Assembly: GCA_963575745.1 (NCBI GenBank)
Contig: CAUYUJ010022401.1
Location: 60,154 to 124,153 of the forward strand
DNA length: 64,000 nt
Direction of reading: 5' to 3'
Source: Prorocentrum cordatum
Taxonomy: Eukaryota; Sar; Dinophyceae; Prorocentrales; Prorocentraceae
Every line of letters begins with the position of its first letter. Position 1 is the first letter of the stretch. The position numbers were made by a program, and so were the translations under genes. The notes beneath the pieces are model-generated. The model did not search any database. It was not told the DNA's origin and saw only the letters and a program-made list of their open reading frames with translations. This document shows positions 1-64,000 of this stretch, in pieces.

Positions 1-107
1 AGCTCATCGATGCCGAAAAGCTCTACGAGGTATTACTTGCTAAGGGAAGCTCTACGAGTTATTCCTCTAGCTCATCGACGACGAAGAGCTCTACGAGGTA
101 CTGGGCG

Positions 108-141
108 CCGGCGGTAAACCGTCAACCTTGGTTACCGCCGG
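108..141. repeat. Inverted-repeat hairpin, copy 1
   Basis: CCGGCGGTAA (108-117) faces TTACCGCCGG (132-141), a perfect 10-bp stem with a 14-base loop. It marks the start of a satellite higher-order unit and is followed by CTCGTAGAGCTTCC. Confidence 0.9.
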
Positions 142-1326
142 GGGACTCGTAGAGCTTCCTAGCTCGACTTCAGTTGAGACAACCGACAGCACCTACCAAC
201 ATTCCAACTCATAGTAAATATTTTTTTGCCAACATTCCTACAGGCGGACGTCTGATGTCTGCGAATCGACCCCTCATTACCACCCCTACAGCCCGAGTTA
301 AGTGCGAAAAACCGACAGCACCTCTCAGGATGACTCGAACAATACAATAATTATGCGGACCTAGTTCGGGCAGCAGACCGAGTTCCGAGATCTGGATTCG
401 GCAGCCGGACACGCCTGATCTCTTTAAATCCATTCCTTTGACAACAAGCACTGTAGCCCCCCTTAGCGCGAGTTAAGTGAAGAAGACCGATTGCACTTCT
501 CAAGATGACTCGACCAATACGAATAATTTTGTGATTCTAGATCGGGCAGCAAATCGAGTTGAGAGCTCTGGATTCGACAAACAAACGCAACTGATGATTC
601 TGAATCAGTTCCTGCAAATATGAGCTCTGTAGCTGTCCTACAGCTCGAGTTAAGTACAGAAAACCGAGAGCGCCTGTCAAGATGACTCCAATAATACGAA
701 TAGGTTTGCGCACCTAGCTCGGCTATCAGACCGAGTTCAGACCTCTGGGTTCAACAGGCGAACGCGTCTGATCATTCTGGATCCATAAGCTGTGCTGACC
801 AGCTCTGTAGCTGCCCTGAAGCTCGAGTTATCTTGAGAAAACCGTCACCGTGTATCAAGATGACTCGAAACGGCCGATCCCGCCACAGTGCTTTTCGATA
901 GTAATATTCACCCGATCGAGCTGAGATCAAGATGGCGAGCGGGAATAAGATCGAATATCACGGGAAAAAAATACTAGAGCTCTAACGAATTGTCAAATTT
1001 CGAGAACCAAAATTTTCAACCGAGCAAAAGTTGTCAAAAGTTCAGTCGATATTTTTCTTGCCAACTTGTAAGCGTCCAAAACCCGGATAGCGAAGCCAAG
1101 CGCGGAACGCCGCACGGGGACCTCTGCCAGGCCGCCTGAAACGATGCGCGGGACGCTGGAAACCTCGCAGGAGACGCTTGCAGGGGCGCCGTTTACGATG
1201 CGTGGGGCCCTGCAAAGCGCGCAAGGAAGATCTGCCTAGGAGCCTGGAAGAACTGCCGAAGCTCTTCCGAAGCTCTGCGGAAGCGCTTCGCGCACCCTGG
1301 AGCCACGCGTATTGGGGAACTGGGCG

Positions 1327-1360
1327 CCGGCGGTAAACCGTCAACCTTGGTTACCGCCGG
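1327..1360. repeat. Inverted-repeat hairpin, copy 2
   Basis: Identical 10-bp arms at 1327-1336 and 1351-1360. It lies 1219 bp after copy 1, which gives the length of the first complete higher-order unit. Confidence 0.9.
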
Positions 1361-2354
1361 GGGACTCGTAGAGCTTCCTAGCTCGACTTCAGTTGAGACA
1401 ACCGACAGCACCTACCAACATTCCGACTCATAGTGAATATTGTTGGACCTCTGAATGCGACAGGTGGACACGTCTGATGTCTGCGAATCCACTCCTCATT
1501 ACCACCCCTACAGCCCGAGTTAAGTGCGGAAAACCGACAGCACCTCTCAGGATTACTCGAACAATACAATGATTATGCGGACCTAGTTCGGGCAGCAGAC
1601 CGAGTTCCGAGCTCTGGATTCGACAGGCGAATACGCCTGATCTCTTCAAATCGATTCCTGTGACAAAAAGCACTGTAGCACCCCTCAGCGCGAGTTGAGT
1701 GAAGAAAACCGATAGCACTTCTTAAGATGACTCGACCAATACGAATAATTTTGTGATTCTAGATCGGCCAGCAAACCGAGTTCAGAGCTCTGAATTCGAC
1801 AGACAAACGCAACTGATGATTCTGAATCAGTTCCTGTAAATATCAGCTCTATAGCTGTCCTACAGCTCGAGTTCAGTACAGAAAACCGAGAGCGCATGTC
1901 AAGATGACTCGAATAACACGAATAGGTTTGCGCACCTAGCTCGGCTAGCAGACCGAGTTCAGACCTCTGGCTTCAACAGGCGAACGCGCCTTCTCATTCT
2001 GGATCTATTAGCTGTGCTAACCAGCTCTGTAGCTGCCCTGAAGCTCGAGTTATCTTGAGAAAACCGTCAGCGCGTATCAAGATAACTCGAAACGGCCGAT
2101 CCCGCCACAGTGCTTTTCGATAGCAATATTCACCCGATCGAGCTGAGATCAAGATGGCGAGCGGGAATAAGATCGAATATCACGGGAAAAAATACTAGAG
2201 CTCTAACGAATTGTCAAATTCCGAGAACAAAATTTTCAACCGACCAAAAGTTGTGAAAAGTTCCGTCGAGATTTTTCGAACCAGCTAGCTCTGGGGCGCG
2301 CCGGAATTACTCTTAGCTTCCAGCAATAACTTGCTAAGAGAAGCTCTACGAGTT

Positions 2355-2725
2355 ACGCTAGGAAGCCACGCTCCCGGACCCGCTGCCGGTTCCGGCAGGG
2401 CGCTGCGAGAATCGTGGACCGGCGGAGGTGGGCGTGTGCTCCTCACCATCCACCGCCGGCTTCTTATCTGAAACCCTCAGCTCTCCAAGGAGCTATCCGG
2501 GAACTGCCGAAGCTCTTCCGAAGCTCTGCCGAAGCGCTTCGCGCACCCTGGAGCCACGCGTATTGGGAAACGCTAGGAAGCCACGCTCCCGGACCCGCTG
2601 CCGGTTCCGGCAGGGCGCTGCGAGAATCGTGGACCGGCGGAGGTGGGCGCGTGCTCCTGACCACCCACCGCCGGCTTCTTATCTGAAACCCTCAGCTCTC
2701 CAAGGAGCTATCCGGGAACTAGCTG
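2355..2725. repeat. GC-rich satellite module, two tandem copies
   Basis: A GC-rich unit beginning CGCTAGGAAGCCACG occurs at 2356 and again at 2571, a period of 215 bp. Each copy carries facing arms CCGGCGG and CCGCCGG around GGTGGGCG, so it can also fold. Relatives recur at 17330-18060, 58690-59660, 60940-61580 and, inverted, at 62940-63990. Confidence 0.75.
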
Positions 2726-2750
2726 TGGGGCGCGCCGGAATTACTGGACG

Positions 2751-2774
2751 CCGGCGGTAAACCGTCAACCTTGG
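2751..2774. repeat. Left half of a hairpin split by the retrogene
   Basis: The left arm CCGGCGGTAA (2751-2760) and loop ACCGTCAACCTTGG are present, then the sequence changes to a T run at 2775 instead of continuing to the right arm. Only a remnant of the right arm (CCGGGAGACTCG) follows the insertion at 4501. Confidence 0.8.
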
Positions 2775-3200
2775 TTTTTTGCGGACTTTGCGGTCGACTG
2801 TGCAGGCTTTCCAGCCTAGTCGGAGCAAGGAGCGGACGTATCCAAACAGGCAAGGCGTGAGTGAGCACAAACTCTTATTCACATCAAACCAGTCCGAAAT
2901 ACGCATGTTCAACCCGCCGTATGACAAGAGGCGTATGCTCAACGTCACATGTGAAGTAATCAACGAATTAGACGGGGAAACAACCCGTGGAAGAACGTCA
3001 CCTGAAGAATATGAGGGGCTCCTGCCCTTTACACACCTGAAGCGCTTAGTGGGGCCCACAGCGGGCCGTAGAGCCATCATGGCTCCAGCGAGAGGTCAAA
3101 CAGAGAGATAAAGTGAGGAAAACAAGAACAGGTGAGATACAAGCATTACAGCCTTCGCTGTTCTAAACCGAAAGTTGCATACAAGTGCGCACGAATAGCT

Positions 3201-4205
3201 TCATCCCAACTTGTCGAAACTCCTCGGGCGTCCGAAGAATATTATTCGGTAATCGCTGCACTTGGAAACCTCAAGAAACTTGGCCATCTCGGCGCGGTTC
3301 ATTTGTCCTGTCAAGAACCTGTGCACCTCGAAGAATCCTAGAAGATCCTCCAGCGTCGCTTGCACATTCTGGAGCATCTCATACAGTTTCCGAGCATAAT
3401 CTTTTTGGGCCTTCTTTGTAGGGAACCCTTGTTCTGTCACCAGCTTATCAAACAAATCCATTCCGCTCTTTAAATACTGGATCGCATTCAACTCGTTGAT
3501 GCTGGCAACAGCGTCAATCCACGCTTTGACATCGGCAATGGTGGCCTGAGAGCACGTCGATGTCCCCTTGACCTTGTCACGATCTCTCCCTCGAGTCCTC
3601 TGGCGCGACTCCTTCGATACCTCATTGAGCGTGACGGGACGATTCAGACACCCCTGGGACGCTCCTGACAAGGCGCGGCTATCAGAATCAGACTGCACGT
3701 TCGGAGAAGACTCCGCACTCGAGGGTGCCTCCAGCTCCTCCTCCGCCGCCACAGTCACTTTCCCAAGAAGAACTCCTGAAGCTCCTCCCTCCATCCCAAC
3801 GACACTATCTGTCTGACAGCCGACTTCACATTGAAAGTCCGCAACATCAACCGTCTGCACTCCAACATCAACCAGCGATTCAGAAGCCTGCACTCCAATA
3901 CCTACATCAACCAGCGATTCAGAAGCCTGCATACGGCAAGAAAGATTCTCCGAAACAGTCTTAATGTCAGCCTCCTCCTCCTCCTCCTCCTCCTCCAAAC
4001 TGCGTTTAACAACAGGTGGATCGCGCAACAAGAAATAATCTAGAACCAAATCGGCAGTCGCCCGCTCCAGCCCTGGTGGTGGGAGACACGTAGGTGGCAC
4101 CAAACCATCCAGAGGCAAGCGAATAGGTAGATGCACACAGTATCCGTTTTGAACAGCCAGCGCCCGACGCATAATGCGAGCACTTGCACTCCGCACGTGT
4201 GGCAT
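3201..4205 (-). CDS. Hypothetical protein in the retrogene (334 aa)
   Basis: I do not recognise this protein. The frame is open back to 4364, but 4205 is the first ATG seen and starts MPHVRSASARIMRR. Features visible: a Glu-rich stretch (eight consecutive Glu), a near-duplicate segment QASESLVDVG repeated twice in tandem, a Ser/Asp-rich middle, a basic patch (RQRTRGRDRDK) and a predicted helical C-terminal third (TIADVKAWIDAVASINELNA onward) that could be the conserved part. No enzyme motif, zinc finger or membrane segment is seen. It is followed by about 425 bases of 3' untranslated sequence and an A run. As a retroposed copy it may have no promoter, yet the frame is intact, so it is either young or still used. 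Confidence 0.55.
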   Translation of the reverse strand: MPHVRSASARIMRRALAVQNGYCVHLPIRLPLDGLVPPTCLPPPGLERATADLVLDYFLLRDPPVVKRSLEEEEEEEEADIKTVSENLSCRMQASESLVDVGIGVQASESLVDVGVQTVDVADFQCEVGCQTDSVVGMEGGASGVLLGKVTVAAEEELEAPSSAESSPNVQSDSDSRALSGASQGCLNRPVTLNEVSKESRQRTRGRDRDKVKGTSTCSQATIADVKAWIDAVASINELNAIQYLKSGMDLFDKLVTEQGFPTKKAQKDYARKLYEMLQNVQATLEDLLGFFEVHRFLTGQMNRAEMAKFLEVSKCSDYRIIFFGRPRSFDKLG

Positions 4206-4245
4206 AACGAATGATGGCAGAGACTGCCTCGGAAGCACCCAGCAA

Positions 4246-4414
4246 AACAAATCAATTGAGGACAACTCAAGGCGATCAAACGTGTCAAATGAATGGCAGC
4301 ACAATATCACTCTAGGCGACAATCGTGTGAAACAAATCAATTGAAGACCACTCAAGGCGATCAAACGTGTCAGATGAATGGCAGTGCAATATCACTCTAG
4401 GCGACAAACGTGTG
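4246..4414. repeat. 85-bp tandem duplication near the retrogene 5' end
   Basis: AACAAATCAATTGA begins at 4246 and again at 4331, and the two 85-bp units stay similar to CGACAAACGTGTG at 4414. The period is not a multiple of three, so the duplication shifts frame. This favours a 5' untranslated location and the ATG at 4205 as start. Confidence 0.85.
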
Positions 4415-4479
4415 ACTCCCTGACGCGCACTCGATCCCACTGGAGGTTACCCAGGCAGAGGGGATCAAATGTCAAGCGC

Positions 4480-4502
4480 CTTGAGCCGAGATTTCTTGAG
4501 CC
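4480..4502 (-). other. Two relict dinoflagellate spliced leaders
   Basis: On the minus strand the order is GGCTCAAG, then AAATCTCGGCTCAAG, then transcript sequence. The 15-base unit has the length of CCATTTTGGCTCAAG, the part of a leader that remains when an old leader's internal AG is used as the acceptor for a new one. Four substitutions in the inner unit suggest age. Confidence 0.7.
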
Positions 4503-5396
4503 GGGAGACTCGTAGAGCTTCCAGCTCGACTGAAGTTCAGAACCCCGAGCACCTACCAACATTCCGACTCATAGTGAATAGTTTGTGACCTCTCAATGCG
4601 AAGGCGGACGCGACTGATGTCTGCGAGTCGACTCCTGTCATTACCAGCCCTGCAGCCCCCCTACAGCCCGAGTTGAGTGCAGAAAACTGACAGCACCTCT
4701 CAGGATGACTCGAACAATACAATACTTTCGATTCGACAGGCGGACGCGTCTGATGTCTTCAAATCGATTCCTCTGACCACCAGCATTGTAGCTCCCCTCA
4801 GCGCGAGTTGAATGGAGGGAACCGAGAGCACTTCTCAAGATGGTTCGACCAATACGAATAGTTTCGCGATTCTAGATCGGGCAGCAGACCGAGTTCAGAG
4901 CTCTGAATTCGACAGACAAACGCAACTGATGATTCTGAATCGGTTTCTGTAAACATCAGCTATGTAGCTGTCCTACAGCTCGACTTAAGTGCAAAAAAAA
5001 CAGAGAGTTCCTGTCAAGATGACTTGAACAATACGAATAGGTTTGCAGACCTAGCTCGGCTAGCAGACCGAGTTCAGACCTCTGGATTCAACAGACGAAC
5101 GCGCCTGATCATTCTGAATGCAATAGGTGTGCTTACCAGCTCTGTAGCTGGCCTGAAGCTCGAGTTATGTTCAGAAAACCGTCAGCGCGTATCAAGATTA
5201 CTCCAAACGGACGATCCCGCCAGAGTGCTTTTTGCCAGTAATATTCACCCGATCGAGCTGAGATCAAGATGGCGAGCGGTAATAAGATCGAACATCACGG
5301 GAAAAAATACTAGAGCTCTAACGAATGGTCAAATTTCGAGAACAAAATTTTCAACCGAGCAAAAGTCATCAAAACTGGGCGCCGGCGGTAAACCGC
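4503..5396. repeat. Satellite segment between the two retro-insertions
   Basis: Resumes with CTCGTAGAGCTTCC at 4510 and continues with ~177-bp monomers (CTAGATCGG at 4872, CCTAGCTCGG at 5050). It ends in a new hairpin left arm at 5382-5391. No gene is supported. Confidence 0.85.
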
Positions 5397-5406
5397 CAAC
5401 CTGGTT
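5397..5406. other. LINE target-site duplication, left copy
   Basis: CAACCTGGTT here is repeated exactly at 11316-11325. Removing one copy plus the intervening DNA restores an ordinary satellite hairpin whose left arm is at 5382-5391 and right arm at 11324-11333. Confidence 0.85.
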
Positions 5407-5620
5407 TTTGAGTTTGAGTCAGGGCGCGGACAGCTGTGACAGCTGAGCCCTAAGACTCCCAAACGGAGCACAGGGTAGCTGGAGAGGGCAACTCTTATCA
5501 TCACACTGCCGAGCCACTGAGGCATAGGCAACGGAATAGGATGCAGGAACAAGGAAAAGGATGCAATACAACATGTGAAAATGTAAAGGTGTTGGAGAGC
5601 TCCAAGCAAGATGAAATGAG

Positions 5621-8600
5621 TCAGCTGCTTGGATGAAAGATGCTACCCAAAATGTGCTCCACGGCCATACAGAGCCGTTGTGCTGCAATCATCTCACAAA
5701 ACATGACAGAAGCAGAGGCATCAAGCGAGACAGCTTCCTCCGCCACCAACTGCCACGTCCCGTGTACACACAAATCTATACACCATCCTGCAGCACATCC
5801 CTCCACAGAGCGACCTCCGTCGAAGAATCCACGGAGGCCGTCTAGTTTTGTTTTACTCGCATGTTCAATAAGTGAGGTATGGAACGTAACGTAACTATTT
5901 TTGGTTCTGGCCAACCATGTCAGCCTGTCAGCTCTTTCGTTTCCTTCTCGATAGATCCACTTGAACATATTGTGGCCCCAACTCGGAGGCCTCATACCAT
6001 ACAACACAGAGATATGCTCCAGCCTATTTTGAATGTCGCCAAGAATGTGCTTGTAGATAATATTGGATGTTGCCCAGAGACCGTTAATCCAATTCACCCC
6101 TGTGGCGGAGTCCCCAATCAATTCCATCGGTATCGAGTCCCGAGGCTCCGCATTCCACTCCGATGCATGTTCATTAATGTACGCAAGTCGTTTCTCCATC
6201 TTCTCGTCCTCCTTCCTTTGCTGCTCCTCCGTCTTCTCCCTCTCCTCCTCCTCCCTAGCATATCCCGCAGGTTGTGCATGTTTAAAGTAACAGTACCCCC
6301 ACGCCTCCTCCATGTTAGTAACATCCAGTGCCCGCTTCAGAAATTCTTTCCATCCCTGACGTGAAAAGGATAACGTGTGATACCAATCCTTCCCTGATAC
6401 CAACTCGAAAATGTAATGGAAGTTTCTCAACGCCAGTGGTCTCCCCCCCTCATGCCGACGCGTCATTAATGGGCGTTCTTTCCAAGGCAGCGATGCAATG
6501 AAGGCCTGCCGTCGGTCAGTCCACTCCCCCGACCATGCAAAAATACATTCTCTAGCCTGCATATGCGAGTCCCCTGTACTACGATGCTGAGGTGGAGCCA
6601 CCCGTCGCCGCTTGTTTGCAGCGATTTCCTGCGACGGCAACTCAACAGAGGAACGCTTTTGCGACAGAGAATCCTGAGATGGATGGAATGTCTTTGCACG
6701 CTTATGCATCTGGGAAATCAGATTGCGCCGATGCGCGGGTAATTGTGTCTGAGAACCAGGGAGCTCAAAGGAATCAACAGCATGCATCGTCTCACACACG
6801 TCAGGATGACATCCCATTGATGTCGAGCACGCAATACTTGGTAGCACATACATGGGTTCATCCTGACGTTGTCTCTTGGCCGGCGGTGGCTCACACGCAG
6901 CAAAGACGTTGGGGCCAGGCTTGCCTGAAGAATCAAAAGTACCTGGAGGAATCTGTGCGGGTGTTGGGTTCAGGCGTTTCACAGTAAACGTACAGTCCTG
7001 AGCCCACTGCCACTGACGAAACAAGAATAGCTGCACAAGAGACGGCCGTCCCAATTCCAGGAGCATACGCCGCCCACGTTTGTACAAGTTGCATAAGTAT
7101 ATACTCCAATCCATGTCGGCAGGTTTCGGGCGGCGTACCATAGAACACAATATTTTACCTTCCCACGTGTGCAACTGTTTCAAAGTGTGGTGGTCCGCTG
7201 GCATGCCTTCAACACCGAAAAGTACAAAACTACGCAACCTAGATTCATAATGCTTGATTTTCTTCTGGAAGGGTACAGCACGATTCGTATAAAACTTGCG
7301 GAACTGGTTAAATCGCTTCCAACCCCGAGCCAATTTCCAAGCCACATCATGGTGTTTGTCAGTCTTGGTCGTGACCAGGCAACCCAGGCACTCCATTTCA
7401 GAGCATCGCGGAAGACACAGGGTACCGAGATCGTTCACCTGGACAACGAGGTTCCCCGTCGAGGCGCCTTCAGAGTCCTCCCCAAAGGCAAGATAGTGTA
7501 GTGAGGAATCTTTCCATCTGAAACCGTGCGTATACAGCTGAGCCGAGAAGTCCCCCACCATACGTGTGAGCTCAGTCTTTGATTTCGAGAAAAGCAAAAT
7601 GTTATCGGCCCAGAGCGCATGAGTAAGATACCTCCCACCAGCCTCCACCCCCAAATCGTACCCCAACTTCTCCTCCTCCCAATTCAGTACAATCCTATCC
7701 CACATCAGTAGTGTCACACACTTCCACAGGAAGGGGGCCTCCACACTACCAGTACGTACACATGCATCCCAGGGAATACCCGTCGCCGTGGAGTCCTGAA
7801 AGGTAAAGTCCGCTGTGTCCAGGATACTGGGAGCGAGTAGCGCCAACGCAAGGTCATTGGGGAACCCAGGGATGGCATCCAAGGCCCGACTGGCCTTCTC
7901 AACCGTGACGTTATCAAAGGCAGTCTGCACATCTAATGACGCGAGGTGCAGGGTCTCATCTTTCCCCCACTCCAGAGCGTGTGTGGTGGCATGCTTAAGC
8001 ATGGCAGTGATCTCGTGCGTGCGCCTTCCCTTGCAAAATCCGTAGTTATGTAGATATTGTGGGACCCTTTTCAGATAACCTTCAGCAATCTCAACCAAAC
8101 ATGAAGTATACCATTTGCTTAGGCTGCTAAGTAAGACGAGAGCACGAGTATCAGACAACTTAGTGATATCTTTAGCTTTCGGCATCAACACCACAAGCAA
8201 CTCAGACCAAATCCGAGGAGTAGGATACCGTTGAAGATACAGGTCTTGGAATAACCGAAGAATATGACGCAAACCTACCCACGTGATACGTTTCAACATA
8301 GAAGGAGAAACTCCGTCCTTACCCACCGCCTTACCACACTTTAAGCGTGATCGTGCCTGTAACAATACGGACATGGAAATGGGGGAGACGTCCACTGTGT
8401 TCGTGTCCTGCAACCTCCTCCTCCTCCTCTCCTCGATACACTCCACGTTACGTATCCCTTGCGCAGCACAGTGGTACTTGGCGAACCCGTGAGCATAGAG
8501 CGCCTTCTCCCACAACTCCCTATCCTCCGTGAGCACATCGTCATAACTCAATTTGTCCACCACCGTCCGAGCGAGCTTCCCGTCACGATGATCGTATTCG

Positions 8601-9799
8601 AGTCGACGACGAGTGTGTGCACGCATCTCCTTCCTTCTCTCTTTCTTAACCCTGATGAGCTCCTCCTCCTCCCCTCCTTCACGACGCAGTCGGCGATATT
8701 CATCATCAAGTTCCTTATGACGATCTGTCTTTTTGGGGATCTGCATTTTCTTTGGGACATTGGTGTATGACTCCTTGTCCTGTGTACATGCATTCAAGAT
8801 AACAGGAGCCAATTCATCCGGGCAGAGACCAGATGGGTAACGAGCTGCAGCATGCAAACGACGATCAAGGTTAGCCGAAACTTGCAATTCCGAGGCTTCG
8901 TCGCAGCACCAATGAGTGAACGTTTGTCGTGGCTTCGTTCTCCAACGTCGAGTCGGAGCGGCCGATTCGGGGACAAGCAAGGTGAGCAGGGCATGGTCCG
9001 ACAGGCGGGTCTTTCTGGGGTCCACGGAGCCCCTGAGTGTTGGCCTTAACCACGACACCTCCCACTGAGGCCTTTCCCAGGAGCTCGGAATACACAGGTA
9101 ATCAAGAACCTTGTCCTCCTCCTCCGTCTCCTCCCTGGCCTTCCAGGTCGTACGACGGGTCCCAAAAGAATTCGAGAAAACCAAATCATAATGCCACATA
9201 CATTCACAGAGCTCGTCACACATGTATTGTTGCATCCTCCTCCTACCCTGCTGGAAACCTCCACGTCCACCTCCTCCTGCATTGTCCCCTTCTTCAAATC
9301 TCTCACCCTGCACTGCAGAACCAGTCAAAGCAACATCTCCAAATACCGTGTGAGGCAGAAGCTCAACGTTAGCATCCATCCCGATGAACAAGTCCCACCC
9401 TTCCTTGGGAAACCTAACTCGGAGCGTATCCAAATCCTTTCGAAACGACTGCAATGTTTGTGTGAATAAGATATTGTGATCCCCTTTTTTCGGCGCATGT
9501 GGTAAGTACAAGCTGGCAACAATCAACGATTGAAACACGAGAATGACATAACGATTACCCCTGATGCATTCACGTATGGAGGCTCTCCACACCCTCTTGT
9601 AGAGAACCCCGGCCTTCCCATCATTAGAAAGAGTTAAGGTGAAACCATGCTCAGAGCACCTACCTATTCCAAGGAACTGGCACTCCTGCAAAGCGAGAAC
9701 TTCCGAATTCGAGGTCTTGATCTGAGCAAGCATGTCGTGGCTGTTCATGCTGCCACAGCGCCTCACGTTATACGTGCCCACGATGGCGCCATGGCACCT
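5621..9799 (-). CDS. LINE ORF2: endonuclease, reverse transcriptase, permuted RNase H
   Basis: The product copies LINE RNA into a nicked target. Residues are counted from Gly-Thr-Tyr at 9778 as residue 2. Residues 1-265 form an apurinic-type endonuclease with N5 (GTYNVR), E33 (LQEC), D136/N138 (GMDAN) and SDH at 261-263. The RT domain spans about 450-800, with SLDVQTAFDN (D617), GSVEAPFLW and HALWADNILL; the usual second Asp of the catalytic pair is Asn727. The C-terminus holds RNase H elements in unusual order: GDSATGVNW (D1224), NERADRL (D1285), FFDGGRSVEG (D1321), FCEMIAAQRL (E1363). The frame is open right after the ORF1 stop. The first ATG (9748) lies inside the endonuclease domain, so expression by readthrough or as a former fusion is more likely than independent initiation. 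It ends in TGA at 5621. Confidence 0.92.
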   Translation of the reverse strand, partial: RCHGAIVGTYNVRRCGSMNSHDMLAQIKTSNSEVLALQECQFLGIGRCSEHGFTLTLSNDGKAGVLYKRVWRASIRECIRGNRYVILVFQSLIVASLYLPHAPKKGDHNILFTQTLQSFRKDLDTLRVRFPKEGWDLFIGMDANVELLPHTVFGDVALTGSAVQGERFEEGDNAGGGGRGGFQQGRRRMQQYMCDELCECMWHYDLVFSNSFGTRRTTWKAREETEEEDKVLDYLCIPSSWERPQWEVSWLRPTLRGSVDPRKTRLSDHALLTLLVPESAAPTRRWRTKPRQTFTHWCCDEASELQVSANLDRRLHAAARYPSGLCPDELAPVILNACTQDKESYTNVPKKMQIPKKTDRHKELDDEYRRLRREGGEEEELIRVKKERRKEMRAHTRRRLEYDHRDGKLARTVVDKLSYDDVLTEDRELWEKALYAHGFAKYHCAAQGIRNVECIEERRRRRLQDTNTVDVSPISMSVLLQARSRLKCGKAVGKDGVSPSMLKRITWVGLRHILRLFQDLYLQRYPTPRIWSELLVVLMPKAKDITKLSDTRALVLLSSLSKWYTSCLVEIAEGYLKRVPQYLHNYGFCKGRRTHEITAMLKHATTHALEWGKDETLHLASLDVQTAFDNVTVEKASRALDAIPGFPNDLALALLAPSILDTADFTFQDSTATGIPWDACVRTGSVEAPFLWKCVTLLMWDRIVLNWEEEKLGYDLGVEAGGRYLTHALWADNILLFSKSKTELTRMVGDFSAQLYTHGFRWKDSSLHYLAFGEDSEGASTGNLVVQVNDLGTLCLPRCSEMECLGCLVTTKTDKHHDVAWKLARGWKRFNQFRKFYTNRAVPFQKKIKHYESRLRSFVLFGVEGMPADHHTLKQLHTWEGKILCSMVRRPKPADMDWSIYLCNLYKRGRRMLLELGRPSLVQLFLFRQWQWAQDCTFTVKRLNPTPAQIPPGTFDSSGKPGPNVFAACEPPPAKRQRQDEPMYVLPSIACSTSMGCHPDVCETMHAVDSFELPGSQTQLPAHRRNLISQMHKRAKTFHPSQDSLSQKRSSVELPSQEIAANKRRRVAPPQHRSTGDSHMQARECIFAWSGEWTDRRQAFIASLPWKERPLMTRRHEGGRPLALRNFHYIFELVSGKDWYHTLSFSRQGWKEFLKRALDVTNMEEAWGYCYFKHAQPAGYAREEEEREKTEEQQRKEDEKMEKRLAYINEHASEWNAEPRDSIPMELIGDSATGVNWINGLWATSNIIYKHILGDIQNRLEHISVLYGMRPPSWGHNMFKWIYREGNERADRLTWLARTKNSYVTFHTSLIEHASKTKLDGLRGFFDGGRSVEGCAAGWCIDLCVHGTWQLVAEEAVSLDASASVMFCEMIAAQRLCMAVEHILGSIFHPSS

Positions 9800-10876
9800 T
9801 CACCAGGTACGAAAGTTGAGCTTGGCCAGAAAGACCTCGCAATCCAACTTGTCATCGACCTTACGCAGCAGCTCGGCGTCAACCTTCCACCCCAAGTTAG
9901 GATCAAACACGGCGATGCATACTCCATCCGTCTTCGGCGTCGTGGCCGAAGGGTAGCCCCACACATAGCTGACAGGAGGACCCATCTCACCCTTCAGCCA
10001 CTGGGATCCACTCCTGAGAGTAGCAAAGATAGCTTGACAACGACCCACGGCAGAAACATGTGGCTGCTTCCAGGGTGCTGGTTCACAGGATACGCCGAGA
10101 CGCTTGTTGGCCAGGATGGGAGTGACTTGCTTCAAGTCGTGCGTGTCATTCTCAAGCTCGACGGCCCAAGAGTTGCGTATCTCCCAAATTTCATCGTTCG
10201 TCAACTTGCCACTTATAACATAGAATCGTATACGATAAAGACCATATGGTTTATTTTTGTGCTCCCGCTCGATCCTACTCATGTCGAAATGCTCCTCAGT
10301 CATCTTTCCTGTGCCACGGACAAATTTACGAATGACAGGCAGGGCATGATCCCAGGAGAGCATATCCGATGAACGAGTCTTGAGATTGCCGACTCCACCT
10401 CGCGCCCAACCTGTGAGTTGGATGAAGGTCGGTGTAAAATCCTCCCGCACTCGATTCCATTCGCGAATTGGCGTACGATTACCATACCTGGGAGCAGTGG
10501 CCGTAGCAGAGGAGCCCGCAGGGCCCGCATAGTTACTCCAAGCATCCGTGGACCCTGATCCTGCATCACTGGGTGGACCCTTCTGCTGAAGCGAGCGGAT
10601 CTGCTGCTGCATAGCAGCAATGTCAGCCTCATTCTTCTCACCACGCTGGTCGATCCGTTTCACATCCTGCTCAATCCGTGAAATTCTTTTCTTCTGAGTG
10701 TTCTGTTTAGCTAGCATAGCCTTCATCATAGCAAACTGTTGCTTCATAGGATTGCCGTCATCAAATTCCCCGAACTGCTCCTCCTCCCCACTGCTTGCCT
10801 GAATCATATCCTCATCCTCACCCTCAGCCTTACTCTTCTTACAACAGGGCTCACCTGCTGGGTTTTGCTGAGACAT
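9800..10876 (-). CDS. LINE ORF1 protein (358 aa, coiled coil)
   Basis: This is the likely RNA-binding/packaging protein of the LINE. I chose the ATG at 10876 (MSQQNPAG); the frame is open slightly further upstream without an ATG. The N-terminal third is acidic (GEDEDMIQASSGEEEQ). It is followed by a heptad-like helix (KRISRIEQDVKRIDQRGEK, about residues 60-100), typical of ORF1 trimerisation, and then a Ser/Gly/Ala linker. The rest has mixed alpha/beta character, including MTEEHFDMSRIEREHK and LTNDEIWEIRNSW. I see no CCHC knuckle. It stops with TGA at 9802-9800, and ORF2 follows in the same frame with no spacing. Family assignment beyond 'LINE ORF1' is not possible by eye. Confidence 0.75.
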   Translation of the reverse strand: MSQQNPAGEPCCKKSKAEGEDEDMIQASSGEEEQFGEFDDGNPMKQQFAMMKAMLAKQNTQKKRISRIEQDVKRIDQRGEKNEADIAAMQQQIRSLQQKGPPSDAGSGSTDAWSNYAGPAGSSATATAPRYGNRTPIREWNRVREDFTPTFIQLTGWARGGVGNLKTRSSDMLSWDHALPVIRKFVRGTGKMTEEHFDMSRIEREHKNKPYGLYRIRFYVISGKLTNDEIWEIRNSWAVELENDTHDLKQVTPILANKRLGVSCEPAPWKQPHVSAVGRCQAIFATLRSGSQWLKGEMGPPVSYVWGYPSATTPKTDGVCIAVFDPNLGWKVDAELLRKVDDKLDCEVFLAKLNFRTW

Positions 10877-10943
10877 CGCTGCGAAAGTGACGGTGTTCGA
10901 ATACTTGAACTCCTCTGGAAACCCCCACTGTTCCAAGAAATTG

Positions 10944-11064
10944 ATGTCCTCACGCGAACGCTTAGAATCTGTCGTCGTGTCGAACAGATGTCCTCACAAG
11001 AAGTACAGATGACCTCACAAGAAAGTACAGATGTCCTCACAAGAAATGGATGTCCTCACAAGAA
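10944..11064. repeat. Tandem 15-mers in the LINE 5' untranslated region
   Basis: ATGTCCTCACAAGAA or a close variant starts at 10944, 10988, 11009, 11031 and 11050, with spacing of 19-22 bp (44 = two units for the first gap). These lie just upstream of ORF1 and may be promoter monomers. The downstream 250 bases to 11315 hold nothing else I recognise. Confidence 0.8.
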
Positions 11065-11315
11065 GTCAACGGTACTCCAACGATCTGGACTGTCAATGTG
11101 TAATCTGGATCCAAAGGCACTCAGGCAAAACCGACACTGAGGCACCGTGTACAGTAAGAGGAACAAAAGGACAAAATGCCCCGCCAGATTTCGATTCCCG
11201 CGCTTCCGCCTTCCGTGTACAGTATGTGGAACCGAAGACTCCCTACTGCACAATGCAGCTCGAGACGAGGGGACCCCAGCGGTGAGGCCAGGCTGAGCAG
11301 GAGGTAAGCTCTGCT

Positions 11316-11333
11316 CAACCTGGTTACCGCCGG
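11316..11333. other. LINE target-site duplication and rejoined hairpin right arm
   Basis: CAACCTGGTT (11316-11325) is the second copy of the target duplication. TTACCGCCGG (11324-11333) is the arm that pairs with the one at 5382-5391 in the empty site. Confidence 0.85.
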
Positions 11334-12190
11334 GGACCTCGTAGAGCTCTTTTCTTGCCCAGCCCCTCGGAACACGTGAAGCAAGCTTAAGCGAGAGCCA
11401 AAAAACTCTAAAGAATCGATCGCATACAAATAGTTTTTTGCGGACTTAGCTCGAGAAGCAGACTCTGTTCAGAGCTCTAGATGCTTCAGCCAAACGCCCT
11501 TGATGATTATGCATCGGTTTCTGTGCGTACCACCTCTGCAGCTGTGCTACAGCTAGAGTTAAGTGCAGAATACCGACAGCGCCTCTAAAGAGAACTTGAG
11601 AAATACGAATAGTGTTGTGGACCTAGCTCGACTAGCAGAACGAGTTCAGGCCTCTCGATGCAAAAGACGCAAGCGCCTGGTGATACTGAATCAGTTTATG
11701 TGCGCAACAGCCCTGTAGCTCCTCTGAATCTTGAGTTGAGTACAGAAAACCGGCATCACTGGTGAAGATAACTTTTACGGACCTAGCTCGAGTAGCAGAC
11801 CGAGTTCAGGCCTCTGGATGCAACAGGCGAACGCGCCTGATCATTCTGAATCGGTTTCTGTAAGCATCAGCTCTGTAGCTCTCGAAATCTCGAATTAAGT
11901 ACAGAAAACCGTGAACGCGTGTCAAGATGACTCGGAACGCAGTTGGTTCCAGCAAGTCTTTTGATAGTAATATTGCAGCTACGGACCTGAGAATTTAACT
12001 GGCAGACGCGGCATAACCCACTACACGTGAGAAAAATACCGGTTCTCAAAATGAATTGTCAAATATCTTTCAAATCCAAGCAAAACCGACCCAAGGTTAT
12101 CACATTGTCTCTTTTGGTCGGGTCGGCCAACTAGCTCCACCCCGCGCCGGAATTCCTCTAGCTCATCGATGCCGAAGAGCTCTACGAGGT
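11334..12190. repeat. Satellite segment, diverged monomers
   Basis: Monomers of the same ~177-bp family continue (GACCTAGCTCGACT at 11620, GACCTAGCTCGAGT near 11780) but are more diverged than elsewhere. No gene is supported. Confidence 0.8.
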
Positions 12191-13497
12191 ATTTTTGGAC
12201 TGCCAACGCGAAGTCGGTCCCTGGCTTCGCTCGGGAGAATTTTTCGACGGAATGAACTAAGAATTTGTGAAGGTAACTTCTGTAATGCCAAGCTTCGCTC
12301 TGCGCAAATAGCAGCCCAAACGAATTGTTAGAACTGCAAAATCGGCTGAGCCAGGCCGCGGAAGGCATGATCGCGTCCCTTTTCGACATTTCGCCAACTA
12401 GCTCCACCCTGTCGCCGAATTCCTCTAGCTCTTCTACCATCAGAGCTCCACGAGGCACTAGAGTGCAAGCAGACGCCTGAGAGAACTAGAAGTGCAAGCA
12501 GATAGCTTCTGATGGCATTTTCTGCAAAACTGGAAAATTGCATTTTTGGACTGCCAACGTGAAGTCGGTCCCTGGCTTCGCTCGGGAGAATTTTTCGACG
12601 GAATGAACTAAGAATTTGTGAGGTAACTTCTGTAATGCCAAGCTTCGCTCTGCGCAAATAGCAGCCCAAACAAATTGTTAGAACTGCAAAATCGGCTGAG
12701 CCAGGCCGCGGAAGGAATGATCGCGTCCCTTTTCGACATTTCGCCAACTAGCTCCACCCTGTCGCGGAATTCCTCTAGCTCTTCTACCATCAGAGCTCTA
12801 CGAGGCACTAGAAGTGCAAGCAGACGCCTGAGAGAACTAGAAGTGCAAGCAGATAGCTTCTGATGGCATTTTCTGCAAAACTGAAAATTTGCATTTTTGC
12901 ACTGCCAACGTGAAGTCGGTCCCTGGCTTCGCTCGGGAGAATTTTTCGACGGAATGAACTAAGAATTTGTGAAGTAACTTCTGTAATGCCAAGCTTCGCT
13001 CTGCGCAAATAGCAGCCCAAACGAATTGTTAGAACTGCAAAATCGGCTGAGCCAGGCCGCGGAAGGTATGATCGCGTCCCTTTTGGACATTTCGCCAACT
13101 AGCTCCACCCTGTTGCCGAATTCCGCTAGCTCTTCTGTCATCAGAGCTCTACGAGGCACTAGGAGTGCAAGCAGACGCATAAGAGAACTAGAAGTGCAAG
13201 CAGATAGCTTCTGATGGCATTTTCTGCAAAACTGAAAATTTGCATTTTTGCACTGCCAACGTGAAGTCGGTCCCTGGCTTCGCTCGAAAGAATTTTTCGA
13301 AGGAATGAACTAAGAATTTGTGAGGTAACTTCTGTAATGCCAAGCTTGGCTCTGCGCAAATAGCAGCCCAAACGAATTCTTAGAACTGCAAAATCGGCTG
13401 AGCCAGGCCGCGGAAGGTATGATCGCGTCCCTTTTCGACACTTCGCCAACTAGCTCCAGCTCTTCTACCATCAGAGCTCTACGAGGCACTTGGCGGC
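12191..13497. repeat. 351-bp tandem satellite, 3.7 copies
   Basis: ACTGCCAACG(T/C)GAAGTCGG occurs at about 12199, 12549, 12900 and 13251, a period of about 351 bp. The unit is roughly twice the neighbouring monomer but has its own sequence (GAATTTTTCGACGGAATGAAC, trimmed to AATTTTTCGACGG in all copies). The last unit is truncated and runs into ordinary satellite. Repeated ORFs of about 65-140 codons occur because 351 is divisible by three, and I do not regard them as genes. Confidence 0.9.
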
Positions 13498-13510
13498 GTC
13501 CAACTGGGCG

Positions 13511-13544
13511 CCGGCGGTAAACCGTTAACCTTGGTTACCGCCGG
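13511..13544. repeat. Inverted-repeat hairpin, copy 3
   Basis: Perfect arms at 13511-13520 and 13535-13544. The loop reads ACCGTTAACCTTGG, one base different from copies 1 and 2. Confidence 0.88.
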
Positions 13545-14705
13545 GAGACCTGTAGAGCTTCCTAGCTCACTTAAATTGAAAACCGACACCACCTACCAAC
13601 ATTCCGACTCATAGTGAATATTTTCTGACCTCTGAATGCGACAGGCGGACGCGTCTGAGTCTGCGAATCGACTCCTGTCATTACCAGCTCTGCAGCCCCC
13701 CTACAGCCCGACAGCACCTCTCAGGATGACTCGAACAATACAGTAGTTTCGCAGAGCGAATTCAGGCAGCAGACGGAGTTCCGAGCTCTGGATTCGACAG
13801 CCAGACGCGCCTGATGTCTTCAAATCGATTTCTGTGATCACCAGCACTGTAGCCCCCCTCAGCGCGAGTTGAGTGAAAAACACCGAGAGCACTTCTCAAG
13901 ATGACTCGACCAGTACGAAGAGTTTCGCGATTCTAGATCGGGCAGCAGACCAAGTTCAGAGCTCTCGATTCGACAGACAAACGCAACTGATGATTCAGAA
14001 TAGGTGTCTGTAAATATCAGCTCTGTAGCTGTCCCACAGCTCGAATTAAGTATAGAAAACCAAGAGTTTCTGTCAAGATGACTCGAATAATACGAATAGG
14101 TTTGCGGACCTAGCTCGGCTAACAGACCGAATTCAGACCTCTGGACTCAACAGGCGAACCTAATCATTCTACATCGATTAGATGTGCTTACCAGCTCTGT
14201 AGCTGTCCTACAGCTCGAGTTATGTTCAGAAAACCGTCAGCGCGTGTCAAGATGACTCAAAACGGCCGATCCCGGCACAGTGCTTCTCGATAGTAATATT
14301 CACCCGATCGAGCTGAGATCGAGATGGCGAGCGGGACTAAGATCAAATATGACGGAAAAGAATACTAGAGCTCTCTCGAATGTTCGAATTTCGAGAATAG
14401 AATTTTCAACCGACCAAAAGTCAGCAAAAGTTCCGTCGAGTATTCTTGCGAACTAGCTCTCCAGCGCGTCCGAACTGTCGACCAGGTTACCCGGACCCTC
14501 GTAAAGCTCTGCATAGACCAGGTCGGTTCCGAGATAACAGCAGAAAAAAGCTTCTGCATACTACCGCTCGAGGCGCTGTGAGGCCTATGGGGCGACGGAA
14601 GGGAGCTCCTGGCGGGCATCACATCTGTCCGGCTTCTAATCATAAACCCTTTGGCGCTCAGCGAGCTCTCGGGAAAATCTTTCCTGGAGAGCTCTCAAAC
14701 TGGGG

Positions 14706-14739
14706 GCGGCGGTAAACCGTCAAGCTTTCTTACCGCCGG
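14706..14739. repeat. Inverted-repeat hairpin, copy 4
   Basis: The left arm is shortened (GGCGGTAA at 14708) and pairs with TTACCGCC at 14730. The loop is of the CTTTCT type. Confidence 0.8.
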
Positions 14740-15775
14740 GGGACTCGTAGAGCTTCCTGAGAATATATAATGTGGGGAAGAATTTCAGAGAACGACTAGT
14801 TTTTCAGCCCAAGCGATTATATAGACCTCTCAAGATCACTCTAACAAAACAAACGAACAGTTTTCCAATCGAGCTCGGGTATGAAACCGAATTCAGACCT
14901 CTGAATGCGACAGGCGGACGCGTCTGATGTCTGCGGATCGATTCCTGATTACCAGCTTTGCAGCCCCCCATACAGCCTAGTTAAGTGTAGAAAACCGAGA
15001 GTACCTCTCAGGATGACTCGAAAAATACAACAGCTTCGCGGATCTCGTTCGAGCAGCAGACCGAGTTCCGAGCTCTCGGTTCGACGAACGGACGCGCCTG
15101 ATGTCTCGAAATCAATTCCTCTGACCAGCAGCACTGTAGCCCTTCCCCAGCACGATTTAAGTACAGAAAACCGAGAGCACTTCTCAAGATGACTCGAACA
15201 ATACCAATAGGTTCGCGAACCTAGCTCGGAGCAGGCCGAGTTCAGAGCTCTTCATTCAACAGACGAACGCGCCTAATAATTCTCAATCGATTTCTGTGAT
15301 TATCAGCTCTGTGGCTGCCCTACAGATCGAATTAAGTACGAAAAACGAGAGCGTCTGCTACAAGGACTCGAATAATACGAATAGGTTTGCGACCCTAGCT
15401 CGGCTAGCAGACCGAGTTCAGACCTCTGGATTCAACAGACGAACGCGCCTGATCATTCTGAATGCATTAGCTGTGCTGACCAGCTCTGTAGATGTCCTGA
15501 AGCTCGAGCTATCTTGAGAAAACCGACAGCGCGTATCGAGATGACACGAAACGGCCGTTCCCGCCCGCCTGCTTTTTCGCCTTGAAAGATACCCGATCGA
15601 GCTGAGATCAAGATGGCGAGCGGGAATAAGATCACATATCATGGGAAAAAATACTAGAGCTCTAACGAGTGTTCAAATTCTCAGAACAAAATTTTCAACC
15701 AACCAACAGTCAGCAAAAGGTGCGTCGAGATTTTTCTTGCCAACTAGCTCTCCAGCTCCCCGGAATTACTGGGAT

Positions 15776-15808
15776 CCGGCGGTAAACCGTCAACCAGGTT
15801 ACCGCCGG
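15776..15808. repeat. Inverted-repeat hairpin, copy 5
   Basis: Perfect 10-bp arms with a loop one base shorter (CAACCAGG). Confidence 0.85.
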
Positions 15809-16199
15809 GACCCTCGTAGAGCTCTGAATAGACAAGTCAGATCCGAGATAACAGCAGAAACACGCTTCTCAACCAGCTTCAGAAATGAAAGAATCTCGTT
15901 TTCGCTCGTACACAATACTGGTTCCCCGCAGTCTTTTGATCGATATAATGCAGCTAGAGCCCTAAGGCTTGCACCATCGAAAGCGCCATGATTCACTGCA
16001 TAGAATAAAAATTCAAATTCGGAAAATAAATTTCAAAATCTCTCGCCCGGGCCGGGTTCGCGAACTAGCTGCACCCCGTCCCGGAATTCCTCTAGCTCAT
16101 CGATGCCGAAGAGCTCTACGAGTTCCGTCGAGATTTTTCTTGCCAACTAGCTCTCCAGCTCCCCGGAATTACTCTTAAGCTTCCAGCAATAACTGGGCG

Positions 16200-16233
16200 C
16201 CGGCGGTAAACCGTCAACCTTTCTTACCGCCGG
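16200..16233. repeat. Inverted-repeat hairpin, copy 6
   Basis: Perfect arms at 16200-16209 and 16224-16233, loop of the CCTTTC type. The following spacer contains GACAATATATAATGTGG. Confidence 0.88.
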
Positions 16234-18127
16234 GAGACTCGTAGAGCTTCCTGACAATATATAATGTGGAAAAGAATTTCAGAGAACGACTAGTTTTTCA
16301 GCCCAAGCGATTATAGACCTCTCAAGATAACTCTAACAAAACAAACGAACAGTTTTACAATCGAGCTCGAGTATGAAACCGAGTTCAGACCTCTGACCGC
16401 GACAGGCGGACGCGTCTGATGTCTGCGGATCGGTTCCTGTGATTACCAGTTCTGCAGCCCCCCATACAGCCTGAGGTAAAGTGCAGAAAACCGAGAGTAC
16501 CTCTCAGAATGACTCGAATAATACAACAGTTTCGCAGATCTCGTTCGAGCAGCAGACCGAGTTCCGAGCTCTCGGTTCGACGAACGGACGCGCCTGATGT
16601 CTCGAAATCGATGCTTGTGCACTGTAGCCCTCCCCCAGCACGATTAAAATCGATTTCTGTGATTATCAGCTCTGTGGCTCCCCTACAGATCGAGTTAAGT
16701 ACGAAAAACCGATAGCGTCTGCTACAAGGACTCGAATAATTCGAATAGGTTTGCGACCCTAGCTCGCCTAGCAGACCGAGTTCAGACCTCTGGATTCAAC
16801 AGGCGAACGCGCCTGATCATTCTGGATGCATTAGCTGGGCTGACCAGCTCTATAGTTGTCCTGAAGCTCGAGTTATCTTGAGAAACCCGACAGCGCGTAT
16901 CAAGATGACTCGAAACGGCCGTTCCCGTCTGCCTGCTTTTTGGCCTTCAAAGTTACCCGATCGAGCTGAGATCAAGATGGCGAGCGTGAATAAGATCGAA
17001 TATCATGGGAAAAAATTCTAGAGCTCTAACGAATGGTGAATTTCGAGAACCAAATTTTCAGGCGACCAAAAGTCAGCAAAAGTTCCGTCGAGATTTTTCT
17101 TGCCAACTAGCTCTTCAGCGCGCCGGAATTACTCTTAAGCTTACAGCAATAACTTGCTAAGGGAACCTCTACGAGTTATTACTCTAAAGCTTCCAGTAAT
17201 AACTTGCTGAGGGAAGCTCTACGAGTTACCTCTAGCTTCCAGCAATAACTTGCTAAGGGAAGCTCTACGAGTTATTACTCCTAAGATTCCAGCAATAACT
17301 TGCTACGGGAAGCTCTCCGAGCTACCTCTGCCAGGCCGCCCGGAACGATGCGTGGGGCGCTGGAAACCTCGCAAGAGACGTCTGCGAGGGCGCCTTTTAC
17401 GACGCGCGGAGCTCTGTGAAACCTACCACACCTCTGCCTAGGAGCCTGCGAGCACTGGCGAAGCTCTGCCGAAGCTCTGCCGAAGCGCTTCGCGCACCCT
17501 TGAGCCACGCGTATTGGGGAACGCTTGGAAGCCACGCTCCCGGACCCGCTACAAAATCTGGCAACTCGCTGCAAGGATCGTGAACCGGCAGAAGTGGGCG
17601 CGCCCCCCTCACCACCCACTTCCGCCTTCTTTTCTGAAACCCTTAGCTCTCGAAAGAGCTATCCGAGAATAACTTGCTAAGGGAAGCTCTACGAGTTACT
17701 AGCACCTAGCCCGCGCCCGAATTCCTCTAGCTCGTCGATGCCGAAGAGCTGCACGAGGTACAGCCGTCCTGGCAAGCCGAAAGAAACTCTCGTGAAGCTC
17801 TTCTGGGGTCCGGGGCGCTCCCCTGCAGCGTCGCTGAAACGCAGCCAGGAACGCCTCCACGAGCGCCTGCACGTGTGCAGGCCTGCGTGGAAGCTTGCCG
17901 GAAGCTCTCCCGGACACGCTGCCGGGTCGAACGAACCACTGCAGGGATTCTGGACCGGCGAAGATGGGCTCCTGGCGGGCACCACCACCGTCTGGCTTCT
18001 GATCTAAAACCTTTTAGCTCTCAGAGAGCTCCCCGGGGAAAACCCGGAGAGCAAGAGGGCACGGACAGAACTTGTAGGCGTCAAAAACCCGGATAGCGAA
18101 GCGAAGCGCGGAACGCCGCACTGGGCG

Positions 18128-18161
18128 CCGGCGGTAAACCGTCAACCTTTCTTACCGCCGG
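18128..18161. repeat. Inverted-repeat hairpin, copy 7
   Basis: Perfect arms. It follows a GC-rich module, so the unit that ends here is the longest between hairpins (about 1.9 kb). Confidence 0.88.
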
Positions 18162-19222
18162 GGGACTCGTAGAGCTTCCTGACAATATATAATGTGGAAA
18201 AGAATTTCAGAGAACGACTAGTTTTCCAGCCCAAGCGATTATAGACCTCTCAAGATGACTCTAACAAAACAAACGAACAGTTTTCCAATCGAGCTCGAGT
18301 ATGAAACCGAGTTCAGACCTCTGAATGCGACAGGCGGACGCGTCTGATATCTGCGGATCGATTCCTGTGATTACCAGCTCTGCAGCCCCCCATACAGCCT
18401 GAGTTAAGTGCAGAAAACCGAGAGTACCTCTCAGGATGACTCCAATAATACAACAGTCTCGCGGATCTCGTTCGAGCAGCAGACCGAGTTCCGAGCTCTC
18501 GGTTCGACGAACGGACGCGCCTCATGTCTCGAAATCGATTCCTGTGACCAGCAGCGCTGTAGCCCTCCCCCAGCACGATTTAAGTACAGAAAAACGAGAG
18601 TGCTTCTCAAGATGACTCGAACGATACCAATAGATTCGCGAACCTAGCTCGGGCAGCAGGCCGAGTTCAGAGCTCTTGATTCAACAGACGAACGCGCCTA
18701 ACAATTCTCGATCGATTTCTGTGATTATCAGCTCTGTGGTCGCGCTATAGATCAAGTTAAGTACGAAAAACCGAGAGTGTCTGCTACAATGACTCGAATA
18801 ATACGAATAGGTTTGCGATCCTAGCTCGGCTAGCAGACTGAGTTCAGACCTCTGGATTCAACAGCCGAACGCGCCTGATCATTCTGAATGTATTAGCTGT
18901 GCTGACCAGCTCTGTAGTTGTCCTGAAGCTCGAGTTATCTTGAGAAAACCGACAGCGCGTATCAAGATGACTCGAAACGGCCGTTCCCGCCTGCCTGCTT
19001 TTTGGCCTTCAAAGTTACCCGATCGAGCTGAGATCAAGATGGCGAGCGGGAATAAGATCGAATATCATGGGAGAAAATACTAGAGCTCTAACGAATGTTC
19101 AAATTTCGAGAACAAAATTTTCAACCGACCAAAAGTCACCAAAAGGTCCGTCGAGATTTTTCTTGCCAACTAGCTCTCCAGCTCCCCGGAATTACTCTTA
19201 AGCTTCCAGCAATAACTGGGCG

Positions 19223-19256
19223 CCGGCGGTAAACCGTCAACCTTTCTTACCGCCGG
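19223..19256. repeat. Inverted-repeat hairpin, copy 8
   Basis: Perfect arms. The ~180 bp after it contain a unit-specific insertion (19290-19430) not seen after other copies. Confidence 0.88.
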
Positions 19257-20184
19257 GGGACTCGTAGGCTTCTGACCAAAATTATCATGTGCGGAAGAAT
19301 TTTTTCGCTTTGTCCTCTCAGAGCAGCATCCCTTTTATTTCTACTCCTATCCCGCTGTGATCTTCTCATGACCTGATCTTGGTTATTGCTCTCCCGTCTC
19401 TTCCAGCCCTTCAGAGATAAGACTAGTTTTAGTTTTTCAGCCCAAGCGATTATAGACCTCTCAAGATGACTCAACAAAACAAACAAACAGTTTTCTTATC
19501 GAGCTCGAGTATGAAACCGAGTTCAGACCTCTGAATGCGACAGACGGACGCGTCTGATGTCTGCAGATCGATTCCTGTGATTACCAGCTCTGCAGCCCCC
19601 CATACAGCCTGAGTTAAGTGCAGAAAACCGAGAGTACCTCTCAGAATGACTCGAATAATACACCAGTTTCGCGGATCTCGTTCGAGCAGCAGACCGAGTT
19701 CCGAGCTCTCGGTTCGACGAACGGACGCGCCTGATGTCTCGACCACGATTTCTGTGACTTGCCACACTCAAGCTCCCCAGCCGATTTTTAAGTACAGAAA
19801 AAACCGAGAGCATTCTTAGATATCTCGAGAATAATACGAATAGGTTTGCGACCCTAGCTCGGCTAGCAGACCGAGTTCAGACTTCTGGATTCAACAGGCG
19901 AACGCGCCTGATCATTCTGAACGCATTAGCTGTGCTGACCAGCTCTGTAGGTGTCCTGAAGCTCGAGTTATCTTGAGAAAACCGACAGCGCCTATCAAGA
20001 TGACTCGAAACGGCCGTTCCCGCCTGCCTGCTTTTTGGCCTTCAAAGTTACCCGATCGAGCTGAGATCAAAATGGCGAGCGGGAATAAGATCGAATATCA
20101 TGGGAAAAAATACTAGAGCTCTAACGAATGGTCAAATTTTGAGAACAAAATGTTCAACCGACCAAAAGTCAGCAAAACTGGGCG

Positions 20185-20217
20185 CCGGCGTGAACCGTCA
20201 ACCTTGGTTACCGCCGG
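20185..20217. repeat. Inverted-repeat hairpin, copy 9, left arm mutated
   Basis: The left arm reads CCGGCGTGAA against an intact TTACCGCCGG, so the stem is weakened. Confidence 0.8.
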
Positions 20218-21614
20218 GGAACTCGTAGAGCTTCCAAGCTCGACTTAAGTTGAGAAAACCGACAGCACCTACCAACATTCTGACTCATAGTGAATATTTG
20301 TTTGCTTCTGCATGCGACCAGCGGACGCGTCTGATGTCTACGAATCGACTCCTGTCATTACCAGCCCCGCAGCCCCCCTACAGCTCAGTGCAGAAAACCG
20401 ACAGCATGTCTCAGGATGACTCGAACAACACAATAGTTTCGCGAACCTAGTTCGGGCAGCAGACCGAGTTCCGAGCTCTGCATTCGACAGGCGGACGCGC
20501 ATGATATCTTTAAATCGATTCATTACAACCTGCACTGCAGCCCCCTCTCAGCGCAAGTTAAGTGAAGAAAACCGAGAGCACTTCTCAAGATGACTCGACC
20601 AATACGAATAATTTCGCGATTCTAGATCGGTCAGAAGACCGAGGTCAGAGCTATGGATTCGACAGACAAACTCAACTGACGATTATGAATCAGTTTGTGT
20701 AAATATCAGCTCTGTAGCTGTCTTACAGCTCGAGTTGAGCACAGAAACGGAGAGTTTCTGTCAAGATGACTCGAATAATACGAATAGGTTTGCGGACCTA
20801 GCTCGGCTCACAGACCGAGTTTAGACCTCTGGATTCGACAGGCGAACGCGCCTAATCATTCTGAATACGATAGATGTGCTTGGCAGCTCTGCATCTGCCC
20901 TACAGCTCGAGTTAAGTACAAAATACCGACAGTTTCGGTCTAGATCACTCGAATAATACGATTAGGTTTGCGGACCTAGCTCGGCTCACAGACCGAGTTC
21001 AGACCTCTCGATTTAACAGGCGAACGCGTCTATTCATTCTGAATGCGATAGGTGAGCTTACCAGCTCTGTAGCTGCACTAGAGAGTTAAGTACAAAATAC
21101 CAACACCGCGTATCAAGATGACTCGAAACGACTGATCTTGCCATAGTGCTTTTTGGCCTTCAAAGTTACCCGACCGAGCTGAGATTAAGATGGCGAGCGG
21201 AATAAGATCGAATATCATGGGAGAAAATACTAGAGCTCTAACGAATAGTCAAATTTCGAGAACACAATTTTCAACCGACCAAAAGTCATCAAAAGTTCCG
21301 TCGAGATTTTTCTTGCGAGCTGTCTCTCCAGCGCGCCGGAATTACTCTTAAGCTTCCAGCAACTAGCTTAGGGAAGCTCCACAGGTCCGTCGAGATTTTT
21401 CTTGCCAACAGCTCTCCAGCGCTCTGGAATTACTCGTAAGCTTCGAGCAACTTGGTAGCGTCCAAAACCCGGATAGCAAAGAGGCACTCACACAAACGAG
21501 CACACGCACATAAGCACGCACACACGAACACACACACACACATACAAACACATATACATACATACACAAGAACGCACACATACGCCAGCATGTTCCACAC
21601 ACACACACACACAC

Positions 21615-21655
<41 letters not shown>

Positions 21656-21996
21656 CACTCACACACACACGCACACGCAACACATCCACGCGCAAAGGGC
21701 GACACACACGCGCAAACGCGCACACACGAACACACAGCACATCTCACTTACACACAGGGACGCGCACACGCACACGGATCACACAAGCACATAGACACAC
21801 GGGGGCACACACAAACACCCACACGCACACACGCACACACACACACACTCGCGCACGCACAACCCACGCACACAGACGCACACGCAAGCATCCATGGAAA
21901 CCCACGCACTGACGACCACACGATGACGCACGCACCGCAGCCAACTCGGCCCCCCCCCCCCGCGCTCCCCTGCCGCCCCCACGCACCCCCGCCCTC

Positions 21997-22090
21997 CCCG
22001 CCGGCGCTCCGGAGGGGGGAGGCACCGCCCCATGTTGGGGCCGGCCCTCCCTCCGCTCCAACCACTCCGCCCGCGCGGAGCGCCAGAGGG
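21997..22090. repeat. GC-rich block, copy 1
   Basis: Contains CCGGCGCTCCGGAGG (22001) and CCCCATGTTGGGGCC. It recurs 797 bp further on. Confidence 0.85.
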
Positions 22091-22792
22091 GGGGGAGGGG
22101 GGAGGGGTGGGGGGCGCGCGGACGGCGGCAGCACCGCGCGCACGCACGCGCACACGCACATGCGCAGACGAACAACGAACAGGATGGCAAAGAGGATATC
22201 ACACAAGCAAGCACACGCACACACACACACAGACTAGCACACAAGAGCACACACGTACGCCAGCATGCTCCACACACATGCGCACATACACACATGCACA
22301 CACACGCACACACACACAAAGGTCCACACACACACGCGCAAACGCGCACACGCAAACACACATATATACACAAGAACCCACACAGACACACAGACACATG
22401 CAGCCACACATGCAGCCTGACAGACACACAGACACATGCAGCCACAAAACTGACACACAGCTTGAGGAGCTTGAGGACATGCAGCCACACAGACACACAG
22501 ACATAAACACACGCAAACGTTTACACACACACGCACACACACGCGCGAGCACCCAGACACGCACGCGCACACGCACACACGGTCGCGCACACACACATAC
22601 GAGACACGCGCGAGCCCCCCCCCACCACCACCACCACAAACACACACACACACACAAGCGCACACACAGACGCAATCGCGAACACCCGCGGCTAACCACG
22701 CACAGACGACAACGCGGTGACAGACCCATTCCCCGACTAAGCAGCGCACTCTACCCCCGCGCCCCCCAGCCGCCCCCACGCGCCACCGCCCA

Positions 22793-22883
22793 CCCCGCCG
22801 GCGCTCCGGAGGGGGGAGGCACCGCCCCATGTTGGGGCCGGCCCTCCCTCCACTCCAGCCACTCCGCCCTCGCGGAGCGCCGA
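22793..22883. repeat. GC-rich block, copy 2
   Basis: CCGGCGCTCCGGAGG at 22798 starts a ~90-bp segment nearly identical to copy 1, so a ~797-bp unit (CA tract plus block) is present twice. Confidence 0.85.
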
Positions 22884-23211
22884 AGAGATGGGGGGGGAGA
22901 AGGGGGGAGGGGGCGGCGGGGGTGCCAGCGCCGTGCTCGCACACAGACACACACACACACGCACACACAAGGATGCACGTTTCCTCAGGAAGCGCGCCGC
23001 GTCGCAGGCGCGAGCGCGGGTCTCAAGTGCACACGCGGACATACACGCGCACACTAAGACACACAGACACACATACCCACACACACACACGAATACACAA
23101 ACGCACGCCCGCACACTCAATGAGGGACGCCCTGGCAAGCGGCCATGGAGGGGCGATCTCATCCCAACCTGTGTGGATCAGAGCGGGGTAGGTCTACGCC
23201 TGTCCAGTCTG

Positions 23212-25300
23212 TCACGCGGCCCCGTTCGCCCTCTTCGCGTCGCCTGCGCGCGGTCTCCGCCTCCCTCGCCTGCTGCGCCTTCTCGTGAGCCTCCACGTCC
23301 GGAATCCCGATTGTGGCGATGCGCGGGCGCGCTTGAGGGCGCGGCGGTTCGGTGGACGCCGTGCCAGCGCCGGCGCCCACACGAACGACAACGCCAGCCA
23401 CAATCCTCGTCGTCGCCCCGCCTCCACCGCCCACTGACGGGGCCGAAGCCCCACAGTGCGCGCCAGCATCCCAGCACCCTCGGACGCGGCGGCCTCTCGC
23501 GCACCCTCGAAGCCGCCCTGGGCGAACACCTCTGGAGGCGCAGCCGCGGGCGAAGCCTCGGGCAGGGTCCCCGCCGCTGGAACCACCGGCGCAGAAACAG
23601 CGCCCGACGCACTGCGCGCCGCTCGCTCCTGGTACTCCTTCAACTTTGCCTCCGGGATTGCCCCGTCCACGCGCCCATGCCACCCCTTTGCCCCTTGCTG
23701 GCCGAAGTGCCTCTTGCAGAACACGCCGCATCCCTCCGCGGGGAAACTGCGGCACTGCGCACCCACTCCATCCCCCCAAGTACGAGCCAAAAATTTCCTT
23801 TCATCGATCGTCTTCGGCGTAAAGCGATGCCACTCGCGGTCGGCAGGTGGCGCCCCCACGCCTGGCTCGACCGCGGCAGGAGCCGGGCCCGCGGACGGGA
23901 CGCCCGAGGCCCTGCCAGCGTCGTCGTCCTCGCCGCCCGTGCTGCCCAGAGCTGGCGGGGACAGCCCGCGCTTCTTGCCCCTGCGCAACGGCGGCTGCGG
24001 CTGCCCCGAAGCGCCGGGGTCCCCGTCGCCAGCGCCAGGATCCCCGCCACCCGCCCGACGCCGCTTGCCCGGTGGCTCGACACCCGACGCCTGCTGCCCG
24101 GCGGGCGCACTCGGCGGCGCAGACGGCGCGGCAGACGTGCTGGAAGCAGCGCCGCCGCCGCCATCGCCGCTCCCCGCAGACCCCGCCGCGCGCCCGCCTG
24201 CATGCCCGAGAGGCGCAGTCGGCGGAGCCGGCGGCGCACCAGACGGTCCCTCACCAGCGCTGCCGCCGGCGCCCCCCGCAGACCCCGCCGCCGCGCGCCC
24301 GCCGCCTCCGCCCCGCGGACCCGCCCTGCGCACATACGCAAACACATACGCGCCCATGTTCACCTGGTGGTTTCTGGCGATCTGCGCCCAAGTCTGGAGG
24401 TGGACAGTACTGTCGTCGAATTTGGCGTATTCGTTCACGCCCACGGATGCATACGCATAGTAGTGTCCGCTCGTCGCGCTTTCGCCCTGGTGCTCCACGA
24501 CCCCCGAGAAATCGTACTCGCACTCGGAATCCACAGGCCGCAGAATCTGAGGAAAGCGCACAGGGCGTCTGTCGTACCACTCGCCTATCACCCGCTGCAC
24601 GATCACGAAGAGCTCGGGCGGCGACCGCTCCCAGCGATTGCCTGTATATACCCTGATGCCTTGACAGACCCCGGCCGCCGCCCTCTGAGCATCATCGAGG
24701 TGAGCGTGCGCCGGACATCCTTGCCCTGGCTCACCGACATGCCTTAATTCCAGCCGGATCAACTCCTCCAGATCGCACGGCCCCCGGTAGTCGGGGCCGA
24801 GCAAGTCGGAAGGCACCACCTTGAGAAACGTCTTAATTTCCCCCTTGTCCGAACTTGCTGTGCACGCGGCGCATCGCCTCCGCTGCCGAAACGCAATGCC
24901 GCAGACGTGCTGCTGGAGCACACTGCGCTGCCCGTGATCCCCCCCTGCGGTGCAAACGGGGTGTTCGGCCGCGGTAACGGCATGGAGGGCGGCCAGGAAG
25001 AACTCTGACGCGTCGCATTGCTTCGGTCTCCCTTGCTGATCAAATTCTGCAAATTCTCGCTCACCAAAGAGCCCCTTGCGCGCGGCTATAGCGAGTGGCG
25101 CGACGGCGTCGACCCCCTGGACAGAGAGAGCCGCGGCCTGAGCTCCGAGCTCGCACGCCGCGCAAGAGTCTGCACCCAGAGGGCACCGGCCGTGCTCGTG
25201 GAGAAGCCGACGGAAGGGAGCCAGGCGCAGCAGCACCTGCGCGACTGAGCTCACGAAGCAAGTATTGCCGAGGTTTGCGATGCCACGCCAGAGCCGCGGC
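23212..25300 (-). CDS. Ubiquitin-specific protease domain, C-terminal part of the Helitron protein
   Basis: This frame encodes a C19/USP deubiquitinase, expected to cleave ubiquitin from proteins. The Cys box is GIANLGNTCFVSS (Cys codon at 25260). A QD-like box KQCDASEFF and the His box ESATSGHYYAYA follow, and FDDS supplies the third residue, so the triad is complete. Finger-like CxxC pairs (CAAC) lie between. After the domain come about 170 Gly/Ala/Pro-rich residues, then a Cys/His module (LARTWGDGVGAQC ... CKRH ... HGRVDGAIP) that resembles one I recall in dinoflagellate proteins, and a basic tail. The similarity to a family USP begins at LWRGIAN, exactly where the preceding frame (25290-25880) ends its sense, so I read it as a continuation of the Rep-helicase protein after a -1 frame change, not a separate gene. 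It ends with a stop at 23212. Confidence 0.85.
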
Positions 25301-25880
25301 CGCAGTGCCACTGCAGCTCCCTGGTGACCTCCTCCTGGGACACGCCGTAAGCTGCCATGCACAGATCCCGGTCCAGCGGGCGCAGCTCTGGCGGCTCTGC
25401 ACCATCGCCAACAGTCGCCGCCGCGCGAAACATTTCCCCCCAAAGATCCCTCGGCACGACGGTGCCCCTACCGGCGCCGCGGCCGGCACCCCCGCGCCCA
25501 CGCCCCCGCGAAGCAGCGCTCCCAGTGGACGGTGCCGCCGCCGCTTCTGCGGTCGCCGTCGCGTCGCCGCCGCGGCCGCGGCCCCTGCCCCGCCCCGCAG
25601 GCCCTGCGTCGGGCGCAATGTATGCCGGTGGCACCGTCAGAGCCTGGCCCGGGCGCAGCGCGTGCGAGGGCAGAGGCGTCTGCACAGACGCCGCAGGGGC
25701 CACCTCCCCGTCCGAAGGCGCTGATCCAGTGGCGTCGTCGTCGTTGTCGTCGTCGCCCACCTCGTCACCGACGCCCGCTGAGCTCCCCACGGCGCGAGGC
25801 GGGCCTGGCGGCGACGCCCGAGGCACCGTCGGCGGCGCGGGCGCCGAGCTCGACTCCGGGTTGCCCCGTCCCGCGGGCCC
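25290..25880 (-). CDS. Low-complexity linker of the Helitron protein (second shifted frame)
   Basis: In this frame the sequence runs from DGPAGRGNPESSS through Ala/Gly/Pro/Arg-rich linker (GRGRGRGG, DDDNDDD) to a more structured end (RDLWGEMFRAAATVGDG, LDRDLCMAAYGVSQEEV, TRELQWHCGR). The upstream helicase frame ends its sense just before it and the USP frame picks up just after it. Each step equals the loss of one base. The structured end is likely the start of the USP fold or a connecting helix. Confidence 0.6.
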
Positions 25881-26150
25881 ATCCCCCACGTCCAGCCGTA
25901 CTCCTGCGCCCTCTGCTTGGCGATTTCGTAACTCGCTTTGAAAATCCTGCTTTCGAAGCGTTGTACCCCCTCGCGGACGTACTGGGGCGGGCCCCGCTGC
26001 AGGATTTCCCAGGGCGGCAGGTTGTAGACGAGGACGCGATGGGCCACGCGAACGCGACTGAGCATGACGTACAGGTGCAGCCACCAGTCATCGGCGCCCA
26101 TGTTCATGGGCTTCTGGAGCACCATGGTGGCCGCATCCATGCCCAGCCCT
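25876..26150 (-). CDS. End of the PIF1-like helicase (first shifted frame)
   Basis: This frame supplies the helicase motifs missing from the long frame: GLGMDAATMVL (motif V region), LYVMLSRVRVAHRVLVYN (motif VI with the SRV arginine) and a C-terminal helix to QRAQEYGWTWGMG. The long frame gives VRTVQTAQG and then nonsense, so one G is missing at the CAGGGCTGGGC run near 26148, or a -1 slip occurs there. Confidence 0.75.
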
Positions 26151-29100
26151 GCGCCGTCTGCACGGTGCGAACTTTCTCTGGCAGCAACGGGATCTGGTAC
26201 CTCGTAACCTTCACCTTCCGAAGCTTTCGCTCGCCATCGTCTTCGTAGTAGTGATGGTTCCACTCCCAGGACGCCCTGTGCGGCGCGATCTGCACGACAC
26301 CTGCTCCGAACCCTAGGTCCTCCGTGAAGTCATCAAACTTGACGAGGACACCGCGAGGCAAACGCTTGCATCGATAATAACCGAGCCTGTGGGCGTCGTG
26401 AGTCTTCTTTTCGCGCCAATCCGAGCCCGGCGTCTCGAACTCTCGCGGGTGGAACCGCACGTCCTTGACTACCCCCACGGCGTCCTGGACGATCTGGTGC
26501 TTCGCCGTCAACTTCACGGTCAGCCGCACACGCATGCCGATGTACAGCGGGCACATGCCGATGAGGTGACCAGTGTTGTTCACGTTCGGCACCTGCAGCA
26601 TGGCCTTGTAATGCTCCTCACCGAAGGCCGTGGGGGCTGGGGGCAAGTCCACGGCCTGTACGTACAGCAGCATCTGCCCCTTCTCCCTGGCCTCTCGCAC
26701 GGCCCGATACTGCATCTGCCTGTGCACGGCCTCCCAGGCGATGCCCATCTCGAACCCGTCTTTGACAGCGGGGTCCTGCAGCCGCTTGTCGTTCTTACCG
26801 GGTCGGACCACCCACCCTTGCACCACCCTTTTCTGCTCGGCCGTGAACTTCTTGCCCTCCCTCATGGTCTTCAAGAACCCCGGCATGAAAGGGCAGGGCG
26901 CGTGCGGAGTAACGAGCCTGTCCTTGAAGCGGTGCGTCTCGTACAGAAACATCGCGTGGGTCACGCCGTCCAAGAATATCGACTGCCCATTGCGGACGTG
27001 AACCCACTGGTCGGGTGCCTCACGCTGCAGCAGGGAAGACCTCTTGCCTTTGCCGCTCACAGGGCCCAGCTGATAAAAGTCACCCAGGAACATGACAATC
27101 GGAGCCTTCCCGAACATGTGTCCCCGCTCCATGTACAGGTCCACGTCGCAATTGTGCGTCGCCTTCCGGGCTTTGCACATGCGAAACGATGCAGCGCCGA
27201 GAAGCGCAGGCGGCACCATGGACACCTCCTCCACGATGACGGCCTTGAGAGCGTTCATGCGGTCCACGAAATCATCCTCGACTTTCTGCCCGGAGAGCCT
27301 AGCGATGGTCAAGGCCTGCTGCCCGCTCAGCCCGAAGCCGCTGTGGATCGTCTCCCCCCCGATGACGCGCGCAGCGCTGTTCGACGAGGCCACGGCGATC
27401 TCCGATCCCTTGCCGAACACCTCGGCGAACAGACGCCGCAGCAGTTTCACCACCTCCGTCTTCCCCGTCCCGCCCTCCCCGTGCAACAGGAGAGCCATCT
27501 GCTCCACCGGCTTGGGGCTTTTTCCGCTGCGCAGATCTTCCTCGTATGCCACGATGGCCTCCACCTGGCCCACGACCAGGGCGACCACCGCCTTCTGCTC
27601 CTTATTGAACGTCACCGGGTTGTCCGCCCTGGTCGCCCACTCGTCCAACAGCCTCTGCGCGATGTCGCGCGCCCGCGGCGGCCGCTTCTCGTCGCCGGCA
27701 ACCGCGGGCGCCGGCGGCCGACCAGGCACGAGCGCGGCAGGCGCCGAACCCGCGAGGCCGCCCCCCCCGTCGCCATCCCCAGGCAAGCCCTCAGCTCCCT
27801 TCTTCCTGTATCGGAACGCCTCCTTCTGCTGTGCTTTGCCTTCCTCGAACTGAGAGTCGCCCAAGTCGAGACCACCGAATCCGGTCTGCCTTCCAGTACT
27901 CGCGGCAGCAGGCTGCGGCTTATGGTCTCTCGCATAACCCTCAAGGAAGATGTTCTTATAGACCAGGCTTTGTGACGACCCACGAATTTGCTCCAACTGG
28001 GCCACCGCGGGCACCTCGCTATCCGGCACGGCGAACCTGGCCTTCTGTCGGTGCGCCGCCCACGCTTCGTCCGCCTCGCCCTCGTCCACCTCCTCAGCAA
28101 AACCGTCGAAGGCTCCGCCACCGGCGCCCGCCCCCTCCTCCTCGTCCGCCTCCCCGGCAGGCCGATTCTCCGCTGGCTGCAGCTCAGAGTACACAAAGTC
28201 CTTGGCCTCCGGACGAGTCTTGATTCGCGGCCGCCCTTTCGCCTCCGCCTCCACGTCGAGGTTCGTCGCGACCTGGACGGTCCAGCGCGCCATGAACTCG
28301 GCGGCGCTGGGGCGCTGTGCAAAATGGCCCGGGCCCTCCTCGGAGCCGCGATCCAGATCGATGTCCTCGATCGTGAACCACTTTCCAGCTCGCCGCTCGC
28401 AAAGCTCGTACTGCCTGGACAACGCCACCTGCTTCGCCCACCACTCCTCCCAGGCAGGCTTATGCTTCCCGGACGCGTCGACACCGGCCCTGTAGGGCGC
28501 CCAGGCTGCCGCCCCCTTCTCAGCCGGCTGCAACGGGCGAAAAATCACCGACTTGAACAGCGCGTTCACCTCTTCCTCTTTCTCCTTCGAAGGCATCGCG
28601 AAGCCGAAGAACTTGGGCACCCTGAACGGCGCGCCGACGCGGAGCTTCTGCACTCGGGAGGCGGCGGCCGGGTGCGAGTCCGCGAACGCGTACGTCTCGA
28701 AGTCCTGCGCGTCGAAGTGGAGCGGGTTGGCCTGAGCTGTGTACACGTACATGGCGTAATGGTACATGCCCATGGACTTCAGGGGCTCCCTGTCGCCGCG
28801 ATGCAGCCAGTCCATCTTCATGTCGTGCTCCTGCCGTGCCCGGTATTCGACGGCCTGCTGCTGCTGCTCCTGCTCGGGCTGGCCCTCCCCAGCAGCACCG
28901 GCACCCGCGCCCTCCCCGACGACGCCGTTGACGACCTCGGCGCGAAGCGTTGCGCGCCCCTCGCCCAGCGCATCCATGATACCGCCCCCCCCCTCGCCGT
29001 CCTCTTCTCCCGCGGCCGGCTGGTCCACCTCGATGTCCTCTGCGCGGGGGTCGGTCCAGAAGTCGTCCCTTTTCTCGTGAACGGCGTGGCTTGCCTGGAA

Positions 29101-32100
29101 CGCCAGCGCCACGATCCCCTTGCAATACAGAGTCCAGGTGTCATGGGAGCAGTAGCACTCGTGGCCATACTGCATCTGAAACATCATCTCGGGCAACTTC
29201 TTCAGGAGCGCCCGGTGCGAGCTGGTCGTGAGCTTGATGATTGTTCGCCTGGCAGAGTCGAGCACTCCGCCCCAGCCGCTGCGACGAGCGACAGCAGCGG
29301 CCCGGGCCCCGTCGACGTCCTCCTTGCCCTCCTCCTCCGCCGCCTCATCCGCCTCCCGCTCCGCCCTCTGCTGGAGTCGGAGCCACTCCAACCCGGTGCT
29401 CTGCGCGTGCAGCACTCCGAGGTCTCCCGCGATCGGCCCCGCCTTGGTCGTGTAGTCCGTCTGGTAGTGCGCCATATTGATGGCGTCCATGAACACGGCC
29501 TCCAGGGAGTGCAAAACGTGCTCCCGCAGGCTGCCCGGCGGACCGCTGCCGCTCGCGCCAGCAGCTGAGGCGGAGGCGGCGGGCGAGGCAGGCGCGCGCG
29601 ATGCAGGGCCGCCAGAGGCCGCGCTCGATGCGGCGCGGCCCGGCGCCCGCGACCTCGGCTCTGTCTCGACGGCTGATTCTGCCAGCTCGCGCTCCGCGCG
29701 CAGGTCGCTGTAGTAGCCCAGGCCCTGCTCCCCCTTTTTGAACACGAACCCGGGCCGGCTGCCGTCGTAACAGGAAGCCGCGCAGAAGCTCGCGGTGTCC
29801 TCGCCCTGTGGATCTGCCGGCCCGACTGCCTGCTTTACGCCGCTTTGTTCCGGCGTCGGCGGAGGCGGCGGACCCAGGTCATACGCATCGACCAAATCGA
29901 ACACATCTTCATCGCCCCCACCCATGTCCCAGATGTCCCCCGCGTCGGGATCGTCCATCGTGGTGGTCGGCGCCCCGCCGAGCAAGCCGCCTCCCCTGGG
30001 CAGGCCGAGGCGGCGGCCCACGGGCAGGCGCGCCCCCCCCGCCGCAGGCGCGCGCACCGACCCCTCGCCCGCTCCGCCCACGCCCTGAGTTGCGGCCGAC
30101 ACCCCTGATTCCGTGGAACCTCCGCTCTGCCCGGCGCCCTCGTCGCAACCGGTGCCGCCAGTCTCGGCCCCAGCCAGCGCCTCCGACGCGTCGCCGACCG
30201 GCTCGGCGAACGCACCAGGCTCCGGAGGCGGCGGCACGGCCGGGTCGACGTCGGCCGCGGACGCGCCCCCGACGCTGTCGTCGCCGGGCAGGTCGAGCAC
30301 CACGCGGTCCAGACACTGGACGTCCAGGTTGCTCCGCAGACACACCTGGCCCACAGGGTTCGTGCTCCCGTGGTACGGGTGGTACCGCACCACGTCGACG
30401 CGACCAGCTCTGCCGTACCGGTTGCAGCGGTGCGCCCACGGGCCGTAGCCTTCAGCCGGAACGTCGCCCAGATCCAGGCGCTCGCCAGGCGGGTTCCACT
30501 GCCCCTCCTCCAACGGGCCGCACGCGTACTGAACCTTCGCACCTTCCGGAAGCACCAAATCCTTCCCCTTGCGCAGGCGCCGCCAGACGAGAGAGGCGGC
30601 CGGGCGCTTCCTGGACGGGTGGCTGTACACCGCAGTCTCGTACTCGTGGTAGAAGCCAAGCCGGCACACCTTGCAGTGCTGAGGCACATCGTCGTTCGTC
30701 TTGTGCTTCCAGCACGTGGGACCGCACCTGTGCAGGTGGCCACGGATGATACACTTGCGCGCGTCCCGCGCGAAGCAGCCCGCCCAGGTGCGCGCCTCCT
30801 CGTCCGGGCGGTCCGCAAAGTGCATGGCCGCGGTGCCGCCCGCGCGCTCGCGGTACGCAGGCTTGCGGCGGTACTGCGGCTGCAGCGTCACGTGCGCACC
30901 CGTGAGAGGCTCGCCAAAGACCGCCGGGTACTGTGCCCGCTGCTCATGGGGATCGGGCTCTGGATCTGCACACGGCGCGAACGGGCGCTGCCGGCGCGGA
31001 CCCTCAATTGCGGGCTGCTCCTGCAGCATCGCTCGCTCCTCTCCGAGATCGATCTTCATCATGGCCGCAACCTCGTTCCGCAGCTCTTCTGTGGACAATT
31101 TCTTGTCATCACGGACAGAGCGGCGCCCCGCGTCGTACTCCGGCTTGAGAAGCTTCCCGAGCTGACGGCGCGAAGCGCCAGCGATCGCATGGTACTGCAA
31201 GGAGAGGTCGTCCTCCTCCAGCTTCCCGTCCGCGAACGCGAGACGTCGATCCCGCGGGGCGAGCGGAAGCGGCGGCAGCCACTCCCGCCCGCCCCGCCCG
31301 TCCAAGCCCAGCTGCCGGCCCACCTCCTCCGCCGCGTCGAACTGCACGCTGCCGACCCGGGCGAGCACGGCCTCCCTCCACTTCCTCAGACGCCCCTCGA
31401 GGCCTTCGACGTCCCCCGAGCGCAGCTTCGCGAGGAACGCGCCAGTCATCGGGTGCAGGCGCCACAAGTGGATGTGCGGATGGATGCCGCCGCGCCCCTG
31501 CGACTCCACGGGGCCGAAGTACGCGCGGACGAGCCCGAACGCTCCACACGCCCCCGTGGCGGCCACGCCGTCGGAGACGCCCGTGGCCCCGCGCTGCGGC
31601 GTGACGCCGACGACATGCTCCAGGAACAGTTCCAGCATGAGGTTCGTGACCATGGCCTGCGACACCGGGTCTGCGGCCACCCGCCGCAGCATCTCCCGCG
31701 TCGAGGGCATCACGGGAGAGGTCTCCTCCAGCAGCCGCCATTGCTGCACGGAGGCGCCCTCGTACATCAGGGACACCATCAGATTCCGAGTGTCCGCGAT
31801 GTTCGGCGTCGTGAACACCAGGGGCGGACCAAAGAGCCGGGTGTAGCTGGTACTGATGTGCCGCAGCGTGGTCCGGTGCGCGTCGGAGCCGACGACATCG
31901 CGGTTGCTGAGCAGCATGCTGCGCAGCGCGCTCTTGACGTTCCGGGGCACGCCCTCGTGGCCCAGGGCCTGCTTCAGGCCCGCCCCCCTGCCGAGCTCGG
32001 CCACGACCAGCGCCAGATCCTCCGGCGTCAAAGCGGCCAGGTCCGCGATGCTTTCCCCGAGGCGGTGCTTGCGCACGAATAACCTGGCCGACTGAATGAT

Positions 32101-32791
32101 TGCCTTTCTGCGCCAGAGGCAATACTGGGCCGTGAGCAGGTCTGCGTGGCGACGCCAGCGCGGCACGGGCGACTCAGACGCGGCGGGCGCCTTCGCAGCG
32201 TCGGGCGCGGGCGCCCGCGCAGCGTCGGGCGCCGAGACGTCGTCGGGGACCACGTACTCGAGCTCCTCGCGAGCCATGAGGCACCGGCACCACTCGTCGT
32301 ACGTCAACTTTGCGTCCCTCTCGAGTCCGAAGACGCCGTCCCCATACGGAAACGCGACAGGGTCGAAGGCGCTCCAGAAGCCGGGCGAGAACATGCTGAC
32401 AGGCTCGGTTCCAGTGGGCACGACGACCCGCACCGCGCGCCTCGCACCCCCGGCCTCGGCGCCCCCGGCCGGCGCGCCGCCGCCGCCGCCGCCGCCGGCC
32501 GCGCGCTTCCCGGCAACTCCTGGAGGAGGCCGCGTGGCCTGAATCTTCTGCTCCGTCTGCTCCAACTTCTTTGTGAGCGCCTCCTTCTTGCAGTTGGTGA
32601 GCAACTTCGCAGCCTTGCGGGCCTCTTCCGTGGCCTCCGCCAAGCGCCGGTCGAGATCTCGGTCCTGGAAATTCTCCATGCCGTCGAACTGCCGCGTTTC
32701 TGCCTCCGCGCGCTGCTTCTCGCGCGCAATCTCCTCCGCCCTCTGGAGGCTGAGGTGCACATTCGCCCACTGCTTGTCCAGATCGGCCATA
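26148..32791 (-). CDS. Helitron Rep-helicase exon (HUH/Y2 nickase plus PIF1-like helicase)
   Basis: This is the replication core of the Helitron. Residue numbers are from the ATG at 32790. Residues 1-90 form a charged coiled coil, then comes a Gly/Ala linker. The Helitron_like_N/Rep region has AFPYG (146-150), LVFTTPNIAD (324-333) and HPHIHLW with HUH at 439-441. A Cys/His-rich part follows at 672-710. HYQTDYTTK gives the two tyrosines Y1109 and Y1113 and K1116. The helicase has GEGGTGKTE (K1777), VIVEEVSM (Walker B with EE for DE, 1851-1858), GDFYQLGPV (1903-1911) and ETHRF (1951). Residues ~830-1090 are low complexity. The frame is open for 2214 codons. An AG acceptor immediately precedes the ATG (32793-32792), so this is probably an internal exon joined to the DUF6570-like exon. 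Translation continues in another frame near 26148. Confidence 0.9.
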
Positions 32792-32808
32792 CTGCAGTGA
32801 ACGTGGGG

Positions 32809-32877
32809 GGTTGTAAGAGTTACGGGACTTGGTAAGTGAGTTGGGCCAAGTTGTAAATCCAGCTAAGTAGTTGCAAG
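32809..32877. repeat. Short subterminal repeats, left edge
   Basis: GTTGTAAG, AGTTGTAAATCC, GTAGTTGCAAG and TTGCAAGTAG are scattered over ~70 bp, inverse in orientation to the cluster at 49575-49626. Confidence 0.6.
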
Positions 32878-33023
32878 TACTTGCAAGTAGCAGACATGTT
32901 GCTGGACGCAAAACATTTTTCTGTTGGGGGATCGTATTCTACACCACGCGAGACGCAAGCTCAATGTGATGAATCACTGCAGATTTTCATAAGATCAATG
33001 CGATCGGGCGCAAACAACGCATG

Positions 33024-34389
33024 TCATACACGGCCGCCTACCACTTGAACATCGGAGGCACAAAGGCGATCGAGCCACCTCCACTGCGTCTGCAAGCCTT
33101 CGGGCGGCTCGCAATCCTCCTTATCCACAACGACGCGCGCCCCATGTATTGCGCAAGTGCGCACGGCTGTTTTTAAGCTGGCCCAGTGTGGTTTGGGCCG
33201 CGAGAGCACGCGTGCATTTGGAAATTCACGTACATGGGGCACGCGCACTGTGAATTCGGTGGTTTGCCAACAGCCCTGCACCATCGCTGTGATGATGTCG
33301 GTCGTGTGAACCAACTGCACGTCATCGTCGGTCTCGACCAGAGACAACACCCCAATGGTATCGTCGTAACGAGTAACAGTCCAAACAGAAACCAACGATA
33401 TCATAGTTCCACTGACGGAAGCATGAAACCAAACCTCGCCAACAGCCTTGTTGCCACCTGGCACTGCAAACAAAACAATGTCCCGAGAATGGCAGACAGT
33501 CAAGGAAGAACAACGAGCCGCCATGGCCGTGGTGACGGACTCCTGATCGAGCTTGGCGCCAAGCCTCTCCTCCAGGAATCTGTGCATTTTCTTTGGTGCC
33601 GACCTTTCGGGCTTCATCAGGTGCGGCGTAAAATCGAACGCGTCGGTGCTTTGTAGGTTTGCCAAGTGCAGGCATGTAACCTCAGACAACACGCTCTTCT
33701 CTGAAGCTTCCAACTGCAAGATATCATTGAGAAAGCGCTTCGGCGTCTTGTGTTTTCTCTCGTGCACGAAGCACGAAAGAAGCGTTTGAAATTTTTGCAG
33801 GTGCCTGGGAAAATGGATCAGCCAATGGTATTTGGGGGTCATGTACTCCTGCCACCCTGCTGCTTCACATGCGTCGATGAAATCATTGGTCCTCCCCCTG
33901 AGAGTGGCGGGCGATGCGTGGCCTGAAACCCCTGCAAGTATGCACCATATCAGGTCGCACATGCGAACGAAGGCGGCGCACGCCGCTCGAGCAACCCCTT
34001 TGGGCAAAATGATTTTCATAACAAACACGTACATGACGGGAAGCAATGACAATGCCTCGCTCGCTTGGCACTTGAACGATTTAGCCTTCACGTTGGACGT
34101 CTCGCGGCCTTTGAGAAATAGGTTCGCCAAGTTGCGCCCGCTAATGCCCCCGCGGGGCAAGGACCATAGCCCGACGTACTCATGCAACCTAGCGTACAGG
34201 TCCGACACCCCGTCGCTCTTGCAGGCAGCAAGGAAAAGGAATGTGGTGATGTTGAAAACACCCCGAATAAAGAATGCATGCATCCAGTCGTGGCAATACT
34301 GGTCCACTGGAAGAACGACGGTATCCAGCTGCGGGTCGAGCATCATGTTCTCTGCATTGTGGTTGAAACCGAACGCCTGTTCACGAATC
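33024..34389 (-). CDS. Transposase-like protein, exon 2
   Basis: The exon starts after a CGCAG acceptor with IREQAFGFNHNAEN and runs 455 codons to a stop. It includes DQYCHDWMHAFFIRGVFN (HDWMH motif), a Ser/Leu-rich helical middle, PKYHWLIHFPRHLQKFQTL, and a C-terminal beta-rich half. I recall the same order (MYxDEVTPGN ... CHDWMH ... PKYHWL) in a high-copy dinoflagellate family that looks like a DDE-type transposase of the tnp2/CACTA or KDZ kind, with the Asp of exon 1 and of HDWMH as candidate metal ligands. That assignment is from memory and unverified. The short Gly run upstream (C26 on the plus strand) is intronic. Confidence 0.6.
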
Positions 34390-35123
34390 CTGCGGAAGCG
34401 ATTACCCCGCGCGCCCGCAACACATCGCCAGGGTGCGCCGAGCGCAGAGGACAGGCGATGCGCCGCACGAGCGCGGGGAATCGCGCACTTGATGCCCCCC
34501 CCCCCCCCCCCCCCCCCCCCTGCCATCCCCCAAGAAGAGATTGAGGGCGGCGAGCGGTGATGAGGAGGGGGATGATGAGGAAGAGGAGGATGAGGAGGGG
34601 GATGGGGAGGAGACGGAAGGATGGCAGGGGGGGGGGGAGGGGGGAGCTCAGGCGGTCAAGGGAGATACCTCTTCCAACCCCCATTGTCCCCCTTCGGGAA
34701 TCATTGAGCGTGCGCGTGCAAGAATTGCAACGCAGCAGGTCGGCGTTGATTCGTGCGTTTCCATAAGTGATCTGGGCGCAGCAGGCTGAATAATACACTG
34801 TAGCAACACAGCAAGTATTTGTATCATCCATGTGATGGTGATCTGGGCGCTGTGTATAATCCGACCCAGTAGAAACGCAGCAGGCCGAATCCGACCCAGT
34901 AAGAGGGGTCCGACAGAAACCCAATGGAGCCCCATTACCGCTCAAGAGCGCCCCATGAAAGCTTTCCCAAAAAGGCAGACGAGGCAAGTTTAAGCACTCT
35001 CGAAAAGCAATGCATCCTCTTCGTAGTAGTAGTAGGTGTGGTAGTGGTAGTGGTAGTGGTAGTGGTAGTGGTAGTGGTAGTGGTAGTGGTAGTGGTAGTG
35101 GTAGTGGTAGTGGTAGTGGTAGC

Positions 35124-35186
<63 letters not shown>

Positions 35187-35300
35187 CGTAGTGTTAGTCG
35201 TTGTAGTAGTAGTAGTAGTAGTAGTGGTAGTAGTATTAGTAGTAGTAGTAGTATCAGTCGTCGCAGCAGCAGCAGCAGCAGTAGTAGTAGTACTAGTATA

Positions 35301-35336
<36 letters not shown>

Positions 35337-35377
35337 GTAGTGGTAGTAGTAGTAGTAGTAGTAGTAGCCTTAGTAGC

Positions 35378-35426
<49 letters not shown>

Positions 35427-35660
35427 ATACTACTACTACTAGCAGTCGCAGTTGCAGCAGCAGTAGCAGTCGCAGTCGCAGTAGCAGTGGCCGTGACAGT
35501 AACAGTAGCAGTAGCAATAGCACTAACAGTAGCAGTATATAACAGTAGCAGCAGCAGTGGCAGTAAACGGTTCGGCATCATCACCTCAACTCGCCTGGGC
35601 ACCGTTTCTGGATGGGTTAGTGGGATATGCGAAGCGCCAGGCATTTGCAGCCCCCCCCCC
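34390..35660 (-). other. Intron of the transposase-like gene with microsatellite
   Basis: Exon 1 loses sense after ADFKT (35665) and exon 2 begins at 34389 with a CAG|G acceptor. The exact donor is uncertain because a G10 run (C10 on the plus strand, 35651-35660) sits at the boundary. The intron holds a C26 tract (34495-34520), a long TAG repeat, and modules at both ends that match the intron upstream of 47853. Confidence 0.65.
35023..35570. repeat. TAG/GTA trinucleotide repeat, ~550 bp
   Basis: Blocks of GTAGTG, TAG, and imperfect CAG/TAC variants. Long Ser, Val, Leu or Thr ORFs in every frame are products of the repeat. Confidence 0.95.
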
Positions 35661-36564
35661 TGCAAGTCTTGAAGTCAGCGTTGCTGTCTGTGGCGCGATG
35701 CGCAGCCAATCTGCGAACACTCCCTCTGATGTCGTCGTTCGTGGCGAAATCAATGTCGCGCTCGCGCATGACATCTGCCCGCATCAAGGTTAACCCGTCT
35801 TCGTCCTGCAGAGAGCTATCCATCGCAATGACGTTGCGGCACAGCATGCAGCACTTTGTACCAGCATCACCTTTAATCAACCAAATCAATTTCTGAGCCC
35901 CTCCGTCTTGCAGAACCATTCCGAGTTTGCAAAATATTCTGATCGAGGGACTCAGCGAAATGCCAGTCGTTTGGAGAGAACATTGTGGGTTACAAAACAA
36001 ATGTTTCACAAGCAGCTTGAAAGCTTGTGCAACGCCTGCGTGGATATCGCACACCCGTTTTGACCGCAAGGCTGCTAAACAAAACCACGCATCCTCTTGC
36101 GAAAGCACTTCGGGCCCCAACTCCAAAAATGAAGCGTAGAATATCCACATTTTCCTTGCGTTGTCAGGCGACAATTGATTGCCAGGCGTCACTTCGTCGC
36201 CGTACATGATCAAAGACCATGGTCTGTCGAACGTGCTCGGCTTCGTCGCCAAGGTTCTGTTGATGAGGTCCCGCCAGCTTTCGCACTGTGAGAAAGCAAC
36301 GCATAACAGCGCAGGCAAGTTCGCAACAGTAAACCTCATCGGGGACGGGCTGGCATTGCATTCAATCTCGCCAAACAGCGCGCCATACTGCGTTTGCTGA
36401 TTCATAACAGCATCCCTGGCGTCACGGATTTCCCTCCGAGACGCAGTGAAAGGCTCGTATTGGGTTCCATCCAAAAGTGCCGACAACGCAGTGGCAGACA
36501 TATGAGGGCATTTCCGCCTCAAAGACTCTATCCTGCGATACTTTGCATCCTTCTCGCCGCTCAT
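35661..36564 (-). CDS. Transposase-like protein, exon 1
   Basis: Begins at ATG 36564 (MSGEKDAKYRRIESLRRKC) and runs about 300 codons. FDRPWSLIMYGDEVTPGNQLS (trimmed: MYGDEVTPGN) carries an Asp suited to be the first catalytic carboxylate. LSQEDAWFCLAALRSKRV, GMVLQDGGAQKLIWLIKGDAG and a CxxC (KCCMLCRN) follow. The similarity expected in the family continues directly into exon 2 (FKT to REQAFGFNHN). The reading frame extends upstream of this ATG, but that part is Arg/Cys-rich and looks like intron or intergenic sequence. Confidence 0.6.
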
Positions 36565-37808
36565 GGCGCGGCAGCCACGCTGTCCGCGCAGCGAACGACG
36601 CAGCTTTGAGCCCAAATGGCAGCTGCGAATCACGCATGCTGGACAGCACTGCGTGGGAACGTTTGCACTGGCGCCTGCGCGCCCTGAACGCAATCTGAAA
36701 GTGCAGGCGCCCCTGCATGATATAAACTCCCGTTGCGCGCGCCAAAGGCAGATGATGAGCCTAATGCCACGTTTATCCGCCAGCGCGCGCCCGAACATAT
36801 GTCTACGTCGGGTCTGACACGTATCTCGCCAATGTGCCCCCTGCACAGCGCGCGAACCCCATGCAAATACCTGCAAACAATACTGCCCGCTTCCAGCCAT
36901 AAATGCACCCCTGCGCACCCCCCGACATGCCAGCGCGCATTCATATTTCCAGGCAGTCGTGCGGGCAAGACGGATGGCCCTGCACTTGCAATCATGCATG
37001 CATCCCGCTACCACCCCGCGCACCCCAAGCCATGCGCCCATGACAACATACCCGACATATTACGTTGCGCGCTGCCACGTCAACATACAGGCACGAATCC
37101 TGACAGCAATCGGCTGCGCGCGCGCTGCATCATCGTGCAAGCCCGTTCGCACGTCGCCCTTCTCTTACTCAATCTCCTCACAACCGCAATGGCACTCAAT
37201 GCTCTTGCACACCCTTCTTCCGTGCACAGTGCATCGGCGAAGTCCGAACTTTCGCGCCAAATGGTGCCCAGCATCCCACGCGGAAATGTATACGTGTATA
37301 ATCATATTCATATGTACCATGTCGGCATTCGCATGTAGAGATGCATAGACGTGTGTGTGTGTATATATATACATATACAGCCGCACCTGAGCGTCTATAT
37401 ACACGACATACATACTCAAACCTTCAATGAATGCAAACATAAAGCGAACGTCAGCGTGAAAGTGCAGCCCCCTCCCTCCCCTGGAGCTGGCATTAAAGCA
37501 CACCCCGCGCGTGATGCAATCCCTGCAGGTGTCCTGCAGCAGATCACGTATAATGCCAGCGAAATCTGCACGCCAGGTGCACCGATGCTCACGGGGATGG
37601 CGCGCTGAGTTCCAAGGGGGGTTTCTTACTGTGCATGGTTTATTTTGCAAGGGACATGTCTTCGTCGGCCTCTCTGCTCGAACCTCCTTCCCCGAACTGC
37701 AAATGATGCGAGCGGCTAACAGGGCACCCCATCTATTCGCACGCGGTGCAATAGCAACCTGCCAATCCTATGCATCAACGCCAAAACTGGGATGCAACAT
37801 CACATAAC
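36565..37808. other. Intergenic or intronic stretch without a supported gene
   Basis: Open frames exist on both strands but have no recognisable motif. A short TA-rich element (TATATATACATATACA, 37362-37377) is the only landmark. Confidence 0.5.
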
Positions 37809-39221
37809 TCAATCATGCTGTTTGGATTTCCAAAGCTCGCTTGCCTGCCTGTACGTATCCCTGGCAAACGTGAGCTGCTGCTTCTCGTTGCGGCCGTTGT
37901 GTTTGGACCACGTGAGCGCCCTGCCGTACCACTTAGAAGCATACGCGTTGCAAGACGTCTGGCGGTCCTCTGGTCCAAACAACACCTTGAACTCAACTAC
38001 TTTAGCAGCACTATAGCCTGCGGGCCTCTTGAGCGCGGGCGACCCGACGGGCTTTTTAGCAACTCCAGGTGCCACGGCAGGCTTCTTGCCAACAGCCTTC
38101 CCCTTCTTCTTGGACTTGCCCTTCAAGGCATTGAACGCCTTCTCCTCATAAGTTTCCTGGTCCACCCGATCACCATCTGTAGCAGCCGCTGCTGTTTCGG
38201 CGCCGACGTCAGCGGGCGCTGCCCCGACAGCGGGCGCCGCCGCCGCATCGACCATGGCGAGGGGGGTTGCCGCGGGCTCACCTGCGCTGTCATGCGCAGC
38301 AGTCTTAGGCGGAACGGTCTTGGGCGAAGGCTTGAACGACGTCATTGGCACGTGCGGCACCACGCTGCCTGATGACTTCCTCGACTCGTACACGTCGCAG
38401 ACATGCGCAGCCAACTGCTCGATGGAGCACGGCCCATGTTTGCCACCACGATTGCCCCCAACGGCACCGTGAGTGCCCCAAGGGCCAGCCCGTTCATTAG
38501 TCAACAACTTGCTGTCAGAACGCAAGGGTACATGCTTCCCAAGTGTGATGTACGAGTCGATGAACTTTTCCACAGGCGGGTCGTCGGCGTCATAAGCTGC
38601 ATTGAAAACCGACGCTGGTAAACTCGAGGGGCTCTCGGGATATGCGAGGATACGTGACCTTGTGAACGGCCCTGCCGTATCCTTCATATACGAAACGATA
38701 TCACGGAACGTGTTGTAAATGCTATGGTAACTCGGCCAGTGCTTCATGTGCGCGTGCTCGCAGTGGAGCAATACAACAACAGCCCATTTGATGCACTTAT
38801 CGTGCCCTGGATGCGTGAGCCCCAAGCGGTGCAATCGCGTTGAGATCACATTGATTTTTTTGGTCTCGGATGCCCTGAAGTCCTCGAGAACTGCCCAATC
38901 TTTTGCCGTAAGATAATTGTATAAATGAGTCAACGACTGCGTGGCAATATCTGCACTCTCTGGCGCACCTGTGGGTACGACAACAGCTGCTACCTTGCAA
39001 TCGATTGCAGTCAACACTGCATCCCTCACGTTTTTTACAGTGCACATCTGCTCCACACGGTCAGTGAGGTCAATCGCATCTTGGGCTGACAAGCAGGGCA
39101 AGCTCGCAATCCGAACGCATAGGGATGAAGACAACTTCTCCTGCAGATCAGGGTTGTCGCACTTAGCGAGCAAAGCAGAAAAATCCTGAATGTCACGCTT
39201 GATGTCATCAATGCTTGCCAT
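37809..39221 (-). CDS. Hypothetical dinoflagellate-type protein (470 aa)
   Basis: Starts at a true ATG (MASIDDIKRDIQDFSALLAK) and is open to a stop. The first ~230 residues look helical and globular, with VVVLLHCEHAHMKHWPSYHS and a segment DDPPVEKFIDSYITLGKHV. Then a disordered Ala/Pro region leads to a Lys-rich stretch (KGKSKKKGKAVGKKP, GVAKKPVGSPALKRP) that could be a nuclear signal or bind nucleic acid. A C-terminal helix (WSKHNGRNEKQQLTFARD) closes it. I have seen similar KKP-rich plus helical tails in dinoflagellate families next to the transposase-like gene, so it may be the partner ORF of that element. It lies 1.2 kb upstream of the transposase-like exon 1 in the same orientation. Function unknown. 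Confidence 0.55.
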   Translation of the reverse strand: MASIDDIKRDIQDFSALLAKCDNPDLQEKLSSSLCVRIASLPCLSAQDAIDLTDRVEQMCTVKNVRDAVLTAIDCKVAAVVVPTGAPESADIATQSLTHLYNYLTAKDWAVLEDFRASETKKINVISTRLHRLGLTHPGHDKCIKWAVVVLLHCEHAHMKHWPSYHSIYNTFRDIVSYMKDTAGPFTRSRILAYPESPSSLPASVFNAAYDADDPPVEKFIDSYITLGKHVPLRSDSKLLTNERAGPWGTHGAVGGNRGGKHGPCSIEQLAAHVCDVYESRKSSGSVVPHVPMTSFKPSPKTVPPKTAAHDSAGEPAATPLAMVDAAAAPAVGAAPADVGAETAAAATDGDRVDQETYEEKAFNALKGKSKKKGKAVGKKPAVAPGVAKKPVGSPALKRPAGYSAAKVVEFKVLFGPEDRQTSCNAYASKWYGRALTWSKHNGRNEKQQLTFARDTYRQASELWKSKQHD

Positions 39222-39610
39222 GAGTGCAGTATGGTGAAATCGGACAGTACGACAACCAGATACAGCACGCGCAGCCCTCAGGGCTTGAGCAAATCATGGC
39301 AGCACATCGGCGGCAACGAATGACAACATGCGCGTTCGCGCAGGCTGACAACATGCGCGTTCGCGCAGGCAATAACGTGAGAACGGGGTGGCCAGCTTGA
39401 CTTCTCAGGACAGGCTGGGTGGGAGTGACAATAACATGCGCATGAGCAGCAACGCAAAGCACTGGGCAAAGATGAGAGGGAAGATGGTTCGAGCGCACCG
39501 CTCGCAGAAGTCAGCGCGGAAGAGGGCATCGTCCACCGACGCGCGTGCTGAAACTCGCACTGGCCAAACGCCAGAATGGTGAAGAGCACACGCATTCACA
39601 TCGTCGTCGT

Positions 39611-39644
<34 letters not shown>
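39222..39644. other. Spacer ending in a CGT/GCG repeat
   Basis: Contains a 29-bp direct repeat of ACAACATGCGCGTTCGCGCAG (trimmed: CATGCGCGTTCGCGCAGG) at 39326 and 39349 and a CGT then GCG microsatellite at 39600-39643. No gene is supported. Confidence 0.6.
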
Positions 39645-39795
39645 CAAAATCATCAAATTCTCCGGAGTTTTTGGGTCCAATCCACGGGTGGTAGGGGGCC
39701 CCATGGCCCCCTGTGGGCCGAAGGTGGTGGCATGGCCCCCCCCAATGAAGTCCCCAGGGCTAGAACTAGCATGGGCACTCGTTCAAGAGACCGAG

Positions 39796-39796
<1 letters not shown>
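39645..39796. repeat. Hairpin-bearing dispersed repeat, copy 1
   Basis: About 150 bp from CCAAAATCATCAAATTCTCC to GTTCAAGAGACCGAG, very similar to 42596-42761. The GGTAGGGGGCC...GGCCCCC palindrome is partly degraded here. It is bordered on both sides by CGT-type microsatellites. Confidence 0.8.
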
Positions 39797-39842
<46 letters not shown>

Positions 39843-39843
39843 G
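39797..39843. repeat. CGT trinucleotide repeat
   Basis: About 15 uninterrupted CGT units directly following the dispersed repeat. Confidence 0.9.
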
Positions 39844-39893
39844 TATCGTTGGCGCCCTACGGCGGCAGCTCAGTGCCCAACGTGGCTCAGTGC

Positions 39894-40460
39894 CTAACTG
39901 GACTCGGAACTGGACTCGGAGTCGGAGGACGGGCGGCCTCCATGACGGATCGGCGGCGAGTATGGCCTGTCCGCTGGGCCCCGATTGCACGGCGGGACAT
40001 AGTCCGCGGCGATCACGAGCGGGCGCTGTCCTGCTTTAGCTGCGGCTGCTGCTCCTGCTGCTGCTGGTGGTGGCGGTCCTGCGTTGGCTGCTGGCGGCGG
40101 CGCTGCTGCTGCAGCTGCCGCGGCTGCTCTGGCTGCTGGTGGTGGTTTTGCCGCTGCTGGTGGCGGTCCTTTTTTAGCTGCTCCTGCCCTTGCTGCTGGT
40201 GGCGGTGGCGGCGCTGCTCCTGCTGCCTGAGCCGCCCTGGCTGCTATCTTTGCCTGCGCCTTGGCATGCATCGCCAGCGGGCCCACGTCGGTGTTCGCCA
40301 CGAGGTCAAGGCGAGCCGCCGTCGCCCTCAGCTGGTTCGCCGCCCGCGCGGCATCTCGCTTGAACCCCCTGGCGACCTCTCTGATGGCGGAGTTCTCGGC
40401 CTTCAACGCCGCGACCTTCGCCGCCAGTAGCTGCTCGCGGCGGGTTTGCTTAGGTGGCAT
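39894..40460 (-). CDS. Small basic-N, Ala/Pro-rich protein (188 aa)
   Basis: Starts at ATG 40460 (MPPKQTRREQLLAAKVAALK). Residues 1-50 form a likely amphipathic helix with heptad character. The middle is Ala/Pro low complexity, and the C-terminus is Ser/Asp/Glu (SSDSESSSESS). No catalytic motif. It may be a first exon, because a short repetitive Ala/Pro protein alone is uncommon. It lies between the 37809-39221 gene and the 41383-42039 ORF in the same orientation. Confidence 0.4.
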   Translation of the reverse strand: MPPKQTRREQLLAAKVAALKAENSAIREVARGFKRDAARAANQLRATAARLDLVANTDVGPLAMHAKAQAKIAARAAQAAGAAPPPPPAARAGAAKKGPPPAAAKPPPAARAAAAAAAAAPPPAANAGPPPPAAAGAAAAAKAGQRPLVIAADYVPPCNRGPADRPYSPPIRHGGRPSSDSESSSESS

Positions 40461-41098
40461 CGGAGCTGTATATGGATGCGCTGGTGTAGGCGCTGGTGTA
40501 TGGATGCGCTGGTGTAGGCGCTGGGGTTGGCCTAGGCGCTGGCCTAGGAGCTAAGCCAAAACGGCTGCGGAGGAGGGGGCTGAGGGTGGCGCAGGGAGGT
40601 GCGGTGGGGCGAATGGGGGCACACAGGGAACAATGGGGCGTCGGAGATTGCATGGATGCATACCTGGTGGGTGCAACTCTGGTGGATGCAGGTCTGCATG
40701 AAAATGCAGGGGGGGGAGGGAGGCGAGGGCCAATCGAACAGAGAGCGGACATCAACATGCATGCAACTGCACTCGGTGCAACCATGCCCTATCATGGTGC
40801 CAACCCCTGCGGACCCCGCATGTCCAGAACGCGATATCGCATGAATGGGCGTGCACATCAGGTGCAATCACAACCAAATTAGCAATCATGGTAATCGCAC
40901 GCCCCCCTCCCGCGGCAGAGAGAATGGATACATTTTGGCGCTCCGCGGCGGACCAGCGCGACTCAGCGGAGCGCTGCCCGCAGCGGACTGTCCCAGTCAG
41001 GAGGCCGATGCGACGCCTTTGCAGCGCCTCGGTGGCGTCTGACCGAGCAAGATGGGGCTCTTATGCCCCCTCGGGGGCTGAAAGGCTAAGTGCGCGAT
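40461..41098. other. Spacer without a supported gene
   Basis: A GCGCTGGTGTA(T/G) motif is repeated in tandem at 40470-40560. Overlapping frames on both strands lack motifs. Confidence 0.5.
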
Positions 41099-41245
41099 AA
41101 AGTGTGATCACACTTCTTCGTCCAAGAAATGCGCGCCAGAAAGTGTGATCACACTTTTGGGTGATGAAAAGTAGCACCTTAAATTGTGATAACACTTTTG
41201 CGCGCGGAGTTTCACCACCCAAAAGTGTGATCACACTTTTGGGTG
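41099..41245. repeat. Cluster of AAGTGTGATCACACTT palindromes
   Basis: Perfect palindromes occur at 41100-41115 (16 bp), 41140-41157 (18 bp) and 41216-41245 (30 bp, extended by CACCC/GGGTG). A degenerate copy (ATTGTGATAACACTT) is at 41183. Spacing is 40, 43 and ~33 bp. Confidence 0.9.
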
Positions 41246-41382
41246 CTGCATCTCTCGCGGCGCGAATTGTGTTCTCACTAGGCTGGCAGCTGCCGTGGCT
41301 CGCCCACAGCTGCGGCGCCGACCCCCTCACCAGGCGGGCCAGGCGTGCGCGCACACCAAATCTCGGCTGCCTGATGCAGCAC

Positions 41383-42039
41383 CTAGCTCATTGGATACCG
41401 ATTCTTGCCCTTGCCCTTGGTCGTCGTGATGCTGTCGAACCTGACGCGAGCCGCCTCCAAGAGCGAATCGCACGTGGCCCAGTCTCCCTTCTCGTACGCG
41501 TCGAAGACCTCCTGGGAGCGCTCGTACCAGTAGCCCGAGCCAGCCGCGATCTCACCGACCTTCGTGCCCTCGATGATCAACTCGAGCGCCTGCCAATTCC
41601 TGTTCGCCCAGTGGTCAGCCATCCTCATCAGCCTCGCGCTCCACCCGCTCCGCACCTGCTCCCCGCTGTTGTTGTAGCGGTGGTCGGGCCCAGCCATTTG
41701 GATTGGCGGCGGCGGCGCGGGGGGCTGCGGCGGAGGTGTCGACGGCGGCCTCGGAACCTTGCCGTCGGCGCGCGGGACGGCTTTGGCGTCGGCGCTGGCG
41801 ACGGGCGCGCTGTCGGCGCGCGGGGCGGTGTCGCCCACGGCGTCCACGCCTGACTTCTCCTCCAGCGCCTTCTCGAGGAACTCAGCGTAGGGCATGATGT
41901 CCAGGTAGGGAAGGGCGTCGTCGCACATCCCCTGGGGCGACGCACCCAGTCGCAACGCACGCCCCGCCCCCATGGAGTGACCAATCGGGCCCACGAGGCC
42001 CATGTCGAAAGTTTCATGCATCAAGACCTCGGGCCTCAT
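41383..42039 (-). CDS. Hypothetical protein or exon (218 aa)
   Basis: Starts at ATG 42039 (MRPEVLMHETFDMGLVGPIG). An Ala/Pro-rich middle (PPSTPPPQPPAPPPP) separates an N-terminal segment from a helical C-terminal domain (SARLMRMADHWANRNWQALE, then YERSQEVFDAYEKGDWATCD). The C-terminus is basic (KGKGKNRYPMS). The ORF may be a later exon of the gene represented by 42094-42585, 54 bases upstream, in the same orientation. I do not recognise a family with a known activity. Confidence 0.45.
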   Translation of the reverse strand: MRPEVLMHETFDMGLVGPIGHSMGAGRALRLGASPQGMCDDALPYLDIMPYAEFLEKALEEKSGVDAVGDTAPRADSAPVASADAKAVPRADGKVPRPPSTPPPQPPAPPPPIQMAGPDHRYNNSGEQVRSGWSARLMRMADHWANRNWQALELIIEGTKVGEIAAGSGYWYERSQEVFDAYEKGDWATCDSLLEAARVRFDSITTTKGKGKNRYPMS

Positions 42040-42093
42040 GAACCCCGACCCGAAAATAAACCAGAAACAAACGATAATCGGTCACTCCACGGA

Positions 42094-42585
42094 TCAGCGG
42101 GGCGAGCGTTGCGATTTCGGGTCGGCGCTCACCGCGCAAAGCGAGGTCGGCCACTCCTTCGGGTCCCCGTCGCCGTTGGCGTAGATGCAGCCGTCGGGGT
42201 AGCCGATGGCGGACGCGACGTCCAGCGTGCTCGAAACCAGCCACTTGCCAATCTTCTTGACATCGTCCACCACGTAGAAGAGGAACAGCTCGCTGGCGTT
42301 GGGCGCTTCTGCATCCGCTGCAGGCTCCTGCCGCCAGATCGGCGAGTTGTTCACGTGACCAGTCTTGTACCAGACCCCCTGCAGGGACTGCACCAGGTCA
42401 TCGTGCTCGGCCGTCTGGGCGCCCTCCAGCCGCCGAATGGCCAGGGAGTCGACGAACCTCGCCTGGCGCTCGCCCTTCCTGGCCTCCACCGCGTTGAGCT
42501 GCTGCTGGCACTCAGCGGTCTGGCGACGGCCCTCGACCTTGGCACGCTTGGCCGCGGAGCCCTCGGTGTCCAGGGCGTCGTCCTC
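42094..42585 (-). CDS. Exon of a hypothetical dinoflagellate protein (~163 codons)
   Basis: Sense begins after a CTCCAG acceptor (42586-42585) with DDALDTEGSAAKRAKVEGRR. A coiled segment (ECQQQLNAVEARKGERQARF) is followed by a compact domain GVWYKTGHVNNSPIWRQE ... LFLFYVVDDVKKIGKWLVS ... GDPKEWPTSLCAV. I recall the pattern (YxKTG ... P.WRQE ... W.VS) as a frequent small domain in dinoflagellate proteins; its function is unknown to me. The hairpin-bearing repeat lies immediately upstream, inside the presumed intron. Confidence 0.45.
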   Translation of the reverse strand, partial: EDDALDTEGSAAKRAKVEGRRQTAECQQQLNAVEARKGERQARFVDSLAIRRLEGAQTAEHDDLVQSLQGVWYKTGHVNNSPIWRQEPAADAEAPNASELFLFYVVDDVKKIGKWLVSSTLDVASAIGYPDGCIYANGDGDPKEWPTSLCAVSADPKSQRSPR

Positions 42586-42595
42586 TGGAGGGCGT

Positions 42596-42760
42596 CCAAA
42601 AACATCAAATTCTCCGGAGTTTTGGGGTCCAATCCACGGGTGGTAGGGGGCCTCATGGCCCCCTACCATGGGCCGAAGGTGGCGGTAGGGGGCCTCAGGG
42701 CCCCCTACCACGAAGTCCCCAGGGCTAGACCTAGCATGGGCACTCGTTCAAGAAACCGAG

Positions 42761-42761
<1 letters not shown>
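42596..42761. repeat. Hairpin-bearing dispersed repeat, copy 2
   Basis: Matches copy 1 over its whole length. It contains two palindromes, GGTAGGGGGCC/GGCCCCCTACC separated by TCAT, and a second of the same arms separated by TCA. On the minus strand it ends 10 bases before the inferred acceptor at 42585. Confidence 0.85.
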
Positions 42762-42807
<46 letters not shown>

Positions 42808-42879
42808 CTCGTCCCGTCTTGGGCTCGGCAGATACGATTGGGGTCGATTAGGTCCCCGCTATCGTCGTCGTCGTCGTTA

Positions 42880-42944
<65 letters not shown>

Positions 42945-42957
42945 GTAGTCTCTGTCG
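42762..42957. repeat. CGT-type microsatellites
   Basis: Two blocks (42762-42813 and 42857-42950) separated by a short unique segment. They give Arg- or Asp-rich ORFs that are not genes. Confidence 0.9.
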
Positions 42958-43109
42958 TCGGCGTTGTCGCCGTCGACTTTGCGATGGTGCAACGAATGCC
43001 CAATGCGACGCGTTACAAGTTTGGTGTAAAATCGAATGCGGTTAGGGTTGGTTGGTTGGTTGCGAGATCCGCTATCCGTATCCGCCGCCGTTTCGGTTTC
43101 AAGTCCAAC

Positions 43110-43295
43110 AAATGCGTCGTCGTCGTCGTCGTCGTCGTCGCTGTCGTGTCGTTCCGTCTTGGGCTCGGCAGGCACGGAAAGCGGATCTCGCCATCCAATG
43201 TGATTGTGACCCATCATGTCCCCCGACGGCGCCTGGGCAGCAGCGCCCTGCGGCGCCTGGGGGCCGCTGAGCATGCTCCTCGCGATGCTCGACAT
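43110..43295 (-). CDS. Possible short exon (low support)
   Basis: From ATG 43295 the frame reads MSSIARSMLSGPQAPQGAAA, then HNHIGWRDPLSVPAEPKTER and an Asp run made by a CGT repeat (43112-43142). The first 60 residues look non-repetitive. It may be a 5' exon of the gene at 42094-42585 or chance. Confidence 0.2.
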
Positions 43296-43615
43296 GGGCG
43301 GCGGCGGGGCCACGCTGCCGAGGCAGCGACACCCCGCGAGGCACGCGGCCGCCTGAAGCACAAACGGCTACGCGCGACGAGGCGGCAGCTGAAGGCACCG
43401 TGCAATTGCAACGTACAGTGTGCACACCTATGCATAAATTGACGTGCACCGATATGCAACCATGACTGCGAGCACAACCGATGAAGACAACAATGCACGC
43501 ATATACGATCACATTTAAGACGGATGCGCTATGTGGCGCACGAGTTGGCTGCCCAACAACGGTCATGATACCGCGAGACCTAACCTACTCGCAACTACCC
43601 TGCTGCCGTGCACCC

Positions 43616-44245
43616 TCATCCCTCATTCTGCTCACTTGCGCCATCACGCGCACCTGCACTACTCTCACTGCATGCGTCAGCGTCTGAGTCCGTGGCCCTC
43701 TTGTAGGCCCTCTTTGTCATCAACATGTTCACGGTTATGCCATGTGCGGCAACGAACTGCACAGCATGACAAATGCTATCATCGCTAGCGTTCACCCAAA
43801 CGCCGTCCGTGCTTTTCCAGCGTTTCAACATCTGCACAGTGCACTCCTCGAACTTCGACCCATCATCAAGTACAACAGCAGGCAAGCGGACCTCGATAGG
43901 GATTGGAGGGCCATCCTTCTGCTCATTGATCTCCTTCTGTGATCGCCTTTTGGGCTTCCTCTTAGGACTGCTCCGCTGAGCAAACAACCTTCGCCTGGGC
44001 TTGACCTCGCCCCCCCTCGCAGCAAGAAGTGCCTTGTACCCTGGCGTGTTGGCCAGCGACGGCCTGCTCGTCGACTTCGGGCATGCCTCCACCGAATTCT
44101 GCATGAACGCTTTGATCAACGAGAAATCGTAAGGCTGCATCAGGGCATATGTGGCGCCATTGCATTTCTGGACTTTCCTAGGGGCCCAGATGCACTCCCC
44201 TATTGTGACCTCAAGCCGCCATCCGACTGACAGCGGGGCAAACAT
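43616..44245 (-). CDS. Hypothetical protein or exon (209 aa)
   Basis: Begins at ATG 44245 (MFAPLSVGWRLEVTIGECIW), although a CAG acceptor at the equivalent of LSV is also possible. It has a strongly basic centre (KRKPKRRSQKEINEQKDG) and then a compact segment PIEVRLPAVVLDDGSKFEEC with VNMLMTKRAYKRATDS. The C-terminus is acidic and Ser-rich. I recall PKRKPKRRSxxEINxQKxG-like tracts in dinoflagellate families, function unknown. It lies downstream of the two-exon gene at 45223-47853 and may be its continuation. Confidence 0.45.
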   Translation of the reverse strand: MFAPLSVGWRLEVTIGECIWAPRKVQKCNGATYALMQPYDFSLIKAFMQNSVEACPKSTSRPSLANTPGYKALLAARGGEVKPRRRLFAQRSSPKRKPKRRSQKEINEQKDGPPIPIEVRLPAVVLDDGSKFEECTVQMLKRWKSTDGVWVNASDDSICHAVQFVAAHGITVNMLMTKRAYKRATDSDADACSESSAGARDGASEQNEG

Positions 44246-44444
44246 GTGATTGGACAGTGTCGGGATATCAAGTGCTGGACTCGATACGAGACAACTGCGG
44301 ATAGCGCAAGTGCAATGGGATGCGCACGCGCAGTTGGGAAGTGGACAAGGGGATAAGTGCAATCAAACGCATGCGGCGAGGGAGCAGGTAAGACGGCGGC
44401 GACGACACCTGCGATGTCGCAAGACATGGGAGGGGAGCTCCAGC

Positions 44445-44448
<4 letters not shown>

Positions 44449-44475
<27 letters not shown>

Positions 44476-44502
44476 TCGGGGGGTATATGGAGAAAGAGAG
44501 AT

Positions 44503-44535
<33 letters not shown>

Positions 44536-44652
44536 GAGAGAGAGATAGAGAGGGATATATATGGATATATATATAGAGACGTACGGAAGGAACGTCGGCA
44601 GGATGGAACGAGATATATAGATGGAGAGATATGAAGAGCGAGGGGCGGGGGG

Positions 44653-44697
<45 letters not shown>
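44449..44697. repeat. GA microsatellite blocks
   Basis: Runs of AG at about 44449-44477, 44503-44546 and 44657-44697 with GATATATAT interruptions. The remaining stretch to 45222 shows no supported gene. Confidence 0.9.
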
Positions 44698-44703
<6 letters not shown>

Positions 44704-45222
44704 CTACATATATCGCAATATATTAAGGGAGGCCATACCAAACCAGACCAGACCCGACCATGCCATGCCATGCCAGACCAGACCTTGGTGGAGGGCGGGG
44801 GGCAGAGAGAGAGAGAGATATGATGTGGACAAGGACTACAAGAATTGTGGTTAATGTGGAATTGCACAAACGAGACGTGCATGATGACATGGGTGCGTTA
44901 TCTTGCACTGCCCGCTAATGGTCAGAATCCTGTGCCCAGCGCGAATGCGCCACTCTCGCGTGATATAATGAAAACAAGCCTCATAGCGACGGCGTCGTGC
45001 GCCTCACAACAGCCGCCGTGCGCCCGAAGGGGCGGGACAAGATGCGATACCAATGCAAATATGACACGTGTACGCGCAATGCTGGACGCGCGCGTGGCGC
45101 GCGACGCTGTATCGCATGCCTGGAAATGCGATGCCCGCATGACGAGCGCGCGCGGGGCGAGCGCCCGTGCGCGCGCCCACGTGCGCTGGCGCGCAATGGA
45201 ACCATATCCATTGCATAGGCGA

Positions 45223-46683
45223 TCACGCCCTGGACCTTTTCTTTGAATCTGCACCGCGCCCTTTCTGACCATCAGGGGCCTCCTCACGCTTGACCCTTTT
45301 AGCAGTCTGCAGAGGCACATGCTGTGCTTTGGCTTTGTAGATGAGCAACTTCTCAAACGGCTGAATCACTCTCGTGTTTTTGTATGCCTTGAAAGTAATG
45401 TGAACCGTGTTCTGCTGAACGAGGGCAACGTTTGCCTGGTCCTCCTTGTCTGTCTCGCGAACCCACCAGTACGGAACATAGAACACATCTTTGTCGTTCA
45501 CTTTCTTCTGGTCGGTCGCCCTCGCGGGCGGCGACACGTAGAACACGTTGGGCCCGCACTTTATCTGGGCTGCGCCCTGTGACTCTTCGGGCCTGACCTT
45601 GTTCAAGTCAGAGAACGGTGCAAGTACGAGCCTACCCTTTTCGATCTTCTCTGCAGCAACGACGACGTTGGGTGTCAGGCCGTACTGCAAGGTCGCGCCA
45701 TGTGCCTCCCTGGCATTCGCCTCGAACTCCTTCAGCGCTTTGAAGACCGTGCATCGCGCATCATCAATCTTCATGCTGGCATGCGCTGTCGCGCACTTGC
45801 TGATGGAAGTTGGCACAGCATATGGGATTTTACCATTATACGAGCCCCACTCCTTAATGAACTGTGCAAGGGGGACCTTCACATCGAAGGTCGGCTCAGC
45901 AAAAGCAGACAACTGCCCCATAGTGACCTCGCTGGAGTTGAAATTTGCAATCTTGTAGAGACCAGCCGCTGGCCCCACAGCGCGCTCGAAAACGACGCCG
46001 TCTTTGGCGAAGCCCTTGTTGGCAAGGATGCGCTCTGGATTGCGCAGGTCAGCCTCTGTCATCACCACCAACGTGGCGTGGGAACCCTCTGCTTCGGGCG
46101 CCTCTTCGATACGAGTCAGGGACTTCCACTTGCCGTCTGGGTCAACCTCGGTGGTGTAGTCACCAGTCATGGCAATGGCCTCAGACACGAACAGACCGAT
46201 GATCTCCTCCTGGCCCTTACGAGCGATCCTCTCTGGTCCGACCTTGTCCTTCTGCACCAAGTGCAACAGAGACCGCGTAAAGAACTGCCCGATCAACTCG
46301 TCCTCCTGCTCTGTGTCGATTTTTCCAGAGGCGCGAAGAGCGCCCGCGAGGCGATAGCATTTCCCGAGATCCCCGTCGAGCGATATGGCCTTGCTCTTGA
46401 AAGCTTTCCCTTTCAGCTTGTCAATGTCGCTGGGGAGCAGCAATCTTGCTACGCCGTCAATCACCTTATCGGACGCCAGGTTCGATAGAAGCGCCGCGAC
46501 CCGAATCCAAGTGCACGGCTCGAGGTCACTGAGATGCAGGTCAACGACTGCAGTAATGAAATCCTCGCCGAGCTTTTTGTTCGCACCATACGTCTTGCCA
46601 AAACGGTCCATGAACCGCACGAGGGGCACGCCCTTCCCGCCGCCGCAGTGCGTAGCAAGCTTGCCAATCTTCTCGATGTAACC
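45223..46683 (-). CDS. Dinoflagellate family protein, exon 2 (~486 codons)
   Basis: The exon starts after GACAG with GYIEKIGKLATHCGGGKGVP. LVRFMDRFGKTYGANKKLG, VIDGVARLLLPSDIDKLKGK and LIGQFFTRSLLHLVQKDKV follow. The C-terminal half (PNVVVAAEKIEKGRLVLAPF, FYVPYWWVRETDKEDQANV) is beta-rich. The tail is Lys/Arg-rich (AKRVKREEAPDGQKGRG). It joins in frame to 47108 (see the intron at 46684-47107). I recall GGGxGVPLVxFMDxF and DGVARLLxxxDxxxLK from a widespread dinoflagellate family of unknown role, often near transposase-like genes. Ends in a stop at 45223. Confidence 0.6.
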   Translation of the reverse strand, partial: GYIEKIGKLATHCGGGKGVPLVRFMDRFGKTYGANKKLGEDFITAVVDLHLSDLEPCTWIRVAALLSNLASDKVIDGVARLLLPSDIDKLKGKAFKSKAISLDGDLGKCYRLAGALRASGKIDTEQEDELIGQFFTRSLLHLVQKDKVGPERIARKGQEEIIGLFVSEAIAMTGDYTTEVDPDGKWKSLTRIEEAPEAEGSHATLVVMTEADLRNPERILANKGFAKDGVVFERAVGPAAGLYKIANFNSSEVTMGQLSAFAEPTFDVKVPLAQFIKEWGSYNGKIPYAVPTSISKCATAHASMKIDDARCTVFKALKEFEANAREAHGATLQYGLTPNVVVAAEKIEKGRLVLAPFSDLNKVRPEESQGAAQIKCGPNVFYVSPPARATDQKKVNDKDVFYVPYWWVRETDKEDQANVALVQQNTVHITFKAYKNTRVIQPFEKLLIYKAKAQHVPLQTAKRVKREEAPDGQKGRGADSKKRSRA

Positions 46684-47107
46684 CTGTCGGCAGAGATGCA
46701 AACCCCTGAATGCCCTGCGTGGCGCAGGCGCGCCCGCCCCCTCGCAGCGCACATAACGAACCAGAACAACGTGTAGACGTGTACATCTGAAATCTCTGTA
46801 CAGGTAAGCATACATGTATAATTATGTGCATACATACATACATACATGTGTATGGATAACATGAAAATTACATACACGCAATATGCGTGTATACGTACAT
46901 GTATATAAACACATTTTTTATGTATGTAAACAATCGAAAGTATATGTATATACATGTATCAGTACATGTGCATGTACAACTATATAAACAAAATGTGCAT
47001 TTCATGCTGCGGGCGCGCGCGCCTGCGCCGCGCGCAATGCGCCCGCATCAGGGCGATGCTGGCGCATTGGCGGGAATGTCAGACGAAGCATGTTGCGAGC
47101 TGCCTGC
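46684..47107 (-). other. GC-AG intron, 424 bp
   Basis: The donor reads CAG|GCAGGC (47107-47106 are GC on the minus strand) and the acceptor GACAG|GGTTAC. Phase-0 joining gives MNQPPCQ followed by GYIEKIG, restoring one continuous protein. The intron is AT-rich with CATA-type repeats (46800-46900), unlike the exons. GC donors are common in dinoflagellates. Confidence 0.65.
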
Positions 47108-47853
47108 CTGGCACGGGGGCTGGTTCATCTTGACTGCCTCCACGCACGAGCTGAATGAAGAACCCGCTGGCATAAGCTCGGCAAACTCGCTAATGCTCAC
47201 GCACACCTCGAGCTCGGACATCAAGCTAGCAACGTTGTTGCTCGCATTCAGAGCACGCTGCGCCAAGTCTGGAAGGTGCGGCCATGTGACCTCTGCCTGC
47301 CACGGCACAATTGTCCAGAGCCACCCCTTGGTGATGGCATTCTTGAAACGCGGGTCCCTGCACAAACCCTCGGCGTTCAACTTGCCGCCCGACGCCGAAT
47401 CAGCCAAACTCGGCTCCGAAGTTGCGCACCCGAACTTCGCGGCCTTGAAAAACTGCGTTGTGTGGCCTGTGCCAACAGAGAGGAACCGCTCGCTGCCCGA
47501 CGCTGGCGCCAACATGCCCTTGCTGGCAGAAATGAGCTTCTCATTGAAAGCCACCTGGCTGGACCTCATCGGATCCATGGGCATGCGCTCGAAAGCCACA
47601 CCCTTCTCGAGCTCTGCAGGGTCCACGCCGATCTGCTTGAGCATCGCGCCGACGCGGTGCACGTTGTATGCATTGACGCCAAGCCCCGAGCGGTTCGAAG
47701 GGTGAATGAGGAACTCCTCAGGCAGGCAAATGACCTTGTTGGCCACCTTGTCCGCAATAAGCCGATCGATGCAATCCTTCCAAGCGGTGATCGGAGCCAG
47801 CAGGCCATCGCGATGCATCTTGATGCGGCCCATGATGTAATCGTTCAACTCTG
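47108..47853 (-). CDS. Dinoflagellate family protein, exon 1 of the visible pair
   Basis: Sense starts after TCTGCAG with ELNDYIMGRIKMHRDGLLAP, without an ATG at the boundary, so an upstream exon is expected. Visible parts: ICLPEEFLIHPSNRSGLGVN, AYNVHRVGAMLKQIGVD, GSERFLSVGTGHTTQFFKAA, RFKNAITKGWLWTIVPWQAE and LAQRALNASNNVASLMSELE. I recall the HPxNRxGxGVNAYxxHxxG and ALNxSNxVxxxxxELE patterns from a large dinoflagellate family without known function. The donor is at 47107. Confidence 0.6.
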
Positions 47854-48650
47854 CAGAATCCCAGCAGCCCTCTGTGGGCCGTAAAGGTCATGGGAGATCC
47901 CTTTTCCAAACCCCTTCTTCCCCTTCGGGGATGGGTTTGCCACTCTCCCTCATATACATGGACCTGGACGGGGCGCCCCACGATGTGTCAGAGGGTAGCG
48001 CGTCGCCCAAGATGGCTCCAAGACGGCCTCACAGGGCCCATGGCGGCTTCAAATGGCCCGATATAGCGCAATATCGCTCAATATGGCTTCCAAGCTGCCC
48101 CATCCTTCGAACCGTTTGGCTGTACCCTCTTTGTTCCTACCCTTCCCTCATCACCTCAACTCGCCTGGGCGTAGTTTCTGGATGGGCATGGTGGGGATAC
48201 ACGCAAAGCGTCAACAATACAAATTCTGCATTGTGTGCAATATAAATCAACGACAACAATATCGTCCTCGCACGAACACAGCTCGAGCCCGAAACGCCTC
48301 TATGCAAAGCAAAGAACACGCGCAACATGGAATGTCGACGTGGTGGAAACCACCTGCAAATTCATTGCACCCATATCGGAAATCCCTCTGCCCAGGCTGC
48401 ACCATTTGCAAATTTACATGGTGCAACGTATTGCATGCCAAGTGTTGGTGTACATGGGCGCTGTTGCGATGGTCGGAAATCATCGCGTCAGATAGGTGCG
48501 CTTCACGCGCGCTAGGTGCGTTCGGAACGTATGCCTGCCACTATGGCACAACTATCCTCAAAGCGATGCATTTCAATGCAGCTGATTGTCGACCCACATG
48601 ACACAGTGCATAATAATGAAACGTATTCCGCATATGATATGCAAGATTGC
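47854..48650. repeat. Intron or spacer with repeat, copy A
   Basis: Unit A (about 48106-48650) recurs at 48774-49310. The part next to the acceptor (47887-47935) and the CCTCAACTCGCCTGGGC module (48147) also match the two ends of the intron at 34390-35660. No gene is supported. Confidence 0.7.
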
Positions 48651-48773
48651 CACTCTCCCTTTTGCTCGCTATCATTTCTCTTTGCCCTCCTCCTCCTCCT
48701 CTTTCTACACGATTTCGCATCCTTCTCCCTCATCCATCATCCATCCATCCGTCGTCATCCTTATCATAATCCT

Positions 48774-49310
48774 CCTTCGAACCGTTTGGCTGTCCCCTCT
48801 TTTTTCCCACACTTCCCTCATCACCTCAACTCGCCTGGGCAAAATTTCTGGATGGGATGGTGGGGATATACGCAAAGCGTCGAGAATACAAAGTCTGCAT
48901 TCTGTGTGTAATATAAACCCACGATAACAATATCTTCCTCGCACGCACGCAGCTCGAGCCCGAAACGCATCTCACATCAAAGAACACGCGCAACATGGAT
49001 TGTCGACGTGGCCGAAACCGCTTGTAAATTCATTGCGCCCATATCGGGAATCCCTCTGCCCAGGCTGCGTCGTGTGCAAATCTACATAGTGCAACATGTT
49101 GCATGCCAAGTGTTGGTATACACGGGCGCTGTTGCAGTGCTCGGATATCCTCGCGTCGGATAGGTGCACTTCGCGCGCGCTAGGTGCGTTCCAAACGTAT
49201 GCCTGCCAATTTGGCACAATATCCTCTAAGCGATGCATTTCAATGCAGCTGATTGTCGACCCGCATGACAAAGTGTAGAATACTGAAACGTCTTCCGCGA
49301 ATGATTGGCA
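48774..49310. repeat. Repeat copy B
   Basis: Starts CTTCGAACCGTTTGGCTGT like copy A and stays similar through CCCTCTGCCCAGGCTGC and GATGCATTTCAATGCAGC, offset about 668 bp, with roughly one base in seven different. Confidence 0.85.
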
Positions 49311-49574
49311 ATATCGGAAAAAACAAGTGCCGAGGGTCGCGGTAAGAGAAATATGGCCAGCGAAATTGCTTCTTGTTGTCCAACATAACCGCGCGCGCTT
49401 TTTAACATGACTGAAAATCCGCTTTTACATGATTGCACTTCACCATCCCCCCCCCCGCCCCCGCCGACTTGTAAGTTGAGGTAACTCTGGATAAATGCAC
49501 CCAAACTTTGAAAATGTTATGCGAGTTGCTAAGGCACTAATGCTGGTTATGAGAATGTGTAAGCAGTCATCTGA

Positions 49575-49626
49575 CTTGCAACTACGTTGCAACTACCTTA
49601 CAACTACGTTACAACTACCTTACAAG
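49575..49626. repeat. 11-bp tandem repeats, right edge of the nested interval
   Basis: TTGCAACTACG, TTGCAACTACC, TTACAACTACG and TTACAACTACC follow one another, then TTACAAG. The inverse motif occurs at the other edge (32867-32877). Confidence 0.85.
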
Positions 49627-49640
49627 TCAACGCAAGTCAC

Positions 49641-52600
49641 CAGTTCACACCAGTAATGTCGGCGTCCGCGACGGCGGCGCAGTACTCGCCTTCTTCGACA
49701 CCCTCGCCGCCCTCTCCCTCGCCAGCCTCGCCCTCGTCGCCCTCTGCATCCTCTCCACCAGCGCCAGTAGCGTCCTCACCGCTGGCCCCTGCCTCGCCCT
49801 CTGCCTCGCCCCCGCCGTCTGCCGCCGCGTTCGCGTCGCCCTCCGCGCTCGCAGCGCCTGCACTCGTCCGCTTCGGCGGGGCCGAGCCCACGCCGGGCTG
49901 CACGGCATCGGCCGGGCCCTCCTGGCGAGCGTCGCCACCCTCACCCCCCACGGCCACGCACGCCGCGAGACAGCGAGGCAGGCCCAGGAGCGAGGAGCCG
50001 TCGCCATCGCCGTCGCCCTCGGGGTCCGCAAAGTTTCGCGCTGCCTCTTCGTCCCACCGCACTGCGGCGTACTGCTCGTTCGTGTCGCGGAGGTAATCGT
50101 AAGCGCGCTTGAAATCGTCGAGGGGCACGCCGAGCTCCTCCAACCGCGCCTTCTGCAGGGTGGCGGGATCGGAACCCGCGAAGACAATCTGCACAAACTC
50201 GACAAGATCGCTCTCCCGCGGCGGCAGCGACAGCACCTGCCGACCGCCGTCCGCCTGCGGGAACGCCACGAAGTTCCCCACGTACGCCTTGATCTGCTGG
50301 TCGATTGGAGCCCACTGGCCAGAATCGGCCTTGCAGTTGAACCGCCGCACGATGCCCCGCGCGATGGGCAGCAGAAGCTTCGCGCCCAGCGTGAGGTTCC
50401 GCAGCGGCGGTGGCAGCCGACCGATCCAGAGATCGTTGGCCAGCGCGCAGGGCGGCATCGTGGGCAACCTCTTGGAGAGCGCGCCGTGACACCCTGCGCA
50501 GATGGGCACCTTCTGCTTCGCGTCGGCCACGAGCACCCCGTCTGACTCGCGCCTGTCAATCTTGAAGCACTTCTTGTGCAAGAGCCACAGCTTCCCGTCT
50601 GGGCCAGGGTCGCGCACTGCGGACGCCTCCAGCTCCTCGAGGGGGATGCCGCCCGGGCGCTCGACGCCGTTGGGGCCCTCGCGCACGAAGCGCCACCGGG
50701 CGTGGTACCGTGCCGGGTCCAGCAGCGCGTGGGCGCGCTGCCGCTGCGTCAGGCGCATGGCCTGCGCCTGCGCGCCCGCGGCCTCGGATGCCTCTCCCCT
50801 CGCCGCCTCGAGCTCGGCGCGCGCGGGCGGCTTCGGCACCTCGTCGCAGAGCAGCGAACGCTCCCCGGCGCCGGCCGGCTGCTGCCAGAAGTGCACGCGG
50901 TGCAGCTCGTCCGCCCAGTGGAGACGAGCGCAGACGCAGCAGGCGACCCTCGAGCGCACGGCGCGGCGACTCTGCCCGGGCTCGGGCCCCTCGGCGTCCG
51001 ACGCCGCCGGAGCAGCGCCCAGCGCGTCCATGTCCACGGGCGGCATGTCCACGCCCGCGGGCGGCACGGCCCCGTCCGCGCCTGGCGGCTTCCACCAGGC
51101 GCGCGGCGCGTCCGGCGCGGCAGCGGCGGCGGCGGCCTCCCCCGAATCGGCGGGCGCTGCGCAGGCCGGCCAGTCGTGAGACCCCGTGACGAGGTGCTCC
51201 GAGAAAGCCTCCACGCACTGCCGCCACTCCTGGGGCCTCACGGGCCGCACGTCGTCGTCCTGCTGGGGCCACTGCTCGGCCAGGTAGAACAGGCGCTTCC
51301 TGTACTCCGGCCACCCGTGGTGCTTTTCGTCCACGTGCTTTCTGAAGCCGGCATGCGTGGCGAAGTTCTTGTCGCAAAGGCGGCACGGGAACGGCGGGAG
51401 AGCCTCCGGGGCCTCTTTAAACGCCCGCAGAGGGCCGCGCTCGTCACACGGGAGGGCCACATACTTGGGCTGGAGCCTGGGCACGCGCGCCTTGCGAGCG
51501 GCAGCGATGGCCGGGGTCGGCGCGGGCGGGGCGCCGCCGGCCTGCGTCTCGCGCTTCCGCGCCTCCTTCACGGCCATGTCGTACCGTTCCGGGCACTCGC
51601 GGGTCAGGGAGCTGTGGCCCTTGTCCGGGTCCCACAGCCCGAGAGTTCGCTGCTCGGGTCTGCCATGGCTCCCACAGAACTGCCCTTCGCCTTTGCAAGG
51701 ATTCCGGCACTGCGCGAGCAAGGACACGCAACGGTGCTGGCGCCAGACGCGCGCGCGGCACCTGCCAGCGACGCACGGCGCGGGGTCCAGGAGCCACGCC
51801 GGCAGGGTGCCCTCCTCGCTCACGTGGGGGTCATCCAGAGCCACGTTCACCTCCACGTCCCCTGCCTTCACTGTCTTCCCTCTGAGACGCTCCTCCTCTT
51901 CCTTCCGCAGCCGCTCCTGCTGCAACCGCTCCTGGTCCTTTCTCTCCGCCCCGCGAGTCCGCGGCCCTGGGCCCTCGGGAGCTGGCCTCTTGGGTCCGCC
52001 GCCGAGCAGCCGACCCGCGCCCCCGCCCGCGCCCCCGTCGCCGTCGCCGCCCGCGCCACCGTCGCCCGGCCCCCGCGCGCCAGAGCCCGACCCCGACGCT
52101 GGTCCACCGCCCGCACCGCTGCCCGAAGAAGGCCCGCCGCCGCCGCCGCCCCCCGAAGAGTCGTCGCCGCCGGCCCCTCCTCCCACCACCTCATCCCCGC
52201 ACCCCGCCAGCCGCAGCCAGTCGCTGCATGTTCGGTCCAACCAGATGCGCACGAATTCCTGCGAATACTTCGTCGCCACCCTTGCAACGCCCCGCGCGAG
52301 CTTCGCTTCCTTGAAATCGGGCTCCCCGCGCCGATCGGCGAACGCGTCCGGCCAGACACCGCCGTGACGGGCACGGAAATCGTCGAGGGCAATCAGAGCG
52401 CGCCTGTCCGTGTCTGTAAGCGCCGCGTCCTTCTCCACCCCGGCGAGCAACGCGGGATCCCTGTCGAGCGCGGCGAGCAGGCGCTGCTGGTCCAGGTCCC
52501 AGTGCCCCGCGGCGAGGTTCCACGTCAAGCCCACGCCCGCCCGCTCCCGGCGCACGAAAGCCGCCACCTGCCGCGCCGCCTGAGGCTTCAGCTTGAGGAG

Positions 52601-55600
52601 CTGCTGCCAGACGGGCCACTCGGGGATCGCCTGCGGCTTCAGGTCCGCCAAGTACACGGGCGGCTTCAGGTCGCCACTCCCCGGGGATCGCCCGGCGCCC
52701 TCCGCGGCCTCCACCCTGTACATGATGTCGCGGTCGCCCTCGAGCTGCTGCAAGCGCGCGGCCAGGGCGTCGCCCATGCGAGCGACGCCGCCGCGCGCGC
52801 GGCACCAGGCCCGCAACAGCCAGAGCTCCGCGGGCACGTCGCCCGGCTCGCCCGTGTAGTAGCCGCGCCGCCCCTGGGGGAACGTGTCGGCGGGGAAGCC
52901 CGACTCCACGGCCTCGGAGAAGAACGCACCACCATGGCCGGCCCACGATTTCGGAATACCGAAGACGCGCGGCCACGGCGCCAGCCTGCTCCCGTCGGGC
53001 CCCGCGCGCTGGTACCAGGGCTCCAGGGCGTGTCGCTGGTCGTGCTTCACGCTCGCTTCGCAGTTGTCCTGGTGAAAGCACTCGTTCTCCAGCAGCAGAC
53101 CGCGGAACTCAGCGAATCCGTTCTCCCCCCTCGCCGCGCACCCGGCCGCCTGCTTTCGCCGCACGGCGCGGGCGCGCTCCGCTTCCACCGCCTCGCGCTT
53201 CGCCGCCAAACTGGGCAGCTTCTTCTTCGACGTGAAATGCAGCCTCTCACACCACGAAGTGACCTCCTCGTCGCTCATCACGTCCCCTCCGCCCCGCTCG
53301 CGCTCGAACTCCTGCTGGCACTTGTAGCAGAGGAAATCAGAGGCGAGGCGCAGGAGCACGCTGCCGTGCACCGGGGCGCCAGGTGCGCCGTCCAGCCGCG
53401 CCTGCTCTGCGTACCGCGCCTGGCGAGTCGCCTCGCGCACCTCCCCAGGCCTCCAGACCTCTCCCTCGGCGGCGTCCAGCGACGGCAGCGGCGGCGCGCG
53501 GACCGGCCCCAGTTTGCCGTCGTCGCGGAGCGGCGCGCGCCAGCGCAGCGGCTCGCGACGGCAGCAGACCCAGACCTCGCGCTCCACGCCCTCCTGCTCG
53601 AGCCGGTCGAGCAGGCGCTGCCACTGCTCCCAGGGCTCCCGCACGTCCGAATTGGGCACGGGCGTGCGGCGCAGCAGCTCGGGGTCGGCCTTGCGCAGGC
53701 GCCGGATCGCCTGCGACCGCGCCACGTTGTCCTGCGCCGTGGCCGCGTCGCGCCCCAGGGCGACGTCCCGCAGCCGCTCAAGTCCCGCCACCTGCCGCTG
53801 CAGCTCCGCCTCCGGCGCCTCCCCCGCGAAGAACCTCGGCAAGACAGGCACCCACGACAGCATGCAGGTCGCCAGCACGTACCGCACGAAATCCTCGTGC
53901 TCCTCGCCGACGCCCGCGGGCAGCTCCCCCTCGTCCGCCATGCCCCGCGGCTCTTCGTCCGCGTCCGCCATCTCTGCGTCTCCCTCCTCCTGCTCTCGTC
54001 GCTCGTCGTCGCCCTCCTCCTGCTCCTGCTGCTGCTGCTCCTGCTCCTCCTCTTCCAGCTCCTCTTCCTCCTGCTCCTCTTTGTCTTCCTCCTCATCCTC
54101 CTCCCCGAGCGCCTCGCGGCGCGGCTCTTCGGCCGCCGGGGCGGCCAAGGCTTCACGGACCCGCCTGTCTTTGGCCAGGGCAGCGAAGACGTCGAGCCCG
54201 AGCGCGGCGCCCTGCAGCGCGTCCACGTACGACAGCAGGGCGCCCACGAGCGCGGTCTTCACCCGCCGAGCCAGCGCCCTGTCTGCCCTCTGGAACCTGG
54301 CGAACATATCCTGCGTGACCTCCGCGCGCCGCTCCTCCGCGAGGCAATCGGCCGGGTCCGGCTCTTCCTGCTCCTCCTCCTCCCCGCAGGCCTCCTCCCC
54401 CTCCTCCTCGGCCGCGCGCTGCAGCAGCTCCTGCCGCTGCGCCTCGAGCGCCCGCGCCTCCGCCTCCCTGCTCTCGGCGTCGCGACGCGCGGCGGCCGCC
54501 TGCGCGTACTTCTGCCGCAGCGCGTCGAAGGTGTCGGGCGCGTTAAACGACGCCTCGCGGCCCCCACGCTCGCGATTCGCGATGAACTTGGCCAGCTTGC
54601 GCTCCTCGTCATCCTCCGCCTTCTCCACCGGCATCCTCTGGTTCTTCTCGCACCACGCCTCCAGCGCCTGGACCTGGATGAGATCCGCGTCCAGCGCCGC
54701 CTCCAACTGCGCTCGCCAGTGCTCGTCCAGGCCCTGGCGGCCGTGCGCGCGCACGTTGCCGATCCACATCGCGAGCAGACGCTCCCGCGCATCGTCGTCA
54801 TGACCGCCGCTCCTGGGCGCGCGCCCGTGTGTCTCCACGAAAAGCTTCACCTCGAGCACACGCTGCTGCGCCGTCCGCCGCTGCCACATGCCCCTGTTCA
54901 CCAGCTCATCGAACCTCTCCTGATTGTCATCGTCCAGCTCGTTCTGTCCTTTGACGACATTGTGGATCCAGTCCGCGAGCTTCTTCTCCTCCTCGTCCTC
55001 TGCCCCCTGCTTCGGCAGCTCGTCGAGCACCTCCACGTGCTCCTCGATGCGGTCCAGCATCGCGCGGGCGCGCGCGCGCCTCTCCTCCCGCCGGTCCACG
55101 AGCCCGTCGAACCGCGCGCGCCGCTCGGGGGTCAGCACGTTCTGGCCCTCGGTCACATTATGCACCCACCTGCCCAGCGCGGACTCCTTCTGCGACGGAA
55201 CGCGGTCGTGCTCCTCCACGTGCCTCGCCAGCTCGCCCAGCATCTCCTCCGAGTAGTCCCGCGATCGCGCCTCCGCGCCAGCATGCTGCACACCGCTCAT
55301 GTCGATGCCCAGGTGCGCCGCGAGCGCGGCCCTGTGCACGTCGGCGTCCAATCGCACCCGCTTCTGTTGCTGAACATTCCATTGCCGCGAGGCTGGCGCG
55401 TCTTCGTCGCCCTCCGCCCGCAATCGCGTTGCCAGCTCATGCAACTGATTCCGGGTCATACGCGCCAACACCTCCGCGTCCACACCGTCGCGCGCGCCCC
55501 CGCGCGCACCCTGCGCCCCTGCGGCACCCTGCTCCACACGGCGCTTCGGCGCCCCGCCCAGCAGCGCGCCACGCCCCGCACCCGCGCGCGGCGACCGCGA

Positions 55601-57988
55601 CGCCGAGCTCGAACGCCCGTGAGCGACGACGCGACACCACGGCGCGCTCTCGGCTTCCCCCCACTCCACGTCGCCAGAGCTCACCGACTCCTCCACGGCG
55701 CACACGTGGCCGCCGTCGAGCCAGAGCAGAGTACCAGCGCAGAAGCCCGCCGCGTGCCCCAGCGCCCACGCCACGCGCCTTCCTTCCTGCACTTCGAACG
55801 CTTCCACAGATTCCGCAGAGAACACGCGCACGTGCAGGAAGCGGGAGCGCAAGTGCTGGACCACGACCTCAAGATTCCACCTTTCCACCAGCGACCCACA
55901 GGCGCCCGAACCCTCGTGGTTCTGGCATGCGCGGCCGAAATGCCCCGCGGCGTCGCCCCCGACGAGTTCAGCCACCGCGCTCTGCAGGCACTTCCCGCGC
56001 CACTCGACTGGACAATTCCCACGCGCGCGGCGGTTCCCCCGCCCGCGCCCGCCGCGCGGCCGTGGGCGCGGTGGGCGCGCGGCACCGAATGCACCCACAG
56101 ACACGGGCACGGCGCCGTCCTGCGTCGCCGCGCTCAGCCCCGCCGGACACGCTCCGAGAGCGATCATGGCGAAGGCAGCGCGCACGGCCAGGTCCCCGAC
56201 GAAGACCTTGGACTCCCGCGCAGCCCGGCACTTCGCTCCGCCGATGCCGACGCCCGGCGAAAACCGGCGCGCACAGACGCGGCGGCCGCCGCACGTCCGC
56301 GCCGAGAGCCCGTAGAGCGCGCAGCAGAACCACCTGGCGGTGACGACCGCGGCCTCGCGATCGGCCAGCTCGGGCGCGTCCGGGAGCTCCCGCGCGAACA
56401 CATCCCGCTGCCGCCACCAGCGCGCCGCCGCGATCTTCCTCGTCATCACCACTCTGCCGTCTTGCTGTGGCGGGCACGCGCCGAGAGCGACGAGGACGCA
56501 GGCAGCGCGCAGGGCCGCGTCTCCCACGGTCCACGACGACGCGTCGGGCGCGGCCATGGCGGCGGCGCGGGGGGCGCGCGCCGGCGGCTGCTCCGGGTCG
56601 ACGGCACGGGCCGCTCGCGCGGTGAGGAACTGCTCCACGCGCCCGTTCTTGCAAGCCGCCCCCGAGCTGCGCCCAGACGAAACCCGCTCTGGCGACGCGT
56701 CGCGCAACAGCGAGCGCGGCACGACGGGGAGCAGCACACGGTGTGCAAGCTGCTCGTTCCGCTCGGCCGCCGCCTCCGTCCGCCGCGCCCACTCCGCCTC
56801 CCGCCGCGCGCGCCGAGACCGCCGGCACGACGCTCGGCACGCTTTCCGGACCGCTTTCTGCTCGCGCTCCGCCGCCTCCAGCGCGGTATCATCGACGACC
56901 TCCTCGTGGATCACGTCGTGCTCTGCGAGCAAACACTCCTGCACCCGGTCATCCCATGAGCGCGACTCCCGGGCCGGCGACGGGCGCTCCGCGTACCGCC
57001 CCCGAGAACCGAGCCCGCCCCCCGCCGAGGTCCCGTCCCCGTCCGCGTCCCGGTCCTGGTCCCGGTCCTGGTCCGGGTCCCGGTCCCGGTCCCCGTCCCG
57101 GTCCCGGTCGTCGCCGTCGACGTCGTCGTCGTCGTCGTCGTCGTCGTCGGCGCCCTCCTTCTCCTCCTCCTCCTCCTCCTCCTCCTCCTCGTCTCCCTCT
57201 TCCTCCTCCTCTTCCTTCTGCTCTTCCTCCTCCTCCTCCCCCTCCTCCTCCTCCTTATCCTTCTTCTCTTCCTCCTCGTCTTCTTGCTCCTGCTCCTCCT
57301 CTCCCTCGTTCTCCTCCTGATTCACCTGCTTCTCCTGCTCGCTCTCCAGATCTCCGTTGTCGCATATGCCGCCGCAGTCGCCGCCACCTCCAGCCAAGGC
57401 AATCTTCTTCTGCTTCGCCTTCTGCTGCTGCTTCTTCTGCTCGGCCTCCTCCTCCTCCTGATCCTCTTCCTCGTCTTCCTCCTGCTCTGTCTCGTTTTCC
57501 TCCTTCTGCTTCTCCTTCTCCGGCTCTTGCTCCCGGCGCGAGGTCAGCTCCGAGGAATTCTGCCAGAGAACACGCGCCTCCGCAACATTCGCCAAGCAAG
57601 AAAATGCCCGGAAAAAATTCGCGAGCATTTCCCCCTTGTAGCGATTATTTGCAAGGAAAACTACGCCTTCAACACAGCGCGCCGGGCAGAAAAACGCTTG
57701 CGAAATATTCGCGAGCGTTTGCCCCTCCCAGAATGCAGCCCTGTGCATTGTGCACCCCACTCCTTCAAAACTAATCTGATCTACCCTGTCCGGTACGGCC
57801 CAGGGGTTGCCTATCGGCCTTGAGTGGAGAATTCGGGCCCAATACGGCGCCCGGGACGAGTACGTGCTGGCCCCTACAATAACACCCCGGTACGGCTGTG
57901 CTATTGGGTCCACCAGTCGCCACTCGCCCCCGCCCGAGACGACAAAGGGCCCGGCACGGCTCCCGATGTCGTCCTCCAAGGTCTCCAT
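49641..57988 (-). CDS. Giant N-terminal exon of the Helitron protein (2783 codons)
   Basis: ATG at 57988 (METLEDDIGSRAG) opens an uninterrupted frame. Residues ~150-320 are Glu/Asp/Lys low complexity. GDAALRAACVLVALGACP (~490) and GDLAVRAAFAMIALGACP (~598) are internal duplicates. Residues 658-765 (GKCLQSAVAELVGG ... WLDGGHVCAVEE) look like a papain-fold peptidase segment, with C667 and H761 as candidate catalytic residues. Four helicase-associated-like repeats lie at ~913-1160 (HVEEHDRVPSQKE...LGRWVHNV and relatives). After more acidic and unique sequence come a Gly-rich linker (1935-2000), a Cys-rich CRARVW...QC...FCGSH module (2072-2120), a C2H2 finger CRLC...HVDEKH (2202-2223) and a DUF6570-like domain: CAGCHGALSKRLP, ANDLWIGRLPPPLRNLTLG, YVGNFVAFPQ (~2497-2650). 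DUF6570 normally precedes the Rep domain. The stop in this frame lies just after a GT donor (AACTG|GTGACT), so splicing to 32791 is likely. Confidence 0.85.
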
Positions 57989-58650
57989 AGCACCCCGGCA
58001 CGGCTGTGCTATAGAGCGCCAAGGAGGCGGCGAGGTGAAAAGAGAGAACTCCGATCCCGAGATAGACCGGAGCGAGTAGGTTCGCGCTCCCGAGCCTCCG
58101 GCCAGTGCCGGAAGCCCGAGAGCGCGTCCAGCGCCGCTCAGGCGCCGCGCCAGCCGTGCGCGCCCCCCCCGGCCGGCCCCGCGGGGCTGGGGGTGCGCTG
58201 GCGGCCGCGCGGCGCTGCGGCGCGGGCGTCGGGGCGTGGCGTCGCCGTTGTCTTCGTCGTCCCTTCTGCTGTGCTTCGGCTCTCTTTCTTCCTGTTTCTC
58301 TCCTGCTGCTCTTCTTTCTCTCTCTCGTCTCTCCTTTGTTCTTCCTTTTCTGTTCTCCTCTGTTGCTCTTGTCTGTTTTTTTTTTTTCCTCTCTGTCTGT
58401 TCTTTCCCCTCTGTTTCTCCCTTCCGCGTTCCTGTTCCTCCTGCTCTTCGCTCTCTGGCTCCTTCTCTGCTTTTCCGTTCTTTTCCCCCTCAGTCCTCTG
58501 TTTGCTCTTCCACTCGAGCAAGCAGTTTAACGACCTGCTCAGGTCGGGGCCCCCTTTCCCACTCGAGCAGTTTAACGACCTGCTCAGGTCGTGCTCAGGT
58601 CGAAGCTTGCCCGAAACGTGCCGCGCGCGGTCGGAGTGTCGCCCCCCGGG
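57989..58650. other. Upstream region of the Helitron gene
   Basis: ACGGCTGTGCTAT occurs twice (57892 and 57997). A pyrimidine-rich CTCT tract runs 58260-58500. CAGTTTAACGACCTGCTCAGG repeats twice (58526 and 58570, trimmed: AGTTTAACGACCTGCTCAGG), each with a CGACCT/AGGTCG stem. This may contain the promoter or the Helitron 5' end. The long minus-strand ORF here is charged low complexity and not accepted. Confidence 0.5.
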
Positions 58651-59810
58651 CCGCTCAGGCGCGCGGTTTACGCGTGCGGGGGCGGCCTGACTCACGCGGA
58701 TTACCGTGCATGGAGACGCTGGAGACCTCGCGTGAAGGAGCTCTGGGGACGCTGGAAAGCTTTCCTGAAGGGCTGTGTAGAGCTCTCCTGAAGCGCTCCT
58801 GAACCGCTGCCAGCGACGCGTGCGCGCGTGCCTGCACGCGTGCAGGCACGCGTGGACGCGTGCCTGGAGCGCCCCCGGACCCGCTGCAAGCTCGGGCAAC
58901 CTGCTGCGACGATCGTGGAGCGGCGGAGGTGGGCGTGTGCTCCTCACCACCCACCGCCGGCTTCTTATCTGAAACCCTCAGCTCTCAAGGAGCTATCCGG
59001 GAATAACTTGCTAAGGGAAGCTATACGAGTTACTTGCTAAGGGAAGCTCTACGAGTTACGGGGACCTCTGCCAGGCCGCGTGAAACGATGCGCGGGACGC
59101 TGAAACCCTCGCAGGAGACGCTTGCAGGGGCGCCGTTTACGATGCGTGGGGCCCTGCAAGGCGCGCAAGGAAGATCTGCCTAGGAGCCTGGAAGAACTGC
59201 CGAAGCTCTTCTGAAGCTCTGCCGAAGCGCTTCCCGCACCCTGGAGCCGCGCGTATTGGGAAACGCTAGGAAGCCACGCTCCCGGACCCGCTGCAAGCTC
59301 CGGCAAGTTGCTGAGAATCGTGGACCGGCGGAGGTGGGCGTGTGCTCCTCACCACCCATCGCCGGCTTCTTATCTGAAACCCTAAGCTCTCCAAGAAGCT
59401 ATCCGGGAAAAGCCTTCCTGGCAAGCCCACAGAAGCTCTCGTGGAGCTCTGGTGGGGCTCGGGCCCCCCTCCTGCAGCGTCTCTGGAACGCTGCGAGGGA
59501 CGCTTCCACGCATGCCTGCACGCGTGGGGGCTCGCGTGGACGCTTGACGGAACCTCTCCCGGACCCGCTGCCGGCTCGGGCGAGTTGCTGCGGGGATCGT
59601 GGAGCGGCGCAGATGGGCTCCTGGCGGGCACCACCACCGCCCAGCTTCTAATCTTAAACCCTCTAGCTCTCAGCGAGTTCTCCGGGAATTTTCAACCGAG
59701 CAAAAGACAGCAAAAGAACCGTGGAGATTTCTCTTGCCAACTAGCTCTCCAGCGCCCCAGAATTACTCTTAAGCTAACTTGCTAAGCGGAGCTCTACGAG
59801 TTACTGGGCG

Positions 59811-59844
59811 CCGGCGGTAAACCGTCAACCTTTGTTACCGCCGG
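59811..59844. repeat. Inverted-repeat hairpin, copy 10
   Basis: Perfect arms; loop CAACCTTTG. Confidence 0.88.
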
Positions 59845-60880
59845 GGGACTCGTAGAGCTTCCTGACAACATATACTGTCGGAAAAATTGCAGAGAACGAA
59901 TAGTTTTTCAGCCCAACTCGAGTATCAGACCGAGTTCAGACCTCTGAATGTGACAGACGGACGCGTCTGATGTCTCCGAATCGATTCCTGTGATTACCCG
60001 CCCTGCAGCTTCCCTACAGCCCGAATTAAGTGCAGAACGCCAAGAGTAGCTCTCAAGATGACTGGAAGAATACGAACAGTTTCGTGATTCTGCATCGCGC
60101 AACAGACCGAGTTCTGAGCTCCGGATTCAACAGGCGAACGCGCCTGATGATTCAGAGTGCGGTAGGTGTACTTACCAGCACTGTAGCTGCCCTACAGCTC
60201 GAGTTAAGTAGAAAATACCGACAACGCGTATCAAGTTGACTCGAATAATACCAATAGGTTTGCGGACCTAGCTCGGCTAGCAGACCGAGTTTAGACCTAT
60301 GGATTTAACAGACGAACGCGTCTCATCATTCTGAGTGCGATAGGAGTGCTTACCAGAACTGTAGCTGTCCTACAGCTCGAGTTAAGTAGAAAATACCGAC
60401 AACGCGTATCAAGTTGACTCGAATAATACGACCAGGTTTGGGGACCTAGCTCGGCTGACAGACCGAGTTCAGACCTCTGGTTTCAACAGGCGAACGCGCC
60501 TGATCATTCTGCATGCGTTAGCTGTGCTTACCAGCTCTGTAACTGCCCTACAGCTCGAGTTATGTTCAGAAAACCGTCAGCGCATATCAAGATGACTCGA
60601 AACGGCCGATCCCGCCACCGTGCTTTTTGGCAGTAAAAATTACCCGATCGAGCTGAGATCAAGATGGAGAGCGGGAATAAGATCGAATATCACGGGAAAA
60701 ATACTAGAGCTCTAACGAATTGTCAAATTTCGAGAACGAAATTTTCAACCGAGCAAAAGTCACCAAAAGTTCCGTCGAGATTTTTCTTGCCAACTAGCTC
60801 TCCAGCGCGCCGGAATTACTCTCAGCTTCCAGCTATAACAAGCTAAGGGAAGCTCTACGAGTTACTTCCAGCACTGTGCG

Positions 60881-60914
60881 CCGGCGATAAACTATCAATC
60901 TTTCTTACTTCCGG
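60881..60914. repeat. Inverted-repeat hairpin, copy 11, degenerate
   Basis: CCGGCGATAA faces TTACTTCCGG; both arms carry changes and pair poorly. Confidence 0.7.
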
Positions 60915-61680
60915 GGACTGGTAGAGCTTCCTGACAATATATTGGTAGCGTCCAAAACCCGGAGAGCAATTAAGCAACGTCCTGAAAAGAATCCTGGCAA
61001 CCCCGCAGAAGCTCTCGTGAAGCTCCTCTGGAGCTCGGCGGGCCCCCTTGCAGCGTCTCTGAAACGCTGCCAGGAACGCTTCCACGCGTGCCCGCACGCG
61101 TGGGGGCTCGCGTGGAAGCTTGCCGGAAGCTCCACGGACCCGCTGCCGGGTCGGGCGATTTGCTGCGGGGATCGTGGACCGGCGAAGATGGGCTGCTGCC
61201 GGGCACCACCACCGCCCGGCTTCTAATCTAAAACCCTCTAGCCCTCAGAGAGCTCCCCGGGAATAATTTGGTTGCGTCCAAAACTCGGAGAGCAAGAAGG
61301 ACACACACCCGAAAGCCTTCCTGGCGAGCTCTCGGGAGCTCTCCTGAAGCGTTTCCGGGGCTCTGGGGCCCCCCCCTGGAGCGCTTCTGAAGCGTTGCCA
61401 GGCACGTTTCCACGCGTGCCTGCACGCGTGCAGGCACGCGTAGACGCTTGCCGGAAGCTCTCCCGGACACGCTGCCGGGTCAGGCGAGGCGCTGCGGGGA
61501 TCGTGGAGCGGCGGAGACGGGCTGCTGGCGGGCACCACGCACCATCACCGCCCGGCTTCTAATCTAAAACAGTCTAGCTCTCAGAGAGCTCCCTGGGAAT
61601 GTTAGAGCTTCCTGACAACTTGGTTGCGTCCAAAACCCGGAGAGCAAGGAGGACACGCACCCGAAAGCCTTGCTGGCGAG

Positions 61681-64000
61681 CCCGAGTAACTTGTACAGCT
61701 TCCCTTAGCAAGTTATTGCTGGAAGCTCAAGAGTAATTCCGGGGCGCTGGAGAGCTAGTTGGCAAGAAAAATCTCGACGGACCTTTTGGTGAATCTTGGT
61801 CGTTGCCAATAACTTGTAGAGCTTCCCTTAGCAAGCTATTGCTGGAAGCTTAAGAGTAATTCCGGCGCGCTGGAGAGCTAGTTGGCAAGAAAAATCTCGA
61901 CGGACCTTTTGATGACTTTTGGTCGGTTGAAAATTTTGCTTTCAAAATTCAACAATTTGTTTGAGCTCTAGTATTTTTTTCCCATGTTATTCGATCTCAT
62001 TCCCGCTCATCATCTTGATCTCAGCTCGATTGGGTACCTTTTACTGCCAAAAAGCACTCCGGCGGGATCGGCCGTTTCGAGTCATCTTGATACGCGCTAT
62101 CGATTTTCTTAAGATAACTCGAGCTTCAGGACAGCTACAGAGCTGGTTAGCACAGCTAATCGATGCAGAATGATGAGGCGCGTTCGCCTGTTGAATCGAT
62201 AGGTCTGAACTCGGTCTACTAGCCGAGCTAGGTTGCCAAACCTATGCGTACTATTCGAATCAACGTAGCAGACGCTCTTAGTTTTCTGTACTTCACTCGA
62301 GCTGTAGGGCAGTTACAGAGCTTTTAGTCACAGAAATCGAGTCGAATCAACAGACGCGTTTTCCTGTCTAATCGAAAGCTCTGAACTCGGCCTGCTGCCC
62401 GAGCTAGAGTCGCGAAGCTGTTCGTATTGTTCGAGTCATCCTCAGAAGTGCTTTCAGTTTTCTGCACTTAACTAGTGCTTGGGGAGGGCTACAGTGCTCC
62501 TGGTCACAGAAATCGATTTGGAGACATCAGGCGCGTTTGTCTTTCGAACCCAGAGCTCGGAACTCGGTCTGCTGCTCGAACTAGGTCCGCGAAACTGTTG
62601 TATTATTCGAGTCATCCTGAGAGCTGCTGTCGGTTTTCTGCACTTAACTCGGGCTGTAGGGGAGCTGCAGGGCCGGTCATCGCAGGAGTCGATTCGCAGG
62701 CATCAGACGTGTCCGCCTGTCGCATTCAAAGGTCTGAAGTCGGTTTGATACTCGAGCTGGGTTGCCAAACTGTTCGTTTTTTCTTAGAGTCATCTTGAGA
62801 GGTCTGAAATCGCTTGGGCTGAACAACTAGTCGTTCTCTGGAATTTTTTACCACATTATAAATTGTCAGGAAGCTCTACGACTCCCCCGGCGGTAAGAAA
62901 GGTTGACGGTTTACCGCCGGCGCCCAGTTTTTCCTTCCGGAAAGCTCTCTGAGAGCTAAAGGGTTTTAGATTAGAAGCTCGACGGTGGTGGTGCCCGCCA
63001 GCAGCCCATCTTCGCCGGTCCACGATCCTCGCAGCGCCTCGCCTGACCCGGCAGCGTGTCCGGGAGAGCTTCCGGCAAGCTTCCACGCGAGCCCCCATGC
63101 GTGCAGGCACGCGTGGAGACGTTCCTGGCAGCGCTTCAGAGACGCTGCAGTCAGCGCCCCGAGCCCCGGAAGAGCTTCACGAGAGCTTCTGTGGGTTTGC
63201 CAGGGCGGCTTTTTAGTTCCCGGGGAGCTCTGTGAGAGCTAAAGGGTTTTAGATTAGAAGTTGGACGGTGGTGGTGCCCGCCAGCAGCCCATCTTCGCCG
63301 GTCCGGAATCCCTGCAGCGGTTCGTTCGACCCGGCAGCGTGTCCAGGAGAGCTTCCGGCAAGCTTCCACGCAGGCCTCCACGCGAGCAGGCACGCGTGGA
63401 AGCGTTCCTGGTAGCGTTTCAGCGACGCTGCAGGGAAGCGCTCCGGACCCCAGGGGAGCTTCACGAGAGTTTTTGTTCCCGCATAGCTCCTTGGAGAGCT
63501 AAGGGCTTCAGAGAAGAAGCCGGAGGTGGGTGGTGAGGGGGACATCCCACTTCTGCCGGTCCACGATCCTCGCAGCGAGTTGCCGGAGGTCGCAGCGGGT
63601 CCGGGAGCGTGGCTTCCTAGCGTTTCCCAATACGCGTGGCTCAAGGGTGCGCGCAGCGCTTCGGCAGAGCTTCGGCAGAGCTTCGCCAGTGCTCGCAGGC
63701 TCCGAGGCAGAGGTGTCGTGGTAGGTTTCACAGAGCCCCGCGCGTCGTAAAAGATGCCCTCGCGGGCGTCTCCTGCGAGGTTTCCAGCGCCCCACGCATC
63801 GTTCCAGGCGGCCTGGCAGAGGTCGCCGTGCGGCGCTTTGGAGCGCTCTGCGCTCCGCGCCTTGCCTCGCTTTCCGGGTTTTCGATGCTTACAAGTTCCC
63901 GGATAGCTCCTTGGAGAGCTGAGGGTTTCAGATAAGAAGCCGGCGGTGGGTGGTGAGGAGCACACGCCCACCTCCGCCGGTCCACGATTCTCGCAGCGCC
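61681..64000. repeat. Satellite, inverted orientation
   Basis: From about 61680 every landmark is reversed: AACTTGTAGAGCTTCCCTTAGC, GGTCTGAACTCGGTCTACTAG (trimmed: CTGAACTCGGTCTACTAG), CGAGTCATCTTGATACGC and GC-rich modules running backwards to the window end. No gene is supported. Confidence 0.85.
62887..62920. repeat. Inverted-repeat hairpin, copy 12, reversed unit
   Basis: Perfect arms. The flanks (CTACGACTCCC before, CGCCCAG after) are in reverse order relative to the other copies. Confidence 0.88.

Follow-up and report, generated by a model that had tools for sequence, protein, structure and literature searches.

Several rolling-circle transposons are known to carry proteases of the ubiquitin pathway. 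OTU-like cysteine proteases have been described on Helitrons and Helentrons (PMC4067079, PMC6431247), and Helentrons of animals, such as zebrafish DrT1/DrT2, carry VTD (tegument-like) deubiquitinases (PMC9741609). The VTDs of the zebrafish elements are active on K48 and K63 chains and were proposed to prevent degradation of transposition proteins; the activity of Helentron OTU proteases is described as untested in the same paper (PMC9741609). A study of fungal Helitrons reports that the Pleurotus RepHel protein lacks a recognized cysteine protease (PMC4289320). OTU and VTD proteases are thus already known, and the USP class on a Helitron appears to be new relative to the literature searched: queries combining Helitron with ubiquitin-protease terms gave no report of a USP-class deubiquitinase among the matches listed, in a literature set that leaves subscription journals mostly uncovered. 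No mention of the domain DUF6570 was found in the literature searched.

Here we characterize a Helitron-type gene in a 64,000-nucleotide stretch of Prorocentrum cordatum DNA (the window). Like the VTD Helentrons, its predicted protein joins a rolling-circle RepHel to a papain-fold deubiquitinase; however, VTDs are another class of deubiquitinase with a D-x-H triad, whereas the window USP has Asp/Asn after the His, and the C-terminal AP endonuclease of those Helentrons was not found in the window element (PMC9741609). Likeness to the OTU Helentrons lies in an accessory ubiquitin-pathway cysteine protease on a Helitron-type element (PMC4067079, PMC6431247), but OTU proteases form another family and are described as the product of an extra ORF (PMC4067079), whereas the USP (PF00443) lies in the helicase frame in homologs.

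Results and Discussion

Pfam analysis of the window found four domains, all on the minus strand: first DUF6570 (50042..50461, E 6e-19), followed by Helitron_like_N (E 4e-11), then PIF1 (E 3e-13) and last UCH/USP (E 9e-19). This bears out the preliminary description of a Helitron motif set on one strand, in the usual order, followed by a USP. Two stop-free runs, 2950 and 2252 codons long, exceeded the longest run of every resampled window (n = 100; median 552, maximum 1304). The 2950-codon ORF (stop-free from 49640 to 58489) forms the 5' coding part, or exon 1 (49641..57988, minus strand, as for all features below), with a tentative ATG at 57988-57986 as the presumed start. A product of nearly 6000 residues had also been proposed. 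This length agrees with the sum of about 2783 codons of exon 1 from the ATG and 3210 codons from 32,791 to 23,162, but no single open frame covers it, as a 16.85-kb interruption and four frame changes intervene. The gene end, formerly put at 23,212, has to be moved, since the C-terminus supported by homology to P0014 lies near 23,159.

Twelve homologous proteins were mapped onto the window using tblastn and aligned with exon 1 over 52885-49841 in frame -1. Upstream of 52.9 kb none of the 12 aligned; this stretch is coding, as indicated by a GC3 pattern of coding type that starts at about 57.6 kb and by a HA (helicase-associated) domain (PF03457; 55103..55249, E 2.1e-8, two stretches). Further downstream, an N-terminal Cys/His module (51665..51760; C-x-A-R-x-W ... 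QC ... C-x2-H) is shared with P0011, P0013 and P0015, and a weak C2H2-type zinc finger (51320..51391) scored E 0.02, under the Pfam cut-off. C2H2-like residues were also seen by eye in P0011, P0013 and P0015. DUF6570 recurs in P0010 (residues 1-138), P0013 (674-812) and P0015 (796-935).

Beyond the interruption, the Rep domain (31468..31989) comprises Helitron_like_N (31471-31989) with the HUH motif HPHIH at its end (31468-31482), and is followed by the Y2 motif HYQTDYTTK of the Rep nuclease (29443..29469; Y-x3-Y) and the PIF1-like helicase core (26998..27495; Walker A at 27457-27480). A pattern search covered helicase motifs I, II, III, V and VI. The frame of the window protein P0002 contains HUH, Y2, Walker A/B, motif III and the beginning of motif V; the end of motif V and motif VI (25874..26149, 68% identity to P0014) lie in a frame different from that of the core in the window and in one frame in homologs. 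The helicase-USP linker (25284..25892) occupies another frame again, with P0014, P0005, P0006 and P0007 matching in frame -3. The USP (peptidase C19) domain (24334..25287) has its Cys codon at 25258-25260, its His codon at 24463-24465 and Asp-Asp at 24412-24417. The C-terminal tail (23162..24096, stop at about 23159) contains a Cys/His module (23707-23796) whose first Cys is lost in the window copy; compared with P0014, it reaches 78% over 24096-23563 and 69% over 23467-23162, and its end matches. No Pfam family above the cut-off was found in the two ORFs with motif VI and linker or in two plus-strand ORFs, PHROGs comparison returned only helicase and exonuclease V matches, and Rfam gave 0 matches on the window.

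The interruption can be read as an in-frame GT-AG intron, or intron-like insert, of 16,849 bases (32792..49640), predicted to run from GTGACTTG after a G to CACTGCAG before TATGG. The GC-rich dinoflagellate P. cordatum has long introns in which introner elements, bounded on either side by inverted repeats, are overrepresented; introners are recognized by inverted repeats of 8-20 nt together with short direct repeats where the intron begins and ends (PMC10666404). GC content of the window is 58.5%. The insert has no counterpart gap in the homologs and amounts to nearly 17 kb without homology to the 12 mapped proteins. Its ends form an imperfect terminal inverted repeat (11/13), equalled by 21 of 2000 random pairs, and none of its six ORFs matched a Pfam family above the cut-off. 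A possible TA duplication at the insert ends was noted by eye.

The 12 homologs resolve the gene into segments at 52,885-49,841 (frame -1), 32,784-26,146 (-2), 26,149-25,874 (-1), 25,892-25,284 (-3), 25,287-23,563 (-2) and 23,467-23,162 (-1), each stop-free in its own frame. Frame changes thus fall near 26.15, 25.88 and 25.29 kb and between 23.56 and 23.47 kb. Homopolymer error is not an obvious cause, because three of the four lack a homopolymer of at least four bases nearby; the second adjoins runs of G and the fourth is bracketed only, by 23,467-23,563. The window copy is probably defective, judging from these four changes, unless they are assembly errors. If the frame changes and the 16.8-kb interruption were taken as signs of faulty assembly or merged transcripts, the four-domain architecture itself might be an artefact. 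This is extremely improbable, as the same order is kept in homologs that are listed by two sources (ncbi, ena) and share 36-50% identity with the window, and both linker and C-terminus recur in them.

Homologs were collected using a helicase query containing no USP and, separately, a USP query; each search scored about 8000 candidates sharing most words. The helicase query yielded nine proteins. Three of these (P0010, P0011 and P0013) are single polypeptides with DUF6570, Helitron_like_N, PIF1 and UCH according to Pfam, on ORFs that occupy 96.5-97.8% of contigs of 10-11 kb; hmmscan showed the domain order in P0010 and P0013, and the frame of P0011 stops inside its own USP. P0012 holds three of the four domains (no DUF6570), P0014 has helicase and UCH, and P0016 has UCH preceded by helicase motifs V-VI close to the N-terminus. 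All six same-clade hits of this query whose reading frame continues for 480 residues or more beyond motif VI (P0010-P0014 and P0016) contain UCH. Copies ending after the helicase without a USP, which the preliminary description had named as refuting evidence, were therefore absent among the six clade hits long enough to tell; P0015, which ends before the helicase, and P0017, which ends 17 residues past motif VI, are too short. The ninth hit, the distant P0018, extends beyond the helicase and gave no Pfam UCH match. The USP query added P0006 (helicase motifs and UCH) and the partial USP proteins P0004, P0005 and P0007, as well as two cellular USPs (P0008, P0009). Linker and C-terminal Cys/His module recur in homologs, and H-P/A-H (HUH) and Y-x3-Y are each kept in six of six same-clade proteins covering the site; the HUH pattern was unmatched in the distant P0017 and P0018, where H-x-H is visible by eye. 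Virus and prokaryote contig records contained no relative (P0014, A2 and P0012 against viral records, P0014 against genome contigs), which says little because these records are viral and prokaryotic. Domain fusion, domain order and conservation of the putative catalytic residues are established at the level of sequence. Since relatives carry helicase and UCH in one frame, the USP belongs to the Helitron protein, as had been proposed, with the four-domain proteins P0010, P0011 and P0013 as support.

We compared trees of 11 USP and 9 helicase rows, the outgroup being only two cellular USPs. Helitron USPs split from these two (100/100), a weak result given that an equally clean separation arose in 46 of 500 label shuffles. 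In the helicase tree, the window groups with P0014 and P0006 (100/99), with P0010 outside, and P0012, P0013 and P0016 group together (90/81). The USP tree unites the window with P0014, P0006, P0005 and P0007 (94/98), then P0010 (89/95); P0012, P0013 and P0016 lie outside with their branching not settled, and several inner branches are weak. The nearest relative of the window is P0014 in the helicase tree, and the USP tree does not separate P0006 from P0014. Pairwise USP and helicase identities correlate with a Spearman coefficient of 0.75 (21 dependent pairs, with helicase pieces that differ in length). The USP part of P0014, missing from the tblastn map, is yet 45% identical to the window by direct comparison, against 69% for the helicase, so that the USP changes faster. 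To the question whether the two trees track each other, the answer is that they recover the same broad groups, showing co-inheritance of the predicted USP with the helicase at that level.

These results bear on whether a Helitron copy might by chance lie upstream of a USP that is an independent host gene or a fragment of recent capture. Gene-fragment capture by Helitrons is known (PMC6431247), and three frame changes lie between the helicase core and the USP in the window. However, helicase motifs and UCH lie in one frame in P0006, P0010, P0012, P0013, P0014 and P0016, which contradicts a separate host gene; the conserved linker and C-terminal tail and the broad groups shared by the trees likewise make this explanation very improbable.

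The Helitron features HUH, Y2 and a PIF1-like SF1 helicase C-terminal to Rep are present in the window and its homologs, and the protease shows the Cys box, the His box with Asp/Asn after the His, and the full domain of USPs (PF00443). A full USP fold is predicted for the window's protease, and several entries matched in fold comparison are USPs bound to ubiquitin. Cellular USP46, USP12, USP14 and USP36, members of MEROPS C19, are 16-24% identical to the window USP among the fold matches listed. Unlike these, the window USP lies within a transposase polypeptide, and it splits from the two cellular USPs tested. A VTD identity was rejected, as D-x-H is absent and GHYYAY with FDD downstream has the wrong residue order under the published rule (PMC9741609), and neither Pfam nor fold suggested an OTU. 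Helentron membership was rejected for want of a C-terminal AP endonuclease domain: endonuclease families gave no match at E 0.01 in P0012, P0014 and P0016 or at E 1 in P0010 and P0013, and the window tail (23215-24300) matched no family at E 5. The size of the product (about 6000 residues) and the frequent role of viral deubiquitinases in polyprotein processing (PMC9741609) would suit a protease that cuts its own giant polyprotein and does not act as a deubiquitinase on other proteins, but the predicted full USP fold and the ubiquitin-bound USPs among its matches make such a role distinctly unlikely.

Scanning 20.5-23.2 kb for Helitron ends (5' TC, 3' hairpin and CTRR, with insertion at A^T) gave none that was convincing; one of eight CTRRT sites has a hairpin (0.15 expected by chance), at 20709 on the edge of a 177-bp repeat array. 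The island is bounded by host repeats near 21.48 and 58.78 kb, where border comparison gave no usable ends. The dinoflagellate spliced leader had 0 matches in the window at up to three mismatches. This lack of termini, together with the long intact coding part upstream and a very long intron with inverted-repeat ends as in dinoflagellate host genes (PMC10666404), would fit a domesticated gene, a former Helitron RepHel-USP that now serves the cell in replication or repair. We regard this as unlikely, given that the HUH and Y2 nuclease residues are kept in all six same-clade proteins, that several divergent relatives exist (36-66% identity to the window), that P0004, 97% identical over 216 residues, starts in another frame of the same stretch, and that the frame changes of the window copy resemble transposon decay.

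The likely explanation, in our view, is a single product with the order HA repeats, Cys/His module, C2H2, DUF6570, HUH/Y2 Rep, PIF1-like helicase, USP and Cys/His module, which would couple Rep/helicase transposition to tethered local deubiquitination. Rep would nick the element and the helicase would peel off one strand, as in other Helitrons and as judged here by motifs, while the tethered USP may strip ubiquitin locally and so shield the transposase from proteasomal turnover. Alternatively, the USP could act at the donor or target site and there remove ubiquitin from proteins of replication or chromatin. We infer deubiquitinase activity, its substrate, a benefit for transposition and current mobility. 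The OTU and VTD deubiquitinases were earlier hints that Helitrons need to fight ubiquitination. With the USP as a third class that is fused in frame and agrees with the helicase in its broad tree groups, convergence is hard to dismiss, and it becomes testable which ubiquitin mark, on which protein, limits rolling-circle transposition. The locus also defines an autonomous-type protein for a little-described transposon group in genomes that are probably dinoflagellate.

Beyond this clade, P0018 is a distant relative (25% identity over 11%) that shares with the window the order DUF6570, Helitron_like_N, PIF1 and a long C-terminal extension. Unlike in the window, this extension, which reads past the helicase, has no Pfam UCH match or other Pfam-detectable protease; its C-terminal domain is unnamed in Pfam and may be a very divergent USP-like fold. 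Tentatively, a C-terminal USP-fold deubiquitinase could be ancestral and near-obligate in DUF6570-type Helitrons across distant eukaryotes, still recognizable in the clade of the window but diverged too far for Pfam in the P0018 lineage, a possibility that we rate somewhat below even. If true, Helitrons would have taken up deubiquitinases of no fewer than three unrelated classes (OTU, VTD, USP), which would point to ubiquitin removal being generally required for rolling-circle transposition in the nuclei of eukaryotes. An old C-terminal USP in this Helitron type is made plausible by profile, fold-match and residue-order evidence. The P0018 domain contains WDNxNWSCAYDS, two CxxC pairs and FHFVxR...WYNDG, and in P0022 a domain of this type is joined to helicase motif VI in a single ORF. 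Against USP profiles it beats all 150 column shuffles, at a probability of only 16-26% that is lower in other set-ups, and the sole PDB hit of the lineage's A3 profile is USP34 (E 0.048). In a weak AF2 model of the lineage domain, the top seven fold-match rows are USPs. If one counts from where the alignments start, the Cys of SCAYD corresponds to position 146 of Ubp8 and 77 of USP30, which are the mutated positions of the Ubp8(C146A) and USP30(C77A) entries, and the His of the lineage is followed by WYND or WFHD, which is the USP and not the VTD order.

P0005, a partial ubiquitin-specific protease (USP) protein found using the USP domain of the Helitron-type gene as query, shares 60% identity with this domain. 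The linker joining helicase and USP (window 25284-25892, minus strand) is conserved in P0005; its C-terminal tail differs and carries Cys/His motifs at its end. P0005 may represent a separate or domesticated form. Close to each end of the protein family, a Cys/His module following the pattern C-x-A-R-x-W ... QC ... C-x2-H could be recognized. In the window, the N-terminal copy is located at 51665-51760 and the C-terminal copy, in which the first Cys is absent, at 23707-23796, with Pfam scans of both pieces assigning no family.

The 16.85-kb intron-like insert interrupting the gene (window 32792-49640) is perhaps a giant introner. Using blastn (E 1e-10), 0 matches between the insert and the remaining window were found. 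The insert also has terminal inverted repeats that match imperfectly, and it may show a TA duplication.

The CA-rich 3' flank looks like an imperfect tandem duplication, with two copies (window 21471-22180 and 22182-22900) ca. 710 bp apart. One tandem repeat family with a unit of 176-178 bp is dispersed on either side of the gene island (window 283-2091, 14981-15491, 18306-21105, 59926-60601 and 62327-62649), and a tandem array with a 351 bp unit is found at 12191-13458. Further, a minus-strand ORF of 1392 codons (window 5624-9799) matches the Pfam reverse transcriptase domain RVT_1 (E 2e-9) and is probably a retrotransposon.
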